Assembly: GCF_009913235.1 (NCBI RefSeq)
Contig: NZ_CP047897.1
Span: 3,161,001-3,225,000 of the forward strand
DNA length: 64,000 bases
Direction of reading: 5' to 3'
From: Nibribacter ruber
GTDB lineage: Bacteria > Bacteroidota > Bacteroidia > Cytophagales > Hymenobacteraceae
In this document: one piece after another, positions 1 through 64,000 of the stretch
Layout: every line of letters starts with the position of its first letter
Position numbering within the stretch: the stretch's first letter is position 1
Program-made: the position numbers and the translations under genes
Notes under the pieces: generated by a model
Databases searched by the model: none
Told to the model about the DNA's origin: nothing
Seen by the model: only the letters and a program-made list of their open reading frames with translations

Positions 1-691
1 CAATGAACCGATGCTCCACGCCCCCCACTTTAAAAGAAGGCAGCTCTTCTAAATTGCCCATCAAAATGGGGCAATCATAGAGGATGTCAAAATCTGGGGC
101 AGTAAATTCAGTGGCCTTGCCCACGACGGGTTCTAAGCCCGTGACCAGGTTCTTCCAAGCGGCGGGTTTTTGGAAAGAGACAGAAACCGGCGTGTTCAAC
201 AGTCCATCCACATACAAGAAGCTGTTGCCGGGAATAAGGTACGCATGCGCGCTATCTACATAACTATTGGCTACAAACTGCTTAGAGGTTTTGATGTCAT
301 AAGACAAGCGCAGGGGTTTGTTCTTCACGCCCGTCGCCCGCCAGGCATTGTCCGCAACCTTGGTTAAGGGAATGCTTCGGCCTTTCTCATCTTTAGCCAC
401 CAAGTTCTCAATGCCCTTCGCATAATCCATGAGTTGGTAGTAGCCCGGCATCCAGTTGGGCATTTTGAACAAGAGCGTGTCCTGCGGGAATTTGCCGGTA
501 TTCAAATCTATATGGTAGGTGTGGGAGGCTGGCTTCGGGAATGATATCGTGTATTGGAATTGTGGAGTCTTTCCTTGGGCCTGAACAGCTTTTGGAGCAA
601 GGAGCACGGCTACCAATAGCCCAAGCAGAATGCATCCGAAAGCAGTTGGTGTTTTGGAGAAGCGTAACGTTTTGGTAGAATAGTTTGCCAT
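1..691 (-). CDS. M61 family glycyl aminopeptidase, N-terminal part (cut by window edge)
   Basis: Read on the minus strand from an ATG at 691, the frame stays open to the window edge (230 codons visible, the rest lies outside). The protein starts with a signal peptide: basic start, hydrophobic core GCILLGLLVAVLLAP, then VQAQG. It continues with a beta-rich domain carrying WMPGYYQLMDYAKGI and SAHAYLIPGNSFLYVDG, which I recognise as the N-terminal domain of M61 peptidases. These are zinc aminopeptidases with a preference for N-terminal glycine or alanine, usually exported. The HExxH catalytic domain and PDZ domain expected downstream are not in the window, so activity cannot be judged. The family call rests on pattern memory. 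Confidence 0.8.
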   Translation of the reverse strand, partial: MANYSTKTLRFSKTPTAFGCILLGLLVAVLLAPKAVQAQGKTPQFQYTISFPKPASHTYHIDLNTGKFPQDTLLFKMPNWMPGYYQLMDYAKGIENLVAKDEKGRSIPLTKVADNAWRATGVKNKPLRLSYDIKTSKQFVANSYVDSAHAYLIPGNSFLYVDGLLNTPVSVSFQKPAAWKNLVTGLEPVVGKATEFTAPDFDILYDCPILMGNLEELPSFKVGGVEHRFI

Positions 692-762
692 AATATGGAG
701 AACGGAGAAAGAACAGAGGTTAAACTAAGTAATAAATTTGATTAGCAGTAGACACCGGCTGC

Positions 763-800
763 CGTTTTCAGCCCATTTCCACCAAAACACCCCAAAAACG
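763..800. repeat. Palindromic repeat copy 1 (divergent member)
   Basis: Diverged copy of the window-wide palindrome, between the divergent M61 and FkbM genes. The left arm reads CGTTTTCAGCCCATTTCC and the right arm ends CCCAAAAACG. It has more mismatches than other copies. Confidence 0.75.
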
Positions 801-842
801 CCTGCCTTTGTTTTCTCCCGGTAGAATCCAGAACTTTACCCC

Positions 843-1592
843 GTGAAATTCTTTCGTAAACTATTGGTCAAGGCGCTCGGGTTTGAGGGCTATCTGCGTC
901 TGGTGAGCCGGATGTACATTATCATGGTGGGCTCGGGCAGAGGGCAGGCCAAGTATCCAGAGCTATTTTTCCTGCGCAGAATCATTCGGCCGGGGTATAC
1001 GTGCCTGGACATTGGCGCCAACCTGGGCTACTATTCTACTTTCTTGTCGAAGCTGGCCGGGCCTACTGGGCAGGTGCTGGCCGTGGAGCCGGTGCCTTTG
1101 TTTGGCAGAATCTGGCAAGACAATGTAAAGGCCAGCGGGGTGGACAACCTTACGTTGTTGCCGTTCGCCTTGGGCGGGGAAAACACCACTATTGAGATGG
1201 GTACGCCCCTGCGCGATGGGCTGGTACACCACGGCATGACCAAAATTGCCAGCAGTGCCCAGGAGCAATATGCCCAAACGTATGAGGTGGAGATGCGCGT
1301 GCCAGATGAACTGTTCGCAGACTTGGAACAACTCCATTTTATAAAGTGCGACGTGGAAGGCTATGAGCACCAAGTGTTTGCCCACCTGCAGGAAACTATA
1401 AAGAAGCACAAGCCGTTGATTCAGACAGAGCTCAATGGGGCAGAGAACCGCAAGAAAGTGGTGGAGATTTTAACCGGTTTAGGCTACGGCGTATACACGT
1501 TAAGCCCGCAACGCACGTTATCTGTCTGCGCGCCCTATGAGATTGACAGCTACCAGGGCGGTGACTTTTACTTTAAACCAAACAAACAGTAG
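843..1592 (+). CDS. FkbM family SAM-dependent methyltransferase
   Basis: A 249-residue methyltransferase of the FkbM family, class I Rossmann fold. The SAM-binding motif I is LDIGANLGYYS (about residues 55-65), followed by an acidic loop VEPVP (about 81-85). The family signature IKCDVEGYE lies near residues 167-175. FkbM enzymes O-methylate hydroxyls of sugars or secondary metabolites; in Bacteroidota they often act on surface glycans, but the substrate here is unknown. It starts with GTG at 843; no better in-frame ATG lies upstream. The next gene starts two bases after its stop, so the two are probably co-transcribed. Confidence 0.85.
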   Translation: MKFFRKLLVKALGFEGYLRLVSRMYIIMVGSGRGQAKYPELFFLRRIIRPGYTCLDIGANLGYYSTFLSKLAGPTGQVLAVEPVPLFGRIWQDNVKASGVDNLTLLPFALGGENTTIEMGTPLRDGLVHHGMTKIASSAQEQYAQTYEVEMRVPDELFADLEQLHFIKCDVEGYEHQVFAHLQETIKKHKPLIQTELNGAENRKKVVEILTGLGYGVYTLSPQRTLSVCAPYEIDSYQGGDFYFKPNKQ

Positions 1593-1594
1593 AC

Positions 1595-1885
1595 TTGAAA
1601 ACCTTCCTTATATTTTTAGCCATTGGTTTTGCACTACGGTACCTTATGCCGTACATCATCAAGTTTGCGCTTAAACTATTTGTGCAGAAGCAAATGCGCA
1701 AGGCGCAGCAATTCACGTACCAAGGCCAGGCCCAGCAACAACGCGCCTATCAGGCCAACGGGCACAGCACGGCTTCTTCTAGCCCCGACGCCGGTAAAAT
1801 AAAGGTAGACTACGTGCCCGAAGAACAGCGCCAGAAGAAAGACTTCCCCGACGGGGAGTACGTGGATTATGAAGAAATAAAATAA
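1595..1885 (+). CDS. DUF4834 family small membrane protein
   Basis: A 96-residue protein with one N-terminal membrane segment (about residues 3-28), a Gln/Ala-rich middle and the C-terminal motif KVDYVPEEQ...GEYVDYEEI, which I recognise as DUF4834, a Bacteroidota family of unknown function. The likely start is TTG at 1595, two bases after the preceding stop, so it is translationally close to the FkbM gene. A terminator follows immediately. Confidence 0.75.
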   Translation: MKTFLIFLAIGFALRYLMPYIIKFALKLFVQKQMRKAQQFTYQGQAQQQRAYQANGHSTASSSPDAGKIKVDYVPEEQRQKKDFPDGEYVDYEEIK

Positions 1886-1899
1886 ACTGATTATCTTTC

Positions 1900-1930
1900 A
1901 AGCCCGATGCTCTCTGCATCGGGCTTTTTT
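1900..1930 (+). terminator. Rho-independent terminator
   Basis: Stem AGCCCGATGC / GCATCGGGCT with a five-base loop, followed by a T-run, directly after the DUF4834 gene. It shows that an ORF extension of the next gene back to 1907 is unlikely. Confidence 0.85.
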
Positions 1931-1945
1931 CTTCTATTAGACGCT

Positions 1946-4375
1946 ATGGCCTCTTCTTTACCGGCGAAATTCAACTTCAATCGCCATCTGTTGCCGCACC
2001 TGCTGGTGCTTCTGTTTTTCTTGCTACTCACGGTAGCCTATTTCTCACCCATTTTCTTTGACGGCAAAAGCCTGATGCAACATGACGTGGTGCAGTTTCA
2101 GGGCGGCGCCAAAGAGATAACAGATTATCGCGCAGCCACCGGCGAGGAAGCCCTCTGGACCAACTCCATGTTCAGTGGCATGCCGGCCTACTTGATCAGT
2201 GTTAAGTTTTCGGGTGACCTGTTCCAGTACGTGCATGACCTCTTTACTTTTGGCTTGCCGCTGGTAGCGTCTAACGTGTTTATTACGCTGCTGTGTGCCT
2301 ATATCTTATTTGCGGTGTTGGGCTTGCGCCCGATGCTGGCGGCGGTTGGGGCCATTGCCTATACGTTTGTGTCTTACAACTTCGCTATTCTAGAAGCGGG
2401 GCACAACACCAAATCACTGGCCATTGCTTACCTGCCGTTAGTATTGGCCGGCTTGATTCATGCCTACCGCAAAAATCTCTGGATTGGCGCGGCGCTGTTC
2501 GCCTTCGGGTTAACCATGCACATCCGCGTGAACCACTTGCAGATAACGTATTACCTGCTCTTGATTGTGCTAATCTTTGGCATTGTAGAGTTGGTGCATT
2601 GGTACAAAGAAGGCCGTATTGCGGAGTTCTTCAAACGCACTGCCATCTTGGCCATTGGTGCTTTACTGGCCGCGGGCGTAAGCTTCGGGCGCATTTATAC
2701 CACCGCAGAATATGGTCAATATTCCATCAGAGGCGCTTCTGAACTAAAGCAAAATGCTGATGAAGCCAGCTCTGGCCTGGACCGCGAATATGCGTTCCAG
2801 TGGAGCTACGGTATTGGCGAGAGCATGACCTTGCTCATTCCTAACTTCTACGGAGGTGCCAGCCAAGGACCATTGGAGAAAAACTCAGAGACCTACGCTG
2901 CCTTGAGCCAAGCCGGAATGCCGGCCGCGCAATTAGCCGATGCGTCTATGCCGTTCTACTGGGGAGACCAGTCGTTTGTAGGCGGACCTGTGTACATGGG
3001 CGCTATCATCTGCTTCCTATTTGTGTTAGGTCTGATGGTGACGCCTCGCCGTTTGTGGGTGTGGCTGTTGAGCGCTACCATTCTGTCCTTGTTCCTGGCC
3101 TGGGGAAAGAACTTCGCCGAGTTTAACTACTTCATCTTTGACGCTCTGCCGGGCTATAACAAGTTTAGAGCCGTGAGTATGGCGCTGGTGATTGCGCAGG
3201 TAACCATGGTGCTGTTGGCTATTCTGGCCCTTTGCCGTGTTATCCAGAACGAAGCCCTGGACCAGAAAGAACTACAGAAGAAAATCTTAATCGCCTTGGG
3301 CGTGGTGGGCGGAATCTGTGCCTTCTTCTTCATCTTCAGTGGCATCTTTGATTACGTGGCGCCGGTAGACGAGCAGTTGTTGCAATACCAGTACCCAGTG
3401 CAGGCCATCCGCGCCGACCGCCAAGCGATGTTGCGTGGTGATGCCCTTCGTTCGTTGGTATTCATCTTGTTAGCTGGTGGAGCCTTGTACATGTTTACTA
3501 AGCGTAAACTATCGGCGTTTGTGACTACGCTTATTGTTGGTTTCTTGATTCTGGTGGATTTGTGGGGCGTAGACAAGCGCTACCTAAATGACAAAGACTT
3601 CCAGAAAGACTACAGCAAATCTTATTTTACCCCTACCACTGCAGATGAAATCATTCTGCGCGACAAGTCCTTGAGCTACCGCGTGTACAACGTGCCAAAT
3701 CCGTTCAACGATGCGCGTACCTCTTACTTCCATAAATCCATTGGCGGTTACCACGGTGCCAAGTTGCGCCGTTACCAAGACGTGATTGAGAAGCACATTG
3801 CGCAGGGCAACATGAACGTCTTGAACATGCTCAACACGCGTTACGCCATCACGGGCAAAGACGAACAGCCGGTACAGCAAATTCCGGGAAGCTTGGGCAA
3901 CGCCTGGTTTGTGCAGACGGTGCGCGCCGTGAACTCGCCAGACGAGGAACTGGAAACCTTAAAAACCTTTGACCCAGGCAACGAGGCCATTGTGGACGTT
4001 TCTAAATTCCCGAACGTGAAGCCCCATGTGTACGGAGCCTCGGCGTCCAGAATCACGCTCACAGAATACAAGCCTAACTACTTGAAGTATGACGCCGAAG
4101 CCACTCAGGACGGCGTGGCAGTCTTCTCTGAGGTGTACTACAAAGACGGCTGGCAAGCTTATTTGGATGGCAAACCAGTTGACCACTTTAGGGTAAATTA
4201 CATCTTGCGCGCTATGCCTATTCCAAACGGCAAGCATGTGGTAGAATTCAAGTTTGAGCCTACGGAATACACCTTGGGTAACACCGTGTCGCTTATCTCT
4301 TCACTGCTCTTGTTGGCAGGATTGTTTGGAGCGGTATACGTGACCTTTAAAAGAAGAAAACCAGAAACGGTTTAA
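1946..4375 (+). CDS. YfhO-like multi-pass membrane protein
   Basis: About 809 residues from the ATG at 1946. An upstream TTG at 1907 lies inside the terminator hairpin and was rejected. The first ~570 residues hold roughly a dozen hydrophobic segments, and a soluble C-terminal domain is followed by a last membrane helix (about 775-800) and a basic tail RRKPE. The short motif GGAKEI, the segment MFSGMPAY and the C-terminal YYKDGWQAYLDGKPV match the Bacteroidota YfhO-like family. In Firmicutes YfhO is linked to glycosylation of lipoteichoic acid. GT-C-like glycosyltransferase activity here is inference only. The gene has its own terminator on the upstream side and ends just before palindrome copy 2. 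Confidence 0.8.
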   Translation: MASSLPAKFNFNRHLLPHLLVLLFFLLLTVAYFSPIFFDGKSLMQHDVVQFQGGAKEITDYRAATGEEALWTNSMFSGMPAYLISVKFSGDLFQYVHDLFTFGLPLVASNVFITLLCAYILFAVLGLRPMLAAVGAIAYTFVSYNFAILEAGHNTKSLAIAYLPLVLAGLIHAYRKNLWIGAALFAFGLTMHIRVNHLQITYYLLLIVLIFGIVELVHWYKEGRIAEFFKRTAILAIGALLAAGVSFGRIYTTAEYGQYSIRGASELKQNADEASSGLDREYAFQWSYGIGESMTLLIPNFYGGASQGPLEKNSETYAALSQAGMPAAQLADASMPFYWGDQSFVGGPVYMGAIICFLFVLGLMVTPRRLWVWLLSATILSLFLAWGKNFAEFNYFIFDALPGYNKFRAVSMALVIAQVTMVLLAILALCRVIQNEALDQKELQKKILIALGVVGGICAFFFIFSGIFDYVAPVDEQLLQYQYPVQAIRADRQAMLRGDALRSLVFILLAGGALYMFTKRKLSAFVTTLIVGFLILVDLWGVDKRYLNDKDFQKDYSKSYFTPTTADEIILRDKSLSYRVYNVPNPFNDARTSYFHKSIGGYHGAKLRRYQDVIEKHIAQGNMNVLNMLNTRYAITGKDEQPVQQIPGSLGNAWFVQTVRAVNSPDEELETLKTFDPGNEAIVDVSKFPNVKPHVYGASASRITLTEYKPNYLKYDAEATQDGVAVFSEVYYKDGWQAYLDGKPVDHFRVNYILRAMPIPNGKHVVEFKFEPTEYTLGNTVSLISSLLLLAGLFGAVYVTFKRRKPETV

Positions 4376-4386
4376 GTAAATTGAGG

Positions 4387-4434
4387 TGCCCCGTTTTTGG
4401 CCTGTTTTCTCATAAATAGGCCAAAAACGGGGCA
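4387..4434. repeat. Palindromic repeat copy 2
   Basis: Palindrome with extended complementary flanks TGCCCCG / CGGGGCA around the TTTTTGGCC...GGCCAAAAA core. It starts 12 bases after the YfhO-like stop codon. An automated start at 4397 for the next gene would translate this repeat. Confidence 0.95.
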
Positions 4435-4456
4435 TTCTTGTGTCTATCCCAATCTA

Positions 4457-5380
4457 ATGGCAACACCGCTCCAGTACCTCTCGCACCCGCTACTCACCCA
4501 GAAACTGGTGACCTTGGCTGTACTGCGCGAAGACCTGTTGCATCCCACCATCCCCGGCAATAAATGGCGTAAACTCAAGTACAACTTACAAGAAGCGCGT
4601 ACGCAGAATGTAGAGACGTTAGTCACCTTTGGAGGTGCTTTCTCTAATCATATTTCCGCGGTAGCCTCAGCAGGGCAGGAGTTTGGGTTTAGCACAATCG
4701 GCTACATTCGCGGGGAGGAAACGTTGCCCCTAAATCCAACCTTACAGCACGCTACATCTTGTGGAATGCAACTCCGCTACCTTTCCCGCGAAGATTATCG
4801 TCTAAAAGATGATTCCGCGTTTCAAGCGCAACTGCTGACACACATTCCCCATCCTTATCTGCTCCCAGAAGGTGGCACCAACCTGCTGGCGGTGAAAGGC
4901 TGTACCGAGATTGTCACAGAACTACAGGAATCCTGGGACGTACTCTGCGTGGCATCGGGCACGGGCGGGACCTTAGCGGGCATCATTGCTGGGGCAGGAG
5001 GGGAAGGCCACATCATCGGGTTTCCGGCCTTGAAAGGCGGAGAGTTTCTACATGCAGAAGTAACTCAACTTGTACAAGCCTACGCCGGACAAGCATATGA
5101 TAACTGGCAACTGCAAACGGAGTACCACTTCGGGGGGTACGCCAAGCACACACCTGAACTGCTGACCTTCATCCAAGACTTCTACGAGCAGCACCAGATT
5201 CTGCTAGACCCGGTGTATACGGGCAAGCTACTGTTTGGCGTATTTGACTTGATTGAGAAGGACTACTTCACCGAAGGTACCCGCATTATAGCCATACACA
5301 CTGGTGGCTTGCAGGGTTGGACTGGATTTAAGCAGCGGTATGGCGTGGGCTGGCCAACAGAGGAGATGTTGAGCGTCTAG
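4457..5380 (+). CDS. ACC deaminase / D-cysteine desulfhydrase family PLP enzyme
   Basis: A 307-residue fold-type II PLP enzyme from the ATG at 4457. A longer frame to 4397 only translates the palindromic repeat. GNKWRKLKY (residues 34-42) holds the lysine that should bind PLP (K36), and TFGGAFSNHISAVA (about 57-70) is the cofactor- and substrate-binding loop. The glycine-rich phosphate loop is SGTGGTLAGI. The family includes 1-aminocyclopropane-1-carboxylate deaminase and D-cysteine desulfhydrase; the sequence alone does not separate them, and most Bacteroidota members are uncharacterised. It stands alone between repeats. Confidence 0.82.
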   Translation: MATPLQYLSHPLLTQKLVTLAVLREDLLHPTIPGNKWRKLKYNLQEARTQNVETLVTFGGAFSNHISAVASAGQEFGFSTIGYIRGEETLPLNPTLQHATSCGMQLRYLSREDYRLKDDSAFQAQLLTHIPHPYLLPEGGTNLLAVKGCTEIVTELQESWDVLCVASGTGGTLAGIIAGAGGEGHIIGFPALKGGEFLHAEVTQLVQAYAGQAYDNWQLQTEYHFGGYAKHTPELLTFIQDFYEQHQILLDPVYTGKLLFGVFDLIEKDYFTEGTRIIAIHTGGLQGWTGFKQRYGVGWPTEEMLSV

Positions 5381-5443
5381 CTTAGAGTTAGAATACACGT
5401 ACCCGCATTCAGTAACGTAGCCTACCAAAATCAACCTCCCCAT

Positions 5444-5744
5444 TGTCATCCTGAATGGACCATGGTGGCAAACTAGACAGGCTGAAGCAAAACGAACAAC
5501 TTCCGTTTTTGGCCTGTTTTGCGGAAAATAAGCCAAAAACGCCTTTGCTTGCTTCAAGCTTATAGCTTGGAGCTAACAATGGTGCAAGTTTATCAACTTG
5601 CCTACTTCACCATTCAGCAAACTCTGGCAAGTTTGTAAACTTGCTCTAAGATTATCCACAAGTTACAGCTTCGCTCAAACTTGCGGGAGTTGCATTTGGG
5701 TAAACGTCTTTACAACTTACCCACAAGGTCCTTTCAGGATGACA
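5444..5744. mobile_element. Composite non-autonomous element A with terminal inverted repeats
   Basis: A 301 bp segment with ends TGTCATCCTGAATGGACC (left) and, read inward from the right, TGTCATCCTGAAAGGACC, about 25 bp of inverted repeat in all. Inside are palindrome copy 3, the hairpin TTCAAGCTTATAGCTTGGAG, and short palindromes such as GCAAGTTTATCAACTTGC and GCAAGTTTGTAAACTTGC. The same arrangement occurs in the opposite orientation at 36090-36380. It has no coding capacity and no clear target duplication. I infer a MITE-like element. Confidence 0.75.
5504..5541. repeat. Palindromic repeat copy 3 (inside composite element A)
   Basis: Core palindrome TTTTTGGCC...AGCCAAAAACG nested in the larger element. 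The equivalent position of composite element B carries another copy. Confidence 0.92.
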
Positions 5745-5841
5745 GATGAGAGGAAAATTGGCTTACGATGGAAGGATTTCTGCATTCCTGAAAATGCAAT
5801 GCGACATCAATTTCTGATTCATAATTTCTAATTTTTAATTG

Positions 5842-5887
5842 TCTCCGTTTTTGGCTTGTTTCCCAGAAAACAGGCCAAAAACGGAGA
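5842..5887. repeat. Palindromic repeat copy 4
   Basis: Flanks TCTCCG / CGGAGA are complementary and extend the stem. It lies 56 bases before the chosen start of the DUF4230 gene, and an upstream start at 5839 would translate it. Confidence 0.95.
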
Positions 5888-5943
5888 AGTGTAACCTTCG
5901 GCGTGGTTTTCGCTTATCTTGTGGGGTAAACTACTCTAATCTG

Positions 5944-6582
5944 ATGCGACTTCTGTACGTGCTTCGTAAGCTCATCTTTCCTTTAATAATTTTTATTCTG
6001 ACCTTCTTGGCTTGGAAAGCTTGGCGTGATCCCGTCAAAGAATTTTTTGGGGTGAATAAAAAGCCAGAGGTGGAAGTGACGCACAATACCATTCTCACCA
6101 AGATTGAGGAGATGGGCAAGCTGGAGTTGGTGCGTTACAATTTCAAAGACGTGGTGGAGTACAGCAAGGAAGTCTCCCGGTTCCTGCCCAATTCTAAAGT
6201 CGCTTTGATTGTCTCTGGTGAGGCCGTAGGCTGTATTGACCTGCAAAAACTACAAGCCAGCGACCTACAGTTCCTGGGTGATTCTGTGCTGCACATAAGC
6301 CTGCCCGCCCCTGAGATTTGCTATTACCGCGTGAATCACACCGAATCCAAGGTTTTCGGGAAAGAGAATACCTACTTTCAGGATGCTGAACTGGTGGATG
6401 AGGGATACAAATTTGCCGAGAAAAATGTGAAGCAGGCAGCCTTGAACAGCGGTATTTTAAAGCAGACCTCTATCAACGCAGAGAAAATCCTGAAACCCAT
6501 GCTAGAAAACATGACCGGCCGGAAGGTGTATTTGATGCCTAAGACCACCATGCAAGCGCCACCGGTGCCTAAGAAACGCTAG
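5944..6582 (+). CDS. DUF4230 domain-containing protein
   Basis: A 212-residue protein from the ATG at 5944. The longer frame to 5839 runs through a repeat and is rejected. It has an N-terminal membrane anchor (about residues 8-24) and a DUF4230 domain (HNTILTKIEEMGKLELVRYNFKD split over about 45-70, then VALIVSGEAVGCIDL). This family is widespread in Bacteroidota and Firmicutes; its function is unknown and it is predicted to be exported and anchored. No operon partner is obvious, as repeats lie on both sides. Confidence 0.8.
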   Translation: MRLLYVLRKLIFPLIIFILTFLAWKAWRDPVKEFFGVNKKPEVEVTHNTILTKIEEMGKLELVRYNFKDVVEYSKEVSRFLPNSKVALIVSGEAVGCIDLQKLQASDLQFLGDSVLHISLPAPEICYYRVNHTESKVFGKENTYFQDAELVDEGYKFAEKNVKQAALNSGILKQTSINAEKILKPMLENMTGRKVYLMPKTTMQAPPVPKKR

Positions 6583-6588
6583 CTTTCA

Positions 6589-6738
6589 GATGTGAAGATG
6601 TGGAAGTTTGAAAATGTGAAAATGGCAGCGCTAATAACTTGGTAAACTTCGTTTTTGGCCTGTTTTCTGGAAAACAGGCCAAAAACGAAATTCTGAAATG
6701 GCCATCTTCACATTTCCACATCTCCAAATTTTCAAATC
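6589..6738. repeat. Outer inverted repeat enclosing a palindrome copy
   Basis: Purine-rich arm 6589-6625 (GATGTGAAGATGTGGAAG...) and its imperfect reverse complement at 6700-6738 (...CCACATCTCCAAATTTTC) flank palindrome copy 5 symmetrically. I estimate about 75% match over 38 bp by eye. The right arm reaches into the recX stop codon. Confidence 0.65.
6648..6689. repeat. Palindromic repeat copy 5 (closest to consensus)
   Basis: Near-perfect hairpin TTCGTTTTTGGCCTGTTTTC, TG, then its reverse complement, between the convergent DUF4230 and recX genes. Confidence 0.97.
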
Positions 6739-7222
6739 AATCCAAGCCCAGTTCTTTCCAAGCATCGTTGATAAGGTCTAGTTCATAGCCTTTGCTTTGC
6801 AGGAAGAAGTTGATTTTCTGTTTGCGGGCCATGGGGTTGCGCTCGCCTTCGGTTTTGTGCTTGCGTTCCAGCCAGTAGAGCAGGTTCTCCCAGTAGGTGT
6901 CGGGGTCAATTTCCTGTAGGCCTTTCTTGATGCAATAGTCAGAGATGCGTTTGGCTTTGAGGCCTTGCATGATTTTTCGTCGGCCCCAGCGCTTGAGGCC
7001 GTACTTGCCCCGCACGTAGGCCTGGGCATAGCGTTCTTCGTCCAGGAATTTCTCTTGGGTCAGGTGGATAATCAGGTCATCGGCCTCTTCCAAGTCTAAG
7101 CCATAATCCAGCAGTTTGGCGCGCACCTCGTTCTGCGTGCGTTCCTGGTAGGCGCAGTAGGCCGCAATTTTGGGCAGGGCCTCCTTCTTAGTATAGACTT
7201 TCTTTTTCTTGGGTGTGAACAC
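6737..7222 (-). CDS. recX: RecX family regulatory protein
   Basis: A 161-residue basic, helical protein. It shows the RecX pattern of three-helix repeats: AAYCAYQERTQNEVRAKL (about residues 20-38), FLDEERYAQAYVRGKYGLK (about 58-76) and WGRRKIMQGLKAKRIS (about 78-93). RecX binds RecA filaments and inhibits their recombinase activity. It is transcribed alone and divergently from the DMT exporter, with no recA nearby. The length fits the Bacteroidota family. Confidence 0.88.
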   Translation of the reverse strand: MFTPKKKKVYTKKEALPKIAAYCAYQERTQNEVRAKLLDYGLDLEEADDLIIHLTQEKFLDEERYAQAYVRGKYGLKRWGRRKIMQGLKAKRISDYCIKKGLQEIDPDTYWENLLYWLERKHKTEGERNPMARKQKINFFLQSKGYELDLINDAWKELGLD

Positions 7223-7387
7223 GGCAACAAGCTAAGTACGCACGGGGAATATCCCTTTCTATTAACCAAAAGTAGGCAAAAACAGTTTACCTGTGGGGCG
7301 GGTTATCTGCTAGAAATGTCTTGGTGAAAAGCACTTCTTTTGCCGTAAATCTCCCGACCTTTGTCCTGTTCCCCAACCACTGCCTCT

Positions 7388-8257
7388 ATGACCAAAGGTG
7401 CCCAGTACATGTTGCTCTCCACGTTCTTCTTTGCGTTGATGAACGTGTGCGTGAAATACCTGCCTCACCTGCCGTCCATGGAAATCATTTTGGTAAGGTC
7501 AGTTATTTCCTTGGCTATGAGCTATGCCACCCTGCGGTACATGCAAATAGAGCCTTGGGGAAGCAACAAACTCATTCTGGTGGGTCGGGGCATTACGGGC
7601 GTCATTGCGCTTATGCTATACTTCACCACCTTGCAGAATATTCCGCTGGCGGGCGCGGTGACCATTCAGTATTTGTCTCCCATTTTCACGGCGCTGTTGG
7701 GCGTATTTATTGCGAAGGAGAAAGTGCATCCCTGGCAGTGGCTGTTCTTCTTGATTTCGTTTGCGGGCGTGCTGGTGATTGAGGGCGTGGACACGCGCAT
7801 TTCTACTTATTACCTGTTGGTGGGCGTCGGCGGGGCGTTCGTTTCAGGATTATCTTATAATTCCATCAGAAAGCTCAACGCGCGGGAGCACCCCATGGTC
7901 ATTGTATTTTACTTTCCGCTGGTGGCCTTGCCGGTGTCTGCGGTGTTCTGTCTGTTCAAGTGGGTGCCTCCAGTGGGCATGGACTGGGTGTGGCTGTTTC
8001 TGACGGGCATTTTCACGCAGCTGGCGCAATACTACATGACCAAAGCCTACCAGGCCGAAGAGCTTGCCCGCGTAGCCAGCCTCAACTATGTGGGCATTTT
8101 CTACGCGCTGGGCCTGGGGTTCCTGCTCTTCGGGGAGGTGTTTGACGTGTTCTCCTACCTGGGCATTGCCCTGGTGCTGGTGGGCGTGCTGTTGAACATG
8201 GAGTACAGCCGCCGTTTGCGCAAGCGCGAAGCCATAGAAGCCCAAGCAACGGTCTAG
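7388..8257 (+). CDS. EamA/DMT family exporter
   Basis: A 289-residue protein with about ten hydrophobic helices in two EamA halves, starting at ATG 7388 (MTKGAQYMLL). The second half has SGLSYNSIRKL and ends in a short basic tail RRLRKREA. Members export amino acids, nucleobases or metabolites; the substrate cannot be read from sequence. Its stop codon is one base before palindrome copy 6. A second EamA-type protein (RarD-like) is encoded at 13403-14305, but the two are not close copies. Confidence 0.85.
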   Translation: MTKGAQYMLLSTFFFALMNVCVKYLPHLPSMEIILVRSVISLAMSYATLRYMQIEPWGSNKLILVGRGITGVIALMLYFTTLQNIPLAGAVTIQYLSPIFTALLGVFIAKEKVHPWQWLFFLISFAGVLVIEGVDTRISTYYLLVGVGGAFVSGLSYNSIRKLNAREHPMVIVFYFPLVALPVSAVFCLFKWVPPVGMDWVWLFLTGIFTQLAQYYMTKAYQAEELARVASLNYVGIFYALGLGFLLFGEVFDVFSYLGIALVLVGVLLNMEYSRRLRKREAIEAQATV

Positions 8258-8258
8258 T

Positions 8259-8295
8259 CGTTTTGGCCTGTTTTCCGGAAATCAGGCCAAAAACG
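8259..8295. repeat. Palindromic repeat copy 6
   Basis: Core palindrome with centre CCGG and one T lost from the left T-run. It begins one base after the exporter stop codon. Confidence 0.93.
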
Positions 8296-8488
8296 GTTTG
8301 GCTGGCGTCTGTTTCCCTCTTTCTTTTCGCTTATCTTTAAGAAGAAGAAAAAAGAGGAGGTTATCCCAGCGGGCTGAAAGAATGGGATGGAAACAATATT
8401 AAGTATTTTTAATACTAGATATGTCGAAAGCCTGTAATAGCGCGTTCCTCCTGTACATCTTTGTATTCCTTTCTTACGCTTCGTGTTT

Positions 8489-11104
8489 ATGCCTATCGCT
8501 TCGCTTACAAGAGTTTTCTGGTTACTGCTTTTCTCATTGGTATCTGTCTCTGTAGCGCAGGCCGGGATTCTGAAAGGTAAGGTAACAGATGAGAAAGGCG
8601 AGGGGATGGGTTTTGCCACGGTCTACATCAAAGGCACCACTATCGGGTCCACTACCAATGAGCAGGGCAACTACCAACTCACGGTAGACCCGGGTACCTA
8701 CACGGTGGTGTTCCAGTACGTGGGCTATAAAAGCCAGAGCCGAACCATAGAAATCAAAGACACCACAGAGCCGGTGGTGCTGAATGTACAACTAGAGCAG
8801 GACGTGTACGCCGTGGGCGAGGTGCGCATTAGCGGTGACGGCAAAGACCCCGCTTACAGCATCATGCGGCAGGCCATTGCCAAACGCGACTACCACCTAA
8901 AGGAAGTAGAAGCCTACAGCGCGCAAGTGTACATCAAAGGTTTGCAACGACTCATCAACGTCCCTAAACGCGTGTTGGGCATCATGAAAGTGCCAGCAGG
9001 ACTGAAGCCGGGAATAATTTACCTATCTGAGTCAGTCTCTGAGTTGCATTTCAAACAGCCTAATAAGATGCGGGAACGCATGATTTCGTCTAAGGTGAGC
9101 GGGAACAGCAAAGCTTTCAGCTTCAACAACGCTTCAGATTTCAGCATCAATTTTTATAAGAGCCTTATCAAAGCCAATGGCATCAATGAGCGGGGCTTTA
9201 TCTCGCCGGTGGCAGGCAACGCGCTTTTGTTCTACAACTATGAACTCATGGGAAGTGCGCAGAACAACGGAAATCTGGTGCATCGCATCAAAGTCACGCC
9301 CAAGCGCCGGCATGACCCGGTGTTCACGGGCTACATTTACATTGTAGACGATTCGTACCGTATTCATAGCCTGAACCTGTACGTGACCAAGGCCCAGCAG
9401 ATTGAGTTTGTGGACACCTTGCGCATTACCCAGCAGTTCACGCCCGTGCCCGGAAACGTGTGGGTGTTGCAGTCCCAGAAATTCACGTTTGACGTGGAAG
9501 GCTACGGCTTTAAAGGCAATGGCTACTTTACCGCCGTGTACAGCAAGTACCGCGTACAGCCCGCATCTTTTGTGAAGCCACCCGCCCCGGCGCCAACTGT
9601 CACCGCCCCGGTTGCCGAGCCTGAGAAACCCATTGCCGTGGTGGTGCCTCCTACACCCGAGAAAAAGCCGAAGCGCCTACCCAAAGCAAAGAAAGACCAG
9701 ATGCCGGCCAACGGCGTACCCGATGATGCCTTTTTCAAGAAAAAGGAGGTGTTAGCCATTGAAGAAAACTCCAACAAACGCGACAGCGCCTATTGGGATG
9801 AAATACGCCCTGTGCCGCTCACTGTAGAAGAAGTGGTGGATTACCATGAGAAGGACAGCATTCAGGTGGTCAAAGAATCTAAGCCGTACCAAGATTCCTT
9901 GGACCATAAGAACAACAAGCTCTCTCTGGCCGATGTCTTCGTGACGGGCTACTCTTACCGTAACTCGTTTGAGCGCACCTCTTACACGGTAGAGCCTATC
10001 ACGCGCATCTGGCAGTACAACACGGTAGAAGGCTTGGTGGCCAACTTGCGTTTGGGGTATAGCAAGCGTTTTGAGGACGGCCGAAACTACTCCATCACGC
10101 CCACCGTGCGCTACGGCTTTAGTAATGAGCAGTTCAATGCCAAAGTTGCCGCCGGTTACCAGTACAACTTGATCAAACGGCAGTCCATTGGCATGGAGGC
10201 GGGTCGCTTTGTGAGTCAGTTCAACGCGCAGGACCCTATTACGCCGTTCATCAATACCGTCTACACCCTGCTGGCTGAGGAGAACTGGCAGAAGCTCTAC
10301 CAGCGCGACTACCTGCGCCTGTGGCACCAGCGCGAACTGGTCAATGGCCTGTCTGCCACGTTCATGGTGGATTACGCCCAGCGCCGCATGCTGTTCAATA
10401 CCACAGACTACACCTGGCGCGACCGAGCCCACAAAGAATTTACGTCCAATGAACCTATCAACGCCGAGGTCGCTTCTACCGCTTTTCCGGAGCATGAGGC
10501 GCTCACGGCTTCGGTGGTCTTGAGCTACAAGCCGGGCCAGGAATACATTTCGCACCCAGACCGGAAAATCAACCTCGGTTCCAAATGGCCCACCTTCACA
10601 GCCCAGTACCGCAAAGGAATAAGTGGACTATTGGGCAGTGATGTGGACTATGATTTGATAACCCTGGGCGTGCGGGATGAACTTAAGTTGGGCTTGCTAG
10701 GCACCAGCACGTATTCTGCCAGCATAGGCACGTTTTGGCGCAAGAAGCAGCTATACTTTATAGACTTTAAGCACTTTGAAGGCAACCGCACCCTGCTTTC
10801 CGGTGACTTCAGTGGTTTCCAGTTGCTGGACTATTATCGTTACAGCACCCAAAGTACTTATGTAGAAGCGCATTACAGCCACCATTTCAATGGCTTCATC
10901 TTGAACAAAGTGCCGCTGTTGCGCAAACTCAAATGGCAGGAGGTAGGCAGTGTCAATTACCTGCATACAGCCGCCGCCGGACATTACTTAGAGTTGGGCG
11001 TGGGTCTGGAGCATTTGTTCAAAGTAGTTCGCGTGGACTTCTTCACCGCCTTCCAGGAAAAAGTGAAGGTGAGCTCTGGACTGAGAGTTGGGTTTGGGTT
11101 TTAG
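8489..11104 (+). CDS. DUF5686 and carboxypeptidase-like regulatory domain protein (outer membrane)
   Basis: 871 residues from ATG 8489. It has a signal peptide (hydrophobic VFWLLLFSLVSVSVAQA), then a carboxypeptidase-D-like beta-sandwich (about residues 27-110: KGKVTDEKGEGMGFATVYIKG). The DUF5686 region follows (AYSIMRQAIAKRDYHLKEVEAY, about 130-150), with a Pro/Lys-rich linker (about 350-400) and a C-terminal segment of alternating beta strands ending in GFGF, as in an outer-membrane barrel. The domain order matches a family common in Bacteroidota. It may assemble or anchor surface components, but its function is unknown. TACATCTTTG at 8453-8462 resembles a -7 box. Confidence 0.82.
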   Translation: MPIASLTRVFWLLLFSLVSVSVAQAGILKGKVTDEKGEGMGFATVYIKGTTIGSTTNEQGNYQLTVDPGTYTVVFQYVGYKSQSRTIEIKDTTEPVVLNVQLEQDVYAVGEVRISGDGKDPAYSIMRQAIAKRDYHLKEVEAYSAQVYIKGLQRLINVPKRVLGIMKVPAGLKPGIIYLSESVSELHFKQPNKMRERMISSKVSGNSKAFSFNNASDFSINFYKSLIKANGINERGFISPVAGNALLFYNYELMGSAQNNGNLVHRIKVTPKRRHDPVFTGYIYIVDDSYRIHSLNLYVTKAQQIEFVDTLRITQQFTPVPGNVWVLQSQKFTFDVEGYGFKGNGYFTAVYSKYRVQPASFVKPPAPAPTVTAPVAEPEKPIAVVVPPTPEKKPKRLPKAKKDQMPANGVPDDAFFKKKEVLAIEENSNKRDSAYWDEIRPVPLTVEEVVDYHEKDSIQVVKESKPYQDSLDHKNNKLSLADVFVTGYSYRNSFERTSYTVEPITRIWQYNTVEGLVANLRLGYSKRFEDGRNYSITPTVRYGFSNEQFNAKVAAGYQYNLIKRQSIGMEAGRFVSQFNAQDPITPFINTVYTLLAEENWQKLYQRDYLRLWHQRELVNGLSATFMVDYAQRRMLFNTTDYTWRDRAHKEFTSNEPINAEVASTAFPEHEALTASVVLSYKPGQEYISHPDRKINLGSKWPTFTAQYRKGISGLLGSDVDYDLITLGVRDELKLGLLGTSTYSASIGTFWRKKQLYFIDFKHFEGNRTLLSGDFSGFQLLDYYRYSTQSTYVEAHYSHHFNGFILNKVPLLRKLKWQEVGSVNYLHTAAAGHYLELGVGLEHLFKVVRVDFFTAFQEKVKVSSGLRVGFGF

Positions 11105-11117
11105 GAAATCAGTTAGA

Positions 11118-11489
11118 ATGGGTAAAACGTGGGTGCTCGCTTTTCTAATCTTAGCCAGCCTTATATTCTCCATTGTGATTATTGCCCAATGGGCGTTATT
11201 GAAAGAATTTCTTGTTGCCATAAGCAATTACTCTCAAAACCAGAAAAAGGGAGTTTCAACACTTGAAAACTCCCTCTATAAATATATTGGTCAATGCTTA
11301 TTTTACCTTTTAGGCTCAGCGATATTAATTATTGCCATTATGACCTATGCCCGTAAAAGAGAACTTAATAGAATAATATTGATCTTAAGTTCCATTTATT
11401 TCTTAATCTTTATTGGTCTTGAATTACCTCTGTATGGATGGGAAACAAGCCACGGGCACTCTTTCTGGAAAGGCTTCCATTTTCACTAA
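11118..11489 (+). CDS. Hypothetical small membrane protein
   Basis: 123 residues from ATG 11118, fourteen bases after the preceding stop. It has three predicted membrane helices (about residues 6-27, 53-74 and 82-102) and a His-rich end SHGHSFWKGFHFH. I do not recognise a family. Base composition is visibly more AT-rich than its neighbours. It could be a recently acquired or fast-evolving gene; no function can be assigned. Confidence 0.6.
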   Translation: MGKTWVLAFLILASLIFSIVIIAQWALLKEFLVAISNYSQNQKKGVSTLENSLYKYIGQCLFYLLGSAILIIAIMTYARKRELNRIILILSSIYFLIFIGLELPLYGWETSHGHSFWKGFHFH

Positions 11490-11587
11490 AGACTATCGCT
11501 AACAAATCGAAGGTAACGGCCTATTCTAAGTGATTTAATTGAAGTTGGCGAATCTACGTATCGTAAGTATTTAAATACCAATTAAAT

Positions 11588-12043
11588 ATGAAGGCTAGTG
11601 TCCTCCTCTCCATTGCACTGCTCTTACTTTCTTTTCCTTCCATCGCGCAGGAGACCGATAGTCTTAGACGAGAAATTGAAAAGCTTGACTTGGCGCACGC
11701 CAAAGCCATCTTCACCTCTGATGCAAAAGCCTTAGATAGATTAATGGATGATGAGATAACGGTCAATCACCCCACCAATAAAATCATTAATGAGAAGGCT
11801 GAACTCCTTAAGCTTATCAAAAGCGGCGTGATTCGGTATACTTCCTTTAAACGGTATCCAGAGAAGTTCTTGTTTTATAAGGACATGGTGGTTGTGATGG
11901 GACATGAAGAAGTGGTTCCCGCCAAAGGTGCGCCCAATGCCGGCAAGAAGCTTAACAGAAGGTATACCAATGTTTGGATGAAGAAGGAGAACGTCTGGAA
12001 GCTGACGGTACGACACGCCAACAATGTGTGTCTGGATAATTAG
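11588..12043 (+). CDS. Exported nuclear transport factor 2-like (DUF4440) protein
   Basis: 151 residues with a signal peptide (LLSIALLLLSFPSIAQ) and a SnoaL/DUF4440-like fold: the helix LAHAKAIFTSDAKALDRLMDDE, the strand ITVNHP, then VVVMGHEEV and RRYTNVWMKKENVWKLTVRHAN. Such NTF2-like domains form cone-shaped pockets used by many unrelated enzymes or binding proteins. No catalytic residues can be assigned. It is separated by about 100 AT-rich bases from the upstream gene and stands alone. Confidence 0.75.
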   Translation: MKASVLLSIALLLLSFPSIAQETDSLRREIEKLDLAHAKAIFTSDAKALDRLMDDEITVNHPTNKIINEKAELLKLIKSGVIRYTSFKRYPEKFLFYKDMVVVMGHEEVVPAKGAPNAGKKLNRRYTNVWMKKENVWKLTVRHANNVCLDN

Positions 12044-12096
12044 TAAATCCTAGAAGCCGCTTGCTGCCAGTTGGCAATTGATTTATAGATAATTTT

Positions 12097-12591
12097 ATGG
12101 AAGAGAAATATGTAGTCCCCGCACAGACCCGCATTGGCCATGTGCACTTAAAAGTAGCCGACCTGGACCGTTCCATGGCCTTCTATTGTGACCTGCTGGG
12201 GTTTGAAGTCACCACCAGGTACGGGAGCCAGGCCGTGTTCATTTCAGCGGGTGGGTATCATCATCATATTGGCCTCAACACCTGGTACAGCAAAGACGCA
12301 CCGCCCGCCGAGCAGGAAGGCGTGGGCTTGTTTCATACAGCCATTCTATACCCCACCAGAAAAGATCTGGCGGTTATCTTTGACCGGCTGCGCAGGGCCA
12401 AATACCCCTTGACCGGTGCCAGCGACCACGGCGTTTCTGAAGCTCTCTACCTCAATGACCCAGATGGCAACGGCGTAGAACTGTACTGGGACAGACCCAA
12501 AGACCAGTGGCCTTCCAAGCCAGACGGCTCCCTGGAGATGTACACCAGACCGCTAGACCTGCCAGGATTGTTGAAGGAGTTGGAAGCCTAA
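12097..12591 (+). CDS. VOC family dioxygenase/glyoxalase-like protein
   Basis: 164 residues with two beta-alpha-beta-beta-beta units. IGHVHLKVADLDRSMAFYCDLLGFEV starts the first (split: IGHVHLKV, FYCDLLGFEV); GLFHTAILYPTRKDL opens the second; LYLNDPDGNGVELYWDRP is the metal-site strand with a Glu ligand. The likely metal ligands are H15 or H17, H in LFHTA and E in GVELYW. It resembles CatE-like catechol-2,3-dioxygenase relatives, but the true substrate is unknown. It is followed by a palindrome-terminator fusion. Confidence 0.8.
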   Translation: MEEKYVVPAQTRIGHVHLKVADLDRSMAFYCDLLGFEVTTRYGSQAVFISAGGYHHHIGLNTWYSKDAPPAEQEGVGLFHTAILYPTRKDLAVIFDRLRRAKYPLTGASDHGVSEALYLNDPDGNGVELYWDRPKDQWPSKPDGSLEMYTRPLDLPGLLKELEA

Positions 12592-12625
12592 TGCGCCAAT
12601 CAAAATAACCTGAGGAAAGGTGAGT

Positions 12626-12663
12626 CGTTTTTGGCTTATTTTCCAGAAAAGAAGCCAAAAACG
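12626..12663. repeat. Palindromic repeat copy 7
   Basis: Core with centre CCAG (opposite orientation to the TGG type). Its right-arm end AAAACG doubles as the A-tract of the terminator that follows. Confidence 0.95.
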
Positions 12664-12707
12664 AAGAGGCCCTGGCGTAACAGATACGCCAGGGCCTCTT
12701 CGTTTTA
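12658..12707 (+). terminator. Strong terminator fused to palindrome copy 7
   Basis: Stem AAAACGAAGAGGCCCTGGCG pairs with CGCCAGGGCCTCTTCGTTTT around a nine-base loop. This is a 20 bp perfect stem whose first six bases belong to the palindrome. It ends the VOC gene. Confidence 0.9.
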
Positions 12708-12762
12708 CAGACATTCCCATTCAAGAGAATGGGGCAAAACCAAAAGGTCTGGAAAAGCGAAA

Positions 12763-12783
12763 CCCGCGGTCCTGGACCGCGGG
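12763..12783 (-). terminator. Terminator of the minus-strand lipoprotein gene
   Basis: CCCGCGGTCC / GGACCGCGGG hairpin with almost no loop. Read on the minus strand it is followed by TTTCGCTTTT. It faces the plus-strand terminator at 12658-12707. Confidence 0.75.
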
Positions 12784-12831
12784 CTCACCTCTTTCAAACA
12801 ACCCTCTATCAATAAACTCGATAAAGACAAA

Positions 12832-13308
12832 CTACAAGGACCGTACCGTCACGGAGACGATTTTCTCTTCTGGCGTAGGCGCAGACGTGTTAGGGTACGG
12901 TAGTACGGAGTGGAGAATTAAGCGGTAGTTCTTCTGGCCCAGTTGTACTTCCACTGAGTCAGCGGACCGGTCTCCTCTGTTGTTGGGCGCCGGCAGCTTC
13001 TCGCCCAGATACAAGACCTGAGATTGGCTGTTGCCGGCGGCATCCTTCACTTCAAGCGTGGCAATGGCGGAGCCCTGTCTAATGCACATGGCATTCATGG
13101 GGCATCTACTGTCTTCCACTTTTTGAAGCTGTACAGAGAGTTGGTTTAGCTGAGCTACCTGCTTTACCTTTAGTTCTGCGGTTTGGCTGGAACCAGAGGA
13201 GACCTTGGGGGCGGCTCCCTCTTTTTCCGGTCCCGGCGAAACGTCTGCCCGGGTACAACCCATGGCCAACATTCCGGCAAACAACCAAAGACTTTTTCTC
13301 ATAAACAT
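12832..13308 (-). CDS. Hypothetical lipoprotein with a DSRCP motif
   Basis: 158 residues. The N-terminus FAGMLAMGC is a lipobox with the lipidated Cys near residue 18. The mature part carries DSRCPMNAMCIRQGSAIATLEV, the Cys-pair motif I associate with a family of small Bacteroidota lipoproteins of unknown function (the usual form is DSRCPxxxxCxWxG). A beta-sandwich is likely. It is single-gene, with its own terminator. The ATG at 13308 and the second ATG two codons later are both possible starts. Confidence 0.7.
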   Translation of the reverse strand: MFMRKSLWLFAGMLAMGCTRADVSPGPEKEGAAPKVSSGSSQTAELKVKQVAQLNQLSVQLQKVEDSRCPMNAMCIRQGSAIATLEVKDAAGNSQSQVLYLGEKLPAPNNRGDRSADSVEVQLGQKNYRLILHSVLPYPNTSAPTPEEKIVSVTVRSL

Positions 13309-13402
13309 CTCCTGAAAAAGTGCCCCAATGGGCGCCTTTACTATGAAGAGCCCTCAAACCCAGGATTGGTTGCACGGCCTCAGAAAAATTTTCAAATATT
13401 TT

Positions 13403-14305
13403 TTAGGCCTCAGAAATGGCTGGCTTCTTCCCGATGGGCAGGTTGTACAAAATCACCGACAGAAAAATGACGGCGTACGCGATAACCTTCTGATTACTGG
13501 CCACTTCGCCAAAATAAACAAACGCCATGGTGAAGTTGATGATGGGGTTGAGGTACATGAGAATACCAATAGTAGCTGACTTGATTTCTTTGAGCGCATA
13601 CAGGTTCAGGAACAAGGGCAGCACCGTGAACAGCCAGCTCAACAACACAATCTGCCTAACAAAATGCCCTGTGATCGGTACCGCCTCAGCGCCTACAAAC
13701 CAAGAATAACTCGGCCCGATGATGCAAAACGCCAACAGCAACTGCAGAGTCAGGAGCACAATCTTGTCATAATCCTTGAGCAGACGCTGGGTAATCAAAT
13801 AGAAAGCATACGAAGAGGCAATGAGCAGACTGAACAGCAGGTTGGTCAAAGAATCTGTGCCCACCAAGAGGCAGCTCATCAAACTCAACCCCACAGACAG
13901 CCACTGGTTCACGCGCAAATGCTCCTTCAAAATTAAGAAGCCCAGCACCGCCGTGAGAATGGGGCAGAGCAGATAGGAGAAGGAGCCCGTCTGGATGTCC
14001 ACATGATTCACCACATAAATAAACACCAGCCAGTTGACTGTGAGCAACAAACCGCCCAGCAACGTAAAGGCTAGGAATTTGCGCTTCTCTTTTGGAGCGT
14101 GGCCTTGAAAAAGGGCTTTGGTTTCTTTCCACTGCTGGCGGCGCGTCAACAAGGACACCACCACCAAGGTCAACACTGACACCAGTATCCTGAAGTACAG
14201 AATCTGGCTGCTGGGGTACTCTGCCAGGGCTTTCAAGGGGAACGGGATGAAACCCCAGATGATGAAGGCACTGATGGCGGCCCCGTAATATTTATTCACT
14301 TTCAC
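13403..14305 (-). CDS. RarD-like EamA family transporter
   Basis: 300 residues with ten predicted membrane helices. The opening YYGAAISAFIIWGFIPFPLK and the loop FRILVSVLTL...NWLVFIYVVNH match the RarD (chloramphenicol-sensitivity) branch of the DMT superfamily. The substrate is unknown. About 95 bases separate it from the downstream lipoprotein gene; palindrome copy 8 lies upstream of its start. Confidence 0.85.
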   Translation of the reverse strand: MKVNKYYGAAISAFIIWGFIPFPLKALAEYPSSQILYFRILVSVLTLVVVSLLTRRQQWKETKALFQGHAPKEKRKFLAFTLLGGLLLTVNWLVFIYVVNHVDIQTGSFSYLLCPILTAVLGFLILKEHLRVNQWLSVGLSLMSCLLVGTDSLTNLLFSLLIASSYAFYLITQRLLKDYDKIVLLTLQLLLAFCIIGPSYSWFVGAEAVPITGHFVRQIVLLSWLFTVLPLFLNLYALKEIKSATIGILMYLNPIINFTMAFVYFGEVASNQKVIAYAVIFLSVILYNLPIGKKPAISEA

Positions 14306-14354
14306 TGACTGGCTCTTTAAAAAGACAAAGGTAGAGTATGTGCAAGAGAACCGA

Positions 14355-14394
14355 CCGTTTTTGGGCTGTTTTCTGGAAAAGAGGCTAAAAACGG
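14355..14394. repeat. Palindromic repeat copy 8
   Basis: CCG / CGG flanked palindrome with a TGG centre in the divergent region between the RarD-like gene and murF-alr. Confidence 0.95.
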
Positions 14395-14517
14395 CCGATG
14401 CCTCCTCCTTCTTATTTAGCGGGCAAGAGAGCGCAACGCAACTTGTGCGGGGGGAGCCTGGTAAAATGGAAGGAACCTGGCCCTTGCGGTAAGCCCCCGG
14501 TGTCCTGTTTCTTCTTG

Positions 14518-14525
14518 TATATTTG
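14518..14525 (+). promoter_or_regulatory. Bacteroidota-type -7 box for murF-alr
   Basis: TATATTTG matches the TAnnTTTG consensus and lies 15 bases before the ATG at 14541. No convincing -33 TTG at normal spacing. Confidence 0.5.
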
Positions 14526-14540
14526 GTCTTGACTTACGCT

Positions 14541-17015
14541 ATGCCTATGCTCACGCTTCAAGAACTCACCCAAGCTACCGGCGGCTCTGTGGTACAATGG
14601 GCCCAACTCTATCCCATCCAACATCTGCTCACAGACAGCCGAAAACTTGTGAACGCGGCCACGTCGGTGTTCTTCGCCATACGCGGCGATTTCCATGACG
14701 GCCATGACTATGTGGCGGGCTTGTACCAGCAGGGCGTGCGGCAGTTTGTGGTAGAAGATCTGTCTGCGTTCTCTGAGCTGTCTAGCTTCCCAGACGCCAA
14801 CCTTCTGCTGGTGAACAGCGGCGTGAAAGCCCTGCAAGACGTAGCCGCCTACCACCGGGTGCGGTTTCATTTGCCTGTGGTGGCCATCACCGGCAGTAAC
14901 GGCAAAACCATCGTCAAAGAATGGCTGTCCCAGCTGTTGAGTCCCACGGAGCGGGTGGTGAAAAGTCCCAGAAGTTACAATTCCCAGATTGGCGTACCGC
15001 TTTCTGTCTGGCAGATCAATGAGACGCATACCATTGGCGTGTTTGAGGCGGGCATTTCTGAACCCGGCGAAATGGAGAAGCTGGCCAAGGTCATTCAGCC
15101 TACGCTGGGCATCTTCACCAACCTGGGCTCTGCGCACAATGAAGGGTTCAGCTCGCAGGAGCAGAAGCTGGAAGAAAAGCTACTCTTGTTCAGTGGGGTG
15201 AACAAACTCATTTACTGCGCAGACCATGAGCTGGTGCGGCAGGCGGTGCATCACCACAACATATCGGGCTTCACTTGGAGTTTGAAAGGCAACGCCGCCC
15301 ATGTGCAGGTCAAAATCAAGAGTACCTCCACCCACAAGACCAAGATTGCCTATACCTACCAAGACCAGGAGCATTCCCTCACGCTGCCCTTCACCGATGA
15401 TGCCTCTCTGGAAAATGCCCTGCACTGCTTAACGCTCTTGCTGCGCCTGGGCCTGCCCCCCGAAAAACTAGCCCCCGCCTTTGAGCGCCTCACGCCCGTG
15501 GCCATGCGCCTGGAACGCAAAGAGGCCATCAATGGCTGCTACGTCATTGATGACACGTACAACAATGACCTGGCCGGCCTACGCATTGCCCTGGACGTAC
15601 TGGGCCAACAGGCCCGCCGCGGACGGAAAACCTTGATTCTCTCTGATTTGCTGGAAGCCGGCTTAGAGGAAAAGACGCTGTACCAGCAAGTAGCCTATGA
15701 CGTGGCCGCGCACGGCGTAGACCGGGTTATTGGCATAGGCGATGTCATCAGTCGGCACCAGCATTTGTTTCCATCGGGCAGTGAATTCTACTTCGGGACA
15801 GATTCTTTTCTGGGGCAGCTGCGTCCGGAGACCTTCCGGCAGGAGACCATTCTGGTGAAGGGCGCGCGCGTGTTTCAGTTTGAGAAAGTGGTGGCCGCTT
15901 TGCAACAGCAGGTGCACGGCACGGTGCTGGAAGTTAACCTGGACGCGCTGGTGCACAACCTCAACTTCTACCGTTCCAAAGTATCTACCCAGACCAAGAT
16001 CATGGTCATGGTGAAGGCCTTCGCGTACGGCGCGGGGTCTTATGAGATTGCCAACCTCTTGCAGTTCCACCGCGTGGATTACCTGGCCGTGGCCTACACA
16101 GATGAGGGCGTGGCCTTGCGCGAGCACGGCATCACCCTGCCCATCATGGTCATGAACCCCAGCCCAGACAGCTTCTTAAAGATGCAGCAGTACAACCTGG
16201 AGCCCGAGATTTACTCACCAGACCTGCTGCATCGGTTTTTAGACTATTTCCCGGAAAACAGCCCAAAAACGCCGCGCATCCACTTGAAGCTGGACACCGG
16301 CATGCACCGCTTGGGCTTTGACCCTGCAGAACTCACTGAAGCCCTGGAAGTGCTGGTGCAGGTGCCCCACGTACAGGTAGAAAGCGTCTTCAGTCATTTG
16401 GCTGGCGCCGATGAAGCCTTGTACAATGACTTCTCTAGACAGCAAATCTCTGCCTTTGAGCAAATGGCGCAGCAGGTAGAAAGTACCCTGGGGTATGCAG
16501 TGACCAAGCATATTTTGAATTCGGCGGGAATCATACGCTTTGGGCAGGAGGCCGCCTTTGACATGGTGCGGTTGGGCATCGGGTTGTACGGCATAGAGTC
16601 CTCGGGCATGGAGCAAGGGGGCCTTCAAACCGTGGGGCAGCTCAAAACGACCATCTCCCAGGTGAAGCGGGTAGCCAAAGGAGACACCGTGGGCTACAGC
16701 CGCAAAGGCGTGGCAGATACGGACAAAGTCACGGCCACCATTGCCATTGGCTACGCAGACGGCTATGACCGAAGGTTTGGCAACGGCGTAGGGGAGGTGC
16801 TGGTGAACGGACGGCGCGTGCCCATCATGGGCAACATCTGCATGGATATGTGCATGATAGACGTGACCGGTTTAGACGTGCAGGCCGGGGAAGAAGTAAT
16901 CGTGTTCGGGAAAGAACTACCCTTGACCGAGCTCTCTAGCCGCATTGGCACCATTCCCTATGAACTGCTCACCAACGTGAGCACCCGCGTGAAACGTGTG
17001 TTTTACAACGAGTAG
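14541..17015 (+). CDS. Bifunctional MurF (UDP-MurNAc-tripeptide:D-Ala-D-Ala ligase) / alanine racemase
   Basis: An 824-residue fusion typical of Bacteroidota. The N-terminal half is MurF: the ATP loop ITGSNGKT lies near residues 115-122. It adds D-Ala-D-Ala to the peptidoglycan precursor. From about residue 455 follows alanine racemase: the PLP lysine is in VMVKAFAYGAGS (near 492) and the catalytic Tyr in TVGYSRKG (near 718). It makes D-Ala for the first half's substrate. Residues 565-577 (RFLDYFPENSPKT) are exactly 13 codons of the palindromic repeat (16233-16271), just before the conserved strand IHLKLDTGMHRLGF. The active-site residues are intact, so the protein is probably functional. Confidence 0.93.
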   Translation: MPMLTLQELTQATGGSVVQWAQLYPIQHLLTDSRKLVNAATSVFFAIRGDFHDGHDYVAGLYQQGVRQFVVEDLSAFSELSSFPDANLLLVNSGVKALQDVAAYHRVRFHLPVVAITGSNGKTIVKEWLSQLLSPTERVVKSPRSYNSQIGVPLSVWQINETHTIGVFEAGISEPGEMEKLAKVIQPTLGIFTNLGSAHNEGFSSQEQKLEEKLLLFSGVNKLIYCADHELVRQAVHHHNISGFTWSLKGNAAHVQVKIKSTSTHKTKIAYTYQDQEHSLTLPFTDDASLENALHCLTLLLRLGLPPEKLAPAFERLTPVAMRLERKEAINGCYVIDDTYNNDLAGLRIALDVLGQQARRGRKTLILSDLLEAGLEEKTLYQQVAYDVAAHGVDRVIGIGDVISRHQHLFPSGSEFYFGTDSFLGQLRPETFRQETILVKGARVFQFEKVVAALQQQVHGTVLEVNLDALVHNLNFYRSKVSTQTKIMVMVKAFAYGAGSYEIANLLQFHRVDYLAVAYTDEGVALREHGITLPIMVMNPSPDSFLKMQQYNLEPEIYSPDLLHRFLDYFPENSPKTPRIHLKLDTGMHRLGFDPAELTEALEVLVQVPHVQVESVFSHLAGADEALYNDFSRQQISAFEQMAQQVESTLGYAVTKHILNSAGIIRFGQEAAFDMVRLGIGLYGIESSGMEQGGLQTVGQLKTTISQVKRVAKGDTVGYSRKGVADTDKVTATIAIGYADGYDRRFGNGVGEVLVNGRRVPIMGNICMDMCMIDVTGLDVQAGEEVIVFGKELPLTELSSRIGTIPYELLTNVSTRVKRVFYNE
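16233..16271. repeat. Palindromic repeat copy 9, in frame inside murF-alr
   Basis: The only copy inside a conserved gene. Left CGGTTTTTAGACTATTTC, centre CCG, right GAAAACAGCCCAAAAACG. It is 39 bases, starting exactly on a codon boundary and read without a stop. Confidence 0.85.
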
Positions 17016-17028
17016 CCTGGACTGCCTG

Positions 17029-17499
17029 ATGAATAAACTATTACTCCTTTCTTGTTTTCTGATTTGTACTCACTTCTCTTTTGGGCAGTCCGTTAGTATA
17101 TCTGACAGTGTGCAAATAAGGGAAGCACTAAAAGAGGTATTCAGGAATTTTGAGAGTCCCAACTACTCTGATTTTAAGAAGATAGCCGCAAAAGAGATTT
17201 GGTGCCTAGTGTGTGATGCTGGAATTCCGCCTAGGCCAAATTCGCAAAGGATGACTAGGAGAAAATTCTACTCCAGAAAGTTGAAGGAAATAGTTGATTC
17301 TGGAAGCTGGTTAAGAGTCCGGCAATTAAATGATATCAGATTGCAAAAGGAGAATCATCCTTCTTCTGATATCAGCGCCATACTCACCATCTTGCAACCC
17401 GGTGAGTATGCTCCAGGGCATGAAGGAGCTTCAATGGCTATTCACTTTAAGAAAATTGGTGGTGAGTTTAAATTCTCAGGCATAGAGACAATTCCATAA
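17029..17499 (+). CDS. Hypothetical exported protein
   Basis: 156 residues from the ATG at 17029, thirteen bases after murF-alr. A clear signal peptide (LLLLSCFLICTHFSFGQS) is followed by a domain with the Cys pair IWCLVCDAG and a central basic segment. Base composition is more AT-rich than murF-alr. I do not recognise the family; an exported stress or binding protein is possible but not supported. Confidence 0.65.
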   Translation: MNKLLLLSCFLICTHFSFGQSVSISDSVQIREALKEVFRNFESPNYSDFKKIAAKEIWCLVCDAGIPPRPNSQRMTRRKFYSRKLKEIVDSGSWLRVRQLNDIRLQKENHPSSDISAILTILQPGEYAPGHEGASMAIHFKKIGGEFKFSGIETIP

Positions 17500-17528
17500 A
17501 TATGCTTTAGTCGTGTTAAAGCAAGGAG

Positions 17529-17566
17529 CATTTTTAGCCTATTTCCCAGAAAACAAGCCAAAAACG
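17529..17566. repeat. Palindromic repeat copy 10
   Basis: Diverged left arm (CATTTTTAGCCTATTTCC), intact right arm, centre CAG. It lies between convergent genes, ten bases before a terminator hairpin. Confidence 0.9.
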
Positions 17567-17576
17567 GCCTGAAAAC

Positions 17577-17612
17577 GAAGAAGCCTTGACCGTCAAGTCA
17601 AGGCTTCTTTAT
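17577..17612. terminator. Bidirectional terminator
   Basis: AAGAAGCCTTGAC / GTCAAGGCTTCTT stem with a six-base loop. It has TTT on the plus side and TTCGTTTTC on the minus side. It serves the convergent hypothetical gene and the 38-residue gene. Confidence 0.8.
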
Positions 17613-17613
17613 G

Positions 17614-17730
17614 TTACTTCTTCTTTATGCAATTGGGGACTTGCTTGCCGTCTTTGTCTTTCATGCCGGCCTGTTCATAGCCTTTCCAGCAAGGGTCCTC
17701 CTTCTTCTGATCTTTCTTGGTCTTGGGCAT
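17614..17730 (-). CDS. 38-residue Cys/Trp small protein
   Basis: A short minus-strand frame with start ATG at 17730 and stop at 17614. It encodes 38 residues: the basic start MPKTKKDQKKE, the core DPCWKGYEQAGMKDKDGK and the end QVPNCIKKK. The CWKGYE...G.K.K.GK.VPNC pattern is one I know from many tiny Bacteroidota proteins and from the tails of phage structural proteins. Its function is unknown; the two Cys and the Trp suggest metal or nucleic-acid contact, which is speculative. It ends right at a terminator and lies about 50 bases downstream of the Bax inhibitor-1 gene, so it could share that transcript. Confidence 0.7.
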   Translation of the reverse strand: MPKTKKDQKKEDPCWKGYEQAGMKDKDGKQVPNCIKKK

Positions 17731-17782
17731 AGCGGTACAAGTTTGGTATTACTCTATGTACGCCAAGTGCCAGAAAGTAGAT

Positions 17783-18532
17783 TTACCGGCGGTTTAATTT
17801 AGCAAGCAGACGCAGAATCTCCAGGTACAACCATATTAAGGTAACGGCCAGGCCAAAGGCGGCATACCACTCCATGTACTTAGGGGCACCGTACTCCACG
17901 CCGCGCTCAATGGTGTCAAAGTCCAGAATGAGGTTCATGGCGGCAATCACCACTACCAGTAAACTAAAGATGATGCCCGCCATGCCGCTGCTATGAATCA
18001 AGGCTACCTCAATGCCAAAGAAACCAAGTACCAGGGCTATCATGTAGTAGGCAAAAATACCCAGCGTGGCCGTCATGATGATAGACTTGAAGCGCTCGGT
18101 GGCCTTGATTAGGCGGGTGCTGTACAAAAGCAACATGCCGCCAAACACGGTAAAGGTGAGCAGCATGGCCTGGTTGGCAATGCCTGGATAACTAGCTTCT
18201 AAAACGCCTGAAATGGTGCCCAGGAACAAGCCTTGGATAGCGCAGTAGATAGGCGCAATGTATTGAGCTAAGTGCTTCTTAAACGAAATCAAGAACAACA
18301 GGCCCAGACCTACCAGCGGCAAGGCCAACATGAACGGCAGTGGCTGCCCCACAAACTGCAGGAACTCCCATGAAAACAAGGCAAACACCACTACCACGCC
18401 AAACAGAATGGCAGACTTGGCAATGGTGCCGTTGAGGGTCATGACGCCCGCGCCGGCGGCATCTTCTGAGGCGACGGAGGAGGTGAACGCTTCTTCTTTA
18501 AGGGTTGGGTTGTTAGAGCTGAATAATGACAT
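17783..18532 (-). CDS. Bax inhibitor-1/YccA family membrane protein
   Basis: 249 residues from the ATG at 18532 (MSLFSSNNPTL). A longer frame to 18649 adds a low-quality stretch and is rejected. There are seven predicted helices after a ~45-residue polar N-terminus; the ending AAFGLAVTLIWLYLEILRLL and the motif ILDFDTIERGV carry the acidic pair of TMBIM proteins. Structural studies of a bacterial homologue support a pH-sensitive calcium leak; in bacteria the role is otherwise unclear. It is divergent from feoA. Confidence 0.87.
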   Translation of the reverse strand: MSLFSSNNPTLKEEAFTSSVASEDAAGAGVMTLNGTIAKSAILFGVVVVFALFSWEFLQFVGQPLPFMLALPLVGLGLLFLISFKKHLAQYIAPIYCAIQGLFLGTISGVLEASYPGIANQAMLLTFTVFGGMLLLYSTRLIKATERFKSIIMTATLGIFAYYMIALVLGFFGIEVALIHSSGMAGIIFSLLVVVIAAMNLILDFDTIERGVEYGAPKYMEWYAAFGLAVTLIWLYLEILRLLAKLNRR

Positions 18533-18697
18533 GGTTTTCTTTTTATCTAGGTGAAATTTACAGAAACACTTGTGAAAAAGCAATAATCTCAGACAATTGC
18601 CGGAGTAATCACCAAAAGACTGCTTCTTTTTTGGATTCAAAAGGAACACCTAGTACCTTGCAACTGTTTATAACGAGTCTAAATAAAAGCAGACCAG

Positions 18698-18931
18698 GTG
18701 CAACGAGAGCAAAAGAGCGTACGGGATTTGAAAATTGGAGAAAGCGGAATCATCTGTTGTTTAAACGATCCAGAAATGTCTCTGAAATTACTGGAGATGG
18801 GCTGTATACCGGGTGAAAAAGTAAAGCTGAACAGCCGCGCCCCGCTAGGCGATCCCATTACCATCATTGTGAACGATTATACCCTGTCCCTGCGTTTAGA
18901 CGAAGCTGCTACTATCATGCTAAAGGCTTAG
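18698..18931 (+). CDS. feoA: Ferrous iron transport protein A
   Basis: 77 residues, SH3-like fold: LKIGESGIICCLNDPEMSLKLLEMGCIPGEKV, split as a turn LKIGESG and the helix KLLEMGCIPG, then NSRAPLGDPITI. FeoA is a small cytosolic partner of FeoB. GTG at 18698 is the likely start. It ends three bases before the feoB ATG, so the two form an operon. Confidence 0.87.
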   Translation: MQREQKSVRDLKIGESGIICCLNDPEMSLKLLEMGCIPGEKVKLNSRAPLGDPITIIVNDYTLSLRLDEAATIMLKA

Positions 18932-18934
18932 TCT

Positions 18935-21094
18935 ATGTCCGAAGTTCTTGCCCCGGTTCCGGCCGCTGCTCCCTCTATTCTCACAGGTGCCCGCAAAGGC
19001 GTCTCTAAAATTGCGTTGATCGGGAATCCTAACTCGGGTAAGTCCTCCCTCTTCAACCACCTCACCGGCCTCAACCAGAAGGTGGGCAACTTCCCGGGCG
19101 TAACGGTAGACAAGAAAACCGGCACCTCCTTCCTCACGCCGCAACAACGCGTGCAGATCATTGACTTGCCAGGCACCTACAGCCTTTATCCAAAATCCCT
19201 GGATGAGAAGGTGATCATAGACCTGCTGCACAACAAAAAATCAGACTTCTACCCAGACGCCCTCATCATTACGGCAGACGCCTCTAACCTGAAGCGCAAC
19301 CTGCTGCTCTTCACCCAGCTAGCGGACCTCAAGATTCCGGCGGTGTTGGCCTTGAACATGATGGACCTGGCAGGAAAGCACGGTATTTCCATTGACTTAG
19401 AAGAACTGCAGCGCGAGCTGGGCGTACCCATCATCCCCGTAAACGGACGTAACGGTAGCGGTGTGGCTGCGCTTAAAATCTTGCTTTCGCAGCCCTTGCA
19501 GGTGTCTACGGCCACCTTCTTTGAGATACCGGATGATCTGCTGGTGATGGTGCGCCAGATACGCTACTACTTTGAGCTCAGCAATGACTACCTGGCCCTG
19601 CATTACGCGCACCAATACCAGAAGCTGTCCTTCCTCTCTGAGGATGACAAGGAATACATAGCCGAACTGGTCAAAAAATACGATTTCAAGTCCAATACCC
19701 TGCAGGCCAATGAGACCATTGCCCGCTACGTGCGCATCAATGAAATGCTCCTGGACGCCATGCAGGTCACCAGGGCCGAAAGCAACGAGCAGCAGAGCAA
19801 CAAACTAGACCAGATCCTAACCCACAAGGTCTTCGGGTACCTGATTTTCTTTGGCGTGCTCTTTTTGATGTTCCAGGCCATTTTCGCCTGGGCCAGCTAC
19901 CCCATGGACATGCTGGATCTGGCCGTGGCTACGCTCAACGCCTGGATTCAAAGCAAAGCAGACGGCCCGCTCATTGACCTCCTCACCGAAGGCGTGTTGG
20001 CTGGTTTGGGCGGTGTGCTCATGTTCATCCCTCAGATTGCCATCTTGTTTGCCTTCATTGCCATTCTGGAAGAATCTGGCTACATGGCCCGCGTCACGTT
20101 CCTGATGGACAAGATTATGCGCAAGTTCGGGCTGAACGGTAAGAGCGTGGTACCTTTGATTTCTGGGGTGGCCTGCGCCGTGCCCGCCATCATGGCCACG
20201 CGTAACATTGACTCTTTCAAAGACCGCCTCATTACCATCTTCGTGACACCGCTCATGAGCTGTTCGGCGCGTCTGCCTATTTATACCGTCATGATTGCCC
20301 TGGTGGTGCCAGAAACCTATGTGTTGGGTATTTTAAGTCTGCAGGGTCTGGTCTTGATGGGCTTGTATCTGATTGGCTTCCTGGCGGCAATCTTCTCGGC
20401 GGCGCTCATGAAACTGGTCTTGCGCACCAAAGAGCGCAGCTACTTCATCATGGAGTTTCCTACCTACAAAATGCCGCGTTGGAAGAACGTGGGCCTCACA
20501 ATTTTGGAGAAGGTAAAGGCCTTCGTGTTTCAGGCGGGTAAGGTCATCATGGCCATCTCCATCATTCTGTGGGTGATGTCCTCGTATGGGCCGGGCAACA
20601 AAATGGAGCAGGCAGAAGCCAGAGCCACGATAGAAGCCAAAACCCAGCAGCTGAGCGAGCAGGACGCCGAGGCGCACATTGCCGGCCAGAAACTGGAAGA
20701 GTCGTATGCAGGTCAGTTTGGCAAGTTCATTGAACCGTCCATCAGGCCGCTGGGCTATGACTGGAAGCTGGGCATTGCCTTGTTAACGTCCTTTGCGGCG
20801 CGCGAAGTGTTTGTGGGTACCATCTCCACCATTTACAGCGTAGGCGACTCTGAGAACATTGCCACGGTCAAGGAAAAACTCATGGCTCAGAAAGACGAGT
20901 TCGGGCAGCCGTTCTTCTCCCCGGCGCGTGCGTTCTCATTGCTTATTTTCTACGTGTTTGCCATGCAGTGCATGAGTACCATTGCCGTGGTGTACCGTGA
21001 GACCAAAGGCTGGAAATGGCCTATCCTGCAACTGCTGTACATGACCGGTCTGGCCTATGTGAGTGCGTTTGCGGTCTTTCAGATTTTCTCCTAG
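18935..21094 (+). CDS. feoB: Ferrous iron transporter B
   Basis: 719 residues. The N-terminal G domain shows GNPNSGKSS (G1, residues 30-38), LPGTYS (G3, near 80) and LNMMDLAG (G4, near 140), followed by the guanine-dissociation-inhibitor-like helical domain. Gate motifs are SGVACAVPAIMATR and TSFAAREVFVGT in the membrane part, with about ten helices. It imports Fe2+ across the inner membrane. A Gln/Glu-rich soluble insert (about 555-600) lies between membrane segments. Length and order are normal for the family. Confidence 0.95.
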   Translation: MSEVLAPVPAAAPSILTGARKGVSKIALIGNPNSGKSSLFNHLTGLNQKVGNFPGVTVDKKTGTSFLTPQQRVQIIDLPGTYSLYPKSLDEKVIIDLLHNKKSDFYPDALIITADASNLKRNLLLFTQLADLKIPAVLALNMMDLAGKHGISIDLEELQRELGVPIIPVNGRNGSGVAALKILLSQPLQVSTATFFEIPDDLLVMVRQIRYYFELSNDYLALHYAHQYQKLSFLSEDDKEYIAELVKKYDFKSNTLQANETIARYVRINEMLLDAMQVTRAESNEQQSNKLDQILTHKVFGYLIFFGVLFLMFQAIFAWASYPMDMLDLAVATLNAWIQSKADGPLIDLLTEGVLAGLGGVLMFIPQIAILFAFIAILEESGYMARVTFLMDKIMRKFGLNGKSVVPLISGVACAVPAIMATRNIDSFKDRLITIFVTPLMSCSARLPIYTVMIALVVPETYVLGILSLQGLVLMGLYLIGFLAAIFSAALMKLVLRTKERSYFIMEFPTYKMPRWKNVGLTILEKVKAFVFQAGKVIMAISIILWVMSSYGPGNKMEQAEARATIEAKTQQLSEQDAEAHIAGQKLEESYAGQFGKFIEPSIRPLGYDWKLGIALLTSFAAREVFVGTISTIYSVGDSENIATVKEKLMAQKDEFGQPFFSPARAFSLLIFYVFAMQCMSTIAVVYRETKGWKWPILQLLYMTGLAYVSAFAVFQIFS

Positions 21095-21101
21095 ACCCCA
21101 G

Positions 21102-21141
21102 CCGTTTTTGGCCTTTTTTCTGGAAAAGAGGCCAAAAACGG
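21102..21141. repeat. Palindromic repeat copy 11
   Basis: CCG / CGG flanked copy with centre TGG, eight bases after the feoB stop. Confidence 0.95.
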
Positions 21142-21193
21142 AAAGAAATAGTTTCTGAACCAAGCGCTGCAAACGTTCTATATAGGCCGGTGC

Positions 21194-21224
21194 TTGTGTT
21201 TTAGATGAATTATTTGTACATTTG
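21194..21224 (+). promoter_or_regulatory. Promoter of the rimP-nusA-infB operon
   Basis: TTG at 21194-21196 and TACATTTG at 21217-21224, 20 bases apart. This matches the Bacteroidota consensus TTG-N(19-21)-TAnnTTTG. Confidence 0.7.
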
Positions 21225-21246
21225 TGCGATTAAAGAGCAAAGAAGG

Positions 21247-21271
21247 GGACGCGATAGTCCCCCTTTTTATT
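21247..21271 (+). terminator. Leader hairpin, possible attenuator, before rimP
   Basis: GGGGAC / GTCCCC hairpin followed by CTTTTTATTT in the 5' leader, about 20 bases before the rimP ATG. It looks like an intrinsic terminator placed between promoter and operon, so attenuation is possible. Confidence 0.55.
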
Positions 21272-21290
21272 TCTTACCCTGTTTGATACT

Positions 21291-21764
21291 ATGGCCCTAG
21301 ACGAAAAAATAATTGAAGGCTTCGCGTTGGAGGCACTGCCAGAACCAGACCTTTTTCTGGTGTCTGTAACGGTGTCAGACAGTCCGGTTCGGCCTAAAGT
21401 GACTATTCTGGCAGACGGCGACCAGGGCATCAGCATTGACCAGTGCGCCAAGATCAGCCGCCGCGTGGCCAAGCGCATTGAGGAGACCATGGGCGAGGAG
21501 TTCAGCTTTGTGATTGAGGTTTCCTCGCCGGGCGTAGATTTTCCGTTGACCACGCCGCGTCAGTTCACCCGTAACATTGGCCGCCACGTAAAGCTCAAAT
21601 TAGCCGAGGGCGTAGAGAAGACTGGTGAGATTGTGGACGCCATGGAAGATGGCTTCCTGTTTGCCGAAGAAGTAAAAGTAAAACATAAGAAATCTTTGCT
21701 GGAGCCCGTGCACGTGGCCTACAGTGATATTGTGAAAGCGCAGATTGTAATCTCTTTTAAATAA
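21291..21764 (+). CDS. rimP: Ribosome maturation factor RimP
   Basis: 157 residues. The N-terminal alpha/beta domain includes ADGDQGISIDQCAKISRRV and the phrase FVIEVSSPGVDFPL, the RimP signature; the C-terminal SH3-like domain follows (VKLKLAEGVEKTGEIVD). RimP assists 30S subunit maturation. The order rimP-nusA-infB is the conserved bacterial arrangement. The gap to nusA is eight bases. Confidence 0.95.
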   Translation: MALDEKIIEGFALEALPEPDLFLVSVTVSDSPVRPKVTILADGDQGISIDQCAKISRRVAKRIEETMGEEFSFVIEVSSPGVDFPLTTPRQFTRNIGRHVKLKLAEGVEKTGEIVDAMEDGFLFAEEVKVKHKKSLLEPVHVAYSDIVKAQIVISFK

Positions 21765-21772
21765 GATAAGAC

Positions 21773-23032
21773 ATGGATAGTTCAGTATTGATTGAATCGT
21801 TTGCGGAATTCGCTAAGTTCAAGAACATTGACCGCCCTACCATGATGCGGATTCTGGAAGACGTGTTCCGCACCATGATTCGTAAGAAATGGGGAACAGA
21901 CGAGAATTTCGACATCATCCTGAACGTAGAAAAAGGTGATTTGGAAATCTGGCGTAACCGCGAGATCGTGGATGACAACTCAGAGGACATCTGGGACCAT
22001 GACAAGATTCCGTTGGAAGAAGCCCGCAAGATTGAACCAGACTTTGAGGTAGGCGAAGAGGTTTCTGAGCTGATCAAGCTGGAGGACTTTGGCCGTAGAG
22101 CGGTTTTGACTGCCCGCCAGACCTTAATCCAGCGCGTGAAAGACCTGGAGAAAGACTTGCTGTACCAGAAATACAAAGACCAGGTGGGTGAAATCATCTC
22201 TGGCGAGGTATACCAGGTGTGGAACCGCGAGGTATTGATTCTGGATTCAGAGGACAATGAGTTGCTGATCCCTAAAACGGAGCAAATCCCGAAGGACCGT
22301 TACCGCAAAGGTGATGTGGTAAGAGCGGTAGTGCAGCGCGTGGAGATCATCAACGGTAACCCAAAAATCATTCTTTCTCGTACTTCTCCGCAATTCCTGG
22401 AGCGTTTGTTTGAGAACGAGGTGCCAGAGATTTTTGACGGCCTTATCACCATCAAGAAGATTGTACGTGAGCCGGGCGAGCGCGCCAAGGTGGCCGTGGA
22501 ATCATATGATGACCGCATTGACCCGGTGGGCGCCTGCGTGGGTATGAAAGGATCTCGTATCCATACCATCGTGCGGGAGCTGGAGAATGAGAACATAGAC
22601 GTTATCAACTACACAGATAACATGGAGCTGTACATCCAGCGGGCGTTGAGCCCTGCCAAGATCAGCAGCATCAAAGTAGACGAAGAAAATGGCCGTGTGT
22701 CTGTATTCCTGAAACCAGACCAAGTATCATTGGCCATTGGTAAAGGCGGCCAGAACATTAAGCTGGCGAGCAAGCTGGTGGGCTTAGAGATAGATGTGTT
22801 CAGAGAGTCAGAAGGATTTGAAGAAGACATCAGCCTGGACGAATTCTCAGATGAGATTGAAAGCTGGGTAATTGATGAGCTGAAGCGCATTGGCCTGGAC
22901 ACCGGTCGTAGCGTATTGGCTGTGAGCAAAGAAGATTTGGTACGTCGCACAGAATTGGAAGAAGAGACTGTGGAAGACCTGCTCAACATCATTCGCTCAG
23001 AGTTTGAGTCAGAATCAGAAGAAAACAACTAG
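21773..23032 (+). CDS. nusA: Transcription termination/antitermination factor NusA
   Basis: 419 residues: N-terminal RNA polymerase-binding domain (about 1-130), S1 domain (GEIISGEVYQVWNREVLI, about 140-205), then two KH domains with VGACVGMKGSRI and LAIGKGGQNIKLAS. The acidic tail after residue 350 is short, and the two C-terminal acidic repeats of Escherichia coli NusA are not present, as is usual outside Proteobacteria. It acts with RNA polymerase on pausing and termination. Confidence 0.95.
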   Translation: MDSSVLIESFAEFAKFKNIDRPTMMRILEDVFRTMIRKKWGTDENFDIILNVEKGDLEIWRNREIVDDNSEDIWDHDKIPLEEARKIEPDFEVGEEVSELIKLEDFGRRAVLTARQTLIQRVKDLEKDLLYQKYKDQVGEIISGEVYQVWNREVLILDSEDNELLIPKTEQIPKDRYRKGDVVRAVVQRVEIINGNPKIILSRTSPQFLERLFENEVPEIFDGLITIKKIVREPGERAKVAVESYDDRIDPVGACVGMKGSRIHTIVRELENENIDVINYTDNMELYIQRALSPAKISSIKVDEENGRVSVFLKPDQVSLAIGKGGQNIKLASKLVGLEIDVFRESEGFEEDISLDEFSDEIESWVIDELKRIGLDTGRSVLAVSKEDLVRRTELEEETVEDLLNIIRSEFESESEENN

Positions 23033-23078
23033 TGGCGTGGTACTTGTGCCAGATTATTTGACCTAGAGAAGTGGGTGC

Positions 23079-23116
23079 CGTTTTTGGCCTTATTTCTGGA
23101 AAACAGGTCAAAAACG
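23079..23116. repeat. Palindromic repeat copy 12, inside the nusA-infB operon
   Basis: Copy between the co-directional nusA and infB genes, centre TGG. If the operon is transcribed through, the hairpin becomes part of the mRNA. Confidence 0.93.
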
Positions 23117-23200
23117 TGAAAACGTACCGGCAAACCCACACCATACTTAAAGAGTCACGTAATCAAAACAGAACCAAATAAAAACAACAGCATATTGAGC

Positions 23201-26200
23201 ATGTCAGAAGAAAGAACGATGAGGCTTAAACAGGTAGCCACCACCTTGAACATCAGTACCTCTACCGTAGTGGAGTTCCTGGAGAAAAAGGGGATGGATG
23301 TCGAGAATAAACCTACTTCAAAGATTACCCAAGAGCAGTTCAATATGCTGTCGAAAGAGTTTGCCTCGTCCATGCAAGCCAAGGCAGAGGCAGCCGAGTT
23401 GAACATTGGGAAAAAACCAGCCGGGGCAGAAGAGAAGCCAGAACCTAAGAAAGCCCAGGACCCGGAGCCCGAAATGCTCATCAAGAACAGTGCCCCGGCC
23501 CGTCCGGCGGCAGAGCCAGAGAAACCAGCCGCACCGGCACCAGCAGCCCCTAAAGCCGCTGAGCCAGCGCCTGCACCGGCCGCTAGTGCCTCTTTGCCAG
23601 GCATAAAGGTATTGGGCAAGATTGACCTGGATGCCAAAGGTCGTCCCGTGCCAAAACCTGCTCCTGCCCCCGCGCCTGCTCCGGCAGCACAGGTGGCCGA
23701 GAAATCAACAGAAGCACCCGCTCCGGCCCCGGCCGCAGAGAAACCTGCCGCTCCGGCGGCTCCTGCTCCAGCCCCGGTAACACCAGCGGCCTCTGCGCCA
23801 GAAAAACCAGCTACTCCAGCGCCTGCTCCTGCAGCACCGGCCGCCCCGGCAGCTCCCGTTGCAGAGAAGCCAGCTGCCCCGGCAGCCGCCGCACCACAGG
23901 CCCCGGTAACACCGCCGGCACCTGCGCCAGCTCCGGCCCCAGCGGCTGAAGCAGCCAAGCCAGCAGCACCAGCCCCACAGGCTCCGGCAGCGCCGGTAAC
24001 TCCGGCTGCACCCGTTGCGCCAGAGGCTTCTGCCCCAGATGCTGATACCACGCCGCAAGGCACCATCAAAGCACAGGCAGACCAGTTGAAAGGGTTGACA
24101 GTGTTGGGTAAGATTGAATTACCCGTGAGTGGTGGTCGTGGCAAAGGCGGTAAGCCGGTAGCCTCCTCAGATGAGCGCCGTAGAGGCAATCAGCCGGGTG
24201 GACAAGGCGGCCAAGGCCAAGACAAAAAGAAACGCAAGCGCATTGAAGTGCCTAAAACAGGTGCTCCAGGTGCTGCCAATACTAATCCTAATGCACCACA
24301 ACCGCACCGCGCTGGTGACAGAGCCAACAGCACCCGTCCTTTGGGAACAGGCCAGGCGGCTAACCGTCAACCAGGCGCCGGTGGACCAGGTCGTCCAGGC
24401 GGTGGCTACCAAGGCAACCGTCCAGGTGGCGGCGGCCGTCCAGGCGGACCGGCAGCCCCTCGCGCTGAGTTAACGGATAAGGAAATCCAGGATCAGATTA
24501 AGGCCACGTTGGCCCGCTTGAGCGGTGGCAAAGGCGGTAACCAAGGAAACCGTTCCAAATACCGTAGAGAGAAACGCTCTGCCGTGGCAGATGCCGCAGA
24601 TGAGCGCAGAATGCAGGAACAATTAGAGTCTAAGATTCTAAAAGTAACTGAGTTCGTGTCTGCTAATGACTTGGCTGCCTTGATGGACGTGAGCGTCAAC
24701 GAGGTGATCAAGACCTGTATGAACCTGGGTATGTTCGTATCCATCAACCAGCGTCTGGATGCCGAGGCCATCACCATCATTGCAGATGAGTTTGGCTATG
24801 ACATTCAGTTCGCTTCGGCTGAGGAAGAAGAAAATACTGGTATTGAGGAAGTAGACGCTGAAGAAGATCTATTGCCACGCGCTCCAATTGTGACCATCAT
24901 GGGTCACGTGGATCATGGTAAAACCTCTTTGCTGGATTACATAAGAAGAACCAAGGTAACCGCCGGTGAGGCCGGGGGTATCACCCAGCACATTGGCGCC
25001 TACCAGGTAACCACTGAGGCCGGGAAAGACATCACCTTCCTGGATACACCGGGTCACGAGGCCTTTACCGCCATGCGTGCCCGTGGTGCCAAGGTAACAG
25101 ACGTTGTTATCATTGTGGTTGCAGCTGATGATAACGTGATGCCACAAACCAAGGAAGCCTTGAACCACGCGCAAGCGGCGGGCTCTCCAATCGTGATTGC
25201 CATTAACAAGATTGACAAGCCAACGGCCAACCCAGACAAGATTCGTGAGGAGCTTGCCCAGTTGAACGTACTGGTAGAAGAGTGGGGTGGTAAATATCAA
25301 AGCCAGGAAATATCCGCTAAGACCGGACAAGGCATTGACGAACTCCTTGATAAAGTATTGCTAGAGGCCGAATTACTGGAGTTGAAAGCCAACCCAGACC
25401 GCCGTGCCGTTGGTACGGTGATTGAAGCCGCCCTGGATAAAGGTAGAGGCTACGTAGCCACGGTATTGGTACAGACCGGTACGTTGAAGATTGGTGACAT
25501 CCTGGTTGCTGGTTCACACCACGGCCGCGTGAAAGCCATGACTGATGAACTGGGCAAACGCCATAAGACTGCCGGACCATCCATGCCGATTCAGGTATTG
25601 GGTATTGACGGCGCTCCGCAGGCGGGTGACAAGTTTGTGGTAATGGAAACGGAGCGTGAAGCCCGTGAGATTGCCGTGAACCGTCAGCAGTTGCAGCGTG
25701 AGCAGAGCATGCGCACCAAGAAACACATCACCCTGGATGAAATCGGTCGTCGTTTGGCCATCGGTACATTTAAGGAGTTGAACGTGATTGTACGCGGTGA
25801 CGTGGATGGTTCTGTAGAGGCACTTTCTGACTCATTATTGAAACTATCGACTGAGGAAGTACAGGTGAACATCTTGTCCAAAGGGGTTGGTCAAATCTCT
25901 GAGACGGACGTATTGCTGGCCTCGGCCTCAGATGCGATCATCATTGGTTTCCAGGTGAGACCTTCTACCAACGCCCGTAAGCTGGCAGAGCAGGAAGAGA
26001 TTGACATCCGTCTGTACTCTATCATCTACAACGCCATCAATGAGTTGAAAGACGCCATGGAAGGTATGTTGGCGCCAACGGTGAAAGAAGAAGTAACCGC
26101 CAACGTAGAAGTACGCGAGGTGTTCAAAATCACCAAGGTGGGTACCATTGCCGGCTGTATGGTGACGGATGGTGTGATTACGCGTAACTCTAAGATCAGA

Positions 26201-26383
26201 ATTGTACGTGACGGCATTGTGGTTCACTCCGGTGAAATCCTGGCCCTGAAGCGTTTCAAAGACGATGCGTCTGAAGTGCGTACCGGCTACGAATGCGGTA
26301 TCAGCATCAAGAACTTCAATGACCTACAACAAGGTGACGTGATTGAAGCCTACGAAGAGCGCGAAATCAAGCGTACTCTGTAA
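23201..26383 (+). CDS. infB: Translation initiation factor IF-2
   Basis: 1060 residues from ATG 23201. An N-terminal helical domain ([22 protein letters not shown]) is followed by a very long Ala/Pro-rich linker (about residues 80-290), a Gly/Arg-rich basic stretch (about 310-440) and the GTPase core. G1 is GHVDHGKT (568-575), G3 DTPGHEAF, G4 NKID. Domains II-IV follow. It places initiator tRNA on the 30S subunit. The linker is repetitive at DNA level and is low-complexity rather than a mistake. Confidence 0.96.
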
Positions 26384-26413
26384 GCAAATAGCAAGAGTCA
26401 CTTATAAGCACCG

Positions 26414-26446
26414 CAGCCCCGCCCGCAAGGACGGGGCTGTTTTTTT
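26414..26446 (+). terminator. Terminator of the rimP-nusA-infB operon
   Basis: CAGCCCCG / CGGGGCTG stem and a seven-T run, 30 bases after infB. Confidence 0.92.
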
Positions 26447-26486
26447 ATGCCTACTACCTATGGTGTCATGCTAATCTCAGAAAAGC

Positions 26487-26524
26487 CGTTTTTAGGCTAT
26501 TTCCTGGAAAACATACCAAAAACG
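26487..26524. repeat. Palindromic repeat copy 13
   Basis: Copy with a diverged right arm (ACATACCAAAAACG), centre TGG, opening the gene-poor kilobase after infB. Confidence 0.9.
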
Positions 26525-26529
26525 ATATC

Positions 26530-27170
26530 CTCTCCGTAGCGTGGTTCCGCGGAACGATCTAGTCTCACAGAACTTCCCGCCTCAAATTTAATGGACAGAC
26601 CTCTGCAACAGGAGCCTGCCTTTCCTTTACCTGCGCCAGGGAGACTAGCCTGTTTGGATTATAGAGTTCTTGTCGCATGGAGGCACGTCGTTCCACGGAA
26701 CGGCGCTACAACCGGCGGTCTTTCTTGGCCGCAAGATTGGGCCGGTCCCGTGCCAACAAATAGAAAAGCAGTGCGCAGCACGCATGCCTCTGCACCGACA
26801 GGAACTGCTATTACTAGTAACCAGCTAAACCAGCCAACAAACCCATGCAGGATTGGAACCGAAACCAGTCCTGGTCCTGAGCGCCTCTGGTGTTTGTGCG
26901 CCGCGGCCAGCGGCGGCAGGGACAAAGTCCCACAAACAACAGCAGTGCGAAGGGACAGGACGGGGCCCCGCGGCCGTGAGCGCTTACCAGAAGAAATGAA
27001 ACAAGGCTGTGAGTGCGCACCGGAAGACGCGGCCACTACAAAGGGAAGGCCAACGGAAGTACGCAACAGCGAAAGTCATGGAAGTAACACCCTCGCTATA
27101 GAAAGAGAACCAGCCAGCCCAAGTCTTCAAGTGAAAACAACCAACAACGCCAAGCCAAGGTGAAGGAAGA
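26530..27170. other. Structured, probably non-coding intergenic region
   Basis: A 640-base stretch bounded on both sides by palindrome copies. It is richer in inverted repeats than any other gap: GTTCCGCGGAAC (26544-26555), CGTTCC-AC-GGAACG (26689-26702), CGGGGCCCCG (26961-26970). It also has a possible three-way junction at 26891-26938 (TGTTTGT / ACAAACA enclosing hairpins GCCGC/GCGGC and GGGAC/GTCCC). An open frame on the plus strand (26591-27163) and others on the minus strand exist, but their translations are Pro/Arg/Thr-rich with no recognisable domain. I favour an RNA gene or a decayed element. Confidence 0.45.
26891..26938. ncRNA. Possible three-way-junction RNA structure
   Basis: The closing stem TGTTTGT (26891-26897) pairs with ACAAACA (26932-26938). 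Inside are hairpins 26900-26914 and 26919-26931, the latter GGGAC-AAA-GTCCC. Strand is undetermined, and there is no known RNA family that I can name. Confidence 0.3.
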
Positions 27171-27177
27171 GGAAAAG

Positions 27178-27216
27178 CGTTTTTGGCGTATTTTCTAGAA
27201 AACAGGCTAAAAACAG
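27178..27216. repeat. Palindromic repeat copy 14
   Basis: Diverged copy (right arm ends AAAAACAG) at the right edge of the structured gap, centre TAG. Confidence 0.88.
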
Positions 27217-27350
27217 CGAGAATGCTTTTAAACAGGGAGAACGTTGCAGCAAAGACAAGTCATTGCCTAGTCAACGGCACATGCCAGACCAATACAGCTG
27301 TAGGCGCTTCCACCATAAATGAAAAGACTTCCCAAAGACGCCTTCTATAA

Positions 27351-27395
27351 AACCCAAAGCGCCTCTCTTGCAGAACAGGAGAGGCGCTTTGGGTT
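27351..27395 (-). terminator. Terminator after the basic secreted protein gene
   Basis: AACCCAAAGCGCCTCTC / GAGAGGCGCTTTGGGTT, a 17 bp perfect stem, followed on the minus strand by TTTTATAG. The plus-strand side ends TTAAAA. Confidence 0.85.
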
Positions 27396-27410
27396 AAAAC
27401 AGGCTACAGG

Positions 27411-27851
27411 CTAAAAGAACAAGAACCGTTTCTTGCGTTTTTTCTGTCCTTTCTTGTAAAGCTTCCCGTTGGGATTGGCCTGGTCAATGACTTTTTTGGA
27501 ACCCTTGGGTTTCTTGGTTTTGGCGTAATTGGTCTTGTTCTGGTATTTGCCTTGGGAGAAGCCTCCCTTGCCTTTGTCATAGGTATTCTTGGCAATGGCC
27601 AGGCGCGGACCATTGTAGGCGCCGCCGTTGGCCTTGGCCTGGGCAATGGCCTTTTCACGGTCCAACAGCATCTTACGGTCACCGTTGCCGTCCGGGGCTT
27701 GTCCGCGAAGGCGGCCGTCCGGGCCTTTGCGTCTCATTTCTTTGCGGGCTTTGCTTTTCTTCTTGCTGCTCTGGGCAAAGGTCTGCGTGAAAGTGGACGT
27801 GGCCAATAGAAGGCAAAACACCAAGGTGATCTGTCTGGTTAAATTGCGCAT
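27411..27851 (-). CDS. Hypothetical small basic exported protein
   Basis: 146 residues from the ATG at 27851 (MRNLTRQITLVFCLLLATS). A longer frame to 27971 adds an implausible extension. A signal peptide ends near TFAQS. The mature protein is strikingly basic (many Lys/Arg, runs like SKKKSKARKEMRRK and a KKGQKKRKKRFLFF end), with Gly/Asn/Tyr-rich stretches. I do not recognise a family. It may bind an anionic surface polymer or nucleic acid; this is inference from charge only. Confidence 0.65.
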   Translation of the reverse strand: MRNLTRQITLVFCLLLATSTFTQTFAQSSKKKSKARKEMRRKGPDGRLRGQAPDGNGDRKMLLDREKAIAQAKANGGAYNGPRLAIAKNTYDKGKGGFSQGKYQNKTNYAKTKKPKGSKKVIDQANPNGKLYKKGQKKRKKRFLFF

Positions 27852-28030
27852 GGGCAAAAGTAAGGATAAGGTGAATACAAGTAGGGGTGTAACTATTGGG
27901 AGAACGCAACGGTTCCCGCGCGGCGTATGTGAAAAAGAAAGAAATTTCGGGTTTACCGGCTTGACAATCAAATAATTCTCCCTCTTTTTTTGTCTTAGGC
28001 CAGATGCGGTTTATTCTGTGGGCTTTTCTT

Positions 28031-28038
28031 TATATTTG
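28031..28038 (+). promoter_or_regulatory. -7 box upstream of the enoyl-CoA hydratase gene
   Basis: TATATTTG matches TAnnTTTG, 42 bases before the ATG at 28080. The -33 element is weak. Confidence 0.55.
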
Positions 28039-28079
28039 CGCCTTTCGTTTTTGAAAAAACTTTACGTAGAATTTAAGCC

Positions 28080-28862
28080 ATGGCGCACTACCATAACCTT
28101 CAGTTGAACAACCAGGACGGCATTCTGTTCATAACGGTAAACAGGCCGTCTAAAATGAACGCGCTGAACATTGAGACCGTGCAGGAGATTCAGATGGCCA
28201 TGCAGGAAGTGTATGACGATGAGGAGGTGCGCGGCGTCATCTTGACCGGAAGCGGCGAGAAAGCGTTTGTGGCCGGCGCAGATATTGCAGAGATTGCCGA
28301 GTTGAACGAAGTGAACGGGCGTCGTTTCGCCGAACGCGGCCAGGACGTCTTCTCCATGATTGAAGAATGCCCCAAGCCCGTGATTGCCGCCGTGAACGGT
28401 TTCGCCTTGGGCGGTGGTTGTGAACTGGCCATGGCCTGTCATATTAGAGTAGCCAGTGAGAACGCCCGCTTCGGGCAGCCCGAGGTGAACCTTGGCTTGA
28501 TACCCGGCTACGGAGGCACCCAGCGCTTAACCCAACTGGTAGGCAAAGGCAAGGCCATGGAGTTGATGATGACCGGTGACCTGATCCCGGCCCAGGAAGC
28601 CAAGGAGCTAGGCTTGGCCAATCATGTGACCACCCCAGAAGATCTCATGCCCAAGTGCCTGGAGATCATGAACAAGATCATTGCCAAAGCGCCTTTGGCC
28701 GTGGGCATGATCGTGGACTGCGTGAACGCCTGGTATGACAAAGAAGAGCACGGTTATCAGACAGAAGCCAACTCTTTCAGCCGCTGCTGCGGGTCAGATG
28801 ACTTTAAAGAAGGAACCAGCGCGTTCTTAGAAAAACGCAAGCCCCATTTTAAAGGCGAGTAA
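28080..28862 (+). CDS. Enoyl-CoA hydratase/isomerase (crotonase) family protein
   Basis: 260 residues. The oxyanion-hole segments are AFVAGADIAEIAEL (about 58-71) and ALGGGCELAMACH (about 109-121). The second catalytic Glu sits in FGQPEVNLGLIPGYGGTQRL, split as PEVNLGLIPG. Both Glu positions of true hydratases appear present, so short-chain enoyl-CoA hydration in fatty-acid or butyrate-type metabolism is likely. It is a single gene with its own promoter, followed by a palindrome. Confidence 0.88.
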   Translation: MAHYHNLQLNNQDGILFITVNRPSKMNALNIETVQEIQMAMQEVYDDEEVRGVILTGSGEKAFVAGADIAEIAELNEVNGRRFAERGQDVFSMIEECPKPVIAAVNGFALGGGCELAMACHIRVASENARFGQPEVNLGLIPGYGGTQRLTQLVGKGKAMELMMTGDLIPAQEAKELGLANHVTTPEDLMPKCLEIMNKIIAKAPLAVGMIVDCVNAWYDKEEHGYQTEANSFSRCCGSDDFKEGTSAFLEKRKPHFKGE

Positions 28863-28903
28863 TCCTGTCCAGGGATAAATAGTTTATACTAGAATAGTAC
28901 CTG

Positions 28904-28949
28904 CTCCCGTTTTTAGCCTGTTTTCTGGAAAAGAGGCCAAAAACGGGAG
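28904..28949. repeat. Palindromic repeat copy 15
   Basis: Extended complementary flanks CTCCCG / CGGGAG, centre TGG. Confidence 0.96.
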
Positions 28950-29012
28950 TAAGTGTGCATAGGGCATTGGTAACAAAGCCAAGCCTCCCATAAAATCACG
29001 AGAGGAACCAAC

Positions 29013-30512
29013 ATGAGCATTGCGAAAAAACTGGTAGGACAGACGGCGGCATACGGCTTGAGCAGCATTGTGGGCCGCGCGCTCAATTACCTTTTGGTGC
29101 CCCTCTACACCGGTATTTTCGCGCGGGAAGAGTACGCCGTGGTGACCAAGCTGTACGCCATTGTCGCGTTCCTGAACATCGTCTATACCTATGGCATGGA
29201 AACAGCCTTCTTTAGGTATGCCAACAAGCCGGGGGCAGACAAAAAGGAACTCTATCAGAAAGTGCAGACGCTTGTGCTCACCACCAGCCTCACGCTCACG
29301 GGCGTGTTGCTGCTCTTTAACTCATCCATCGCGGCCAGTTTAGGCTATCCCAAGCACAATGAATACATCATTTGGCTGGCCATTACCATTGCCGTAGACG
29401 CCATTGTGGCCATTCCGTTTGCCCGATTGCGGCTAGAGAACCAGGCGGCTCGGTTCGCGATCATTAGACTGACCAATATTTTTCTGGTGATAGGCGGTAA
29501 CTTGTTCTTCCTTTTGTTCTGCCGGCACGTGTATGAGGGAAAGTACCTGCCTGAATTGCGGCCTCTGGTAGAAGCCATCTACAACCCAGACTTGGGCGTG
29601 GGCTACATTTTTGTGGTGAACATGGTGGCCAACCTGCTGTTCATTCCCATGCTTTGGCGCGAGTTCGCAGACTTCAAGTTCAAGCTGGCCTTAGCCGAAA
29701 TGAAGCCCATGCTGGTGTACGCGTTCCCTATTCTGGTCATGGGGCTGGCGGGTGCCACTAATGAAATGCTCTCCAGAATCATGCTGGAAGACTGGCTGCC
29801 CGAGGGCTTTTACCCTGGTACCACCAATGAGCAGGCACTGGGGGTGTTCGGCGCAAATTATAAGCTGGCCATCATGATGAGCCTCATGATTCAGGCGTTT
29901 CGGTATTCGGCAGAGCCTTTCTTCTTTTCACAGGCCCAGGAAAAGAATTCGCCGGCTACGTTTGCCGTGGTCATGCGGTGGTTTGTCATTGTCTGTGCCT
30001 TCGCGTATCTGGGCATCAGCGCCAACCTAGATATCTTCCAGTACTTTCTGGGCCAGAAAGAATACCGTACGGGCATGGAGATTGTGCCGGTCTTATTGTT
30101 GGCTTATCTATTCAACGGCGTGTACTACAACCTCACGGTGTGGTTCAAGCTCACAGATAAGACGCATTACGGGACGTACATCACAATCTTCGGGGCTATT
30201 GTCACGGTGGTGGCCAACTTTTTGCTCATACCGGTGCTGGGGTACATGGGTAGTGCCGTTGCGGCGTTCCTGTGTTATTTCCTGATGGCGGTGGTCTGCT
30301 ACGTGATCGGGCAGAAGTACTTTCCGGTGCCGTATCCCATCAAAGCCATCTTTGGGTATCTGCTGCTGGCTTCGGGCCTTATCTGGTTGGCGTATGCCTG
30401 GGGAATAGAAAATTTCTGGATCAGACAAGTCTATCACTTGGGGCTTTGCCTGGTATTTTTGGCCGTGGTGTGGGTAGTGGAGAAACCGGCGCTTCGTGGC
30501 ATAAATAGATAA
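29013..30512 (+). CDS. Oligosaccharide flippase (Wzx/MVF-like) family protein
   Basis: 499 residues with about 14 predicted membrane helices. The start KKLVGQTAAYGLSSIVGRALNYLLVPLYT is the classic polysaccharide-biosynthesis (PST) opening. Members flip lipid-linked sugars across the inner membrane. No glycosyltransferase cluster is adjacent, but a sugar nucleotidyltransferase follows two genes later. The dut gene starts 19 bases after its stop, so the two are probably co-transcribed. Confidence 0.87.
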   Translation: MSIAKKLVGQTAAYGLSSIVGRALNYLLVPLYTGIFAREEYAVVTKLYAIVAFLNIVYTYGMETAFFRYANKPGADKKELYQKVQTLVLTTSLTLTGVLLLFNSSIAASLGYPKHNEYIIWLAITIAVDAIVAIPFARLRLENQAARFAIIRLTNIFLVIGGNLFFLLFCRHVYEGKYLPELRPLVEAIYNPDLGVGYIFVVNMVANLLFIPMLWREFADFKFKLALAEMKPMLVYAFPILVMGLAGATNEMLSRIMLEDWLPEGFYPGTTNEQALGVFGANYKLAIMMSLMIQAFRYSAEPFFFSQAQEKNSPATFAVVMRWFVIVCAFAYLGISANLDIFQYFLGQKEYRTGMEIVPVLLLAYLFNGVYYNLTVWFKLTDKTHYGTYITIFGAIVTVVANFLLIPVLGYMGSAVAAFLCYFLMAVVCYVIGQKYFPVPYPIKAIFGYLLLASGLIWLAYAWGIENFWIRQVYHLGLCLVFLAVVWVVEKPALRGINR

Positions 30513-30531
30513 ATTAGTATATTAGCTGACT

Positions 30532-30978
30532 ATGAATTCTTCGCTTTCTGTTAAAGTCATCAATTTAAGCAAGCACCCGCTGCCACATTACCAGACCGAG
30601 CAATCGGCTGGCATGGACCTGCGCGCCAATCTAGAGGCTCCTATTACACTCAAGCCTTTGCAACGCACGTTGGTATCCACGGGCCTCAGCATGGAATTAC
30701 CTGAAGGCTACGAAGCCCAGATACGTCCGCGCAGCGGCCTGGCCTTCAAGCACGGCATCTCCATTGTCAACACGCCCGGCACCATTGACGCTGATTACCG
30801 CGGCGAGATTAAAGTGCTACTAGTCAATCTCTCAGACACGGATTTTGTGGTGGAGGACGGAGAGCGCATCGCCCAGATGGTGGTGGCCAGGCATGAGCGC
30901 GTGGCCTGGCAAGCCGCTGAGGAACTGTCTTCTACTGAAAGAGGCGCGGGCGGCTACGGCAGCACCGGAGTAAAGTAA
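30532..30978 (+). CDS. dut: dUTP diphosphatase
   Basis: 148 residues, trimeric dUTPase. Motif 1 is AGMDLRANL, motif 2 [12 protein letters not shown], motif 3 [13 protein letters not shown], motif 4 ERIAQMVVA and motif 5 [10 protein letters not shown] at the C-terminus; all five are intact. It hydrolyses dUTP to dUMP, keeping uracil out of DNA. Length is normal. Confidence 0.96.
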
Positions 30979-30983
30979 TCCCT

Positions 30984-31022
30984 CCGTTTTTGGCTTGTTT
31001 TCGTAAAAATAGGTCAAAACCG
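30984..31022. repeat. Palindromic repeat copy 16
   Basis: Diverged centre (TTTTCGTAAAAA) and right arm (GGTCAAAACCG), five bases after the dut stop. Confidence 0.88.
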
Positions 31023-31094
31023 ATTTTTCCTATATCTAAAACCTGGCTTGCCCGTACGTAGGCCATACTTACCCCATTCAAATCAAAAGACACT

Positions 31095-32102
31095 ATGAGA
31101 ATAATAGTACCAATGGCCGGCATGGGCAAACGCATGCGCCCCCACACGCTTACTGTTCCTAAACCCCTTATTCCTATTGCCGGCAAGCCCATTGTGCAGC
31201 GCCTGGTAGAAGACATTGCCAAAGTATGCCAGGAGCCTATTGAAGAAGTGGCCTTCATCATCGGGCATTTCGGGGCAGAGGTGGAAGCCCGCTTGATTAA
31301 GATCGCCGAGTCTGTAGGCGCCAAAGGTACTATCCATTACCAGGAAGAACCGCTGGGCACGGCCCACGCCATTCTTTGCGCCCAGAGCGCCTTGAAAGGC
31401 AACGTGGTAGTGGCCTTCGCGGACACGCTTTTCAAAGCAGACTTTACCTTAGATACCTCGGCCGAGGGTACTATCTGGGTGCAGAAAGTAGAAGACCCGC
31501 GTCCGTTTGGCGTGGTGAAGCTAAACGAGAAGGGCCAGATCACTGAATTTGTGGAGAAACCGCAGGAGTTTGTCTCTGACCTGGCCATCATTGGCATCTA
31601 TTATTTTAAAGACGGCGAGTACCTGCGCAATGAGTTGCAGTACCTGCTGGACAATGACATCAAAGACAAAGGCGAGTACCAGTTGACCAACGCCCTGGAG
31701 AACATGAAGAGCAAAGGCTCTGTGTTCATACCGGGTCCTATCTCTGAGTGGCTGGACTGCGGCAACAAGGACGCCACCGTGTACACCAACCAGCGCTACC
31801 TGGAATACATCAAAGACGAGGAAGGTTTAGTGGCTTCCAGCGCTACCTTGAACAACACAGTCATCATTCCGCCGGTTTATATTGGAGAAAATGCGGTGCT
31901 GAACAATTCAGTGGTAGGTCCGCACGTTTCCATTGGAAATAACACGCAGGTAGACGGTTCTGTGCTGAGCAACAGCATAGTGCAGGAAAACAGCAAGATC
32001 AAGAGTGCCCTCATTGCCAACTCAATGGTAGGAAACCATGTGGTATATGAGAAAACACCGGCAGATCTTAGCCTGGGCGACTACAACACCCTGCGCGACT
32101 AG
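31095..32102 (+). CDS. Sugar-phosphate nucleotidyltransferase
   Basis: 335 residues. The N-terminal nucleotide-binding domain opens with VPMAGMGKRMRPHT and PKPLIPIAGKPI, the signature of NDP-sugar pyrophosphorylases; EEPLGTAHAI binds the base. The C-terminal part has hexapeptide-like repeats (VVGPHVSIGNNTQVDGSV), a left-handed beta-helix. It likely makes dTDP- or UDP-glucose-type donors; the exact sugar is not determined. It sits 18 bases before the TPR gene. Confidence 0.85.
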   Translation: MRIIVPMAGMGKRMRPHTLTVPKPLIPIAGKPIVQRLVEDIAKVCQEPIEEVAFIIGHFGAEVEARLIKIAESVGAKGTIHYQEEPLGTAHAILCAQSALKGNVVVAFADTLFKADFTLDTSAEGTIWVQKVEDPRPFGVVKLNEKGQITEFVEKPQEFVSDLAIIGIYYFKDGEYLRNELQYLLDNDIKDKGEYQLTNALENMKSKGSVFIPGPISEWLDCGNKDATVYTNQRYLEYIKDEEGLVASSATLNNTVIIPPVYIGENAVLNNSVVGPHVSIGNNTQVDGSVLSNSIVQENSKIKSALIANSMVGNHVVYEKTPADLSLGDYNTLRD

Positions 32103-32119
32103 GTTAGCGTACTACATTT

Positions 32120-33877
32120 ATGTTGAAAAGAGGACTCACGATAGTGGCCGCTTTGTGCGGGTTGGTGCTTACAGCAGAGCCGGGCTATGCCCAGTCTGAC
32201 CGTAAGAAGCAGAAGGAGGCCGCCGAGGCGACGCCCCCGGCTGCGCTGCCTGCCCTAAGCGCACAGGAAGCCCAACTAAGTGAGTCCTATTTTCTGGAAG
32301 GTATGAAGTTCTTCGTGCTGGAAGAATATGCCAAGGCCCTGGACCGGTTCCAGCGGGCGTACGCCATCAGTCCGTCCAATGCGGCGGTCAATTACAAGAT
32401 AGCCGAAACCAGCCTGCTGCTGGGAAGCACGCGCGGAGCCTTGCCCTTTGCCAAGGCGGCGCTAGAACTTCAGCCCAACAACCCATACTATCACCTGCTG
32501 CTGGCCCAGATTTACTCTAACCAACAACAGTATGACGAGGCCATCAAGGTCTTCGCCCGGCTAACCCAGGAACTGCCCAACACTGAGCAATACCTGTTTA
32601 ACCTGACGGACCTCTACCTGGCCAAAAACCGGCTGGATGATGCCTTGAAAACCTTGGCGCAGATTGAGGTGAAGTACGGCTACATTGAGGAAGTCTCTTT
32701 CAAGAAGCAGCAAATCTACCTCAAGCAGAACAACCTGGCCCAAGCCTTGAAAGAAGGCGAAAACCTGATTGCCGCCAATCCAGAGGAGGTACGCTACGTA
32801 TTGGCCCAGGCCGAGATGCTGGCTGCCAACAAACGCATAGCCGAAGCCACGGCCATGGCCGAACGCGCCTTGCAGGTGGCCCCGGATAATGCTTACGGTA
32901 GGCTCATGCTCGCAGACTTGCTGCGCCAGCAGGGCAAAGTAGACGAGAGTGAGTCACAGCTGGAGCTGGCGTTCGGGAATGCAGGTCTGGATATTGACAC
33001 CAAGGTGAAGATTCTGGTAGACTACATCAGGCGCCTCCCAGATGCGAAAGTAGCCACCCAGGCCATTAAACTAGCCGAACTCACCACCAAGTCACACCCG
33101 CGGGAAGCCAAGGCCTTTGCCGTGGCCGGTGATATTTACGCCAACACAGACCATAAGCAAGCCGCCCGTGATAATTATTTGAAGGCGGTGAAACTGGACC
33201 CGGGCCATTACAAAATCTGGCAGCAGATTGTGCTCCTGGACGGTGAAATGAACCAGACTGACTCCCTCATTCTTCATTCTGAGCAGGCGCTGGAGTTTTT
33301 TCCCAACCAGGCCATGTTCTGGTTCTACAACGGCACGGCGCACCTCATCAACAAGAACTATCCCAAGGCCACTAAGTCGCTGGAGTATGGCAGAAGGTTG
33401 TCGGCGGGCAACCCAGAGCTGCTGCTGCAGTTCAACCTTCAGCTAGGCGATGCTTATAATTCTACGGAGCAGTATGACCTTTCCAACCAGGCGTATGAAA
33501 CCGTGCTGGCCCTGGACCCCAACAATCCGCATGCGCTAAACAATTACAGTTATTTTCTTTCTATGCGCGGGCAGAACCTGGCCAAAGCCAAAATGATGGC
33601 CGGCGTACTGGTGGCGCAGAATCCAGACAATGCCACCTACCTAGACACCTACGCCTGGGTGCTCTATAAACTCAAAGACTACCAAGAGGCCAAACGCTTA
33701 TTAGAAAAGGCCGTATCTCTCTCTTCTGATGCCACCATCATTGAACACTACGGTGATGTGCTCTACCAACTAGGCCAGCGCGAACTAGCCCTCAAGCAAT
33801 GGGTGAAAGCGAACCAGGTAGGCGGGGCCTCGCAGGTCATCAGCAAGAAGATAAAAGACAAAAAACTCTATGAATAG
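32120..33877 (+). CDS. Tetratricopeptide repeat exported protein
   Basis: 585 residues with a signal peptide (LTIVAALCGLVLTAEPGYAQ) and about 13 TPR-like helix pairs, such as YAKALDRFQRAYAISPSNAAVNYKI and YDEAIKVFARL, up to the C-terminal QLGQRELALKQWVKANQVG. TPR arrays act as protein-interaction scaffolds; a periplasmic location is predicted. Its stop overlaps the next start by 8 bases, so it is translationally coupled to the DUF4292 lipoprotein, a pairing I believe recurs in Bacteroidota. Confidence 0.85.
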   Translation: MLKRGLTIVAALCGLVLTAEPGYAQSDRKKQKEAAEATPPAALPALSAQEAQLSESYFLEGMKFFVLEEYAKALDRFQRAYAISPSNAAVNYKIAETSLLLGSTRGALPFAKAALELQPNNPYYHLLLAQIYSNQQQYDEAIKVFARLTQELPNTEQYLFNLTDLYLAKNRLDDALKTLAQIEVKYGYIEEVSFKKQQIYLKQNNLAQALKEGENLIAANPEEVRYVLAQAEMLAANKRIAEATAMAERALQVAPDNAYGRLMLADLLRQQGKVDESESQLELAFGNAGLDIDTKVKILVDYIRRLPDAKVATQAIKLAELTTKSHPREAKAFAVAGDIYANTDHKQAARDNYLKAVKLDPGHYKIWQQIVLLDGEMNQTDSLILHSEQALEFFPNQAMFWFYNGTAHLINKNYPKATKSLEYGRRLSAGNPELLLQFNLQLGDAYNSTEQYDLSNQAYETVLALDPNNPHALNNYSYFLSMRGQNLAKAKMMAGVLVAQNPDNATYLDTYAWVLYKLKDYQEAKRLLEKAVSLSSDATIIEHYGDVLYQLGQRELALKQWVKANQVGGASQVISKKIKDKKLYE

Positions 33878-34628
33878 CAAGTTACTTCCCCTGTGGGCGC
33901 TTACCCTCCTGTTGTTAGCCAGCTGTAAAAAAGACATTGTTCCCGTAGCTTCTCCTGGCAACGCGCCAGAAACCATCAACAAAGTAAATGTGGTTAATAT
34001 TGACTACAATTACCTTAGCGCCAAGGGCAACGTGCAGCTGGAAAGCCAGAACCTGAGTGCCAACGTGACCATGCGCCTAAAACGGGATGAGATGATCTGG
34101 GCAACTGTTTCTAAGTTGGGCATTGAGGCCGTACGCCTGAAAATAACGCCAGACTCTGTGTACATGATCAACCGCCTCAAGCAGGAATACTTTGCCGGGT
34201 CTTATGCGCTGCTGCAGCAGAAGTACAAGATAGACGTCAATTTCAAGGAGCTGCAGGACATTCTGGTAGGTAATTTTGTGCCCGGCGACCCCGCCAAGGA
34301 GAAGTACATGGAGATGGGGCCCATCCAGCACGTGCGCCAGTTGCGCAACAATTTGCAGGTAGACCAGTTTGTGGACACCACCCGCTATAAGCTCAAAAGA
34401 ATTGAGGTGCGCAACCTCACCAACAAAGACCTCATGACCATGGATTATCAGGAATTTGACAAGGTGAACGGCAAGCCGTTTCCTATGGCGCTGCTCCTGA
34501 CCATACAGCAACCAGAGGGCAATGCAGCTAAAACCACGGTAGTGGCGGTCAAGCACAAACAGGTTTCAGTATCGGAAACTTCTCTGGATTTTCCTTTTTC
34601 TGTACCTTCGGACTATGAACGTAAATAG
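33870..34628 (+). CDS. DUF4292 lipoprotein (LolA/B-like)
   Basis: 252 residues with a lipobox LLLASCKK (Cys at about 19). The domain reads YNYLSAKGNVQLESQ...TMRLKRDEMIWATVS and resembles the concave beta-sheet of LolA/LolB-type carriers; Pfam calls this family DUF4292. It may bind or pass lipoproteins or lipids between membranes (inference). It overlaps both neighbours: 8 bases with the TPR gene, and 14 bases with the EnvC-like gene starting at 34615. Confidence 0.83.
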   Translation: MNSKLLPLWALTLLLLASCKKDIVPVASPGNAPETINKVNVVNIDYNYLSAKGNVQLESQNLSANVTMRLKRDEMIWATVSKLGIEAVRLKITPDSVYMINRLKQEYFAGSYALLQQKYKIDVNFKELQDILVGNFVPGDPAKEKYMEMGPIQHVRQLRNNLQVDQFVDTTRYKLKRIEVRNLTNKDLMTMDYQEFDKVNGKPFPMALLLTIQQPEGNAAKTTVVAVKHKQVSVSETSLDFPFSVPSDYERK

Positions 34629-36051
34629 GCTGGGGGTATTCTTTCTTTTTTTCTTTCTTTTCATAGCTGTTTCTGGAGGCGTAGAAGCCCAGCAGAAGCA
34701 AACCACGCGTACCAAAACCACCACTAAAAAGGCCCCGTCCAAGAAAACTACGGGTAAGAAAGCCCCGGTTAGAAAGCCAGCCGCCAAAAAGACAACTTCC
34801 AAGACGCCCGTTAAAAGCAAAGCCCAGCTGGAGCGAGAAAAGCGGGAGAACCTGCGCCGCATTCAGGAGGCCAACCGCATTCTGGAGCAGACCGCCCAAA
34901 AAAAGCAGGCCTCTCTGGGACAGTTGAACGTGATCAAAGAAAAGATTACGGTGCAGAAGGGCATGATCCGAAACATCTCCTCAGAGATCAATTACCTCAA
35001 CAAAGACCTGAGCGCCACCGAAGAGAAAGTAGGCGAGACTCAGATGAACTTGGCGCGCCTGAAAGAGGAGTATGCGCAGCTTATCTATGCGGCCTCCAAG
35101 TCTTCTAACAGCTACAACAAGCTCATGTTCCTGTTCGCGTCCAAGTCCTTCAACCAGATGATGCGGCGCATGAGCTACCTGCGCCAGTACACCGAGGCCC
35201 GCAAGAAGCAGGCCGCCGCCATTGAGCGCACTCAGCAGAACCTAAGCCAGCATCTTTCTACCCTCACTACCCAGAAGCAGAAGAAAAAGAGCCTGTTAAG
35301 CGTGCAGTTGCAGGAAAATAAGAACCTGCTGTCCATGCGCGACGAGCAGGACCAGGTGGTACAGCAGTTGAGCTTGCAGGAGCAGTCCTTAAAGCAAGAA
35401 GTAGAGAAACGCCAGGAAGCCGTTCGCAAATTAGACCGATTGATTGAAAACTTAGTACGCGAAGAAATTGCCAGAGCGGCCCGCGCCGCTGAGGCCGCTG
35501 CCAGAGCCAAGGCTGCCCGTGAGGCTGCCGCCGCTGCCAAAGCCGGGAAGCCTGTACCTACACCTTCTGATGATGATGAACCAGCCGCGCCGCGCAGCAG
35601 TAACAAAGTAGCCTTGACTCCAGAAGGGGAGTTAGTGTCTTCTAACTTCGCCGGAAATAAAGGAAAATTTGCCTGGCCGGTAGAGCGTGGGTTTATCTCG
35701 CAGCGCTTCGGGCGTCATGCGCACCCAGTCTTGAAAGGCGTAGTCATTGAGAACCGCGGACTGGACATACAAACAGGTGCCAATGAGAAAGTACGCACCA
35801 TCTTTGGCGGGAAAGTCTTAGCCGTACAGACCATTCCAGGCATGAACAACATCGTCATGATCCAGCACGGCGAGTACTTTACCGTCTATGCCAAACTGCG
35901 CAGCGTGAACGTAACCGAAGGTCAGCAACTAGACGCCAAAGACGTGATTGGTACCGTGTACACAGACCAGGAAGGCACCTCAGAACTGCAGTTCCAAATC
36001 TGGAAGAACCAAACCAACCTCAACCCAGAGGGCTGGCTGTTGAGGAAGTAA
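34615..36051 (+). CDS. EnvC-like murein hydrolase activator (degenerate M23 domain)
   Basis: 478 residues. Signal peptide (about 1-26), a Lys/Thr-rich stretch, a long coiled coil (about 60-300, including an Ala-rich RAARAAEAAARAKAA run), then a C-terminal LytM/M23 fold beginning GFISQRFGRHAHP. The zinc-ligand positions are altered: ENRGLDI instead of HxGxD, VYAKL in place of YxHL, and LQFQIW in place of LHFEI. The family pattern implies an inactive enzyme that activates amidases during cell division. It is the third gene of an overlapping trio. Confidence 0.85.
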   Translation: MNVNRLGVFFLFFFLFIAVSGGVEAQQKQTTRTKTTTKKAPSKKTTGKKAPVRKPAAKKTTSKTPVKSKAQLEREKRENLRRIQEANRILEQTAQKKQASLGQLNVIKEKITVQKGMIRNISSEINYLNKDLSATEEKVGETQMNLARLKEEYAQLIYAASKSSNSYNKLMFLFASKSFNQMMRRMSYLRQYTEARKKQAAAIERTQQNLSQHLSTLTTQKQKKKSLLSVQLQENKNLLSMRDEQDQVVQQLSLQEQSLKQEVEKRQEAVRKLDRLIENLVREEIARAARAAEAAARAKAAREAAAAAKAGKPVPTPSDDDEPAAPRSSNKVALTPEGELVSSNFAGNKGKFAWPVERGFISQRFGRHAHPVLKGVVIENRGLDIQTGANEKVRTIFGGKVLAVQTIPGMNNIVMIQHGEYFTVYAKLRSVNVTEGQQLDAKDVIGTVYTDQEGTSELQFQIWKNQTNLNPEGWLLRK

Positions 36052-36089
36052 TGATAGCATAATAGAATCAGCTGACTTTTCTCCCCTGT

Positions 36090-36380
36090 TGTCATCCTGA
36101 AAGGATCTTGTGGGCGAACTGTAACAATGTTGGCAAAAAGATACCTCCCGCAAGTTTTTAACTTGTGGGTACCATAAAGCAAGTTTTCAACTTGCGAGAA
36201 TACCAAACACAGGCCCACGCAAGTTGAAAACTTGCGCCATGATTAGCTCCAAGCTGCAAGCTTGAAGCAGGGATAGGGGAAAGCGTTTTTTGGCTGATTT
36301 CCAGAAAATAAGCCAAAAACGAATTCCTGCGCTTAGCCTACGTCTGTCTAGCTTGCCCACAAGATACTTTCAGGATGACA
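36090..36380. mobile_element. Composite non-autonomous element B with terminal inverted repeats
   Basis: A 291 bp element, inverted relative to element A (5444-5744). The left end TGTCATCCTGAAAGGATC pairs with the right end read inward TGTCATCCTGAAAGTATC. Internal parts: GCAAGTTTTCAACTTGC and GCAAGTTGAAAACTTGC, AGCTCCAAGCTGCAAGCTTG, and palindrome copy 17. The terminal repeat continues into flanking CTCCCC / GGGGAG. It has no coding capacity. Confidence 0.78.
36284..36321. repeat. Palindromic repeat copy 17 (inside composite element B)
   Basis: Core palindrome with centre CAG, at the same internal position as the copy in element A once orientation is reversed. Confidence 0.92.
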
Positions 36381-36463
36381 AAAGTGGGGAGAGGAGTTTT
36401 GGAAGTATATCTAGATGACAGTAGATTCAAACATAATCAAGTAGTTCATCCAAATACAAATAA

Positions 36464-36506
36464 CAGAAAGGCCGATGCTACAGTAGCACCGGCCTTTCTG
36501 TTTTAT
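36464..36506. terminator. Bidirectional terminator between EnvC-like and RsmI-like genes
   Basis: CAGAAAGGCCGATGCTAC / GTAGCACCGGCCTTTCTG stem followed by TTTTATA on the plus strand. The minus strand reads TTATTTG after the stem. Confidence 0.82.
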
Positions 36507-36515
36507 ACAAAGCTT

Positions 36516-36553
36516 CGTTTTTGGCCTGTTTTTCAGAAAATAGCCTAAAAACG
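36516..36553. repeat. Palindromic repeat copy 18
   Basis: Copy with centre CAG and a right arm AGCCTAAAAACG, 12 bases beyond the stop codon of the RsmI-like gene. Confidence 0.93.
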
Positions 36554-36564
36554 ACCCCTAGCTT

Positions 36565-37278
36565 TTACCGCTTATAAATCAAAAACACCGCGGGCTGTTT
36601 GTGCAGGTCTGGGACTTTGCCTTTCCAGTTGGCGACGGTCTTGGTCTGGATGAACTCATTGGGGCCGGTGATGTTGGCGGCAATGCAGAGCTTGGTGTCC
36701 TTGCTCAGATTCTGCAACAAATCCTCAATCATCTGGCGGTTGCGGTAAGGCGTTTCCATGAAAATCTGGGTCTGGTCCTTCTGTTGCATTTCCTTCTCCA
36801 GTCCGCGCAAAGCCTGCAAGCGGTCTCGTTTTTCAATAGGCAAATAGCCATGAAACGCGAAAGACTGTCCGTTAAACCCAGACGCCATCAATCCCATCAA
36901 AATCGCCGAAGGTCCCACCAAAGGCACTACCTTAATACCATTTTGGTGCGCCAGTCGGGCCAGTTCTGCGCCAGGGTCCGCCACGCCGGGGCAACCCGCT
37001 TCAGACACTACGCCGCCGTCCTGACCCGCCAGCAAAGGCTTTAGCGCCGCTGATAGTTCTGTGTCTGAGGAGTCTTTGTCAATGACCGTAATCTGCAGTT
37101 CTTCTATGACCTGCGAGGGCGCAATGGACTTGATATAGCGGCGGGCCGTGCGGGCATTCTCCACCATGAAGTATTTCAACTGCGCAGTGACCTCGGCCAC
37201 TTGGCGGCAAATGACTTCGTTGGCAGTGTCCTCGGCTAAGACCGTCGGAATTAAAAATAAGGTGCCTTTGCCGCTCAT
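36565..37278 (-). CDS. RsmI-like SAM-dependent (tetrapyrrole methylase fold) methyltransferase
   Basis: 237 residues of the tetrapyrrole-methylase fold. GVVSEAGCPGVADPGAELARLA and VPLVGPSAILMGLMASGF are the SAM-binding and substrate loops of RsmI-type 16S rRNA C1402 2'-O-methyltransferases. It is shorter than canonical RsmI and carries FMETPYRNRQM instead of the usual YEAPHR, so it may be a paralogue with a different target. One base separates it from the hydrolase gene upstream in the same direction. Confidence 0.8.
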   Translation of the reverse strand: MSGKGTLFLIPTVLAEDTANEVICRQVAEVTAQLKYFMVENARTARRYIKSIAPSQVIEELQITVIDKDSSDTELSAALKPLLAGQDGGVVSEAGCPGVADPGAELARLAHQNGIKVVPLVGPSAILMGLMASGFNGQSFAFHGYLPIEKRDRLQALRGLEKEMQQKDQTQIFMETPYRNRQMIEDLLQNLSKDTKLCIAANITGPNEFIQTKTVANWKGKVPDLHKQPAVFLIYKR

Positions 37279-37279
37279 G

Positions 37280-38047
37280 TTAGGCGTTCAAGAATTGGTT
37301 AACAAGGACGAAGAACTCCTGCGGCTTTTCGGCGTGCAGCCAGTGGCCGGCGCCTTCAATGGTTTCTATGCGTGCCTGCGGGAATAGTTTCTGAATCTCT
37401 GCCGTGTCTTGCTCTGGCTTGATGTAGCGGGAATTTCCGCCTCTTATGAACAACGTGGGTTTGTTGAACGGCGTCTCAGAAACTACCTGGTCCAGAATGC
37501 CGGGCAGGTTGGCTTCAATGGCGTCAATGTTCAGGCGCCAGCCGAAGGTATTGTCTTCTTTGCGGTACAGGTTTTTAAGTAGGAACATGCGCGTACCCAT
37601 ATCGCTTTCCTTCTGCGCCAGGATAGCATCAGCGTCATTGCGGCTTTGCAAGGTGTTCAGGTCAATAGAGCGCAAGCCTTCCAAAATAGCGTCATGGTGG
37701 GGCGGATAGGCTTTGGGGGCAATGTCGGCTACTATCAGTTTGGAGAGCTTATCTGGGTGCTGAACGGCAAAGTTCATGGCCACTTTTCCGCCCATGGAAT
37801 GCCCCAGGATGATGGGGTCCTGGATGTTGTGTTGTTCCACAAACTCCAGCAAATCATCGGTCATCAACTGGTAAGAAAACTCATCTGAATGCGGCGAGCG
37901 GCCGTGGTTGCGCAGGTCCAGCAGGTACACTTGGTGTGTCTCTGAGAACTGCTTGCCCAGGGTTTGCCAGTTGTCTGAGGTGCCAAAGAGACCGTGTAGA
38001 ATGATGAGCGGCGAACCTTCGCCCAGGGTGCGGTAGTGTAATTCCAT
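37280..38047 (-). CDS. YbfF-like alpha/beta hydrolase
   Basis: 255 residues. The oxyanion region LHGLFGTSDNW and the nucleophile elbow GHSMGG (Ser near 98) are followed by the acid region and the catalytic His in GAGHWLHAEKP. It resembles YbfF-type esterases; the substrate is unknown. It is co-directional with the RsmI-like gene, gap one base, so the two form an operon. Confidence 0.87.
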   Translation of the reverse strand: MELHYRTLGEGSPLIILHGLFGTSDNWQTLGKQFSETHQVYLLDLRNHGRSPHSDEFSYQLMTDDLLEFVEQHNIQDPIILGHSMGGKVAMNFAVQHPDKLSKLIVADIAPKAYPPHHDAILEGLRSIDLNTLQSRNDADAILAQKESDMGTRMFLLKNLYRKEDNTFGWRLNIDAIEANLPGILDQVVSETPFNKPTLFIRGGNSRYIKPEQDTAEIQKLFPQARIETIEGAGHWLHAEKPQEFFVLVNQFLNA

Positions 38048-38072
38048 ATGAATTGTGGGTATAGGGAAGTAT

Positions 38073-38110
38073 CGTTTTTTGCCTGTTTTACAGAAAACAG
38101 ATGAATTTCG
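38073..38110. repeat. Palindromic repeat copy 19, right arm broken, overlapping a gene end
   Basis: Left arm CGTTTTTTGCCTGTTTTA is intact, but only ACAGAAAACAG of the right half follows. The overlap covers the last four codons and the stop of the PH-like membrane protein gene. Confidence 0.75.
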
Positions 38111-38666
38111 TTTTTACAGAGTAAGCGACGCGGGGCCAAAGGGCTTTTAATTGTTCCAGGTCAATGAGCAATGAAGTGATAGTCAACTGGCTTCCGTCGG
38201 CTAGGGTAAGCGTCAAATATTTGTAAGGGCTCCAGAAGAAACTGTTGGAACTGCACTTGGTCTCCTGCACCGCGCGCACTTGGGCAGCATCTAAGTAATA
38301 CCGATGGCCCGGCCGTAACAACAAGGCTACTCCGCTTTTGGCATCCAGTTCCAGCGCGCTTTCCTGCTCAAACCGCCAGTACTGAAAATGCACAAAAAGA
38401 GTGGGCAAAGAAAACAGCAACAACATTGTGCCAATCCCCGCAGCTAAGCCTTTCTCCAGCAACGTATCCGTCTGCGCTCTGGGTATCAAACTCAGAATAG
38501 AAGCGCCCAGCCATGTTCCAATGGCAGACCAGAACACCATCCCGAATTGACGTGCCGGGGCCAGGTAGTAGACTTTGCTCTTGCGCGAGAAGACCTTGAG
38601 TAGGAAGCCCGCCACGTAATGCGCCAGTACCAGAAACGCTGTTATCTTTAAAATAGTCCCTATCAT
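38088..38666 (-). CDS. Hypothetical PH-domain-like membrane protein
   Basis: 192 residues. Membrane segments near residues 3-22, 43-62 and 74-96 are followed by a soluble part LRPGHRYYLDAAQVRAVQETKC...LTLTLADGSQLTITSLLI that resembles bacterial PH-like modules. I do not know the family. The C-terminal ICFL and the stop codon come from palindrome copy 19, so the original end may have been longer. It is followed at 40 bases by the hydrolase gene. Confidence 0.65.
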   Translation of the reverse strand: MIGTILKITAFLVLAHYVAGFLLKVFSRKSKVYYLAPARQFGMVFWSAIGTWLGASILSLIPRAQTDTLLEKGLAAGIGTMLLLFSLPTLFVHFQYWRFEQESALELDAKSGVALLLRPGHRYYLDAAQVRAVQETKCSSNSFFWSPYKYLTLTLADGSQLTITSLLIDLEQLKALWPRVAYSVKTKFICFL

Positions 38667-38674
38667 ACGGTGGG

Positions 38675-38712
38675 CGTTTTTGGGCTATTTTCCAGAAAAC
38701 AGGCAAAAAACG
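38675..38712. repeat. Palindromic repeat copy 20
   Basis: Copy with centre CAG between pdxJ and the PH-like gene, both on the minus strand. Confidence 0.94.
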
Positions 38713-38724
38713 GAAGGTTGAGCA

Positions 38725-39441
38725 TTAGTAGTTAAGTTGGCGCAGGTACAGCTGAATGGTGTTCTCCAGCCCGAAATACAGCGCATCACACACCAAAGCA
38801 TGGCCAATGGAAACCTCCTGTAAATTAGGTAGGCGCTCTTTTAAGAAACGCAGATTGTCCAGGTCCAGGTCATGGCCGGCGTTCAAACCCAGGTTGCATT
38901 GAAGGGCCACTTTAGCGGCCTCGGCGTACGGGGCCACGGCTTTCTCGCGGTCAGCCAGGTACTGAGAGGCGTAGGCCTCGGTGTAGAGTTCTATGCGGTC
39001 TGTGCCGGTCAAGGCGGCGCCTTCTACCTGTTTGGGGTCTGGGTCCACAAAGATGGAGGTCCGGATGCCTTGCTCTTTGAACTGCGCGATGATGTCTACC
39101 AGAAAGTCTTTGTGCTTGAGGGTGTCCCAGCCGGCGTTGGAGGTAATGGCGTCGGGCGCATCGGGCACCAACGTCACTTGCTCTGGCTTTACACTCAGTA
39201 CTAATTGGATAAAGTCTGGCGTAGGATTGCCTTCTATGTTGAACTCGGTGGTGACGGCGGGTTTCAGGTCCAGCACGTCTTGGTAGCGGATGTGGCGTTC
39301 ATCGGGGCGCGGGTGCACAGTGATGCCCTGCGCGCCAAACCGTTCACAGTCCAACGCCGTTTGAAGAACATTAGGACGGTTGCCGCCGCGGGCGTTCCGC
39401 AACGTGGCTATTTTATTTATATTTACGCTCAGTTTCGTCAT
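38725..39441 (-). CDS. pdxJ: Pyridoxine 5'-phosphate synthase
   Basis: 238 residues from the ATG at 39441 ([20 protein letters not shown]). A TIM barrel; [11 protein letters not shown] holds the active-site His/Arg/Glu region, FNIEGNP and [16 protein letters not shown] are further conserved blocks. PdxJ condenses 3-amino-2-oxopropyl phosphate with deoxyxylulose 5-phosphate in vitamin B6 synthesis. It is divergent from the YqeY gene. Confidence 0.95.
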
Positions 39442-39484
39442 GATTGTCGCGTTTGATTTGGTCAATTCCCTCATACGGAGGTGG

Positions 39485-39517
39485 CAAAGATAAAAACAAT
39501 TTGACGGCACCCTTCAA
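39485..39517 (-). promoter_or_regulatory. Promoter of pdxJ
   Basis: On the minus strand TATCTTTG (39492 to 39485) matches TAnnTTTG, with TTG at 39517-39515 about 22 bases upstream. It is 44 bases before the pdxJ start. Confidence 0.5.
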
Positions 39518-39565
39518 TAGATGTCTCACGCCGGTTGCCTTTGCGGTAGCCTTACAAAATTAACT

Positions 39566-40027
39566 ATGAGTTTAAAAGCAAACGTAGAAGCAGGTATCAA
39601 GCAAGCCATGCTGGCCAAAGATAAAACCCGTCTACAAGCCCTAAGAAGCATCAAGTCCCAAATTCTTCTAGCCGAAACCGAGAAAGGCGGCGCCGATGAA
39701 TTAACTCAGGATGCGGAGATGAAACTGTTGACCAAGTCGGCTAAGCAACGCCGCGATTCGGCTGAGATTTACCGTACTCAAGGCCGTCAGGATTTGGAAG
39801 AAGTGGAACTGGCAGAACTGGCCGTAATTGAGGAATTCCTTCCGAAGCAGTTGGACGAAGGAGATTTGCGTGAGCGTCTCTTGGAAATCATTCAGCGCAC
39901 CGGTGCCTTGGGGCCATCAGACATGGGGAAAGTAATGGGCGTAGCCTCCAGAGAACTAGCCGGCCTAGCCGATGGCAGAGCCATTTCCAGTGCGGTGAGT
40001 GCCTTGTTAAACAATACCAACGCCTAA
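39566..40027 (+). CDS. GatB/YqeY domain protein
   Basis: 153 residues from the ATG at 39566 (MSLKANVEAGIKQAML). The YqeY signature is the helical run MLAKDKTRLQALRSIKSQI, and the tail has LGPSDMGKVMGVASRELAG. The domain is the tRNA-recognising end of GatB, here free-standing, with unknown exact role. The CvpA-like gene starts 12 bases downstream. Confidence 0.87.
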   Translation: MSLKANVEAGIKQAMLAKDKTRLQALRSIKSQILLAETEKGGADELTQDAEMKLLTKSAKQRRDSAEIYRTQGRQDLEEVELAELAVIEEFLPKQLDEGDLRERLLEIIQRTGALGPSDMGKVMGVASRELAGLADGRAISSAVSALLNNTNA

Positions 40028-40039
40028 GCATCTATTTAC

Positions 40040-40546
40040 TTGAGCACGTTTGACATGTTTCTGCTTCTCCCGGTGGCCTACGGTGCCATTAAGGGGTTGT
40101 GGAAAGGCTTGATTTTAGAGGTTGCCTCTCTGGCGGCCTTGGTGATTATCGTCGTCTTCGGAGTTAAGCTGGTGAGCATGGCTTCTCCTACCATCAATGA
40201 ATGGCTGGGCGACAGTGCCGGTTTTTTGCCGTTTCTGCCGTACCTGCTGGTGTTCATTGCCATCGGGTTTGCCGTGCGGTTTATTGGCCTACTCTTAAAG
40301 AAGACGGTCAATCTCACGCCGCTGGGTTTGTTAGATAAAGTGGGCGGTGCATTTTTTGGAGCGCTTAAGTGGGGTTTTGCCGTGTGTCTATTGGTGTATT
40401 TTGCCAACATCGCCGGGTTAGACACTGCTTTTGCCACCGTGAAAGAGTCTACCGTATATCCGTTTTATATAGAAGCCGCGCCTAGTGCCTGGGCTTTCGT
40501 GCAATGGGTGATTCCGGTGGGCCGAGATGCCTTAGGCGCACTTTAA
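40040..40546 (+). CDS. CvpA family membrane protein
   Basis: 168 residues with four predicted membrane helices and the conserved N-terminal LLLPVAYGAIKGLWKGLILE. TTG at 40040 gives the usual family start; ATG at 40055 is an alternative. CvpA was named from colicin V production in Escherichia coli; in Bacteroidota its role is unclear, probably an envelope function. It is followed by a palindrome. Confidence 0.84.
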   Translation: MSTFDMFLLLPVAYGAIKGLWKGLILEVASLAALVIIVVFGVKLVSMASPTINEWLGDSAGFLPFLPYLLVFIAIGFAVRFIGLLLKKTVNLTPLGLLDKVGGAFFGALKWGFAVCLLVYFANIAGLDTAFATVKESTVYPFYIEAAPSAWAFVQWVIPVGRDALGAL

Positions 40547-40558
40547 TAATATTCCATG

Positions 40559-40604
40559 TTTCCGTTTTTGGCCTGTTTTCCAGAAAAGAGGCCAAAAACG
40601 GAAA
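40559..40604. repeat. Palindromic repeat copy 21
   Basis: Extended complementary flanks TTTCCG / CGGAAA with centre CAG, between the CvpA and PabA/TrpG genes. Confidence 0.96.
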
Positions 40605-40628
40605 TTCTTTTCTCTCAGTATCTATTCT

Positions 40629-41201
40629 GTGCTACTGCTCCTGGACAACTTTGATTCGTTTACTTACAACCTCTATGACTATTTCAAACAAATAGGCGTG
40701 GAGGTAGAAGTGCGGCGCAATAATGTGTCTCTAGAGGAAATACAAGCCTTGCCCCTGGAAGGAATTGTGCTGTCGCCGGGACCGGGTACGCCTGAAAAAG
40801 CCGGGGTAATGCCTGCCGTCATTGACTACTACCATGATAAATTACCTATGCTGGGCATTTGCCTCGGGCACCAGGCATTGGGACAGTTCTTTGGTGGTCA
40901 GGTGGTCAAGGCACTCAAGCCCATGCATGGTAAAATCTCAGAGATTACCTGCGTGCCAGACCCGTTGTTTGCCAATATGCCCCAGAAGGTACAGGTAGTG
41001 CGCTATCATTCATTGGTGGTGACAGAAGCCCCGGCTTCATTAATTGCTTTGGCGGAAACCGCAGAAGGGGAGTTGATGGCGTTTAAGCATAACCAATTGC
41101 CGCTCTATGCGTTGCAGTTTCACCCAGAGGCGGCTTTAACTACTCATGGGCTCACTATGCTTAAAAATTGGGTAGATATTGTTAATATTACAACCCACTA
41201 G
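40629..41201 (+). CDS. Aminodeoxychorismate/anthranilate synthase glutamine amidotransferase subunit
   Basis: 190 residues, class I amidotransferase. The start GTG gives MLLLLDNFDSFTYNLYDY; the nucleophile is C78 in GICLGHQ and the His-Glu pair is in HPEA (H165, E167). The subunit releases ammonia from glutamine for anthranilate (tryptophan) or 4-amino-4-deoxychorismate (folate) synthesis. No large subunit is adjacent, so which pathway it serves cannot be told. Confidence 0.9.
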   Translation: MLLLLDNFDSFTYNLYDYFKQIGVEVEVRRNNVSLEEIQALPLEGIVLSPGPGTPEKAGVMPAVIDYYHDKLPMLGICLGHQALGQFFGGQVVKALKPMHGKISEITCVPDPLFANMPQKVQVVRYHSLVVTEAPASLIALAETAEGELMAFKHNQLPLYALQFHPEAALTTHGLTMLKNWVDIVNITTH

Positions 41202-41240
41202 AAGTTTTTAGTAAAGATTACCACAACCGATTCTCTACAC

Positions 41241-42005
41241 ATGGACCTGGAAATTAAGAAGGAAGGCGGGTTTGAATTCATAGACGAGGGCGAAGGCCAA
41301 GTGCTGATTCTGTTACACGGGCTCTTCGGGGCGCTCAGTAATTGGCAGGGGGTGGTGTCGCATTTCAGGAAGAATTACCGGGTAGTCATCCCCATGATGC
41401 CTCTTTATACCATGCCATTGCCACAGGCAAGCGTACCGGGTCTGGTAGAGTTTGTAGAGGAGTTTGTAGCGTTCAAAAATCTTTCAGAATTAACCCTGCT
41501 CGGTAACTCATTGGGTGGACACGTGGCGCTAGAGTATGCCATTAAAAATCCAAGCTATGTAAAGCGCCTGGTCTTAACGGGTAGCTCTGGTTTGTTTGAA
41601 GACTCCATGGGTGGTTCTTTCCCTAAGCGTGGCAATTATGAATTTGTGAAAGAGCGGGTGGAGTATACCTTCTATTCCCCAGAGACGGCTACCAAGGAAC
41701 TGGTGGACGAAGTTTTTGACATCACCAACAGCAATCCCAAGGTCTTGCGCATCATCTCCATTGCTAAATCTGCGCAGCGCAACAACATGGCAAAGGATTT
41801 AGTCAAAATCACGGCGCCTACTTTATTAATCTGGGGGTTGAATGACACCATCACGCCGCCTATTGTGGCGCATGAGTTCAACAGGCTCATCCAAAACTCA
41901 GAATTGCACTTCATAGATCATTGCTGCCACGCGCCCATGATGGAACATCCAGACGCCTTTAACAGTATCTTAGATAGATTTCTGCTAAAGACCGCCTCTC
42001 TATGA
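41241..42005 (+). CDS. Alpha/beta fold hydrolase
   Basis: 254 residues. LLHGLFGALSNWQG is the oxyanion segment, GNSLGGH the nucleophile elbow (Ser near 94), and the His in DHCCHAPMMEHPD completes the triad. The substrate is unknown. The stop overlaps the next start by four bases (ATGA type), so it is coupled to the CBS gene; hydrolase, CBS and nadK in this order suggests a conserved unit. Confidence 0.85.
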   Translation: MDLEIKKEGGFEFIDEGEGQVLILLHGLFGALSNWQGVVSHFRKNYRVVIPMMPLYTMPLPQASVPGLVEFVEEFVAFKNLSELTLLGNSLGGHVALEYAIKNPSYVKRLVLTGSSGLFEDSMGGSFPKRGNYEFVKERVEYTFYSPETATKELVDEVFDITNSNPKVLRIISIAKSAQRNNMAKDLVKITAPTLLIWGLNDTITPPIVAHEFNRLIQNSELHFIDHCCHAPMMEHPDAFNSILDRFLLKTASL

Positions 42006-42667
42006 TTGCCGAAGAATTGATAAATCAAATGGTGCCGCCGCTAAAACTCTCTGACTCAGGAGAGAAGGCGGTGAAGTGGATGGAAGAGTTCCGTCTAAAC
42101 CAATTGCCAGTCGTCAAAAACCGGAAATACCTGGGCCTGGTCACTGAAGATGATGTGCTGGAAGCCAAAAATACGGACCTGGCTCTGGAGCAGATTTCTT
42201 TTGATTTTGAGCACGTGCATGTGCAGCAGAACCAGCACTTTTACAGCGTTATGGAACTGGCCATTAAAAACAAAGTACAGGTAGTGCCGGTTCTGGATGA
42301 ATTGCAGGAGTATCTGGGTGTTATTACGGTAAATGACACTATTGCCGCCTTCGGGCAGATGTCTGCCATGCAAGGCCAGGGCGGTATTCTGGTCCTGACC
42401 ATGGCCGAGCGGGATTACTCCCTTTCAGAAATAAGCCGTCTGGTAGAATCCAACAACGCTAAGATTTTAAGCGCCTACGTGTCTCCAGATGAGGTGGATA
42501 TCTTTCAGATAAAGCTTACCTTGAAGATTAATACCGTAGACCTTTCCCGTATTGTAGCCACCCTGGAGCGGTTTGGTTACAGAATCACTGCCCAGTTTCA
42601 AGACGGTGGCAAGACAGATGAAGACCAGGACAGATTAGATATGCTCATGCGCTATCTAAATGTATAG
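42002..42667 (+). CDS. CBS domain protein
   Basis: 221 residues with two CBS motifs: LPVVKNRKYLGLVTEDDVLEA (about 35-56) and VQVVPVLDELQEYLGVITVNDTI (about 92-115). The C-terminal half (about 135-205) looks like an ACT-type regulatory fold (LVLTMAERDYSLSEISRLVE...). CBS pairs bind adenosyl nucleotides. No enzyme domain is attached, so it may regulate a partner, possibly the downstream NAD kinase; that is inference from adjacency only. Confidence 0.82.
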   Translation: MIAEELINQMVPPLKLSDSGEKAVKWMEEFRLNQLPVVKNRKYLGLVTEDDVLEAKNTDLALEQISFDFEHVHVQQNQHFYSVMELAIKNKVQVVPVLDELQEYLGVITVNDTIAAFGQMSAMQGQGGILVLTMAERDYSLSEISRLVESNNAKILSAYVSPDEVDIFQIKLTLKINTVDLSRIVATLERFGYRITAQFQDGGKTDEDQDRLDMLMRYLNV

Positions 42668-42718
42668 GTCTCTGACTCTGCTGTTCTACCAAACGGCATC
42701 CTTATAGCTGCAGGCCCT

Positions 42719-43597
42719 ATGAAAATAGCAATTGTTGGAAAACCCGTGAAGGAGGAGGTGTTGCCTTATGTCAAAGCTCTCTTTGACAACTTGTTGCAGC
42801 GGGGTATCACAGTGACCGTTTCAGAGAGTTTCGCTGAGCTATTAGCCCCTAGTCTGACCTTGCCCTCTCAGATAGAATTCTTTAACCGACAGACTAGCCT
42901 CCGCGAAGTTTCTTACATGCTCAGCCTGGGCGGTGATGGCACCTTATTGGATGCGGTCACCTATGTGGGGCCGTTGCAGATTCCCATCCTGGGCATTAAC
43001 ATGGGACGGTTGGGGTTTTTAGCCTCAGTTCCGTATGCCCAGTTAGAAGCCGCCATTGACACGCTCTTAAAAGGACACTATACTTTTGACGAACGCTCGC
43101 TCATTCACTTAGACAGTGACCAAGAGGTGTTTGACGGCATCAACTTCGGGTTAAATGAATTCTCCATCTTAAAGCGCGATACGTCCTCTATGATTGCGGT
43201 GCATACGTACATAGACGGGGAGTACTTGAACTCTTATTGGGCAGACGGATTGATTGTGGCTACGCCAACGGGTTCTACGGGCTATTCTTTGAGTTGCGGA
43301 GGGCCGGTAATGATGCCGCAGACAAACAATTTTGTCATCTCTCCCGTATGCCCTCATAATTTGAACGTCCGCCCACTGGTGGTGTCAGACAGAAGTGTGA
43401 TCTCTTTTGAAATAGAAGGGAGGAGCACCCGGTATTTGGTGTCTTTAGATTCCAGATCACGGCCTGTAGACGCTACCATCCAACTGGCAATACGGCGGGA
43501 GGACTTTAATGCGCGCTTAGTGAAGCTCAACCAGGTGAATTTTTTAACCACGTTGCGTACTAAGATGCATTGGGGCTTAGATCAACGAAATGGCTAA
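42719..43597 (+). CDS. nadK: NAD kinase
   Basis: 292 residues. The diphosphate-binding motif LGGDGTLLDA (70-79, GGDG) and GINMGRLGFL are followed by the NE/D region FGLNEFSILKRD and ATPTGSTGYSLSCGGP. The enzyme phosphorylates NAD to NADP. Length and all motifs are normal. It starts about 50 bases after the CBS gene. Confidence 0.95.
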   Translation: MKIAIVGKPVKEEVLPYVKALFDNLLQRGITVTVSESFAELLAPSLTLPSQIEFFNRQTSLREVSYMLSLGGDGTLLDAVTYVGPLQIPILGINMGRLGFLASVPYAQLEAAIDTLLKGHYTFDERSLIHLDSDQEVFDGINFGLNEFSILKRDTSSMIAVHTYIDGEYLNSYWADGLIVATPTGSTGYSLSCGGPVMMPQTNNFVISPVCPHNLNVRPLVVSDRSVISFEIEGRSTRYLVSLDSRSRPVDATIQLAIRREDFNARLVKLNQVNFLTTLRTKMHWGLDQRNG

Positions 43598-43659
43598 CAA
43601 CCATTTATTTATACATTATAATTTGTGTATATAGCTGATCTTAATTTAAAATAAAATGA

Positions 43660-43667
43660 TAAATTTG
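43660..43667 (+). promoter_or_regulatory. -7 box upstream of the PorG-like genes
   Basis: TAAATTTG matches TAnnTTTG, 58 bases before the ATG at 43725, in an AT-rich 125-base gap that separates nadK from the outer-membrane cluster. Confidence 0.5.
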
Positions 43668-43724
43668 CCTGTTGGAGTGCAAGTGAAATTCCTTTAATGT
43701 GAATCCAGCAAATTGATTGACGGC

Positions 43725-44678
43725 ATGAAAAACGTATTCTCAGTATTTTTAATTGTAATAACTCTTAGTATTGCGTTTTCGCAGGATGCAGAGGCCCAGC
43801 GCTTTAGGATCAGAAACAGATATAATTCTGTGAGTGTGAGCTTAAACGCCATGAACTACTTCGGGGATGTGACGCCAGAGGCAGACTTCACTAGTTTGCG
43901 CCTGAAATCAACCCGTCCCAGCTTAGCGATCAGCTATACCAGAAGATTTTACCCAAGACTTTCTGCCAGGGCTTCCTTCAGCTGGGGACGTATTACCGGC
44001 GATGACGCCAAAAGTGCCTCGCCAGATGAAGATGAGAATGCGCCAAGATTCAAGCGTAACCTCAGCTTTAGAAATGATATCAAAGAATTGAGCGTGGTAG
44101 GTATTGTAGACCTTTTTGAAAACCGCCGCTCTTATTTACGCCGTCCTGACTTCACTCCTTATGTCTTTGCCGGGGTAGCCGTTTTCCATCATAACCCCAA
44201 AGCGTATTATGATGGCGGGAATGCTACTTTTCCAAACGTAGCCTCTGGATGGTATGAATTGCAACCTCTAGGTACAGAAGGCCAATATTCTGATGCAGAT
44301 GGCTACCCAGATCCATATTCCAGAATTCAGTTCTCGGTTCCTTTCGGGATTGGTGCCAGATACAGAATTGACAAACGCTGGGACATTGCCTTAGAGATTG
44401 GCTGGAGAAAAACCTTCACTGATTATCTGGATGACGTAAGTGGTACTTATGCCAACAAAACTGATTTGAAAAATGATGAGGCAAGGCTTTTCTCAGACAG
44501 AAGTGCTGAAAGTGGACAGCCAGGCGTAGTAAATACAGGTGGTTATCCACACATCAATGGGTACGGTATGAAAGGCGACCAGCGCGGCGATATCACTGAT
44601 GATGACTGGTACATTACTACTGGCGTTACCTTAAGTTATATTTTAAGGCCAACAAGAAAAGGACCTAAATTCCGTTAA
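43725..44678 (+). CDS. DUF6089 outer-membrane protein, PorG-like (first copy)
   Basis: 317 residues from ATG 43725, signal peptide ending near DAEAQ. The beta-rich body opens with VSVSLNAMNYFGDVTP and ends with an alternating strand WYITTGVTLSYIL, as in a small barrel. DUF6089 includes PorG of the type IX secretion system of Porphyromonas gingivalis, and there too the gene precedes uppS, bamA and two ompH genes. The function here is inferred from that synteny. A second, shorter family member follows after 24 bases. Confidence 0.78.
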   Translation: MKNVFSVFLIVITLSIAFSQDAEAQRFRIRNRYNSVSVSLNAMNYFGDVTPEADFTSLRLKSTRPSLAISYTRRFYPRLSARASFSWGRITGDDAKSASPDEDENAPRFKRNLSFRNDIKELSVVGIVDLFENRRSYLRRPDFTPYVFAGVAVFHHNPKAYYDGGNATFPNVASGWYELQPLGTEGQYSDADGYPDPYSRIQFSVPFGIGARYRIDKRWDIALEIGWRKTFTDYLDDVSGTYANKTDLKNDEARLFSDRSAESGQPGVVNTGGYPHINGYGMKGDQRGDITDDDWYITTGVTLSYILRPTRKGPKFR

Positions 44679-44702
44679 TAGAGAGAATCCAACCTTTACT
44701 AA

Positions 44703-45440
44703 ATGAGAATACAGATCTTACGGACACTCCTTATTTGCCTTTGGGTCCAAATAGGGAGTGTTTTTTTTATGGGCGCTTCTGCGCAGAACCAGGAGAGAAG
44801 TACCAATGAGATTGGTATAGGGGTTGGAGGTATTTCTTATAAAGGGGATGTGTCGCCTAGGTACAGGTTGTTGAGTAACCGGCCCGCTATCACCTTGTTC
44901 TACAAGAAAGACGTATCCAGAGCCTTGGTTCTGCGGGGCAGTCTTCTGGCGGGCAAGGTGAAAGCAAAGGATGAACATTATGAAAGCCTGCCTCTTTCAG
45001 ATTACAGAAAAGCAGAGGTGGCCACTAGCTTGATTGAACTGGCAGTAGGGATAGACTATAATTTCCTGGACTATTATGATTTCAGGAGAAATGTGCGCTG
45101 GACTCCTTATTTCACCTTAGGAGTGGCAGGGCTCGCCTATAATAATAAAACCATCGCCAAGAACCCTGCCATCATCTACCCAGAGAACGGTGGGAACAAT
45201 GAGCCCTACAGAACGGCCTTCACCATGGCCGTGCCCATTGGGGTAGGTGCCAAGTATGCCCTTACGCACCGGTTGAACCTGGGCGTTGAGTTTGGGGCAC
45301 GCTTTCTATTGACGGACCGGTTTGACAACCTTACCAATCAGAATGAGAAAGTGATGAACCCGTATGACAGTGACTGGTATTTTTACAACGGCGTTTATCT
45401 CTCCTATACCTTCTATAAAATCAATTGTCCTTTATTTTAA
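44703..45440 (+). CDS. DUF6089 outer-membrane protein, PorG-like (second copy)
   Basis: 245 residues with a signal peptide (TLLICLWVQIGSVFFMGASAQ). NEIGIGVGGISYKGDVSP at the mature start parallels VSLNAMNYFGDVTP of the first copy, and it ends in WYFYNGVYLSYTFYK. It is shorter and more like the canonical PorG length. The tandem pair probably arose by duplication and has diverged. It leads into uppS. Confidence 0.78.
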   Translation: MRIQILRTLLICLWVQIGSVFFMGASAQNQERSTNEIGIGVGGISYKGDVSPRYRLLSNRPAITLFYKKDVSRALVLRGSLLAGKVKAKDEHYESLPLSDYRKAEVATSLIELAVGIDYNFLDYYDFRRNVRWTPYFTLGVAGLAYNNKTIAKNPAIIYPENGGNNEPYRTAFTMAVPIGVGAKYALTHRLNLGVEFGARFLLTDRFDNLTNQNEKVMNPYDSDWYFYNGVYLSYTFYKINCPLF

Positions 45441-45531
45441 AAGAAATCAATGCCTTAATTACAAGGTATAGTGGAAGAGGTATGTCTAATATTGTCAAGC
45501 TTTTCCTAAATTGCATTGAAATTTCTTTTTA

Positions 45532-46284
45532 ATGAGCCTGAAGGAAAAGATAGATCTAGGCAATTTGCCCCAACACATTGCCGTTATCATGGACGGAAAC
45601 GGGCGGTGGGCGAAGAAAAAAGGCAACCTCCGGATCTTTGGCCACCAGAACGCAATCACCGCTGTTAGGGAAACAGTAGAGGCATCTGCTGAGTTAGGAG
45701 TGCAATACCTGACGCTGTATGCCTTTTCTACGGAGAACTGGTCACGGCCTAAGCAAGAGGTAGACGCCTTGATGCAACTGCTGGTAAGCACCATTAGCAA
45801 AGAGACGGCCACGCTGAACAAGAACAACATTCGGCTACAGGCTATAGGAGACTTGGCTTCGCTGCCCGCGTCTTGTAGAAAGCAGTTGGAAGAAGCCATG
45901 GCCAAGACAAGCAAGAATACCAGAATGACTTTGGTACTGGCGCTGAGTTACAGTGGCCGTTGGGACATCACCAATGCCGTTCAGCGGGTGGCAGAGGCCG
46001 TAAAGGCTGGTGAACTAGCCCCAGAAGCTATTACAGAGCAAACCATTGGAAAATATTTAGCCACCGCTGGCATGCCAGACCCAGGTCTGCTTATTAGAAC
46101 TAGCGGCGAGCAGAGAATCAGTAACTTCCTGCTTTGGCAGTTAGCCTATACAGAGTTGTATATTACAGAGCTGTTATGGCCAGATTTCAGGAAAGAGCAT
46201 CTATATGAAGCCATACTTGCTTACCAGCAGCGGGAGCGCCGGTTTGGTAAGACAAGTGAACAATTACAAAAAGCACATTCTTAA
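45532..46284 (+). CDS. uppS: Isoprenyl transferase (undecaprenyl diphosphate synthase)
   Basis: 250 residues. The catalytic Asp D21 is in AVIMDGNGRWAKKKG, LTLYAFSTENWSRP binds substrate, and TSGEQRISNFLLWQLAYTELY is the C-terminal signature. It extends farnesyl diphosphate with cis-isoprene units to the lipid carrier for peptidoglycan and glycans. Its last base overlaps the bamA ATG. Confidence 0.95.
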   Translation: MSLKEKIDLGNLPQHIAVIMDGNGRWAKKKGNLRIFGHQNAITAVRETVEASAELGVQYLTLYAFSTENWSRPKQEVDALMQLLVSTISKETATLNKNNIRLQAIGDLASLPASCRKQLEEAMAKTSKNTRMTLVLALSYSGRWDITNAVQRVAEAVKAGELAPEAITEQTIGKYLATAGMPDPGLLIRTSGEQRISNFLLWQLAYTELYITELLWPDFRKEHLYEAILAYQQRERRFGKTSEQLQKAHS

Positions 46285-48809
46285 TGAGTAAGTATTTTTG
46301 GCTGTTATGCCTATTAGTAATGTCTAATGCGGCATCAGCGCAGGTAAGGCTTGGCGTTGGCAGAAGCACACCACAACAATCCCCTTCTACGTTAGACTAC
46401 AGCAATCCAAAGAGATACGTCATTGGCGGAATCACCGTTAGCGGCGCTAAGTTTCTGGACCCCAATACGCTCATCTCCTTAACCGGGCTAGACGTAGGGG
46501 ACGAGATCACGGTGCCTGGCGAGGATATTGGGTTTGCCATTCAAAAGTTGTGGGACCAAGGTATCTTGGGTGGGGTAGATGTGCGCGCCACCAACATTGA
46601 AGGCAACAAGATTTACCTAGACTTCTTTTTAACAGAACGCCCGCGTTTGTCAAGGTTTGAGTTTAGCGGCGCCAGCAAGTCGCAGGCCGAAGACCTGACA
46701 GAACAGATTTCCCTGAGCAAAGGACGTGTGGTGACTGACGCGTTGCTCAACTCCACCCGTACGGCAGTAGAGAAATTCTACCAGGAGAAGGGCTATTTAA
46801 ATGCCCAGGCCACCATTAAGCAAAGCCCAGACTCTGTTATCGCTAATAGCGTTGCCCTAGATATTCAAATCAACAAAGGGGAGAAAGTGCGCATTGGCGA
46901 GCTCATCATTGAAGGTAATGAGGCCATCAAGGACAGCAAGCTGAAGAAGAAGCTTAAGAACACCAAAGAGAAGAAATTTTACAAGTTGTTCACTGGCGGT
47001 AAATTTCAGCAGGCTGAGTTTGAAGAAGACAAAAAAGCCCTGATTGATTACTATAATACGCAAGGGTACCGTGATGCCACCATTGTGTCTGACTCTATCT
47101 ACAAGATCAGCGATGACAGGATTGGCATTAAAATAGTGGTTGATGAAGGAAATAAGTATTTCTACCGGAACATCACTTGGTCTGGCAACTACCTGTACGA
47201 TGACGCCTTCCTTTCCAGAGTATTAGGTCTGCAGAAAGGAGACGTGTACAACAAAGAGGAACTGGACAAGCGCCTGAACTACAACCCGAATGAAACAGAC
47301 GTAACCTCCCTTTACATGGATGACGGTTACCTGTTCTTCCAGATTGAGCCAGTAGAAGTAGCCGTAGAAGGCGACTCTATTGACATTGAAATGCGGTTGA
47401 GCGAAGGTTCTCAGGCCAAAATCAACTCAATTGCCGTTTCTGGGAATACCAAGACCAGTGACCACGTAATCCTAAGAGAATTACGGACCCTGCCGGGACA
47501 GAACTTCAGCCGTGCGGCGTTGATTAGATCGCAGCGCGAAATTGCCGCCCTTGGGTATTTTGACCCAGAGAAGATTGGCATGAACCCAATCCCTAATCCG
47601 GCAAACGGAACGGTAGACATCCAGTACTCCGTAGAGGAGCGGCCCAATGACCAGATTACCCTTTCTGGAGGTTGGGGTGGTGGCCTTGGTGCGGTGGGTA
47701 CCGTTGGCTTGGTGTTGAACAACTTCTCTTTGCGCAAAGCTGGCAACCTCAAGCACTGGAGACCGGTGCCGTCTGGTGACGGGCAGCGTCTGGCCTTGAA
47801 CATTCAGGCTAACGGCAAGCGCTACCAGTCCTACTCTCTGTCATTCACAGAGCCATGGTTGGGAGGTCGTAGACCAAACTCATTGACGGTGAGCTTAAGC
47901 AAGTCTATTCAACGGTTCTCTGAGTATGATGAGTTCAACCAGTTGCGTGACGCCTATATTGACATCAACGGAGTATCTGTAAACCTGGGTCGTAGATTGA
48001 GATGGCCAGATGATTACTTTACATTGAGTAACTCTGTGTCTTTCTATCGCTATAACATGAGCAACGGGGCCTCTATCTTTAGAGGCTATCCAGAGGCAGA
48101 TAGTATTAAGGACGCTAATAACTTCTCCTTTATTACGGCCTTCTCTAGAAATAGCATTGACAACCCAACTTTTACAAGATCTGGTGCTGCGCTTAGCCTA
48201 ACAGCCACACTAACACCACCTTACTCCTTGTTTAAGGGCAGAACCAACTCCTTCCAGTGGATTGAATTCCATAAATGGATGCTGGATGCGTCTTGGTTCC
48301 ATAATTTGGCAGGGAATTTGGTATTGAATACAAGAGCACACTTCGGTTTCATTGGCACCTACAGTTCAAAAGGAACTATTGGGCCGTTTGAAAGATTTAA
48401 ACTAGGGGGAGCAGGCTTAGGCGGTGGCTCTTACATTGTAGCTACAGACTATGTTGGTCTACGTGGATACGAAGATGAGAGCATCACGCCATTATCTGCC
48501 AACGGAGCAGTGTCTGCGGGCGGTGTGGCGTTCAACAAGTACGTGGCTGAACTGCGCTACCTGGTTTCGCCAAACCCAGCAGCAACGGTGTATGTATTGG
48601 GCTTTGCCGAGGCCGGAAATAACTTCCCTAGCCTCCGGACATATGATCCATTCAAATTGTATCGTTCTGTAGGGGTAGGAGCCAGGGTGTTCATGGCAGC
48701 CTTCGGGTTGCTGGGCTTTGACTATGGTTGGGGCTTAGACACGGTGCCAGGTTTGCCAAACGCCAACGGTGGTCAGTTCCACTTCATGATTGGGCAGCAG
48801 ATACGGTAA
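46284..48809 (+). CDS. bamA: Outer membrane protein assembly factor BamA
   Basis: 841 residues: a signal peptide (about 1-19), five POTRA domains (about 40-430, e.g. VIGGITVSGAKFLDPNTL, IGELIIEGNEAIKDSKL) and an Omp85 barrel. The barrel signature includes FERFKLGGAGLGGG and VGLRGYEDES with its VRGF-like lid-lock motif. It inserts beta-barrel proteins into the outer membrane. The first ATG overlaps the uppS stop by one base, so the two are coupled. Confidence 0.94.
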   Translation: MSKYFWLLCLLVMSNAASAQVRLGVGRSTPQQSPSTLDYSNPKRYVIGGITVSGAKFLDPNTLISLTGLDVGDEITVPGEDIGFAIQKLWDQGILGGVDVRATNIEGNKIYLDFFLTERPRLSRFEFSGASKSQAEDLTEQISLSKGRVVTDALLNSTRTAVEKFYQEKGYLNAQATIKQSPDSVIANSVALDIQINKGEKVRIGELIIEGNEAIKDSKLKKKLKNTKEKKFYKLFTGGKFQQAEFEEDKKALIDYYNTQGYRDATIVSDSIYKISDDRIGIKIVVDEGNKYFYRNITWSGNYLYDDAFLSRVLGLQKGDVYNKEELDKRLNYNPNETDVTSLYMDDGYLFFQIEPVEVAVEGDSIDIEMRLSEGSQAKINSIAVSGNTKTSDHVILRELRTLPGQNFSRAALIRSQREIAALGYFDPEKIGMNPIPNPANGTVDIQYSVEERPNDQITLSGGWGGGLGAVGTVGLVLNNFSLRKAGNLKHWRPVPSGDGQRLALNIQANGKRYQSYSLSFTEPWLGGRRPNSLTVSLSKSIQRFSEYDEFNQLRDAYIDINGVSVNLGRRLRWPDDYFTLSNSVSFYRYNMSNGASIFRGYPEADSIKDANNFSFITAFSRNSIDNPTFTRSGAALSLTATLTPPYSLFKGRTNSFQWIEFHKWMLDASWFHNLAGNLVLNTRAHFGFIGTYSSKGTIGPFERFKLGGAGLGGGSYIVATDYVGLRGYEDESITPLSANGAVSAGGVAFNKYVAELRYLVSPNPAATVYVLGFAEAGNNFPSLRTYDPFKLYRSVGVGARVFMAAFGLLGFDYGWGLDTVPGLPNANGGQFHFMIGQQIR

Positions 48810-48828
48810 GTAAAAGAAAAAAGACAGC

Positions 48829-49515
48829 ATGAGAAGAACGCTTGGATTCCTATTGGTCGTTACTTTGTTCCTGTGGAGCAGTCAGTCTTCCTATGCCCAG
48901 CGGTTCGGCTATATTGATTCTGAGTTTATCTTGCAGAAGATGCCCGCCTACTCTAATGCCCAGGCTGAAGTAGAAAAACTTTCAGCGGCCTGGCAGAAGG
49001 AGATAGAAAACATGCGGGCCGAGGTAGAGAAGCTGCGCAAGGTCTATCAAGCCGAGGAGATTCTGCTCACGCCCGAGATGAAGACCAAGCGCCTGGACGA
49101 GATTGCCCGGAAGGAAAACGAGGTGAGAGAGTACCAGCGCAAGATGTTCGGGTTTGAAGGAAGCCTGTTCAAGAAACGCGAGGAGATGATCAGACCAGCC
49201 CAGGACCAGCTGTTTGAAGCCCTGGAAAAGGTAGTGAGGCAGAAGGGCCTCAGCTTTATGTTTGACAAGTCATCCAGAGACGTGGTCATGTTGTACACAG
49301 ACCCACGCCATGATTACACAGAGTACGTGCTGGAAGAGCTGGGATTAGCCTCCAAAGAGGCAAATTCACAAGGCGCCCGACCAGCCGACGCCCTGATAGA
49401 TAAACCAGAAGACATACCTCCGTTGCCTGAGGCGGCCACCGAGAAGTCTCCTGCTAAGAGCACCAAACCTGCCTCCGGCACTAAAAAGCCGCCAGTGAAA
49501 AAGAAAAACAATTAA
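48829..49515 (+). CDS. OmpH/Skp family periplasmic chaperone (first)
   Basis: 228 residues, signal peptide ending SYAQR, then FGYIDSEFILQKMPAYSNAQAEVEKL and a long coiled coil (about 45-130) with many Glu/Lys, which is the Skp tentacle. A Lys/Pro-rich tail (about 190-228) is unusual in length. Skp binds unfolded outer-membrane proteins in the periplasm. It lies 19 bases after bamA. Confidence 0.9.
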   Translation: MRRTLGFLLVVTLFLWSSQSSYAQRFGYIDSEFILQKMPAYSNAQAEVEKLSAAWQKEIENMRAEVEKLRKVYQAEEILLTPEMKTKRLDEIARKENEVREYQRKMFGFEGSLFKKREEMIRPAQDQLFEALEKVVRQKGLSFMFDKSSRDVVMLYTDPRHDYTEYVLEELGLASKEANSQGARPADALIDKPEDIPPLPEAATEKSPAKSTKPASGTKKPPVKKKNN

Positions 49516-49534
49516 ACAAACAAAGTAACTTACA

Positions 49535-50137
49535 ATGAACAAATTGAAATCTCTGTTGGTCGCCGCTTTTGTATGCGTGAGCATGGCTTCATTTGCACAG
49601 ACGGGAACCGTTAAGATTGGTTATACCAACGCAAACTACATTATCAGCCAGTTGCCTGAGAGCCGTCAGATTGAATCTGATTTGAAAGCGCACAGCAGCC
49701 AGTTGGAGAAAGAGCTTCAGAATAAAGTTAGAGATTACCAAACCAAGCTGGAGGCCTACAACAAAGGTGCCCAGACCATGACAGACGTAATCAGAGCAGA
49801 CAGAGAAAAAGAGTTGACCTCTCTGCGTTCTTCCATTGAAGAATTCCAGCGCAACGCAGACGCTTCTTTGCAGAAGAAAGAGCAGGTTGCCTTGGAGCCC
49901 GTAATGAACAAGATCCAGAAGGCGATTGATGACGTTGCCAAAGAAAACGGCTATACGCACATCTTCACCGCCGAGGCTTTGTTGTACGGCCCAGAAGACG
50001 GAAACAACTTCACGGATCTGGTATTGAAGAAACTAGGGGTAACGCCAGGTGCCAAGCCTGCCGCGCCAGCTGCTTCTTCTGCTAAGCCAGCCGTTACTCC
50101 AGCTAAGACTACCACGCCAGTTAAGAAAAAGAACTAA
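49535..50137 (+). CDS. OmpH/Skp family periplasmic chaperone (second)
   Basis: 200 residues, a paralogue of the previous gene. Signal peptide ending SFAQT, then VKIGYTNANYIISQLPESRQIESDL and the coiled coil (about 45-125). Both copies end in a Pro/Lys/Thr tail (VTPAKTTTPVKKKN). Tandem duplicates after bamA are typical of Bacteroidota. It lies 19 bases after the first copy. Confidence 0.9.
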   Translation: MNKLKSLLVAAFVCVSMASFAQTGTVKIGYTNANYIISQLPESRQIESDLKAHSSQLEKELQNKVRDYQTKLEAYNKGAQTMTDVIRADREKELTSLRSSIEEFQRNADASLQKKEQVALEPVMNKIQKAIDDVAKENGYTHIFTAEALLYGPEDGNNFTDLVLKKLGVTPGAKPAAPAASSAKPAVTPAKTTTPVKKKN

Positions 50138-50153
50138 GCGGGCTTTATATTCA

Positions 50154-50198
50154 CGGAAAAGCCGATGGTGACACACACCATCGGCTTTTCCGTTTTTT
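50154..50198 (+). terminator. Terminator fused to palindrome copy 22
   Basis: CGGAAAAGCCGATGGTG / CACCATCGGCTTTTCCG, a 17 bp stem. The T-run that follows (TTTTTT) is the left-arm T-run of the palindrome. Confidence 0.9.
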
Positions 50199-50228
50199 GC
50201 CTATTTTCACCAAAACAAGCCAAAAACG
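50191..50228. repeat. Palindromic repeat copy 22, abutting the RluA start
   Basis: Centre CACC, left T-run shared with the upstream terminator. The right arm ends two bases before the RluA-family ATG at 50231, in the place where a ribosome-binding site would lie. Confidence 0.9.
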
Positions 50229-50230
50229 AC

Positions 50231-51292
50231 ATGATTTCCTCTTTGGACCAGGAAGATGAAACCGCCGGCAGCCTTGACTCTGACGATCTTTTTGAACACC
50301 ACCGCATTGTAGTAGACAAGGGCCAGGCGCTTTTACGGGTAGACAAGTTCCTGATGGACCGCCTACCCAACGTAACCCGCAACAAGCTGCAGGAGGCCAT
50401 CAAAGCGGAGTCTGTGCGGGTGAACGGGCTGGCCATCAAGTCTTCTTACAAGGTGAAGCCGCTGGACGTAATTACCATCACCCTGGCAGATCCGCCCCGT
50501 GACACAGACGTGGTACCAGAGGACATTCCCCTGAACATTGTCTTTGAGGACGAGGACCTGTTGATTGTGAACAAGCCAGCCGGCATGGTGGTGCACCCGG
50601 CATATAACAACTGGTCTGGGACGCTGGTGAATGGATTGGTGTTTTACCTGCAAAACCTGCCCACCAGCCGCAACGGCGAGATTAGACCAGGATTGGTGCA
50701 TCGCATTGACAAAGACACGTCTGGGCTGCTGGTAATAGCCAAATCTGAGCTGGCCATGGCACACCTGGCCCGGCAGTTCTATGACCACTCCATTGAGCGC
50801 ACGTATTACGCCTTGGTTTGGGGCGTGCCAGCCCAAGAGAAAGGCACCATTACGGGCCATATTGGGAGAAGTGCCAAAGACCGGAAAGTAATGGCCGTGT
50901 ACCCAGAGGGAGACTTTGGAAAACACGCCGTGACGCATTACCAGTTACTGGAGAACTTTACCTATTGCAGCTTGCTCAAATGTAACCTAGAAACCGGACG
51001 CACGCACCAGATCAGAGCGCATATGAAGTACCTGGGGCACCCGTTGTTCAATGACGGTACCTACGGCGGAGACAAAATCATGAAAGGACAGCAGACAGGC
51101 TCTTACAAGGCGTTTGTGCAGAATACGTTTGATGCCCTCCCGCGCCAGGCCTTGCATGCCAAATCTTTAGGCTTTATTCACCCCAGAACTCATGAGTTTT
51201 TGCAGTTTGAGTCTGAACTGCCAGAAGACTTTCTGGCGGGCTTGGCCAAATGGCGCCAGTACGGCAAGATGCTTCAGGAAAGGGCTCAGTAA
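50231..51292 (+). CDS. RluA family pseudouridine synthase
   Basis: 353 residues from ATG 50231. A longer frame to 50165 would translate the palindrome and is rejected. N-terminal S4 domain (about 30-95, including LRVDKFLMDRLPNVTRNKL), then the catalytic core with LVHRIDKDTSGLLVIAK (catalytic D160) and GRTHQIRAHMKYLGHPL. It makes pseudouridine in 23S rRNA or tRNA; the target site cannot be read from sequence. The leader is unusual: stop of the Skp gene, terminator, palindrome, start. Confidence 0.9.
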   Translation: MISSLDQEDETAGSLDSDDLFEHHRIVVDKGQALLRVDKFLMDRLPNVTRNKLQEAIKAESVRVNGLAIKSSYKVKPLDVITITLADPPRDTDVVPEDIPLNIVFEDEDLLIVNKPAGMVVHPAYNNWSGTLVNGLVFYLQNLPTSRNGEIRPGLVHRIDKDTSGLLVIAKSELAMAHLARQFYDHSIERTYYALVWGVPAQEKGTITGHIGRSAKDRKVMAVYPEGDFGKHAVTHYQLLENFTYCSLLKCNLETGRTHQIRAHMKYLGHPLFNDGTYGGDKIMKGQQTGSYKAFVQNTFDALPRQALHAKSLGFIHPRTHEFLQFESELPEDFLAGLAKWRQYGKMLQERAQ

Positions 51293-51300
51293 GAAAAGGC

Positions 51301-51338
51301 CGTTTTTAGCCAGTTTTCCAGAAAAGAAGCCAAAAACG
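51301..51338. repeat. Palindromic repeat copy 23
   Basis: Centre CAG, nine bases after the RluA stop and eight bases before a terminator hairpin, between convergent genes. Confidence 0.94.
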
Positions 51339-51345
51339 AGAAATG

Positions 51346-51381
51346 AAAAAAGGCTGCTCTATTTCTAGAGCAGCCTTTTTT
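51346..51381. terminator. Bidirectional terminator
   Basis: AAAAAAGGCTGCTCT / AGAGCAGCCTTTTTT with a six-base loop. Runs of T on both strands make it work for the convergent RluA and TPR genes. Confidence 0.9.
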
Positions 51382-51399
51382 ATTGAATTGGACTTAGAA

Positions 51400-52872
51400 T
51401 TACTTTAATGCTTTCAAGCCATTAATGGCGTCTGCATTGGTTGGGTCTAAGGCTTGTGCTTCTTGCCAGTATTTAGTGGCATTGGCCTTGTCTTTCTTCT
51501 GGTAGTAGTAATAGCCAAGGTAGTTGTTGGCAATCACTAAATCCTTCTTGTATTTCTCTTTGTCACCAGCCGTAAGCTCAATGAACTTCTCATAATGCGG
51601 CTTGGCCAGTCCCTGGGTGCTTTCTGGGTCAAGGTAAGCGTTGGCACGCGCTCTCCAGAAATGACCGTACGCGTAGTTAGGGTTCTTGGTGGTGATGATC
51701 GCGTAGATGCTGTCTGCCGTCTGGAACTGGTTGTTCAATTCATGCGCCTGACCAAAATAGAACAAGTCTGTGTTGGAGGGAGGTGCTGTGCTGAACTTCG
51801 CTTTGTAAGATTCAATGGCTTTGCCATAGTCCTTTAGCTTGGTGTACTGCTTGGCTAGCAGGTCATCATATAAAGGATTTTTAGGATCTACCTGCTTGGC
51901 CTTCATGATCAACTCTACCGCCTCCTGGTTTTTGTTATTGGCAACCAAGGCGTTGGCATAGTACTCATAGTCAGAAGGAATACGCTTGGTCTCATCAAAC
52001 TTGCTGAAGTAAGCGGTCATCGCCTCCAAAGCCTTCTCGTCCTGCTTGGTATCTACGTAGATGTAGCCGCGCAGACGGTTCATGGCAATGTTGTTCGGGT
52101 CTGCCTTTAGCACGTTCTCCACCTCTGCAAGAGCGGTTGGAAAATCTTTGGTCAGATACAGGATAGAAGCATACTTGGCGCGGGTCTCTGGCGTATTTTC
52201 TGCCATGGACACGTACTTCTTAATGTACTCGGCGCTTTTTGGCAGTTGGTCTGCGCGGTAATACAGTTCAGCAAACTCTAGGTAAGCCGGCGCATAGTTG
52301 GCATCTGCGGCAATGGCAGCGTCTAAGGATTCTTTAGCGGCCGTGAAGTTACGCGACTGTCCGTACAGCTGGCCTCTGCGCAGATGCGCCTTGGCAAACT
52401 TAGGATTGGCGGCAATGGCTTTGTCATAGTTAGAAAGCGCCTTGCCTCCGTCTTTGTCTTGCTTTAAGTAGGCATCGCCTAGGGCTACATACGCCGAGGC
52501 GTTTTTAGGGTCTCTTTTAACGGCTTCTTCCAACACCTTGATGGCAGGGGACAGGTCTTTGGCTTCAGCGTCTACATAGGCTTCACCAATGCTCGCCATC
52601 ACACTGGCATCTTTGTTTTTAGTCATGGCCAGGGCCTTGTCAAAGAACTGCTGTGCTTCTGCGGCATTTCCTTTCTGCAAAGCGGCTTTCCCTTGTTTTA
52701 CCAATGCCATGGCAGGAGAGTCCTGCAGGAGGGCGCTATATGATACGTAAGCTGAGGAAGCGCTATTTTCAAACTCACCAGAACGTTGCCCGTCTACACC
52801 ATAGGCTAGGACTCCGGCAGTAGGCAGGAAAGCCACTGCTAAAACCCCATACTTTTTCCAGTTCTTAATCAT
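51400..52872 (-). CDS. TPR-rich exported protein of the TonB cluster
   Basis: 490 residues, N-terminal membrane segment/signal VLAVAFLPTAGVLAYG. The rest is TPR-like, e.g. ALQKGNAAEAQQFFDKALAMTKN and ALSNYDKAIAANPKFAKAHLRRGQL. It is the last gene of the run exbB to TPR on this strand, 48 bases after the PstS-like gene. A TPR protein at this place is common in Bacteroidota; its role in TonB energisation is not established. Confidence 0.83.
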   Translation of the reverse strand: MIKNWKKYGVLAVAFLPTAGVLAYGVDGQRSGEFENSASSAYVSYSALLQDSPAMALVKQGKAALQKGNAAEAQQFFDKALAMTKNKDASVMASIGEAYVDAEAKDLSPAIKVLEEAVKRDPKNASAYVALGDAYLKQDKDGGKALSNYDKAIAANPKFAKAHLRRGQLYGQSRNFTAAKESLDAAIAADANYAPAYLEFAELYYRADQLPKSAEYIKKYVSMAENTPETRAKYASILYLTKDFPTALAEVENVLKADPNNIAMNRLRGYIYVDTKQDEKALEAMTAYFSKFDETKRIPSDYEYYANALVANNKNQEAVELIMKAKQVDPKNPLYDDLLAKQYTKLKDYGKAIESYKAKFSTAPPSNTDLFYFGQAHELNNQFQTADSIYAIITTKNPNYAYGHFWRARANAYLDPESTQGLAKPHYEKFIELTAGDKEKYKKDLVIANNYLGYYYYQKKDKANATKYWQEAQALDPTNADAINGLKALK

Positions 52873-52920
52873 TTTGTTGTGTGTGGTTAGAGTTAGTAAA
52901 GTAATATGTTGTACGCTGTT

Positions 52921-53880
52921 TTATTCTTCTTCTTCAGAGAAACCCACAATTCTTACCGGCATAGAGGCCGGCACCAATCCAGATTTCAATATAATGCGTT
53001 GGCCTTTGTCACCAGAAACAAATGAGGCAAAACCTGTGCCAAGTCCTGTTCTGGCTTCACGGCTTATGATAAAAACCTCTCTTCTTAAAGGATAAGTTCC
53101 TTGGGCCAGGTAGGCTTGGTAGGGTTGTATGTAATCCTCAACGGACGTAGGGTTGGTTTTAGTGCTTATGCCCACCACATTCACCTTGTCTAAAAAGTTG
53201 GTGGTGGTAGAGTCATCACGGTCACTGATCCAGTTCACGCCAATCACACCGATGGCATTCTTATTCTGGGCAATGTAGTCTACCAGGTTTCTATTAGACT
53301 TGGTGGCATAGGTATTGCCGGGCAACGGTTGCTTGAAATTAATGGAGTCAAGGATGTACCGGGCTGTGCTGGAGTTGCTGTTGTCAAATACAATGGTGAT
53401 GGGGCCATTGGTGCCAGCTCCTGTCACCTGGTTCCAATTAGTGGCCTTGCCCGTGAAGATGTCCCGCACCTGCTGCATGGTAAGGGTGGTATCTGTGTTG
53501 GTTTTGTTGATGATGAGGGCAATGCCGTCTATGGCAATCTTAATGACGGTGGGGGTGATTTTTTCTCTTTCAAAGGCAGCTTTCTCTTCTTTGTTTAAAG
53601 GACGGGTAGCCACCGCCAGCCGTATGCTGTCTTGCAGAAGCGCCTGCATTACCTGGCCCTCCGGGGCATATTGGGCATTGATCTTGGCGTATTTGTACAG
53701 ACCCATAAAGGTGTCTACGTGAGATTCCAGAATGGGCGCGAACGACTCGTCAACGCCAATCTTTATTTCGCCCGTGGTGGGAGTGTCTGTGGGGGAGGAG
53801 CTGTTCTGATGGCAGGAAAAGAACAGAACGCTACAAGCAAGCATGCTCAAGCGGGTGACAAGACTATTCAACTTCTTCAT
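52921..53880 (-). CDS. PstS-like substrate-binding lipoprotein
   Basis: 319 residues from the ATG at 53880 (MKKLNSLVTRLSML), lipobox VLFFSC (Cys near 18). The Pst-type periplasmic-binding fold shows GEIKIGVDESFAPILE at the mature start, MQQVRDIFTGKATNWNQV and FDNSNSSTARYI. No PstABC permease genes follow, so a phosphate-import role is uncertain. The start codon lies within the coding end of the preceding small gene (17 base overlap), so the two are translationally coupled. Confidence 0.82.
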   Translation of the reverse strand: MKKLNSLVTRLSMLACSVLFFSCHQNSSSPTDTPTTGEIKIGVDESFAPILESHVDTFMGLYKYAKINAQYAPEGQVMQALLQDSIRLAVATRPLNKEEKAAFEREKITPTVIKIAIDGIALIINKTNTDTTLTMQQVRDIFTGKATNWNQVTGAGTNGPITIVFDNSNSSTARYILDSINFKQPLPGNTYATKSNRNLVDYIAQNKNAIGVIGVNWISDRDDSTTTNFLDKVNVVGISTKTNPTSVEDYIQPYQAYLAQGTYPLRREVFIISREARTGLGTGFASFVSGDKGQRIILKSGLVPASMPVRIVGFSEEEE

Positions 53881-54121
53881 CTCTTCTGTTTTTCTTATAA
53901 TACTGCTGGTAGCTGCGCACAAATCTAATTAAACCATACAAAAAGAGCATTCCCCCTATAATGTATTTATAATTCTGAGGCAAGCTCATTTGGCCTGAGC
54001 TGGAGAATATCACATACAAGCCCACGGCTATGTATACCAGGGCCATGAACATGGAGGCATATTTCATGGCAGAAGACGTTTTGCTGCGCTCTGGTCTGGT
54101 GGGTCTCTGGTAGTTGTTCAT
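53864..54121 (-). CDS. Hypothetical small membrane protein of the TonB cluster
   Basis: 85 residues with two predicted membrane helices (about 20-41 and 51-68) and charged ends (N-terminal Arg-rich, C-terminal KKNRRDEEVE). Family unknown. It overlaps the PstS-like start by 17 bases, which supports its reality. It follows a terminator after tonB, so it may begin a separate transcript. Confidence 0.7.
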   Translation of the reverse strand: MNNYQRPTRPERSKTSSAMKYASMFMALVYIAVGLYVIFSSSGQMSLPQNYKYIIGGMLFLYGLIRFVRSYQQYYKKNRRDEEVE

Positions 54122-54175
54122 GGGTATGTATACGTTTGGGACGGGTTAAACAACAACAAGCCATGGCCTGTCTGG

Positions 54176-54232
54176 GTTAAAAAAGAACTCCGGAAACAAA
54201 CTGGGCCGTGGCTTAGTTTATTTCCGGAGTTG
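54176..54232 (-). terminator. Terminator after tonB
   Basis: On the minus strand AACTCCGGAAA / TTTCCGGAGTT with a 24-base loop, followed by CTTTTTT. It separates exbB-exbD-exbD-tonB from the small membrane protein and PstS-like genes. Confidence 0.72.
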
Positions 54233-54264
54233 GGTGTAAGCCTTTCAGCGTTGCCGCTGAGTGA

Positions 54265-55086
54265 TTATTTGATGGAGATACGGTAAGGGATGGTGTATTT
54301 CACAGACACCTTACGACCGTTCTGCTCACCTGGATTCCATTTTGGCATGCTCTTCACAACGCGAACAGCTTCCTCATCCAATCCATAACCAAGCTTTTTC
54401 AGGATTTGCACATCAGATACTTCACCTGTTGGGCCTACCACAATAGAGAGTACTACGGTTCCTTCAACTCCTGCGCGCAAAGCGGCAGACGGAACGCGGT
54501 AGTTTTTCTGAAGGTATTTGTACATGGCTTCTTGTCCGCCAGGGAATTCAGGCATCTTTTCTACCGCTACATATACTTTGTTTTCAAAAACCTCTTCTAC
54601 CGGGCCGGTTCCTTCTTCAATACCCTCCAAGGTGGGCGGTGCATTAGGATCTCCCTTTACGGTTTCAGTACCAGCGTCAACTTCTTTCAGTTGCTCTACG
54701 TCCGGAATCTCTTCCTGGCGTACTTCTTCGTCACGTTTTACAACCGGAGGCGTGAACTTTACAGTTGAACGCACGGGCGGTGGCGGTGGCGGCGCATCTG
54801 GTGGTGGGGGCGGTGGCGGAACCACTTTCTCCACAGATGGTGGGGCCTCTAAGTCTACCACCGTAATCTTAGGTGGAGCTTTTACGGTCTCAGTATCACC
54901 AAAAAGCATTTTTCTAATCACCGGCGCACCTAGCGCTATCACAAACAGAATAATTGCAATGACAATGGCTCTGTTAATGTGAGAGTTGTAAATCTTACGA
55001 AGGCGGTATGCTCCATACTCTTTGTTACGGCCTTCAAAGACCATATCATCCAGTGTGGCGGTAGCTAAATATTTACTATTATCCAT
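54265..55086 (-). CDS. tonB: Energy transducer TonB
   Basis: 273 residues. One membrane helix (about 35-55), a Pro-rich periplasmic stretch (PPPPPPPDAPPPPPPV, about 92-107), then the C-terminal TonB domain (about 180-273: EKMPEFPGGQEAMYKYLQKNY, PKWNPGEQNGRKVSVKYTIP). It transmits the proton-motive force to outer-membrane receptors. Its first base overlaps the last base of the second exbD gene. Confidence 0.94.
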   Translation of the reverse strand: MDNSKYLATATLDDMVFEGRNKEYGAYRLRKIYNSHINRAIVIAIILFVIALGAPVIRKMLFGDTETVKAPPKITVVDLEAPPSVEKVVPPPPPPPDAPPPPPPVRSTVKFTPPVVKRDEEVRQEEIPDVEQLKEVDAGTETVKGDPNAPPTLEGIEEGTGPVEEVFENKVYVAVEKMPEFPGGQEAMYKYLQKNYRVPSAALRAGVEGTVVLSIVVGPTGEVSDVQILKKLGYGLDEEAVRVVKSMPKWNPGEQNGRKVSVKYTIPYRISIK

Positions 55087-55607
55087 TATCTACCTCCTTT
55101 TTCTGTAAGTAAAGTGGCGTCTGCGTTGTCCATAGGCACAATTGCATACTTCTTGGTATTGGTGATGGTCATCTCATCCAAGACATCCACCACGTTCTTA
55201 TACGTAGAAGTTTCATCTGGCTTAATTAGAACTACCAGGTCTTTGTTGCCCTGCGTTGATTCTAATACTGCCTTACGGATTCCGTTTTTAGACCAATCTG
55301 ATTCTATCAGGTCTACTTTTGCCGAGCCATCATTCAAGCCTTTGTAGTAGAAAACCTTATCATTATCACCCAAAAGGATGGTGAATGCATTAGAGGCTTT
55401 TAACTGAAGCTGCTCATCAGGATTTTTAGGCTTAACCGGCATGTTGATCTCCATCGTCTGCGGCTTCGCAAGCGTGGTGGTCATCACGAAGAACGTTAGC
55501 AAAAGAAAGCCCAAGTCCACCATTGGTGTCATGTCAATACGAGTTGACATTTTCTTGGCCCGTTTCTTACCGCCTTCGTCTCCGCCTTTCTGTTGTATTT
55601 CTGCCAT
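55086..55607 (-). CDS. exbD: ExbD/TolR biopolymer transport protein (second in the operon)
   Basis: 173 residues. The single membrane helix with its conserved Asp is in RIDMTPMVDLGFLLLTFFVM (about 23-42), followed by a periplasmic domain. It partners ExbB in the proton channel. 14 bases separate it from the first ExbD gene. Two ExbD proteins in tandem, differing in length and sequence, are usual in Bacteroidota. Confidence 0.93.
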   Translation of the reverse strand: MAEIQQKGGDEGGKKRAKKMSTRIDMTPMVDLGFLLLTFFVMTTTLAKPQTMEINMPVKPKNPDEQLQLKASNAFTILLGDNDKVFYYKGLNDGSAKVDLIESDWSKNGIRKAVLESTQGNKDLVVLIKPDETSTYKNVVDVLDEMTITNTKKYAIVPMDNADATLLTEKGGR

Positions 55608-55621
55608 GTCGTTAACTAAGG

Positions 55622-56224
55622 TTACAAGGTCGGTCTGGTTTCCATGTCGGTTACCAGGTTAAACCGGTTAATCTTTTTCTCTTGCAAGATCTCAATCACG
55701 CGTCCTACGGCTGGGTAGTCAGAAGAACCGTCACCCTTCACGGCTACAATAGCCTTGGGGTTAGAGTATCTGGTCTGCATGATCCAGTCGCCAAGTTCGT
55801 TTCTAAGAGAGTCTGTAGGGATGCCGGGCTGTCTTACCTTCTTCTGCTCCTCAGGAGTCATGTTCAGGAAAGATTTTAAGCTGGCAACTGGTACACCAAA
55901 ACTGGCACTTCTAGAGAATAACTCTTTCTCTTCTTCAGTAAAGGCAATACCGTACTTCTCTCCCATTTTGTCAATGAGTTTACGTCGGGTGGTGGTTCCG
56001 TCTACGTTAAAAAACACACGTCCTTCTTTCCCAACAGAGATGGTGATCAAGTTGGCGTCTGGAAGTTTGATTTCAGATACGGATGACGGGGTGTCCACTA
56101 CCAGCACTTCTTCTGGTGCGAACTTCGAAATAAGCATGAAGAACGTTACCAGAAGGAATGCCAAGTCCACCATGGGCGTCATGTCCAGGGATGGAGAGGT
56201 TCTATGTACTTTTACTTTAGGCAT
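55622..56224 (-). CDS. exbD: ExbD/TolR biopolymer transport protein (first in the operon)
   Basis: 200 residues, the ExbD paralogue nearer to exbB. The helix SLDMTPMVDLAFLLVTFFML (about 12-31) carries the proton-path Asp. The periplasmic part has two longer insertions than the other copy. It is 28 bases downstream of exbB. Confidence 0.93.
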   Translation of the reverse strand: MPKVKVHRTSPSLDMTPMVDLAFLLVTFFMLISKFAPEEVLVVDTPSSVSEIKLPDANLITISVGKEGRVFFNVDGTTTRRKLIDKMGEKYGIAFTEEEKELFSRSASFGVPVASLKSFLNMTPEEQKKVRQPGIPTDSLRNELGDWIMQTRYSNPKAIVAVKGDGSSDYPAVGRVIEILQEKKINRFNLVTDMETRPTL

Positions 56225-56252
56225 TTTTTCCTTCTATTAACTTAAAAGCTAA

Positions 56253-57110
56253 TTACGCTCTTGTTTCACCGTGCTGAGCGGCATAGGTCTGAATGATGCT
56301 GAAAGAAGCCTCATCAATGCTGTACGTCAACTCATCAATTTTGCTGGTGAAGTAGTTGTAGGCAACGATAGCGATGGTAGAACCAGTAATACCAAGAGCC
56401 GTGTTGATCAAGGCCTCAGAGATACCGTTTGCCAGCTGTGTTGCATCTGGGGCTCCACCTGCCGTTGCAAGGGCCGCGAACGCTTTAATCATACCCAATA
56501 CTGTACCAATCAAACCTACCAGAGTAGAGATAGAGGCGATAGTAGAGATGATTACCAGGTTTTTCTCCAGCATTGGCAACTCAAGAGCAGTAGTCTCTTC
56601 AATTTCCTTCTGGATAGCCAAGATACGCTGATCCTTGGTCATGGAAGTGTCTGTGTGCATCTCTTGGTACTTCAAAAGACCGGCTTTCACCACGTTGGCT
56701 ACAGAACCTTTCTGCTGATCGCAAAGGGCAATGGCACCGTTGATGTCATTCACGTTCAATTTCTGACGTACGCTGCGTACAAATTGCTCAAGACCTTTAG
56801 AACCTTTTGCTTTAGAGATTGTCAAGAAACGCTCAATAGCAAACGCAACCACTAGAATAACGATTGAGATCAGGATAGGAACGATGAAACCACCTTTGTA
56901 AACCTGGCCTAAGTAATTACCTGGCAGTGGGTGATTGGCATTGTCTCCGCCTTCAAAGTTAGCAGGGTTACCAAGAATGAACATATAAATCAAGATAGCA
57001 GCGATAATTGCAACTGGAATCACGATGCTGGCGAACATTGAGCCTGCTTTGCCGTCTTTTTTCTGTACTGGAGTTGGTTTTGCAGTTGCAGGTGCACTCT
57101 TTTTTTCCAT
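56253..57110 (-). CDS. exbB: MotA/TolQ/ExbB proton channel family protein
   Basis: 285 residues. After a basic N-terminus come a membrane helix (about 27-45), a second one (about 75-92), a cytoplasmic loop, and the last two helices with STIASISTLVGLIGTVLGMIKAF and GISEALINTALGITGSTIAIVAYNYF. It drives TonB with ExbD. It heads the operon; a long leader (about 180 bases) lies between the candidate promoter and the start. Confidence 0.93.
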   Translation of the reverse strand: MEKKSAPATAKPTPVQKKDGKAGSMFASIVIPVAIIAAILIYMFILGNPANFEGGDNANHPLPGNYLGQVYKGGFIVPILISIVILVVAFAIERFLTISKAKGSKGLEQFVRSVRQKLNVNDINGAIALCDQQKGSVANVVKAGLLKYQEMHTDTSMTKDQRILAIQKEIEETTALELPMLEKNLVIISTIASISTLVGLIGTVLGMIKAFAALATAGGAPDATQLANGISEALINTALGITGSTIAIVAYNYFTSKIDELTYSIDEASFSIIQTYAAQHGETRA

Positions 57111-57290
57111 TGTGTCTAAGAATTTAGGTTTAGTTGTTTTGTGTTACTCTGTGAGTTTTGTTTAAAAATTTGTTGTTACTGAAAACGCTCATGAACGCTA
57201 TTGCCGTTTGTTTGTTTCGCTTGACCGAAACATTAGTCACCACATCATGAGCAACATAAATACAAGCCTAGGGATTTTAATGCAAATAAT

Positions 57291-57298
57291 CAAATATA
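57291..57298 (-). promoter_or_regulatory. -7 box of the exbB operon
   Basis: On the minus strand TATATTTG (57298 to 57291) matches TAnnTTTG. No clear -33 TTG. It implies a 5' leader of roughly 170-180 bases. Confidence 0.45.
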
Positions 57299-57363
57299 GT
57301 AGTAAAAAACATTAGTTCTTTACCGGTATACTCTAAGATTATTGCAATTGGGTTTTGTGAAAG

Positions 57364-58176
57364 TTAGAGATGCTTGGCCTGGTTCCAGTAAACTTCCATC
57401 TGTTCAAGGCTGAGCTCATGAATCTTCTTCCCTTCCTGCCGGGCACCTGCCTCAATATGCTGAAAACGTTTTATAAACTTTAGGTTTGTCTTCTCCAGTG
57501 CCTCTTCTGGGTTTAGGTCTAGAAAGCGGGCATAGTTGATCAAAGAAAATAAAACGTCTCCTAACTCATCTGTGGCTTTAGACGCCTGGTCTGCTGTAAA
57601 GGAAGGGGATTCCACCTCGGCCTTGAACTCAGCCAGTTCCTCCTCTACCTTTTCCCAAACCTGACTGGGCGTATCCCAGTCAAAACCAACCCCGCGGGCC
57701 TTCTCCTGTATGCGCATGGCTTTCACCAGTGACGGCAACGAGGAAGGAACGCCGGCTAAAACTGATTTATTGCCTTCCTTTAGCTTAAGGGTCTCCCAGT
57801 TCTTTTTCACCTGCTCTTCTGTGGTGGCCTCTGTGTCTCCGTAAATATGCGGGTGCCTGAACACCAGTTTGTCACACTGCGCGTGCAATACCTGGGCCAG
57901 GTCAAAGGCTCCTTTCTCAGAGGCAATCTTGGCGTAAAAGACCAAGTGCAGCATCACATCACCCAGTTCCTTCTTAATCTCAGGCAGGTCTTCTTTTAAG
58001 ATGGCGTCTGAGAGTTCATAAGTCTCTTCAATGGTGAGGTGGCGCAAAGACTCCATGGTCTGCTTCTGGTCCCAGGGACATTTCTCCCGCAGGTCATCTA
58101 AGATGTCCAACAGCCTGTTAAAAGCATCAAGCTGTGCCTGGCGGGCGGCAGTTACTGGTCTCAGCTGGTTTTCCAT
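57364..58176 (-). CDS. mazG: Nucleoside triphosphate pyrophosphohydrolase MazG
   Basis: 270 residues with two MazG domains. LREKCPWDQKQTMESLRHLTIEETYEL is the first (about 29-55, Glu-rich metal site EETYEL), and KATDELGDVLFSLINYARF is in the second (about 200-218). It hydrolyses non-canonical nucleoside triphosphates. It is a single gene, running toward exbB. Confidence 0.92.
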   Translation of the reverse strand: MENQLRPVTAARQAQLDAFNRLLDILDDLREKCPWDQKQTMESLRHLTIEETYELSDAILKEDLPEIKKELGDVMLHLVFYAKIASEKGAFDLAQVLHAQCDKLVFRHPHIYGDTEATTEEQVKKNWETLKLKEGNKSVLAGVPSSLPSLVKAMRIQEKARGVGFDWDTPSQVWEKVEEELAEFKAEVESPSFTADQASKATDELGDVLFSLINYARFLDLNPEEALEKTNLKFIKRFQHIEAGARQEGKKIHELSLEQMEVYWNQAKHL

Positions 58177-58470
58177 GGCCTAAAGATACATACTAAGTCA
58201 ATTGTTTAACCAAGGACGGCGGCTATAATCTTTTCTAGTAACAATATTTTAACACAACCTAGCGTCTCTTAGACACAGGTGGCAAGGGAGCGTTAGCTGG
58301 AGTCCAGCCGGGCTGTGGGATGATGGGATGTTTTCATACGTAAAACGGTTAGTGGAACTACTTTTGCCTATAAGATGCAGCCGCTGGTCAGTTTCCATAA
58401 AAAGATTTTTAATTTTTTTTCAGCCTTGGCCACGCAAGATAACTGGCATGTGAAAAATTGCGGTGAATAC
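58177..58470. other. Gene-poor region upstream of glmM, first part
   Basis: No supported gene. Contains a -7-like TACTTTTG at 58359-58366. A 74-codon frame from 58375 reads through palindrome copy 24 and ends at 58599 in unrecognisable sequence; I treat it as a chance frame. I see nothing else here. Confidence 0.5.
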
Positions 58471-58510
58471 CCGTTTTTAGGCACTTTTCTGGGAAACAGG
58501 CCAAAAACGG
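58471..58510. repeat. Palindromic repeat copy 24
   Basis: CCG / CGG flanked copy with centre TGG and a diverged left arm (AGGCACTTTTC). Confidence 0.93.
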
Positions 58511-58666
58511 TCAGCTTTATTCTCCTGAAAAAAATTGATTTAAGGATAAGAGGCTTGAACCATTGGCAAGGGGCTGCGGTATGGTTTAACGGGAGTTGAG
58601 GCCATTGCGGGGCGAAGGTAGCAGCCCCGTAGCAGAGGTTATATTCTTAAGTAAAGAGGACTGATG

Positions 58667-58688
58667 GACGGCGAGGCCGTCAATTTTT
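58667..58688 (+). terminator. Small terminator-like hairpin upstream of glmM
   Basis: GACGGC-GAG-GCCGTC followed by AATTTTT. It could end an upstream transcript; no gene is supported there. Confidence 0.4.
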
Positions 58689-58710
58689 CAAATATTAGGC
58701 AAGGTTTTGC

Positions 58711-58718
58711 TACTTTTG
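58711..58718 (+). promoter_or_regulatory. -7 box of glmM
   Basis: TACTTTTG matches TAnnTTTG, 21 bases before the GTG start at 58740. Confidence 0.55.
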
Positions 58719-58739
58719 TGGGATAAAATTGAAGAACAC

Positions 58740-60125
58740 GTGGCATTAATAAAATCTATTTCAGGAATAAGAGGTACCATTGGCGGAGAAGTAGGCGAGG
58801 CCCTTACACCATTAGACGTAGTGAAATTTGCGGCCGCTTTTGGCACGTGGGTACTACAGACCACCAATAACAACAACATTGTCATAGGCCGCGATGCCCG
58901 TCTCTCCGGAGACATGGTCAACCGGCTGGTAGTGGCTACCTTGCAGGGCTTGGGCATCAATGTCATTGACCTGGGCTTGTCTACCACGCCAACCGTAGAA
59001 ATGGCCGTGCCTGCTAAAAAAGCAGGTGGCGGCATCATCTTAACAGCCAGCCACAACCCCAAGCAGTGGAACGCGCTCAAGCTTTTGAACCAGCACGGCG
59101 AATTCATCGATGACCAGGAAGGAAAACTGGTGTTGGAGCTAGCAGAGAAAGAGTCGTTTCAATTTGCCGAGGTGACCAAGCTGGGCAAGTACACCCAGAG
59201 TGACAAATTCCTTAAAAAGCACATCAAGGCCATCACTGATCTGCCCTTGGTAGACGTAGAGGCCATCAAAGCCGCTAACTTTAAAGTGGTGGTAGACGCA
59301 GTGAACTCCTGCGGAGGCTTTGCCGTGCCAATGCTCTTAGAGGCCTTGGGCGTGACCCAGATAGAGAAACTGTACTGCGATCCAGACGGCAATTTCCCGC
59401 ACAACCCAGAGCCTCTGCCAGAGAACCTAGGCGAAATCTCCCGCATGATGGAGAAGGGCAAGTTTGACTTGGGCATAGTAGTAGATCCAGACGTAGACCG
59501 TTTGGCCTTGGTAAACGAGGATGGCAGCATGTTCGGTGAAGAGTATACCCTGGTAGCCGTGTCTGACTATGTGTTGCAAAACACGCCTGGCAATACCGTG
59601 TCTAACCTGTCTTCTACCCGCGCCCTGCGTGACGTGACGGAGAAAGCCGGCGGTACCTACTTTGCCTCTGCCGTGGGCGAGGTGAACGTAGTGAATATGA
59701 TGAAAGCCCAGAACGCGGTTATTGGTGGCGAAGGCAACGGAGGCATCATTTACCCAGAACTGCACTACGGCCGTGACGCCTTGGTGGGCATTGCCTTGTT
59801 TTTGACGCATTTGGCTAAGTCTGGCTTGAGCATCTCTAGACTAAGAGCTAAGTATCCTAACTATTATATCTCCAAAAACAAGATTGAGTTAACGCCAGAC
59901 ATTGACGTAGACGCGGTGTTGGCCAAAGTGCAGAAGCAGTACGCCAAGCAACCCATCAACACCATTGACGGCGTTAAGATTGAGTTTGACAAAGAGTGGG
60001 TGCACCTGCGCAAGTCCAACACAGAGCCCATCATCAGAATCTACGCCGAGTCTGACTCGCTTTCCACGGCAGACCATCTTGCCAACAAAATCATTGGTGA
60101 CATCAAAGAAATCATCTCTGAATAA
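58740..60125 (+). CDS. glmM: Phosphoglucosamine mutase
   Basis: 461 residues from GTG 58740 (reading ALIKSISGIRGTIGG, the usual family start). A start at 58707 would lie inside the promoter. The phosphoserine loop is TASHNPKQW (S104), the metal loop VDPDVDRLAL and the sugar-binding loop GEGNGG, with C-terminal phosphate binding RKSNTEPIIRIY. It converts glucosamine-6-phosphate to glucosamine-1-phosphate for UDP-GlcNAc. A phosphoglucomutase/phosphomannomutase activity cannot be excluded. Confidence 0.87.
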   Translation: MALIKSISGIRGTIGGEVGEALTPLDVVKFAAAFGTWVLQTTNNNNIVIGRDARLSGDMVNRLVVATLQGLGINVIDLGLSTTPTVEMAVPAKKAGGGIILTASHNPKQWNALKLLNQHGEFIDDQEGKLVLELAEKESFQFAEVTKLGKYTQSDKFLKKHIKAITDLPLVDVEAIKAANFKVVVDAVNSCGGFAVPMLLEALGVTQIEKLYCDPDGNFPHNPEPLPENLGEISRMMEKGKFDLGIVVDPDVDRLALVNEDGSMFGEEYTLVAVSDYVLQNTPGNTVSNLSSTRALRDVTEKAGGTYFASAVGEVNVVNMMKAQNAVIGGEGNGGIIYPELHYGRDALVGIALFLTHLAKSGLSISRLRAKYPNYYISKNKIELTPDIDVDAVLAKVQKQYAKQPINTIDGVKIEFDKEWVHLRKSNTEPIIRIYAESDSLSTADHLANKIIGDIKEIISE

Positions 60126-60134
60126 ATACTAAGC

Positions 60135-60176
60135 AAAGGGCCGCATTGGTTGGAAAGAACTATTGCGGCCTTTTTT
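60135..60176 (+). terminator. Terminator of glmM
   Basis: GGCCGCA / TGCGGCC stem with a wide loop followed by a six-T run. Confidence 0.8.
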
Positions 60177-60259
60177 CCATTACACCCTATATCTTGCATT
60201 TGTATGCACCCTTCTACTTGTTTCACCTGTTGCTGTTGCCTTAATTAAGACCTATCACC

Positions 60260-61402
60260 ATGCGAGTTTACCTGGACAATGCGGCTACCACGCCCTTAGA
60301 CAAAGAAGTTTTTGACACCATGGCTCCCTTCATGCTGGAGCATTACGGAAATCCTTCCTCCATTCACTCGCACGGCAGGCAGGTGCGCGCCGCCATTGAA
60401 GGCGCCCGCAAAACAGTAGCCGGTTTGCTCAACACGTCGCCCGCAGAGATTTTCTTCACGTCTGGCGGAACCGAGGCAGACAACGCGGCCATTATCTGCA
60501 CCATTCGCAGTTTGGGTATTCAGCATGCCATCACGTCTCCTTTAGAGCACCATGCGGTGTTGCACTCCTTTGAGTCTCTGGAGAAGCGCGGCGAAGTACA
60601 GGTGACCATGCTGCGCGTAGATGAGAAAGGCACCCTGGACCTGGCCCATCTGGAAGAGATTCTTGCCAGCCAGCCCCGCACCTTTGTCTCTGTCATGCAC
60701 GCCAACAATGAAATAGGGAACCTGAATGACATCCAGACCATTGCCGACATCTGCAAGAAGTATGACGCCGTGCTGCACTCAGACACGGTGCAGACCATGG
60801 GCCACTACCAGCATGACGTCCAAACTCTAGGATTAAACTTTCTGGTAGGCTCAGCGCATAAGTTCCACGGGCCAAAAGGCGTAGGCTTCATTTATGTAGA
60901 CTCGGCTATTAAAATCCATCCCTTGATCCAGGGTGGGTCACAGGAGCGCAACATGCGCGGCGGTACAGAGAACGTGTACGGCATCATTGGCCTGGCCAAG
61001 GCCCTGGAGATCGCCTATAGAGACATGGACGAGCATCACCGCCACATCCAGAGCTTAAAAGACCGCATGATTTCTAAACTGCGCGAGCAGATAGAGGACG
61101 TGCAGTTCAACGGCCTTTCTGCAGAAGCTGACAAGAGCTTGTACACCGTTCTGAATGTTAGCCTGCCAGCCTCAGAGATGAACGAGATGCTGCTGTTCAA
61201 CCTGGACATCAACAAAATCTCTGCCTCGGGCGGAAGCGCCTGCACCAGCGGCGTAGACCTGGGTTCACACGTGCTTCGCGGCATGAACGCAGACATGAAC
61301 CGTGGTAACGTGCGCTTCTCGTTCAGCAAATACAACACTGCAGAAGAGATTGACTACACCGTGGCCACGCTGGCCAAACTCTATCAGAAGGAAACGGTGT
61401 AA
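60260..61402 (+). CDS. Cysteine desulfurase family protein (NifS/IscS-like)
   Basis: 380 residues, class V aminotransferase fold. DNAATTPLDKEV at the start, PLP lysine K201 in SAHKFHGPKG, and the sulfur-carrying cysteine C328 in SGGSACTSG. It takes sulfur from cysteine for iron-sulfur clusters or tRNA thiolation. No IscU or SufBCD genes are next to it. It sits between its own terminator and the glmM terminator. Confidence 0.88.
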   Translation: MRVYLDNAATTPLDKEVFDTMAPFMLEHYGNPSSIHSHGRQVRAAIEGARKTVAGLLNTSPAEIFFTSGGTEADNAAIICTIRSLGIQHAITSPLEHHAVLHSFESLEKRGEVQVTMLRVDEKGTLDLAHLEEILASQPRTFVSVMHANNEIGNLNDIQTIADICKKYDAVLHSDTVQTMGHYQHDVQTLGLNFLVGSAHKFHGPKGVGFIYVDSAIKIHPLIQGGSQERNMRGGTENVYGIIGLAKALEIAYRDMDEHHRHIQSLKDRMISKLREQIEDVQFNGLSAEADKSLYTVLNVSLPASEMNEMLLFNLDINKISASGGSACTSGVDLGSHVLRGMNADMNRGNVRFSFSKYNTAEEIDYTVATLAKLYQKETV

Positions 61403-61422
61403 ACCAAGACCCAAATATCCTC

Positions 61423-61457
61423 AAAAGCCCCACCTCAAACGTGGGGCTTTTCGTTTT
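61423..61457 (+). terminator. Terminator fused to palindrome copy 25
   Basis: AAAAGCCCCAC / GTGGGGCTTTT stem with a seven-base loop; the T-run continues into CGTTTTT, the left arm of the palindrome. Confidence 0.9.
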
Positions 61458-61489
61458 TAGGCTATTTTCGCCAAAACAAGCCAAAAACG
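61452..61489. repeat. Palindromic repeat copy 25
   Basis: Copy with centre GCC, fused on its left side to the terminator of the cysteine desulfurase gene. Confidence 0.93.
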
Positions 61490-61845
61490 ATCTACAACGC
61501 CCCAGGATGCTTTTGATAAGAAAAGAACAATTTTAAGCGTTAGAATAATGGCCTTTTCTTGCGTTGTGCTTGTAAAAATGCAACCTTACCATAAGTGCGG
61601 GTTGTTGTGTTTCTATACCCGTTTACTACCTTGTATATCAAAGACGTCAGTCTAAAGGCCGTGTGAAGGCAGGCCAACTTTCACGGCAGACCGCCGTACA
61701 ACAAAGGTTTTGTGGAAGACTTATGCCGCCAGCAGCGCATAGTATCTGCCTATACAAGAAACAACCGGTACATTTATTAAATGTTTTTCCAGCCTGCTGA
61801 TTTTTTTAAACAGTCGGCTTTGGCTTTACTTGAACCACCACTAGC
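61490..61845. other. Intergenic region upstream of the histidine kinase
   Basis: A 356-base gap with no gene that I can support. It has no clear TAnnTTTG box close to the kinase start. The last 60 bases are T-rich. No repeat of the families described above is present. Confidence 0.5.
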
Positions 61846-63786
61846 ATGAACTTAGAGATAGAAAGTACTTCCACTCCTAAGGCTATTAACCAGACAGAAG
61901 ATAGGTACAGACTTTTAATTGAAAGCATTACAGACTATGCCATCTTCATGCTAGATGAAACCGGGCACGTGTCTACCTGGAACGCCGGAGCCAAGAAGAT
62001 AAAGCAGTATGACGCTGAGGATATCATTGGCAAGCATTTCTCTACCTTTTACACGCCAGACGCCATTGCCAGAGACTATCCGGCGTATGAGCTGCGGGAG
62101 GCGCAGGCCCGGGGCAGGTTTGAAGACGAAGGCTGGCGCGTACGCAAAGACGGGTCCATGTTCTGGGCCAACGTCATCATTACACCCATCTATAGAGAAG
62201 ACAAGAGTCTGCTGGGTTTCTCCAAAATCACCCGAGACCTCTCTGAAAGAAAGAAGGCCGAGGATGATCTGTACAAGGCCTATGAAGAAGTAAAGGAAAG
62301 CGAAGAACGTTTCAGGCTGCTGGTGGAAGGCGTGACAGACTACGCCATCTTCATGCTGGACCCTGCCGGGCGCGTAGCCACCTGGAACGAGGGCGCCAAA
62401 AAGATCAAAGGGTATGAGCCCCATGAAATCATTGGCCAGTACTTCTCAAAATTCTACGGCAAGGAGGCGGTGAAAACCGGTTTCCCGGCCTATGAACTCA
62501 GCGAGGCCAAAGCCAAAGGCCGCTTTGAAGACGAAGGCTGGCGCTACAGAAAAGACGGCACCGCCTTTTGGGCCAATGTGGTGATCACGGCCATTTACAA
62601 CAGCAAGAAAGAACTGATCGGGTTCTCCAAAATCACCCGCGACCTCACCGAGAAAAAGCAACTGGAAGAACAACTGTTCCGGACGCACGAAGAACTGCGC
62701 GAGAGCGAGGAAAAATCGCGCCTGCTCATTGACAGCGTGCAAGACTACGCCATTCTCATGTTAAACCCAGACGGGTTGATCATAAGCTGGAACGCCGGCG
62801 CCGAGCGCATCAAAGGCTACAAGGCCAAAGAAGTCCTGGGCAAGCACTTTTCCACTTTTTACTCCAGAGAAGCCATTGAACGGGGGTTTCCGCAGTTTGA
62901 GCTGAGCAAGGCCATCAGAGACGGTAGGTTTGAGGACGAGGGCTGGCGCATACGAAAAGACGGAACTGCATTTTGGGCCAATGTGGTCATCACCACCATC
63001 TACAGTTCAGATAACCGGTTGCTGGGCTTCGCCAAAATCACCCGGGACCTGACGGAGCGCCGTCGCAACGAAGAGCTCATGCAGAAAAACCAGGACCTGG
63101 TACGCATCAACAACGACCTGGATAATTTTGTGTACACGGCCTCCCATGACTTGAAAGCGCCTATTTCTAACCTGGAGGGACTGCTGATGGCTCTGCTGGA
63201 AGATTTAGGGCCTGAAAAGGAGGCACACCAGGCGGTGATCTCCATGATGCAACGGTCCATTACTACCCTCAAAAAAGTGATCACAGACCTGGCAGACATC
63301 ATTAAGCTGCAGCAGAGCAACGACGAGGTAGAGAACGTTTCCCTGGAGAGCCTGCTGGATGAGGTGAAAGCCAATTTGCAGGAATCCATAAAAACCACCA
63401 ACGCCGAGATTATTTTTGACGCCTCTGGGTTTGACAAATTAGCCTACTCCAGAAAAAACCTGCGCAGCATCTTGTACAACCTGGTTTCCAACGCCCTTAA
63501 ATACGCAGAGCCAGGGCGCGCGCCAATCATCAAAATCACCACTTTTGAGTCCCAGTCAGGGGATAAGCTGATTTCTGTAGAGGATAATGGCTTGGGCATA
63601 CCGGCGCACCAGACAAGCAAAATCTTTTCCATGTACAAGCGGGTGCATGACCATGTAGAAGGCTCCGGCATTGGCTTGTACCTGGTCAAAAAGATTCTGG
63701 ACAACTCAGGTGACCACATTGAGGTGAAAAGCGATGTAGGAACAGGCACCACGTTCACCATCTATTTCAGAAATAAACGTAGATAG
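61846..63786 (+). CDS. Three-PAS sensor histidine kinase
   Basis: 646 residues, no membrane segment, so cytoplasmic sensing is likely. Three PAS-PAC units at about 19-142, 155-278 and 290-412 are very similar, each with a RFEDEGWR.RKDG...FWANV segment and a GF.KITRDL end. The HisKA-type dimer region has H434 in TASHDLKAPISN; the ATPase part shows N in LVSNALKYAEPG, then VEDNGLGIP and GSGIGLYLVKKI. No response regulator gene is near, so it is an orphan kinase in this window. The repeats suggest internal duplication. Confidence 0.9.
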   Translation: MNLEIESTSTPKAINQTEDRYRLLIESITDYAIFMLDETGHVSTWNAGAKKIKQYDAEDIIGKHFSTFYTPDAIARDYPAYELREAQARGRFEDEGWRVRKDGSMFWANVIITPIYREDKSLLGFSKITRDLSERKKAEDDLYKAYEEVKESEERFRLLVEGVTDYAIFMLDPAGRVATWNEGAKKIKGYEPHEIIGQYFSKFYGKEAVKTGFPAYELSEAKAKGRFEDEGWRYRKDGTAFWANVVITAIYNSKKELIGFSKITRDLTEKKQLEEQLFRTHEELRESEEKSRLLIDSVQDYAILMLNPDGLIISWNAGAERIKGYKAKEVLGKHFSTFYSREAIERGFPQFELSKAIRDGRFEDEGWRIRKDGTAFWANVVITTIYSSDNRLLGFAKITRDLTERRRNEELMQKNQDLVRINNDLDNFVYTASHDLKAPISNLEGLLMALLEDLGPEKEAHQAVISMMQRSITTLKKVITDLADIIKLQQSNDEVENVSLESLLDEVKANLQESIKTTNAEIIFDASGFDKLAYSRKNLRSILYNLVSNALKYAEPGRAPIIKITTFESQSGDKLISVEDNGLGIPAHQTSKIFSMYKRVHDHVEGSGIGLYLVKKILDNSGDHIEVKSDVGTGTTFTIYFRNKRR

Positions 63787-63812
63787 GCTCTCCCACATAA
63801 AGCTGTTCCTCA

Positions 63813-63870
63813 TTAAAAGCAGATGCTCCGCCTTGGATATACACAAACCAGGCGGAGCATCTGCTTTTAA
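63813..63870 (+). terminator. Terminator of the histidine kinase gene
   Basis: AAAAGCAGATGCTCCGCC / GGCGGAGCATCTGCTTTT, an 18 bp perfect stem with an 18-base loop, about 30 bases after the stop. Confidence 0.88.
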
Positions 63871-63948
63871 TTTATCAGGCAGTTTGCCTATAGATTAACC
63901 TGATTGCTTAGAACTCTGCAGAGACTAGGAAGTTTATGCTTGACCAGG

Positions 63949-63986
63949 CGTTTTTAGCCTCTTTTCCTGAAAACAGCCCAAAAACG
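63949..63986. repeat. Palindromic repeat copy 26
   Basis: Copy with centre CTG and a diverged right arm (ACAGCCCAAAAACG), near the window end. Confidence 0.92.
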
Positions 63987-64000
63987 GTGGCGCTGAGAAG

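Follow-up and report, generated by a model that had tools for sequence, protein, structure and literature searches.

In the matS/MatP, parS/ParB and NBS/Noc systems a dedicated protein binds dyad DNA sites, which number in the tens in each system. The DNA uptake sequence (DUS) of the Neisseriaceae is a short word, much shorter than 38 bp. In one study (PMC3630211), DUS are described as limited to particular clades, present in thousands of copies, divided into species dialects, located partly in terminators, and commonly intragenic. A second study (PMC3733652) describes REP elements as high-copy palindromes of 20–40 bp that lie mostly 3' of coding regions and are also found between unidirectional and convergent genes. 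The palindrome family analyzed here, carried by genomes of the genus Rufibacter, resembles matS, parS and NBS in that its dyad DNA sites are spread over the chromosome, with a dedicated protein only presumed; it differs from them in having ~1,500 or more sites in G000 (the genome that holds the window), usually one per occupied intergenic gap, in having species dialects, and in having no known protein. In appearance the family is closer to a docking site for a putative DNA-binding protein than to a mobile repeat.

The window, which is the whole stretch of 64,000 nucleotides analyzed, contains 45 matches to the arm CGTTTTTGGCCTGTTTTC with up to 3 mismatches, where 0.17 are expected, and these resolve into 26 dyad sites (Table 1), thus confirming the approximately 26 copies of the preliminary description; the number is also 26 at a cut-off of up to 11 mismatches in 36. 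Each site consists of CGTTTTTGGCCTGTTTTC, two central bases and the reverse complement, exactly 38 bp in all. Strong conservation among the window copies stops at positions 1 and 38, which bounds the element at 38 bp and replaces the 37–48 bp given previously; position 0 is C in 15/26 copies and position 39 is G in 12/26, and columns further out vary. The centre of most copies is CA or TG and both orientations are found, as had been noticed before, and the consensus half-site holds two GTTTT boxes with a spacing of 11 bp. The earlier statement that almost every copy is intergenic holds for most of the window, the exceptions being the sites at 16234 (in an ORF) and at 38073 and 50191 (overlapping ORF ends).

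Table 1. Coordinates of the 38-bp dyad sites in the window; the strand of all 26 is given as '.'.
Position	Remark
763..800	diverged copy
4392..4429	inverted repeat lengthened 5 bp by flanks
5504..5541	not found at same place in G240
5846..5883	inverted repeat lengthened 4 bp by flanks
6650..6687	exact consensus in both arms
8258..8295	
12626..12663	
14356..14393	
16234..16271	within ORF 14523-17015
17529..17566	
21103..21140	
23079..23116	
26487..26524	
27178..27215	
28908..28945	inverted repeat lengthened 4 bp by flanks
30985..31022	
36284..36321	
36516..36553	
38073..38110	right arm degenerate; overlaps stop-codon end of ORF 38088-38666 (-)
38675..38712	
40563..40600	inverted repeat lengthened 4 bp by flanks
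50191..50228	in first codons of ORF 50165-51292 (longest reading; start codon uncertain)
51301..51338	
58472..58509	
61452..61489	
63949..63986	

Genome-wide, G000 carries roughly 1,500–1,800 dyad sites, in line with the prediction of more than a thousand: arm matches number 1,381 + 1,430 compared with 2 + 4 for a reversed control, a relaxed pattern of the whole site gives 1,488, and the 194 copies in a 464-kb sample extrapolate to ~1,800 per genome. The copies in this sample are sharply delimited, with 194 at 0–11 mismatches followed by 3 at 12–13. Context counts are approximate, as the home-made gene caller misses genes; by these counts 170 of 182 placed G000 copies are intergenic and 12 intragenic (6 of 188 have no placement), which comports with the mostly intergenic location, often near stop codons, described at the outset. 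Gaps with 0, 1 and 2 sites number 98, 129 and 21, and a site is present in 41/48 convergent and 23/47 divergent gaps. Over 400 kb the mean spacing is 2.1 kb and the smallest is 113 bp. The variance-to-mean ratio of site counts per 10 kb is 0.50 in G000 (0.75 for gap-permuted placement) and 0.64 in G240 (0.71), and in both genomes sites closer together than 500 bp are under-represented (12 vs 22 expected and 7 vs 14 expected, respectively). Regular spacing was nevertheless rejected, the evenness being mild in G000 and absent in G240; because the gene caller misses genes, the spacing result is not relied upon. Inspection by eye revealed no clear replichore polarity of the site centre.

The family is restricted to the genus. 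All 16 Rufibacter genomes searched with the relaxed dyad pattern have matches, 254–1,984 each (1,229 in G240), compared with 0–4 in each of 84 genomes from five other genera of the family. A search of plasmids returned one place, on a Rufibacter plasmid, at 81% identity; viral contigs had zero matches to one strict pattern, and a phage search returned no place covering 80% of the query. The window has no Rfam match at gathering score, and a literature search on Rufibacter repeats, incomplete in its coverage, returned no paper.

Within the genus, positions are fixed and spelling shifts. A gap-by-gap comparison of G000 with eight more distant species found sites in both members of 79 gaps, in one only in 5 and 6, and in neither in 35; for sites in orthologous gaps the distance to the stop codon has a median difference of 5 bp and a rank correlation of 0.56. 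Whole-sample profiles show that the consensus differs between well-sampled species, and we call these spellings dialects. At shared sites the G252 dialect has G→C at position 13 and T→A at position 14 (each in 9/16 arms), and the G243 dialect has T→A at position 6 in 10/14 arms and T→G at position 7 in 11/14; the information content of sharp dialects is ~45–50 bits. Between G000 and G240 (83% identity) 126/186 sites align one to one, and constraint is apparent in their columns: 11 of the 38 are 97–100% identical, 12 are 83–92% and 15 are 63–77%, the last near the level of the flanks (76%, gaps excluded from the count). As to orientation, 86 of the 126 orthologous pairs match better directly, only 24 better flipped, and 16 are tied, which gives no clear sign of site inversion between orthologs.

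In the window's species the two arms vary independently. Among 188 G000 copies the observed complementarity of the position pairs 8/31, 10/29, 11/28, 13/26 and 17/22 is 57, 55, 55, 39 and 60%, where 55, 54, 57, 42 and 65% are expected; selection there therefore does not keep a hairpin. In G000 and G240 real sites fold no better than chimeras made by swapping arms. A control is built into the same test, since the sequences flanking the 38 bp pair more often than chance predicts. The arms are thus free to vary in these two genomes and only partly so in G242, G244 and G243. Compensatory changes, absent from G000 and G240, are present in G242 and G244 at pairs 6/33 and 7/32, which covary with z of 2.7–4.0 for all sites and up to 5.6 for the better half, and real sites outfold chimeras with z of -4.5 and -6.2 in G242 and G244, -2.8 in G243 and -1.6 in G252. 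Neither the covariation nor the better folding in some species is accounted for by a single homodimer, which weighs against the array reading given below.

The closeness to stop codons, the occupancy of most convergent gaps and the matching of arms in G242 and G244 (in G243 by folding) would all suit an RNA 3'-end element, i.e., a transcribed hairpin that terminates transcription or protects mRNA. So would complementary flanks of at least 4 bp, which extend 25/188 copies (~13%; ~2.2 copies expected), some of them terminator-like, and which are also found in G240 for 12 of 16 aligned G000 sites, partly with different letters; shared extensions display 15 double changes and 0 single, a count that is conditioned on pairing in both species and carries no weight here. 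An RNA role for the family is nonetheless distinctly improbable, given the uncompensated site interior in the window's species, the sites in divergent gaps, and a T-rich neighbour for only 10/25 extended and 45/163 other copies. With the stem limited to 25/188 copies and a T-rich stretch to 10 of these, the family as a whole is not one of intrinsic terminators, and the terminator role proposed in the preliminary description would suit only a minority. Nor is terminator substitution supported overall: the frequency of ordinary terminators is similar whether a gap has a site or lacks one (convergent, 23/41 and 7/11; tandem, 19/76 and 22/72). Quite unlikely, too, is an origin as a REP/REPIN-like palindrome that a RAYT (Y1 transposase) dispersed and that was later domesticated in place. 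The family is, as are REPs, a high-copy intergenic palindrome of 20–40 bp; 15/16 Rufibacter genomes have Y1_Tnp matches (45 overall), and of the three Y1_Tnp genes found by whole-genome search of G000, all outside the window as previously stated of RAYTs, L003 lies between sites 39 and 120 bp away. However, sites on both sides within 150 bp were found at only 1 of the 31 Y1 loci examined among the 45, compared with 11.5% of 304 ordinary G000 genes, so that the proposed check for a RAYT flanked by the palindrome yielded nothing beyond background, and G240 has no Y1 match despite its many sites; RAYT mobilisation is thus unsupported by flanks or by presence across the genus. Unlike REP/REPIN, moreover, the window copies lack an unpaired tag of the GTAG or CGTC type, the 400 kb contain neither clusters nor alternating pairs (BIMEs), compensation is lacking in G000 and G240, and orthologous positions are retained across the genus. 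Of 18 copies scored absent from G000 or G240 at least 2 are diverged copies under threshold, and among the alignments listed there is no clean insertion with target duplication. The REP/MITE-like reading accordingly fits poorly, and a nucleoid-protein site survives best among the roles first suggested.

Clade restriction, high copy number and species dialects also invite comparison with self-recognition in natural transformation, where copies would accumulate through preferential uptake and recombination of the DNA that carries them and dialects would follow the receptor; this we regard as unlikely. A 38-bp dyad of ~45–50 bits is far larger than a DUS, and no link to transformation is known for the Rufibacter sites. 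According to PMC3630211, DUS share the clade restriction, the hundreds to thousands of copies, the dialects and the intergenic/terminator association, whereas their common intragenic positions differ from the almost exclusively intergenic Rufibacter sites (12/182 intragenic). In favour of uptake-based marking, just 3 matches occur in 150 kb sampled from a Rufibacter tibetensis plasmid. Still less is to be said for a recombinase-type site, with two half-sites round a 2-bp crossover that is kept asymmetric, which we consider highly improbable. The central two bases do shun self-complementarity (33/187 copies in G000 vs 67 expected, 14/134 vs 58 in G252 and 6/121 vs 40 in G243), and the favoured pair depends on the dialect (CA/TG, or CC/GG and AG/CT); the dyad presumably resembles serine-integrase sites. 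However, serine recombinases have a patchy, not genus-wide, distribution in Rufibacter and low identity to one another, orthologous orientation is mostly kept, and great instability would be expected from so many active sites. G000 carries a large serine recombinase, L206. Searches of 60 family genomes, 14 of them Rufibacter, found no genus-specific extra copy of HU (PF00216) or ParB (PF02195), and none of HU, ParB and the serine recombinases is a genus-specific candidate reader in this set.

The reading that we prefer, and that we hold at about even likelihood, is a genome-wide array of sites for a putative dimeric DNA-binding protein, with a specificity that has drifted from one species to another; protein binding, the dimeric state and the effect of binding are all three inferred. 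Each copy would act as double-stranded DNA, with an 18-bp half-site on either side of two central base pairs. A sequence-specific dimer would dock on it, or a dimer of dimers, given the pair of GTTTT boxes at 11-bp spacing in each consensus half. The genome would retain about one site in each of most suitable intergenic gaps, most commonly between convergent genes, and the array would act in cis, probably as a chromosome anchor or an insulator separating transcription units. As the specificity of the reader drifts, the sites would follow in place and so give rise to dialects, and a minority would in addition have been recruited to form the top of a terminator-like hairpin.

Bacterial palindromes of high copy number are as a rule classed with the REP-like mobile hairpins, and the Rufibacter family behaves differently: fixed positions, independent arms (in the window's species) and a species-wise shift of consensus are what the sites of a co-evolving reader are expected to look like. 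To our knowledge, sites of a co-evolving reader are otherwise known on a comparable scale only from DUS. More tentatively, and with rather less confidence than in the array itself, we propose a genus-wide marking of the chromosome, in which most intergenic gaps hold an operator-like 38-bp dyad for a putative reader and, in each species, orthologous sites by the many hundreds per genome are respelled together, in place. If this is true, bacteria possess an insulator or anchor code that is written into intergenic gaps throughout the genome and co-evolves with the protein that reads it. The family itself supplies the bait for that reader, namely the 38-mer of each species, with swapped dialects to control for specificity, and finding the reader would help to tell what function the marking of most intergenic gaps has in a chromosome.

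The information in sharp dialects greatly exceeds the ~12 bits estimated for addressing, which counts against the array reading. Arm asymmetry is present in G243 and G252, and together with the avoidance of self-complementary centres it suggests that the site has a polarity, for which a plain homodimer would have no use.

The palindrome family that the preliminary description reported for the window is real, and that observation is confirmed in a stronger form than first claimed: 45 arm matches, against 0.17 expected, give 26 sites in the window (positions 3161001-3225000 on a contig of 4.352 Mb). Each site spans 38 bp, with an 18-bp arm, a centre of 2 bases and a second 18-bp arm. When both arms of 187 copies are pooled, one base is kept in at least 91% at arm positions 2-7, 9, 12 and 15-16, positions 8, 10, 11, 13, 14, 17 and 18 being more variable; as read from the consensus, each half carries two GTTTT boxes, 11 bp apart. 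In 464 kb of the genome of the window's own species, G000 (twenty 20-kb stretches, three picked around Y1 genes, plus the window), 194 copies were found at up to 11 mismatches in 36 and only 3 more at 12-13, the first match of the reversed-sequence control appearing only at 13. Extrapolation from this sample gives roughly 1,800 copies in G000, and a relaxed pattern (a tolerant whole-site dyad search) gives 1,488. A 400-kb block of G000 holds 187 copies; it includes the window and overlaps the 464-kb sample by some 90 kb, and thus the two samples are not independent.

Among named records, an exact match to 23 bases of the site occurs in Rufibacter alone (23 stretches, from R. ruber, R. sediminis, R. 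immobilis, R. roseus and two unnamed species); no named record matched the exact 38-mer. In genome sets that are automatically drawn samples, in which rarer carriers may be missed, the relaxed pattern gave 254-1,984 matches per genome in all 16 genus genomes and 0-4 in 84 genomes of five other family genera, of which 11 had at least one match and 3 matched the reversed-pattern control. Among 241 genomes of the order, arm matches at up to two mismatches stood clearly above the reversed control in the genus alone; elsewhere the highest counts were 6 for the arm and 5 for the control. Five genomes from three further genera, sampled at 60-100 kb each, showed nothing comparable in dyad counts, and the genus profile found 0-2 matches there against 0-1 in the control. 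The one good copy in G262 and the four relaxed-pattern matches in G294, genomes of other genera, possibly reflect transfer or chance.

Within the genus, places are shared. Synteny between G000 and G240, a related genome, spans about 370 kb at 83% identity; for 126 of the 186 G000 sites in this block the alignment gives a G240 partner, for 25 a G240 site lies close by in that region, 13 lack a counterpart and 22 are unmappable, while 5 of 168 G240 sites lack a G000 counterpart and at least 2 of 18 "absent" sites are diverged copies under threshold. In aligned pairs 11 columns (4-6, 9, 15-16, 23-24, 33-35) are 97-100% identical, 12 are at 83-92% and 15 at 63-77%; the flanks are 76% identical (gaps left out). 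Eight more distant species (76-77% identity) yielded 125 comparisons of orthologous gaps, 11-19 per species: 79 occupied in both, 35 in neither, 5 in G000 alone and 6 in the other species alone, with p = 1.7e-19, a value that overstates independence because the same few gaps are reused across related species. Stop-codon distances differ by a median of 5 bp (rank correlation 0.56, n=52), a few by hundreds of bases.

Spelling differs: profiles refined within species diverge between species, with half-consensus sequences (letters set by eye from base frequencies) of CGTTTTTGGCCTGTTTTC in G000 and G240, CGTTTTcGGscTCaTTTC in G252 (135 sites in 260 kb) and CGTTTaGGGgCTsTTTTT in G243 (122 sites in 240 kb), and looser profiles with mixed positions 6-7 in G242 and G244 (104 and 110 sites). 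The starting pattern for the profiles was that of G000 or the genus mean, a choice that masks differences and does not create them. The sampled stretches have 0.4-0.8 sites per kb; profiles from samples of 40-60 kb are rough. Shared sites have themselves changed to the letters of the local dialect (7-13 single pairs in each of four distant species tabulated).

No arm compensation is seen among 188 G000 copies, and facing positions 13/26 are less complementary than expected in G000 and G240 together (28% vs 40%, z -4.4). In G000 (z +1.7) and G240 (z +2.1) real sites have no folding advantage over arm-swapped ones; they fold better in G243 (z -2.8), G242 (z -4.5) and G244 (z -6.2), with G252 at -1.6, and arm matching lies mainly at pairs 6/33 and 7/32 in G242 and G244 and at 7/32 in G252 (z 3.1-3.2). 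These results by species show that the hairpin is not the thing kept in the window's species and that elsewhere something matches the two outer boxes; two paralogous proteins reading the sites, or template-switch correction of palindromes, are guesses at its cause. Self-complementary centres are avoided in G000 (33/187, 67 expected), G240 (41/170, 59.5 expected), G252 (14/134, 58 expected), G243 (6/121, 40 expected), G242 (17% vs 27% expected) and G244 (14% vs 26%), and are under expectation, mostly weakly, in six smaller samples of 24-34 sites each. The preferred centre is CA/TG in G000, G240 and G252 and CC/GG or AG/CT in G243; arms oriented by the centre differ in G243 and G252, a strong arm with a weak one, and hardly in G000 and G240.

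The reading with the best support takes the family as a genus-wide array of putative double-stranded protein sites, fixed in place, with a spelling that changes by species; its main rival is DNA uptake signalling. The literature drawn on is PMC3630211, PMC2817692 and PMC3733652. In the window's species, most tests went against the REP-like reading first proposed. G000 has three Y1_Tnp (RAYT-type transposase) genes; Y1_Tnp matches occur in 15 of the 16 genus genomes, site-rich G240 having none. Sites lie within 150 bp on both sides at 1 of 31 Y1 loci (from 45 matches), whereas 11.5% of 304 ordinary genes of G000 are flanked in this way. In the L003 stretch of G000, the site upstream of a Y1 gene is enclosed by a flanking stem of 10 bp, after which comes a T-run. 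In the 150 kb sampled from a 235-kb R. tibetensis plasmid there were 3 matches (scores 35, 28 and 15), far under the chromosomal density of the sampled species, among which the R. tibetensis chromosome does not appear by name.

The mostly intergenic placement holds (170 of 182 placed copies). In the 400-kb block, sites occupy 41/48 convergent, 86/153 tandem and 23/47 divergent gaps, and 98, 129 and 21 gaps carry 0, 1 and 2 sites, more even than Poisson by our own comparison; the upstream stop is closer than the downstream start for 60 of 92 copies in tandem gaps. Ordinary terminators are about equally frequent in gaps with and without a site. Among 188 copies, 25 have an inverted repeat that extends 4 bp or more into the flanking sequence (about 2.2 expected; maximum 14 bp), and 12 of 16 aligned sites of this sort retain an extension in G240. 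The terminator link is modest, a T-rich stretch adjoining 10/25 extended and 45/163 other copies, and we read part of the copies as co-opted by terminators. At the L016 cluster of intragenic copies, the gene calls may be in error, or the stretch itself may be atypical.

The search for candidate readers covered 60 family genomes, 14 of them Rufibacter: neither HU (1-2 matches per Rufibacter genome, 1-3 elsewhere) nor ParB (one, against 0-2) shows an extra copy specific to the genus. Serine recombinases, patchy across the genus in the same set, were rejected as well, and no reader is put forward; a 213-aa one of G000 has no match in G245 and best matches of 29-45% identity in other genus genomes.

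The window also holds other repeats (table). The one of about 300 bp overlaps an ORF without a Pfam match and has no Rfam match; it recurs at no fewer than 17 other G000 places, at 80-89% identity among the matches listed, and more weakly in G240, and its core reaches 85-90% in G243, G245 and G251 among the matches listed.

Coordinates of individual features
Stretch	Position	Feature
Window	26771-27080	second multicopy repeat, about 300 bp
Window	26942-27004	its core, about 63 bp
Window	23503-24038	short degenerate GC-rich repeats within long ORF 23195-26383
Window	61897-63050	three direct repeats, 405-bp period, within ORF 61846-63786
L016 (G000)	4245-11118	5/12 intragenic copies of the sample within one 7-kb stretch
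L003 (G000)	1325-2111	Y1 transposase gene; dyad site 39 bp upstream, another 120 bp downstream
G262:C1	218562-218597	single good copy in another genus
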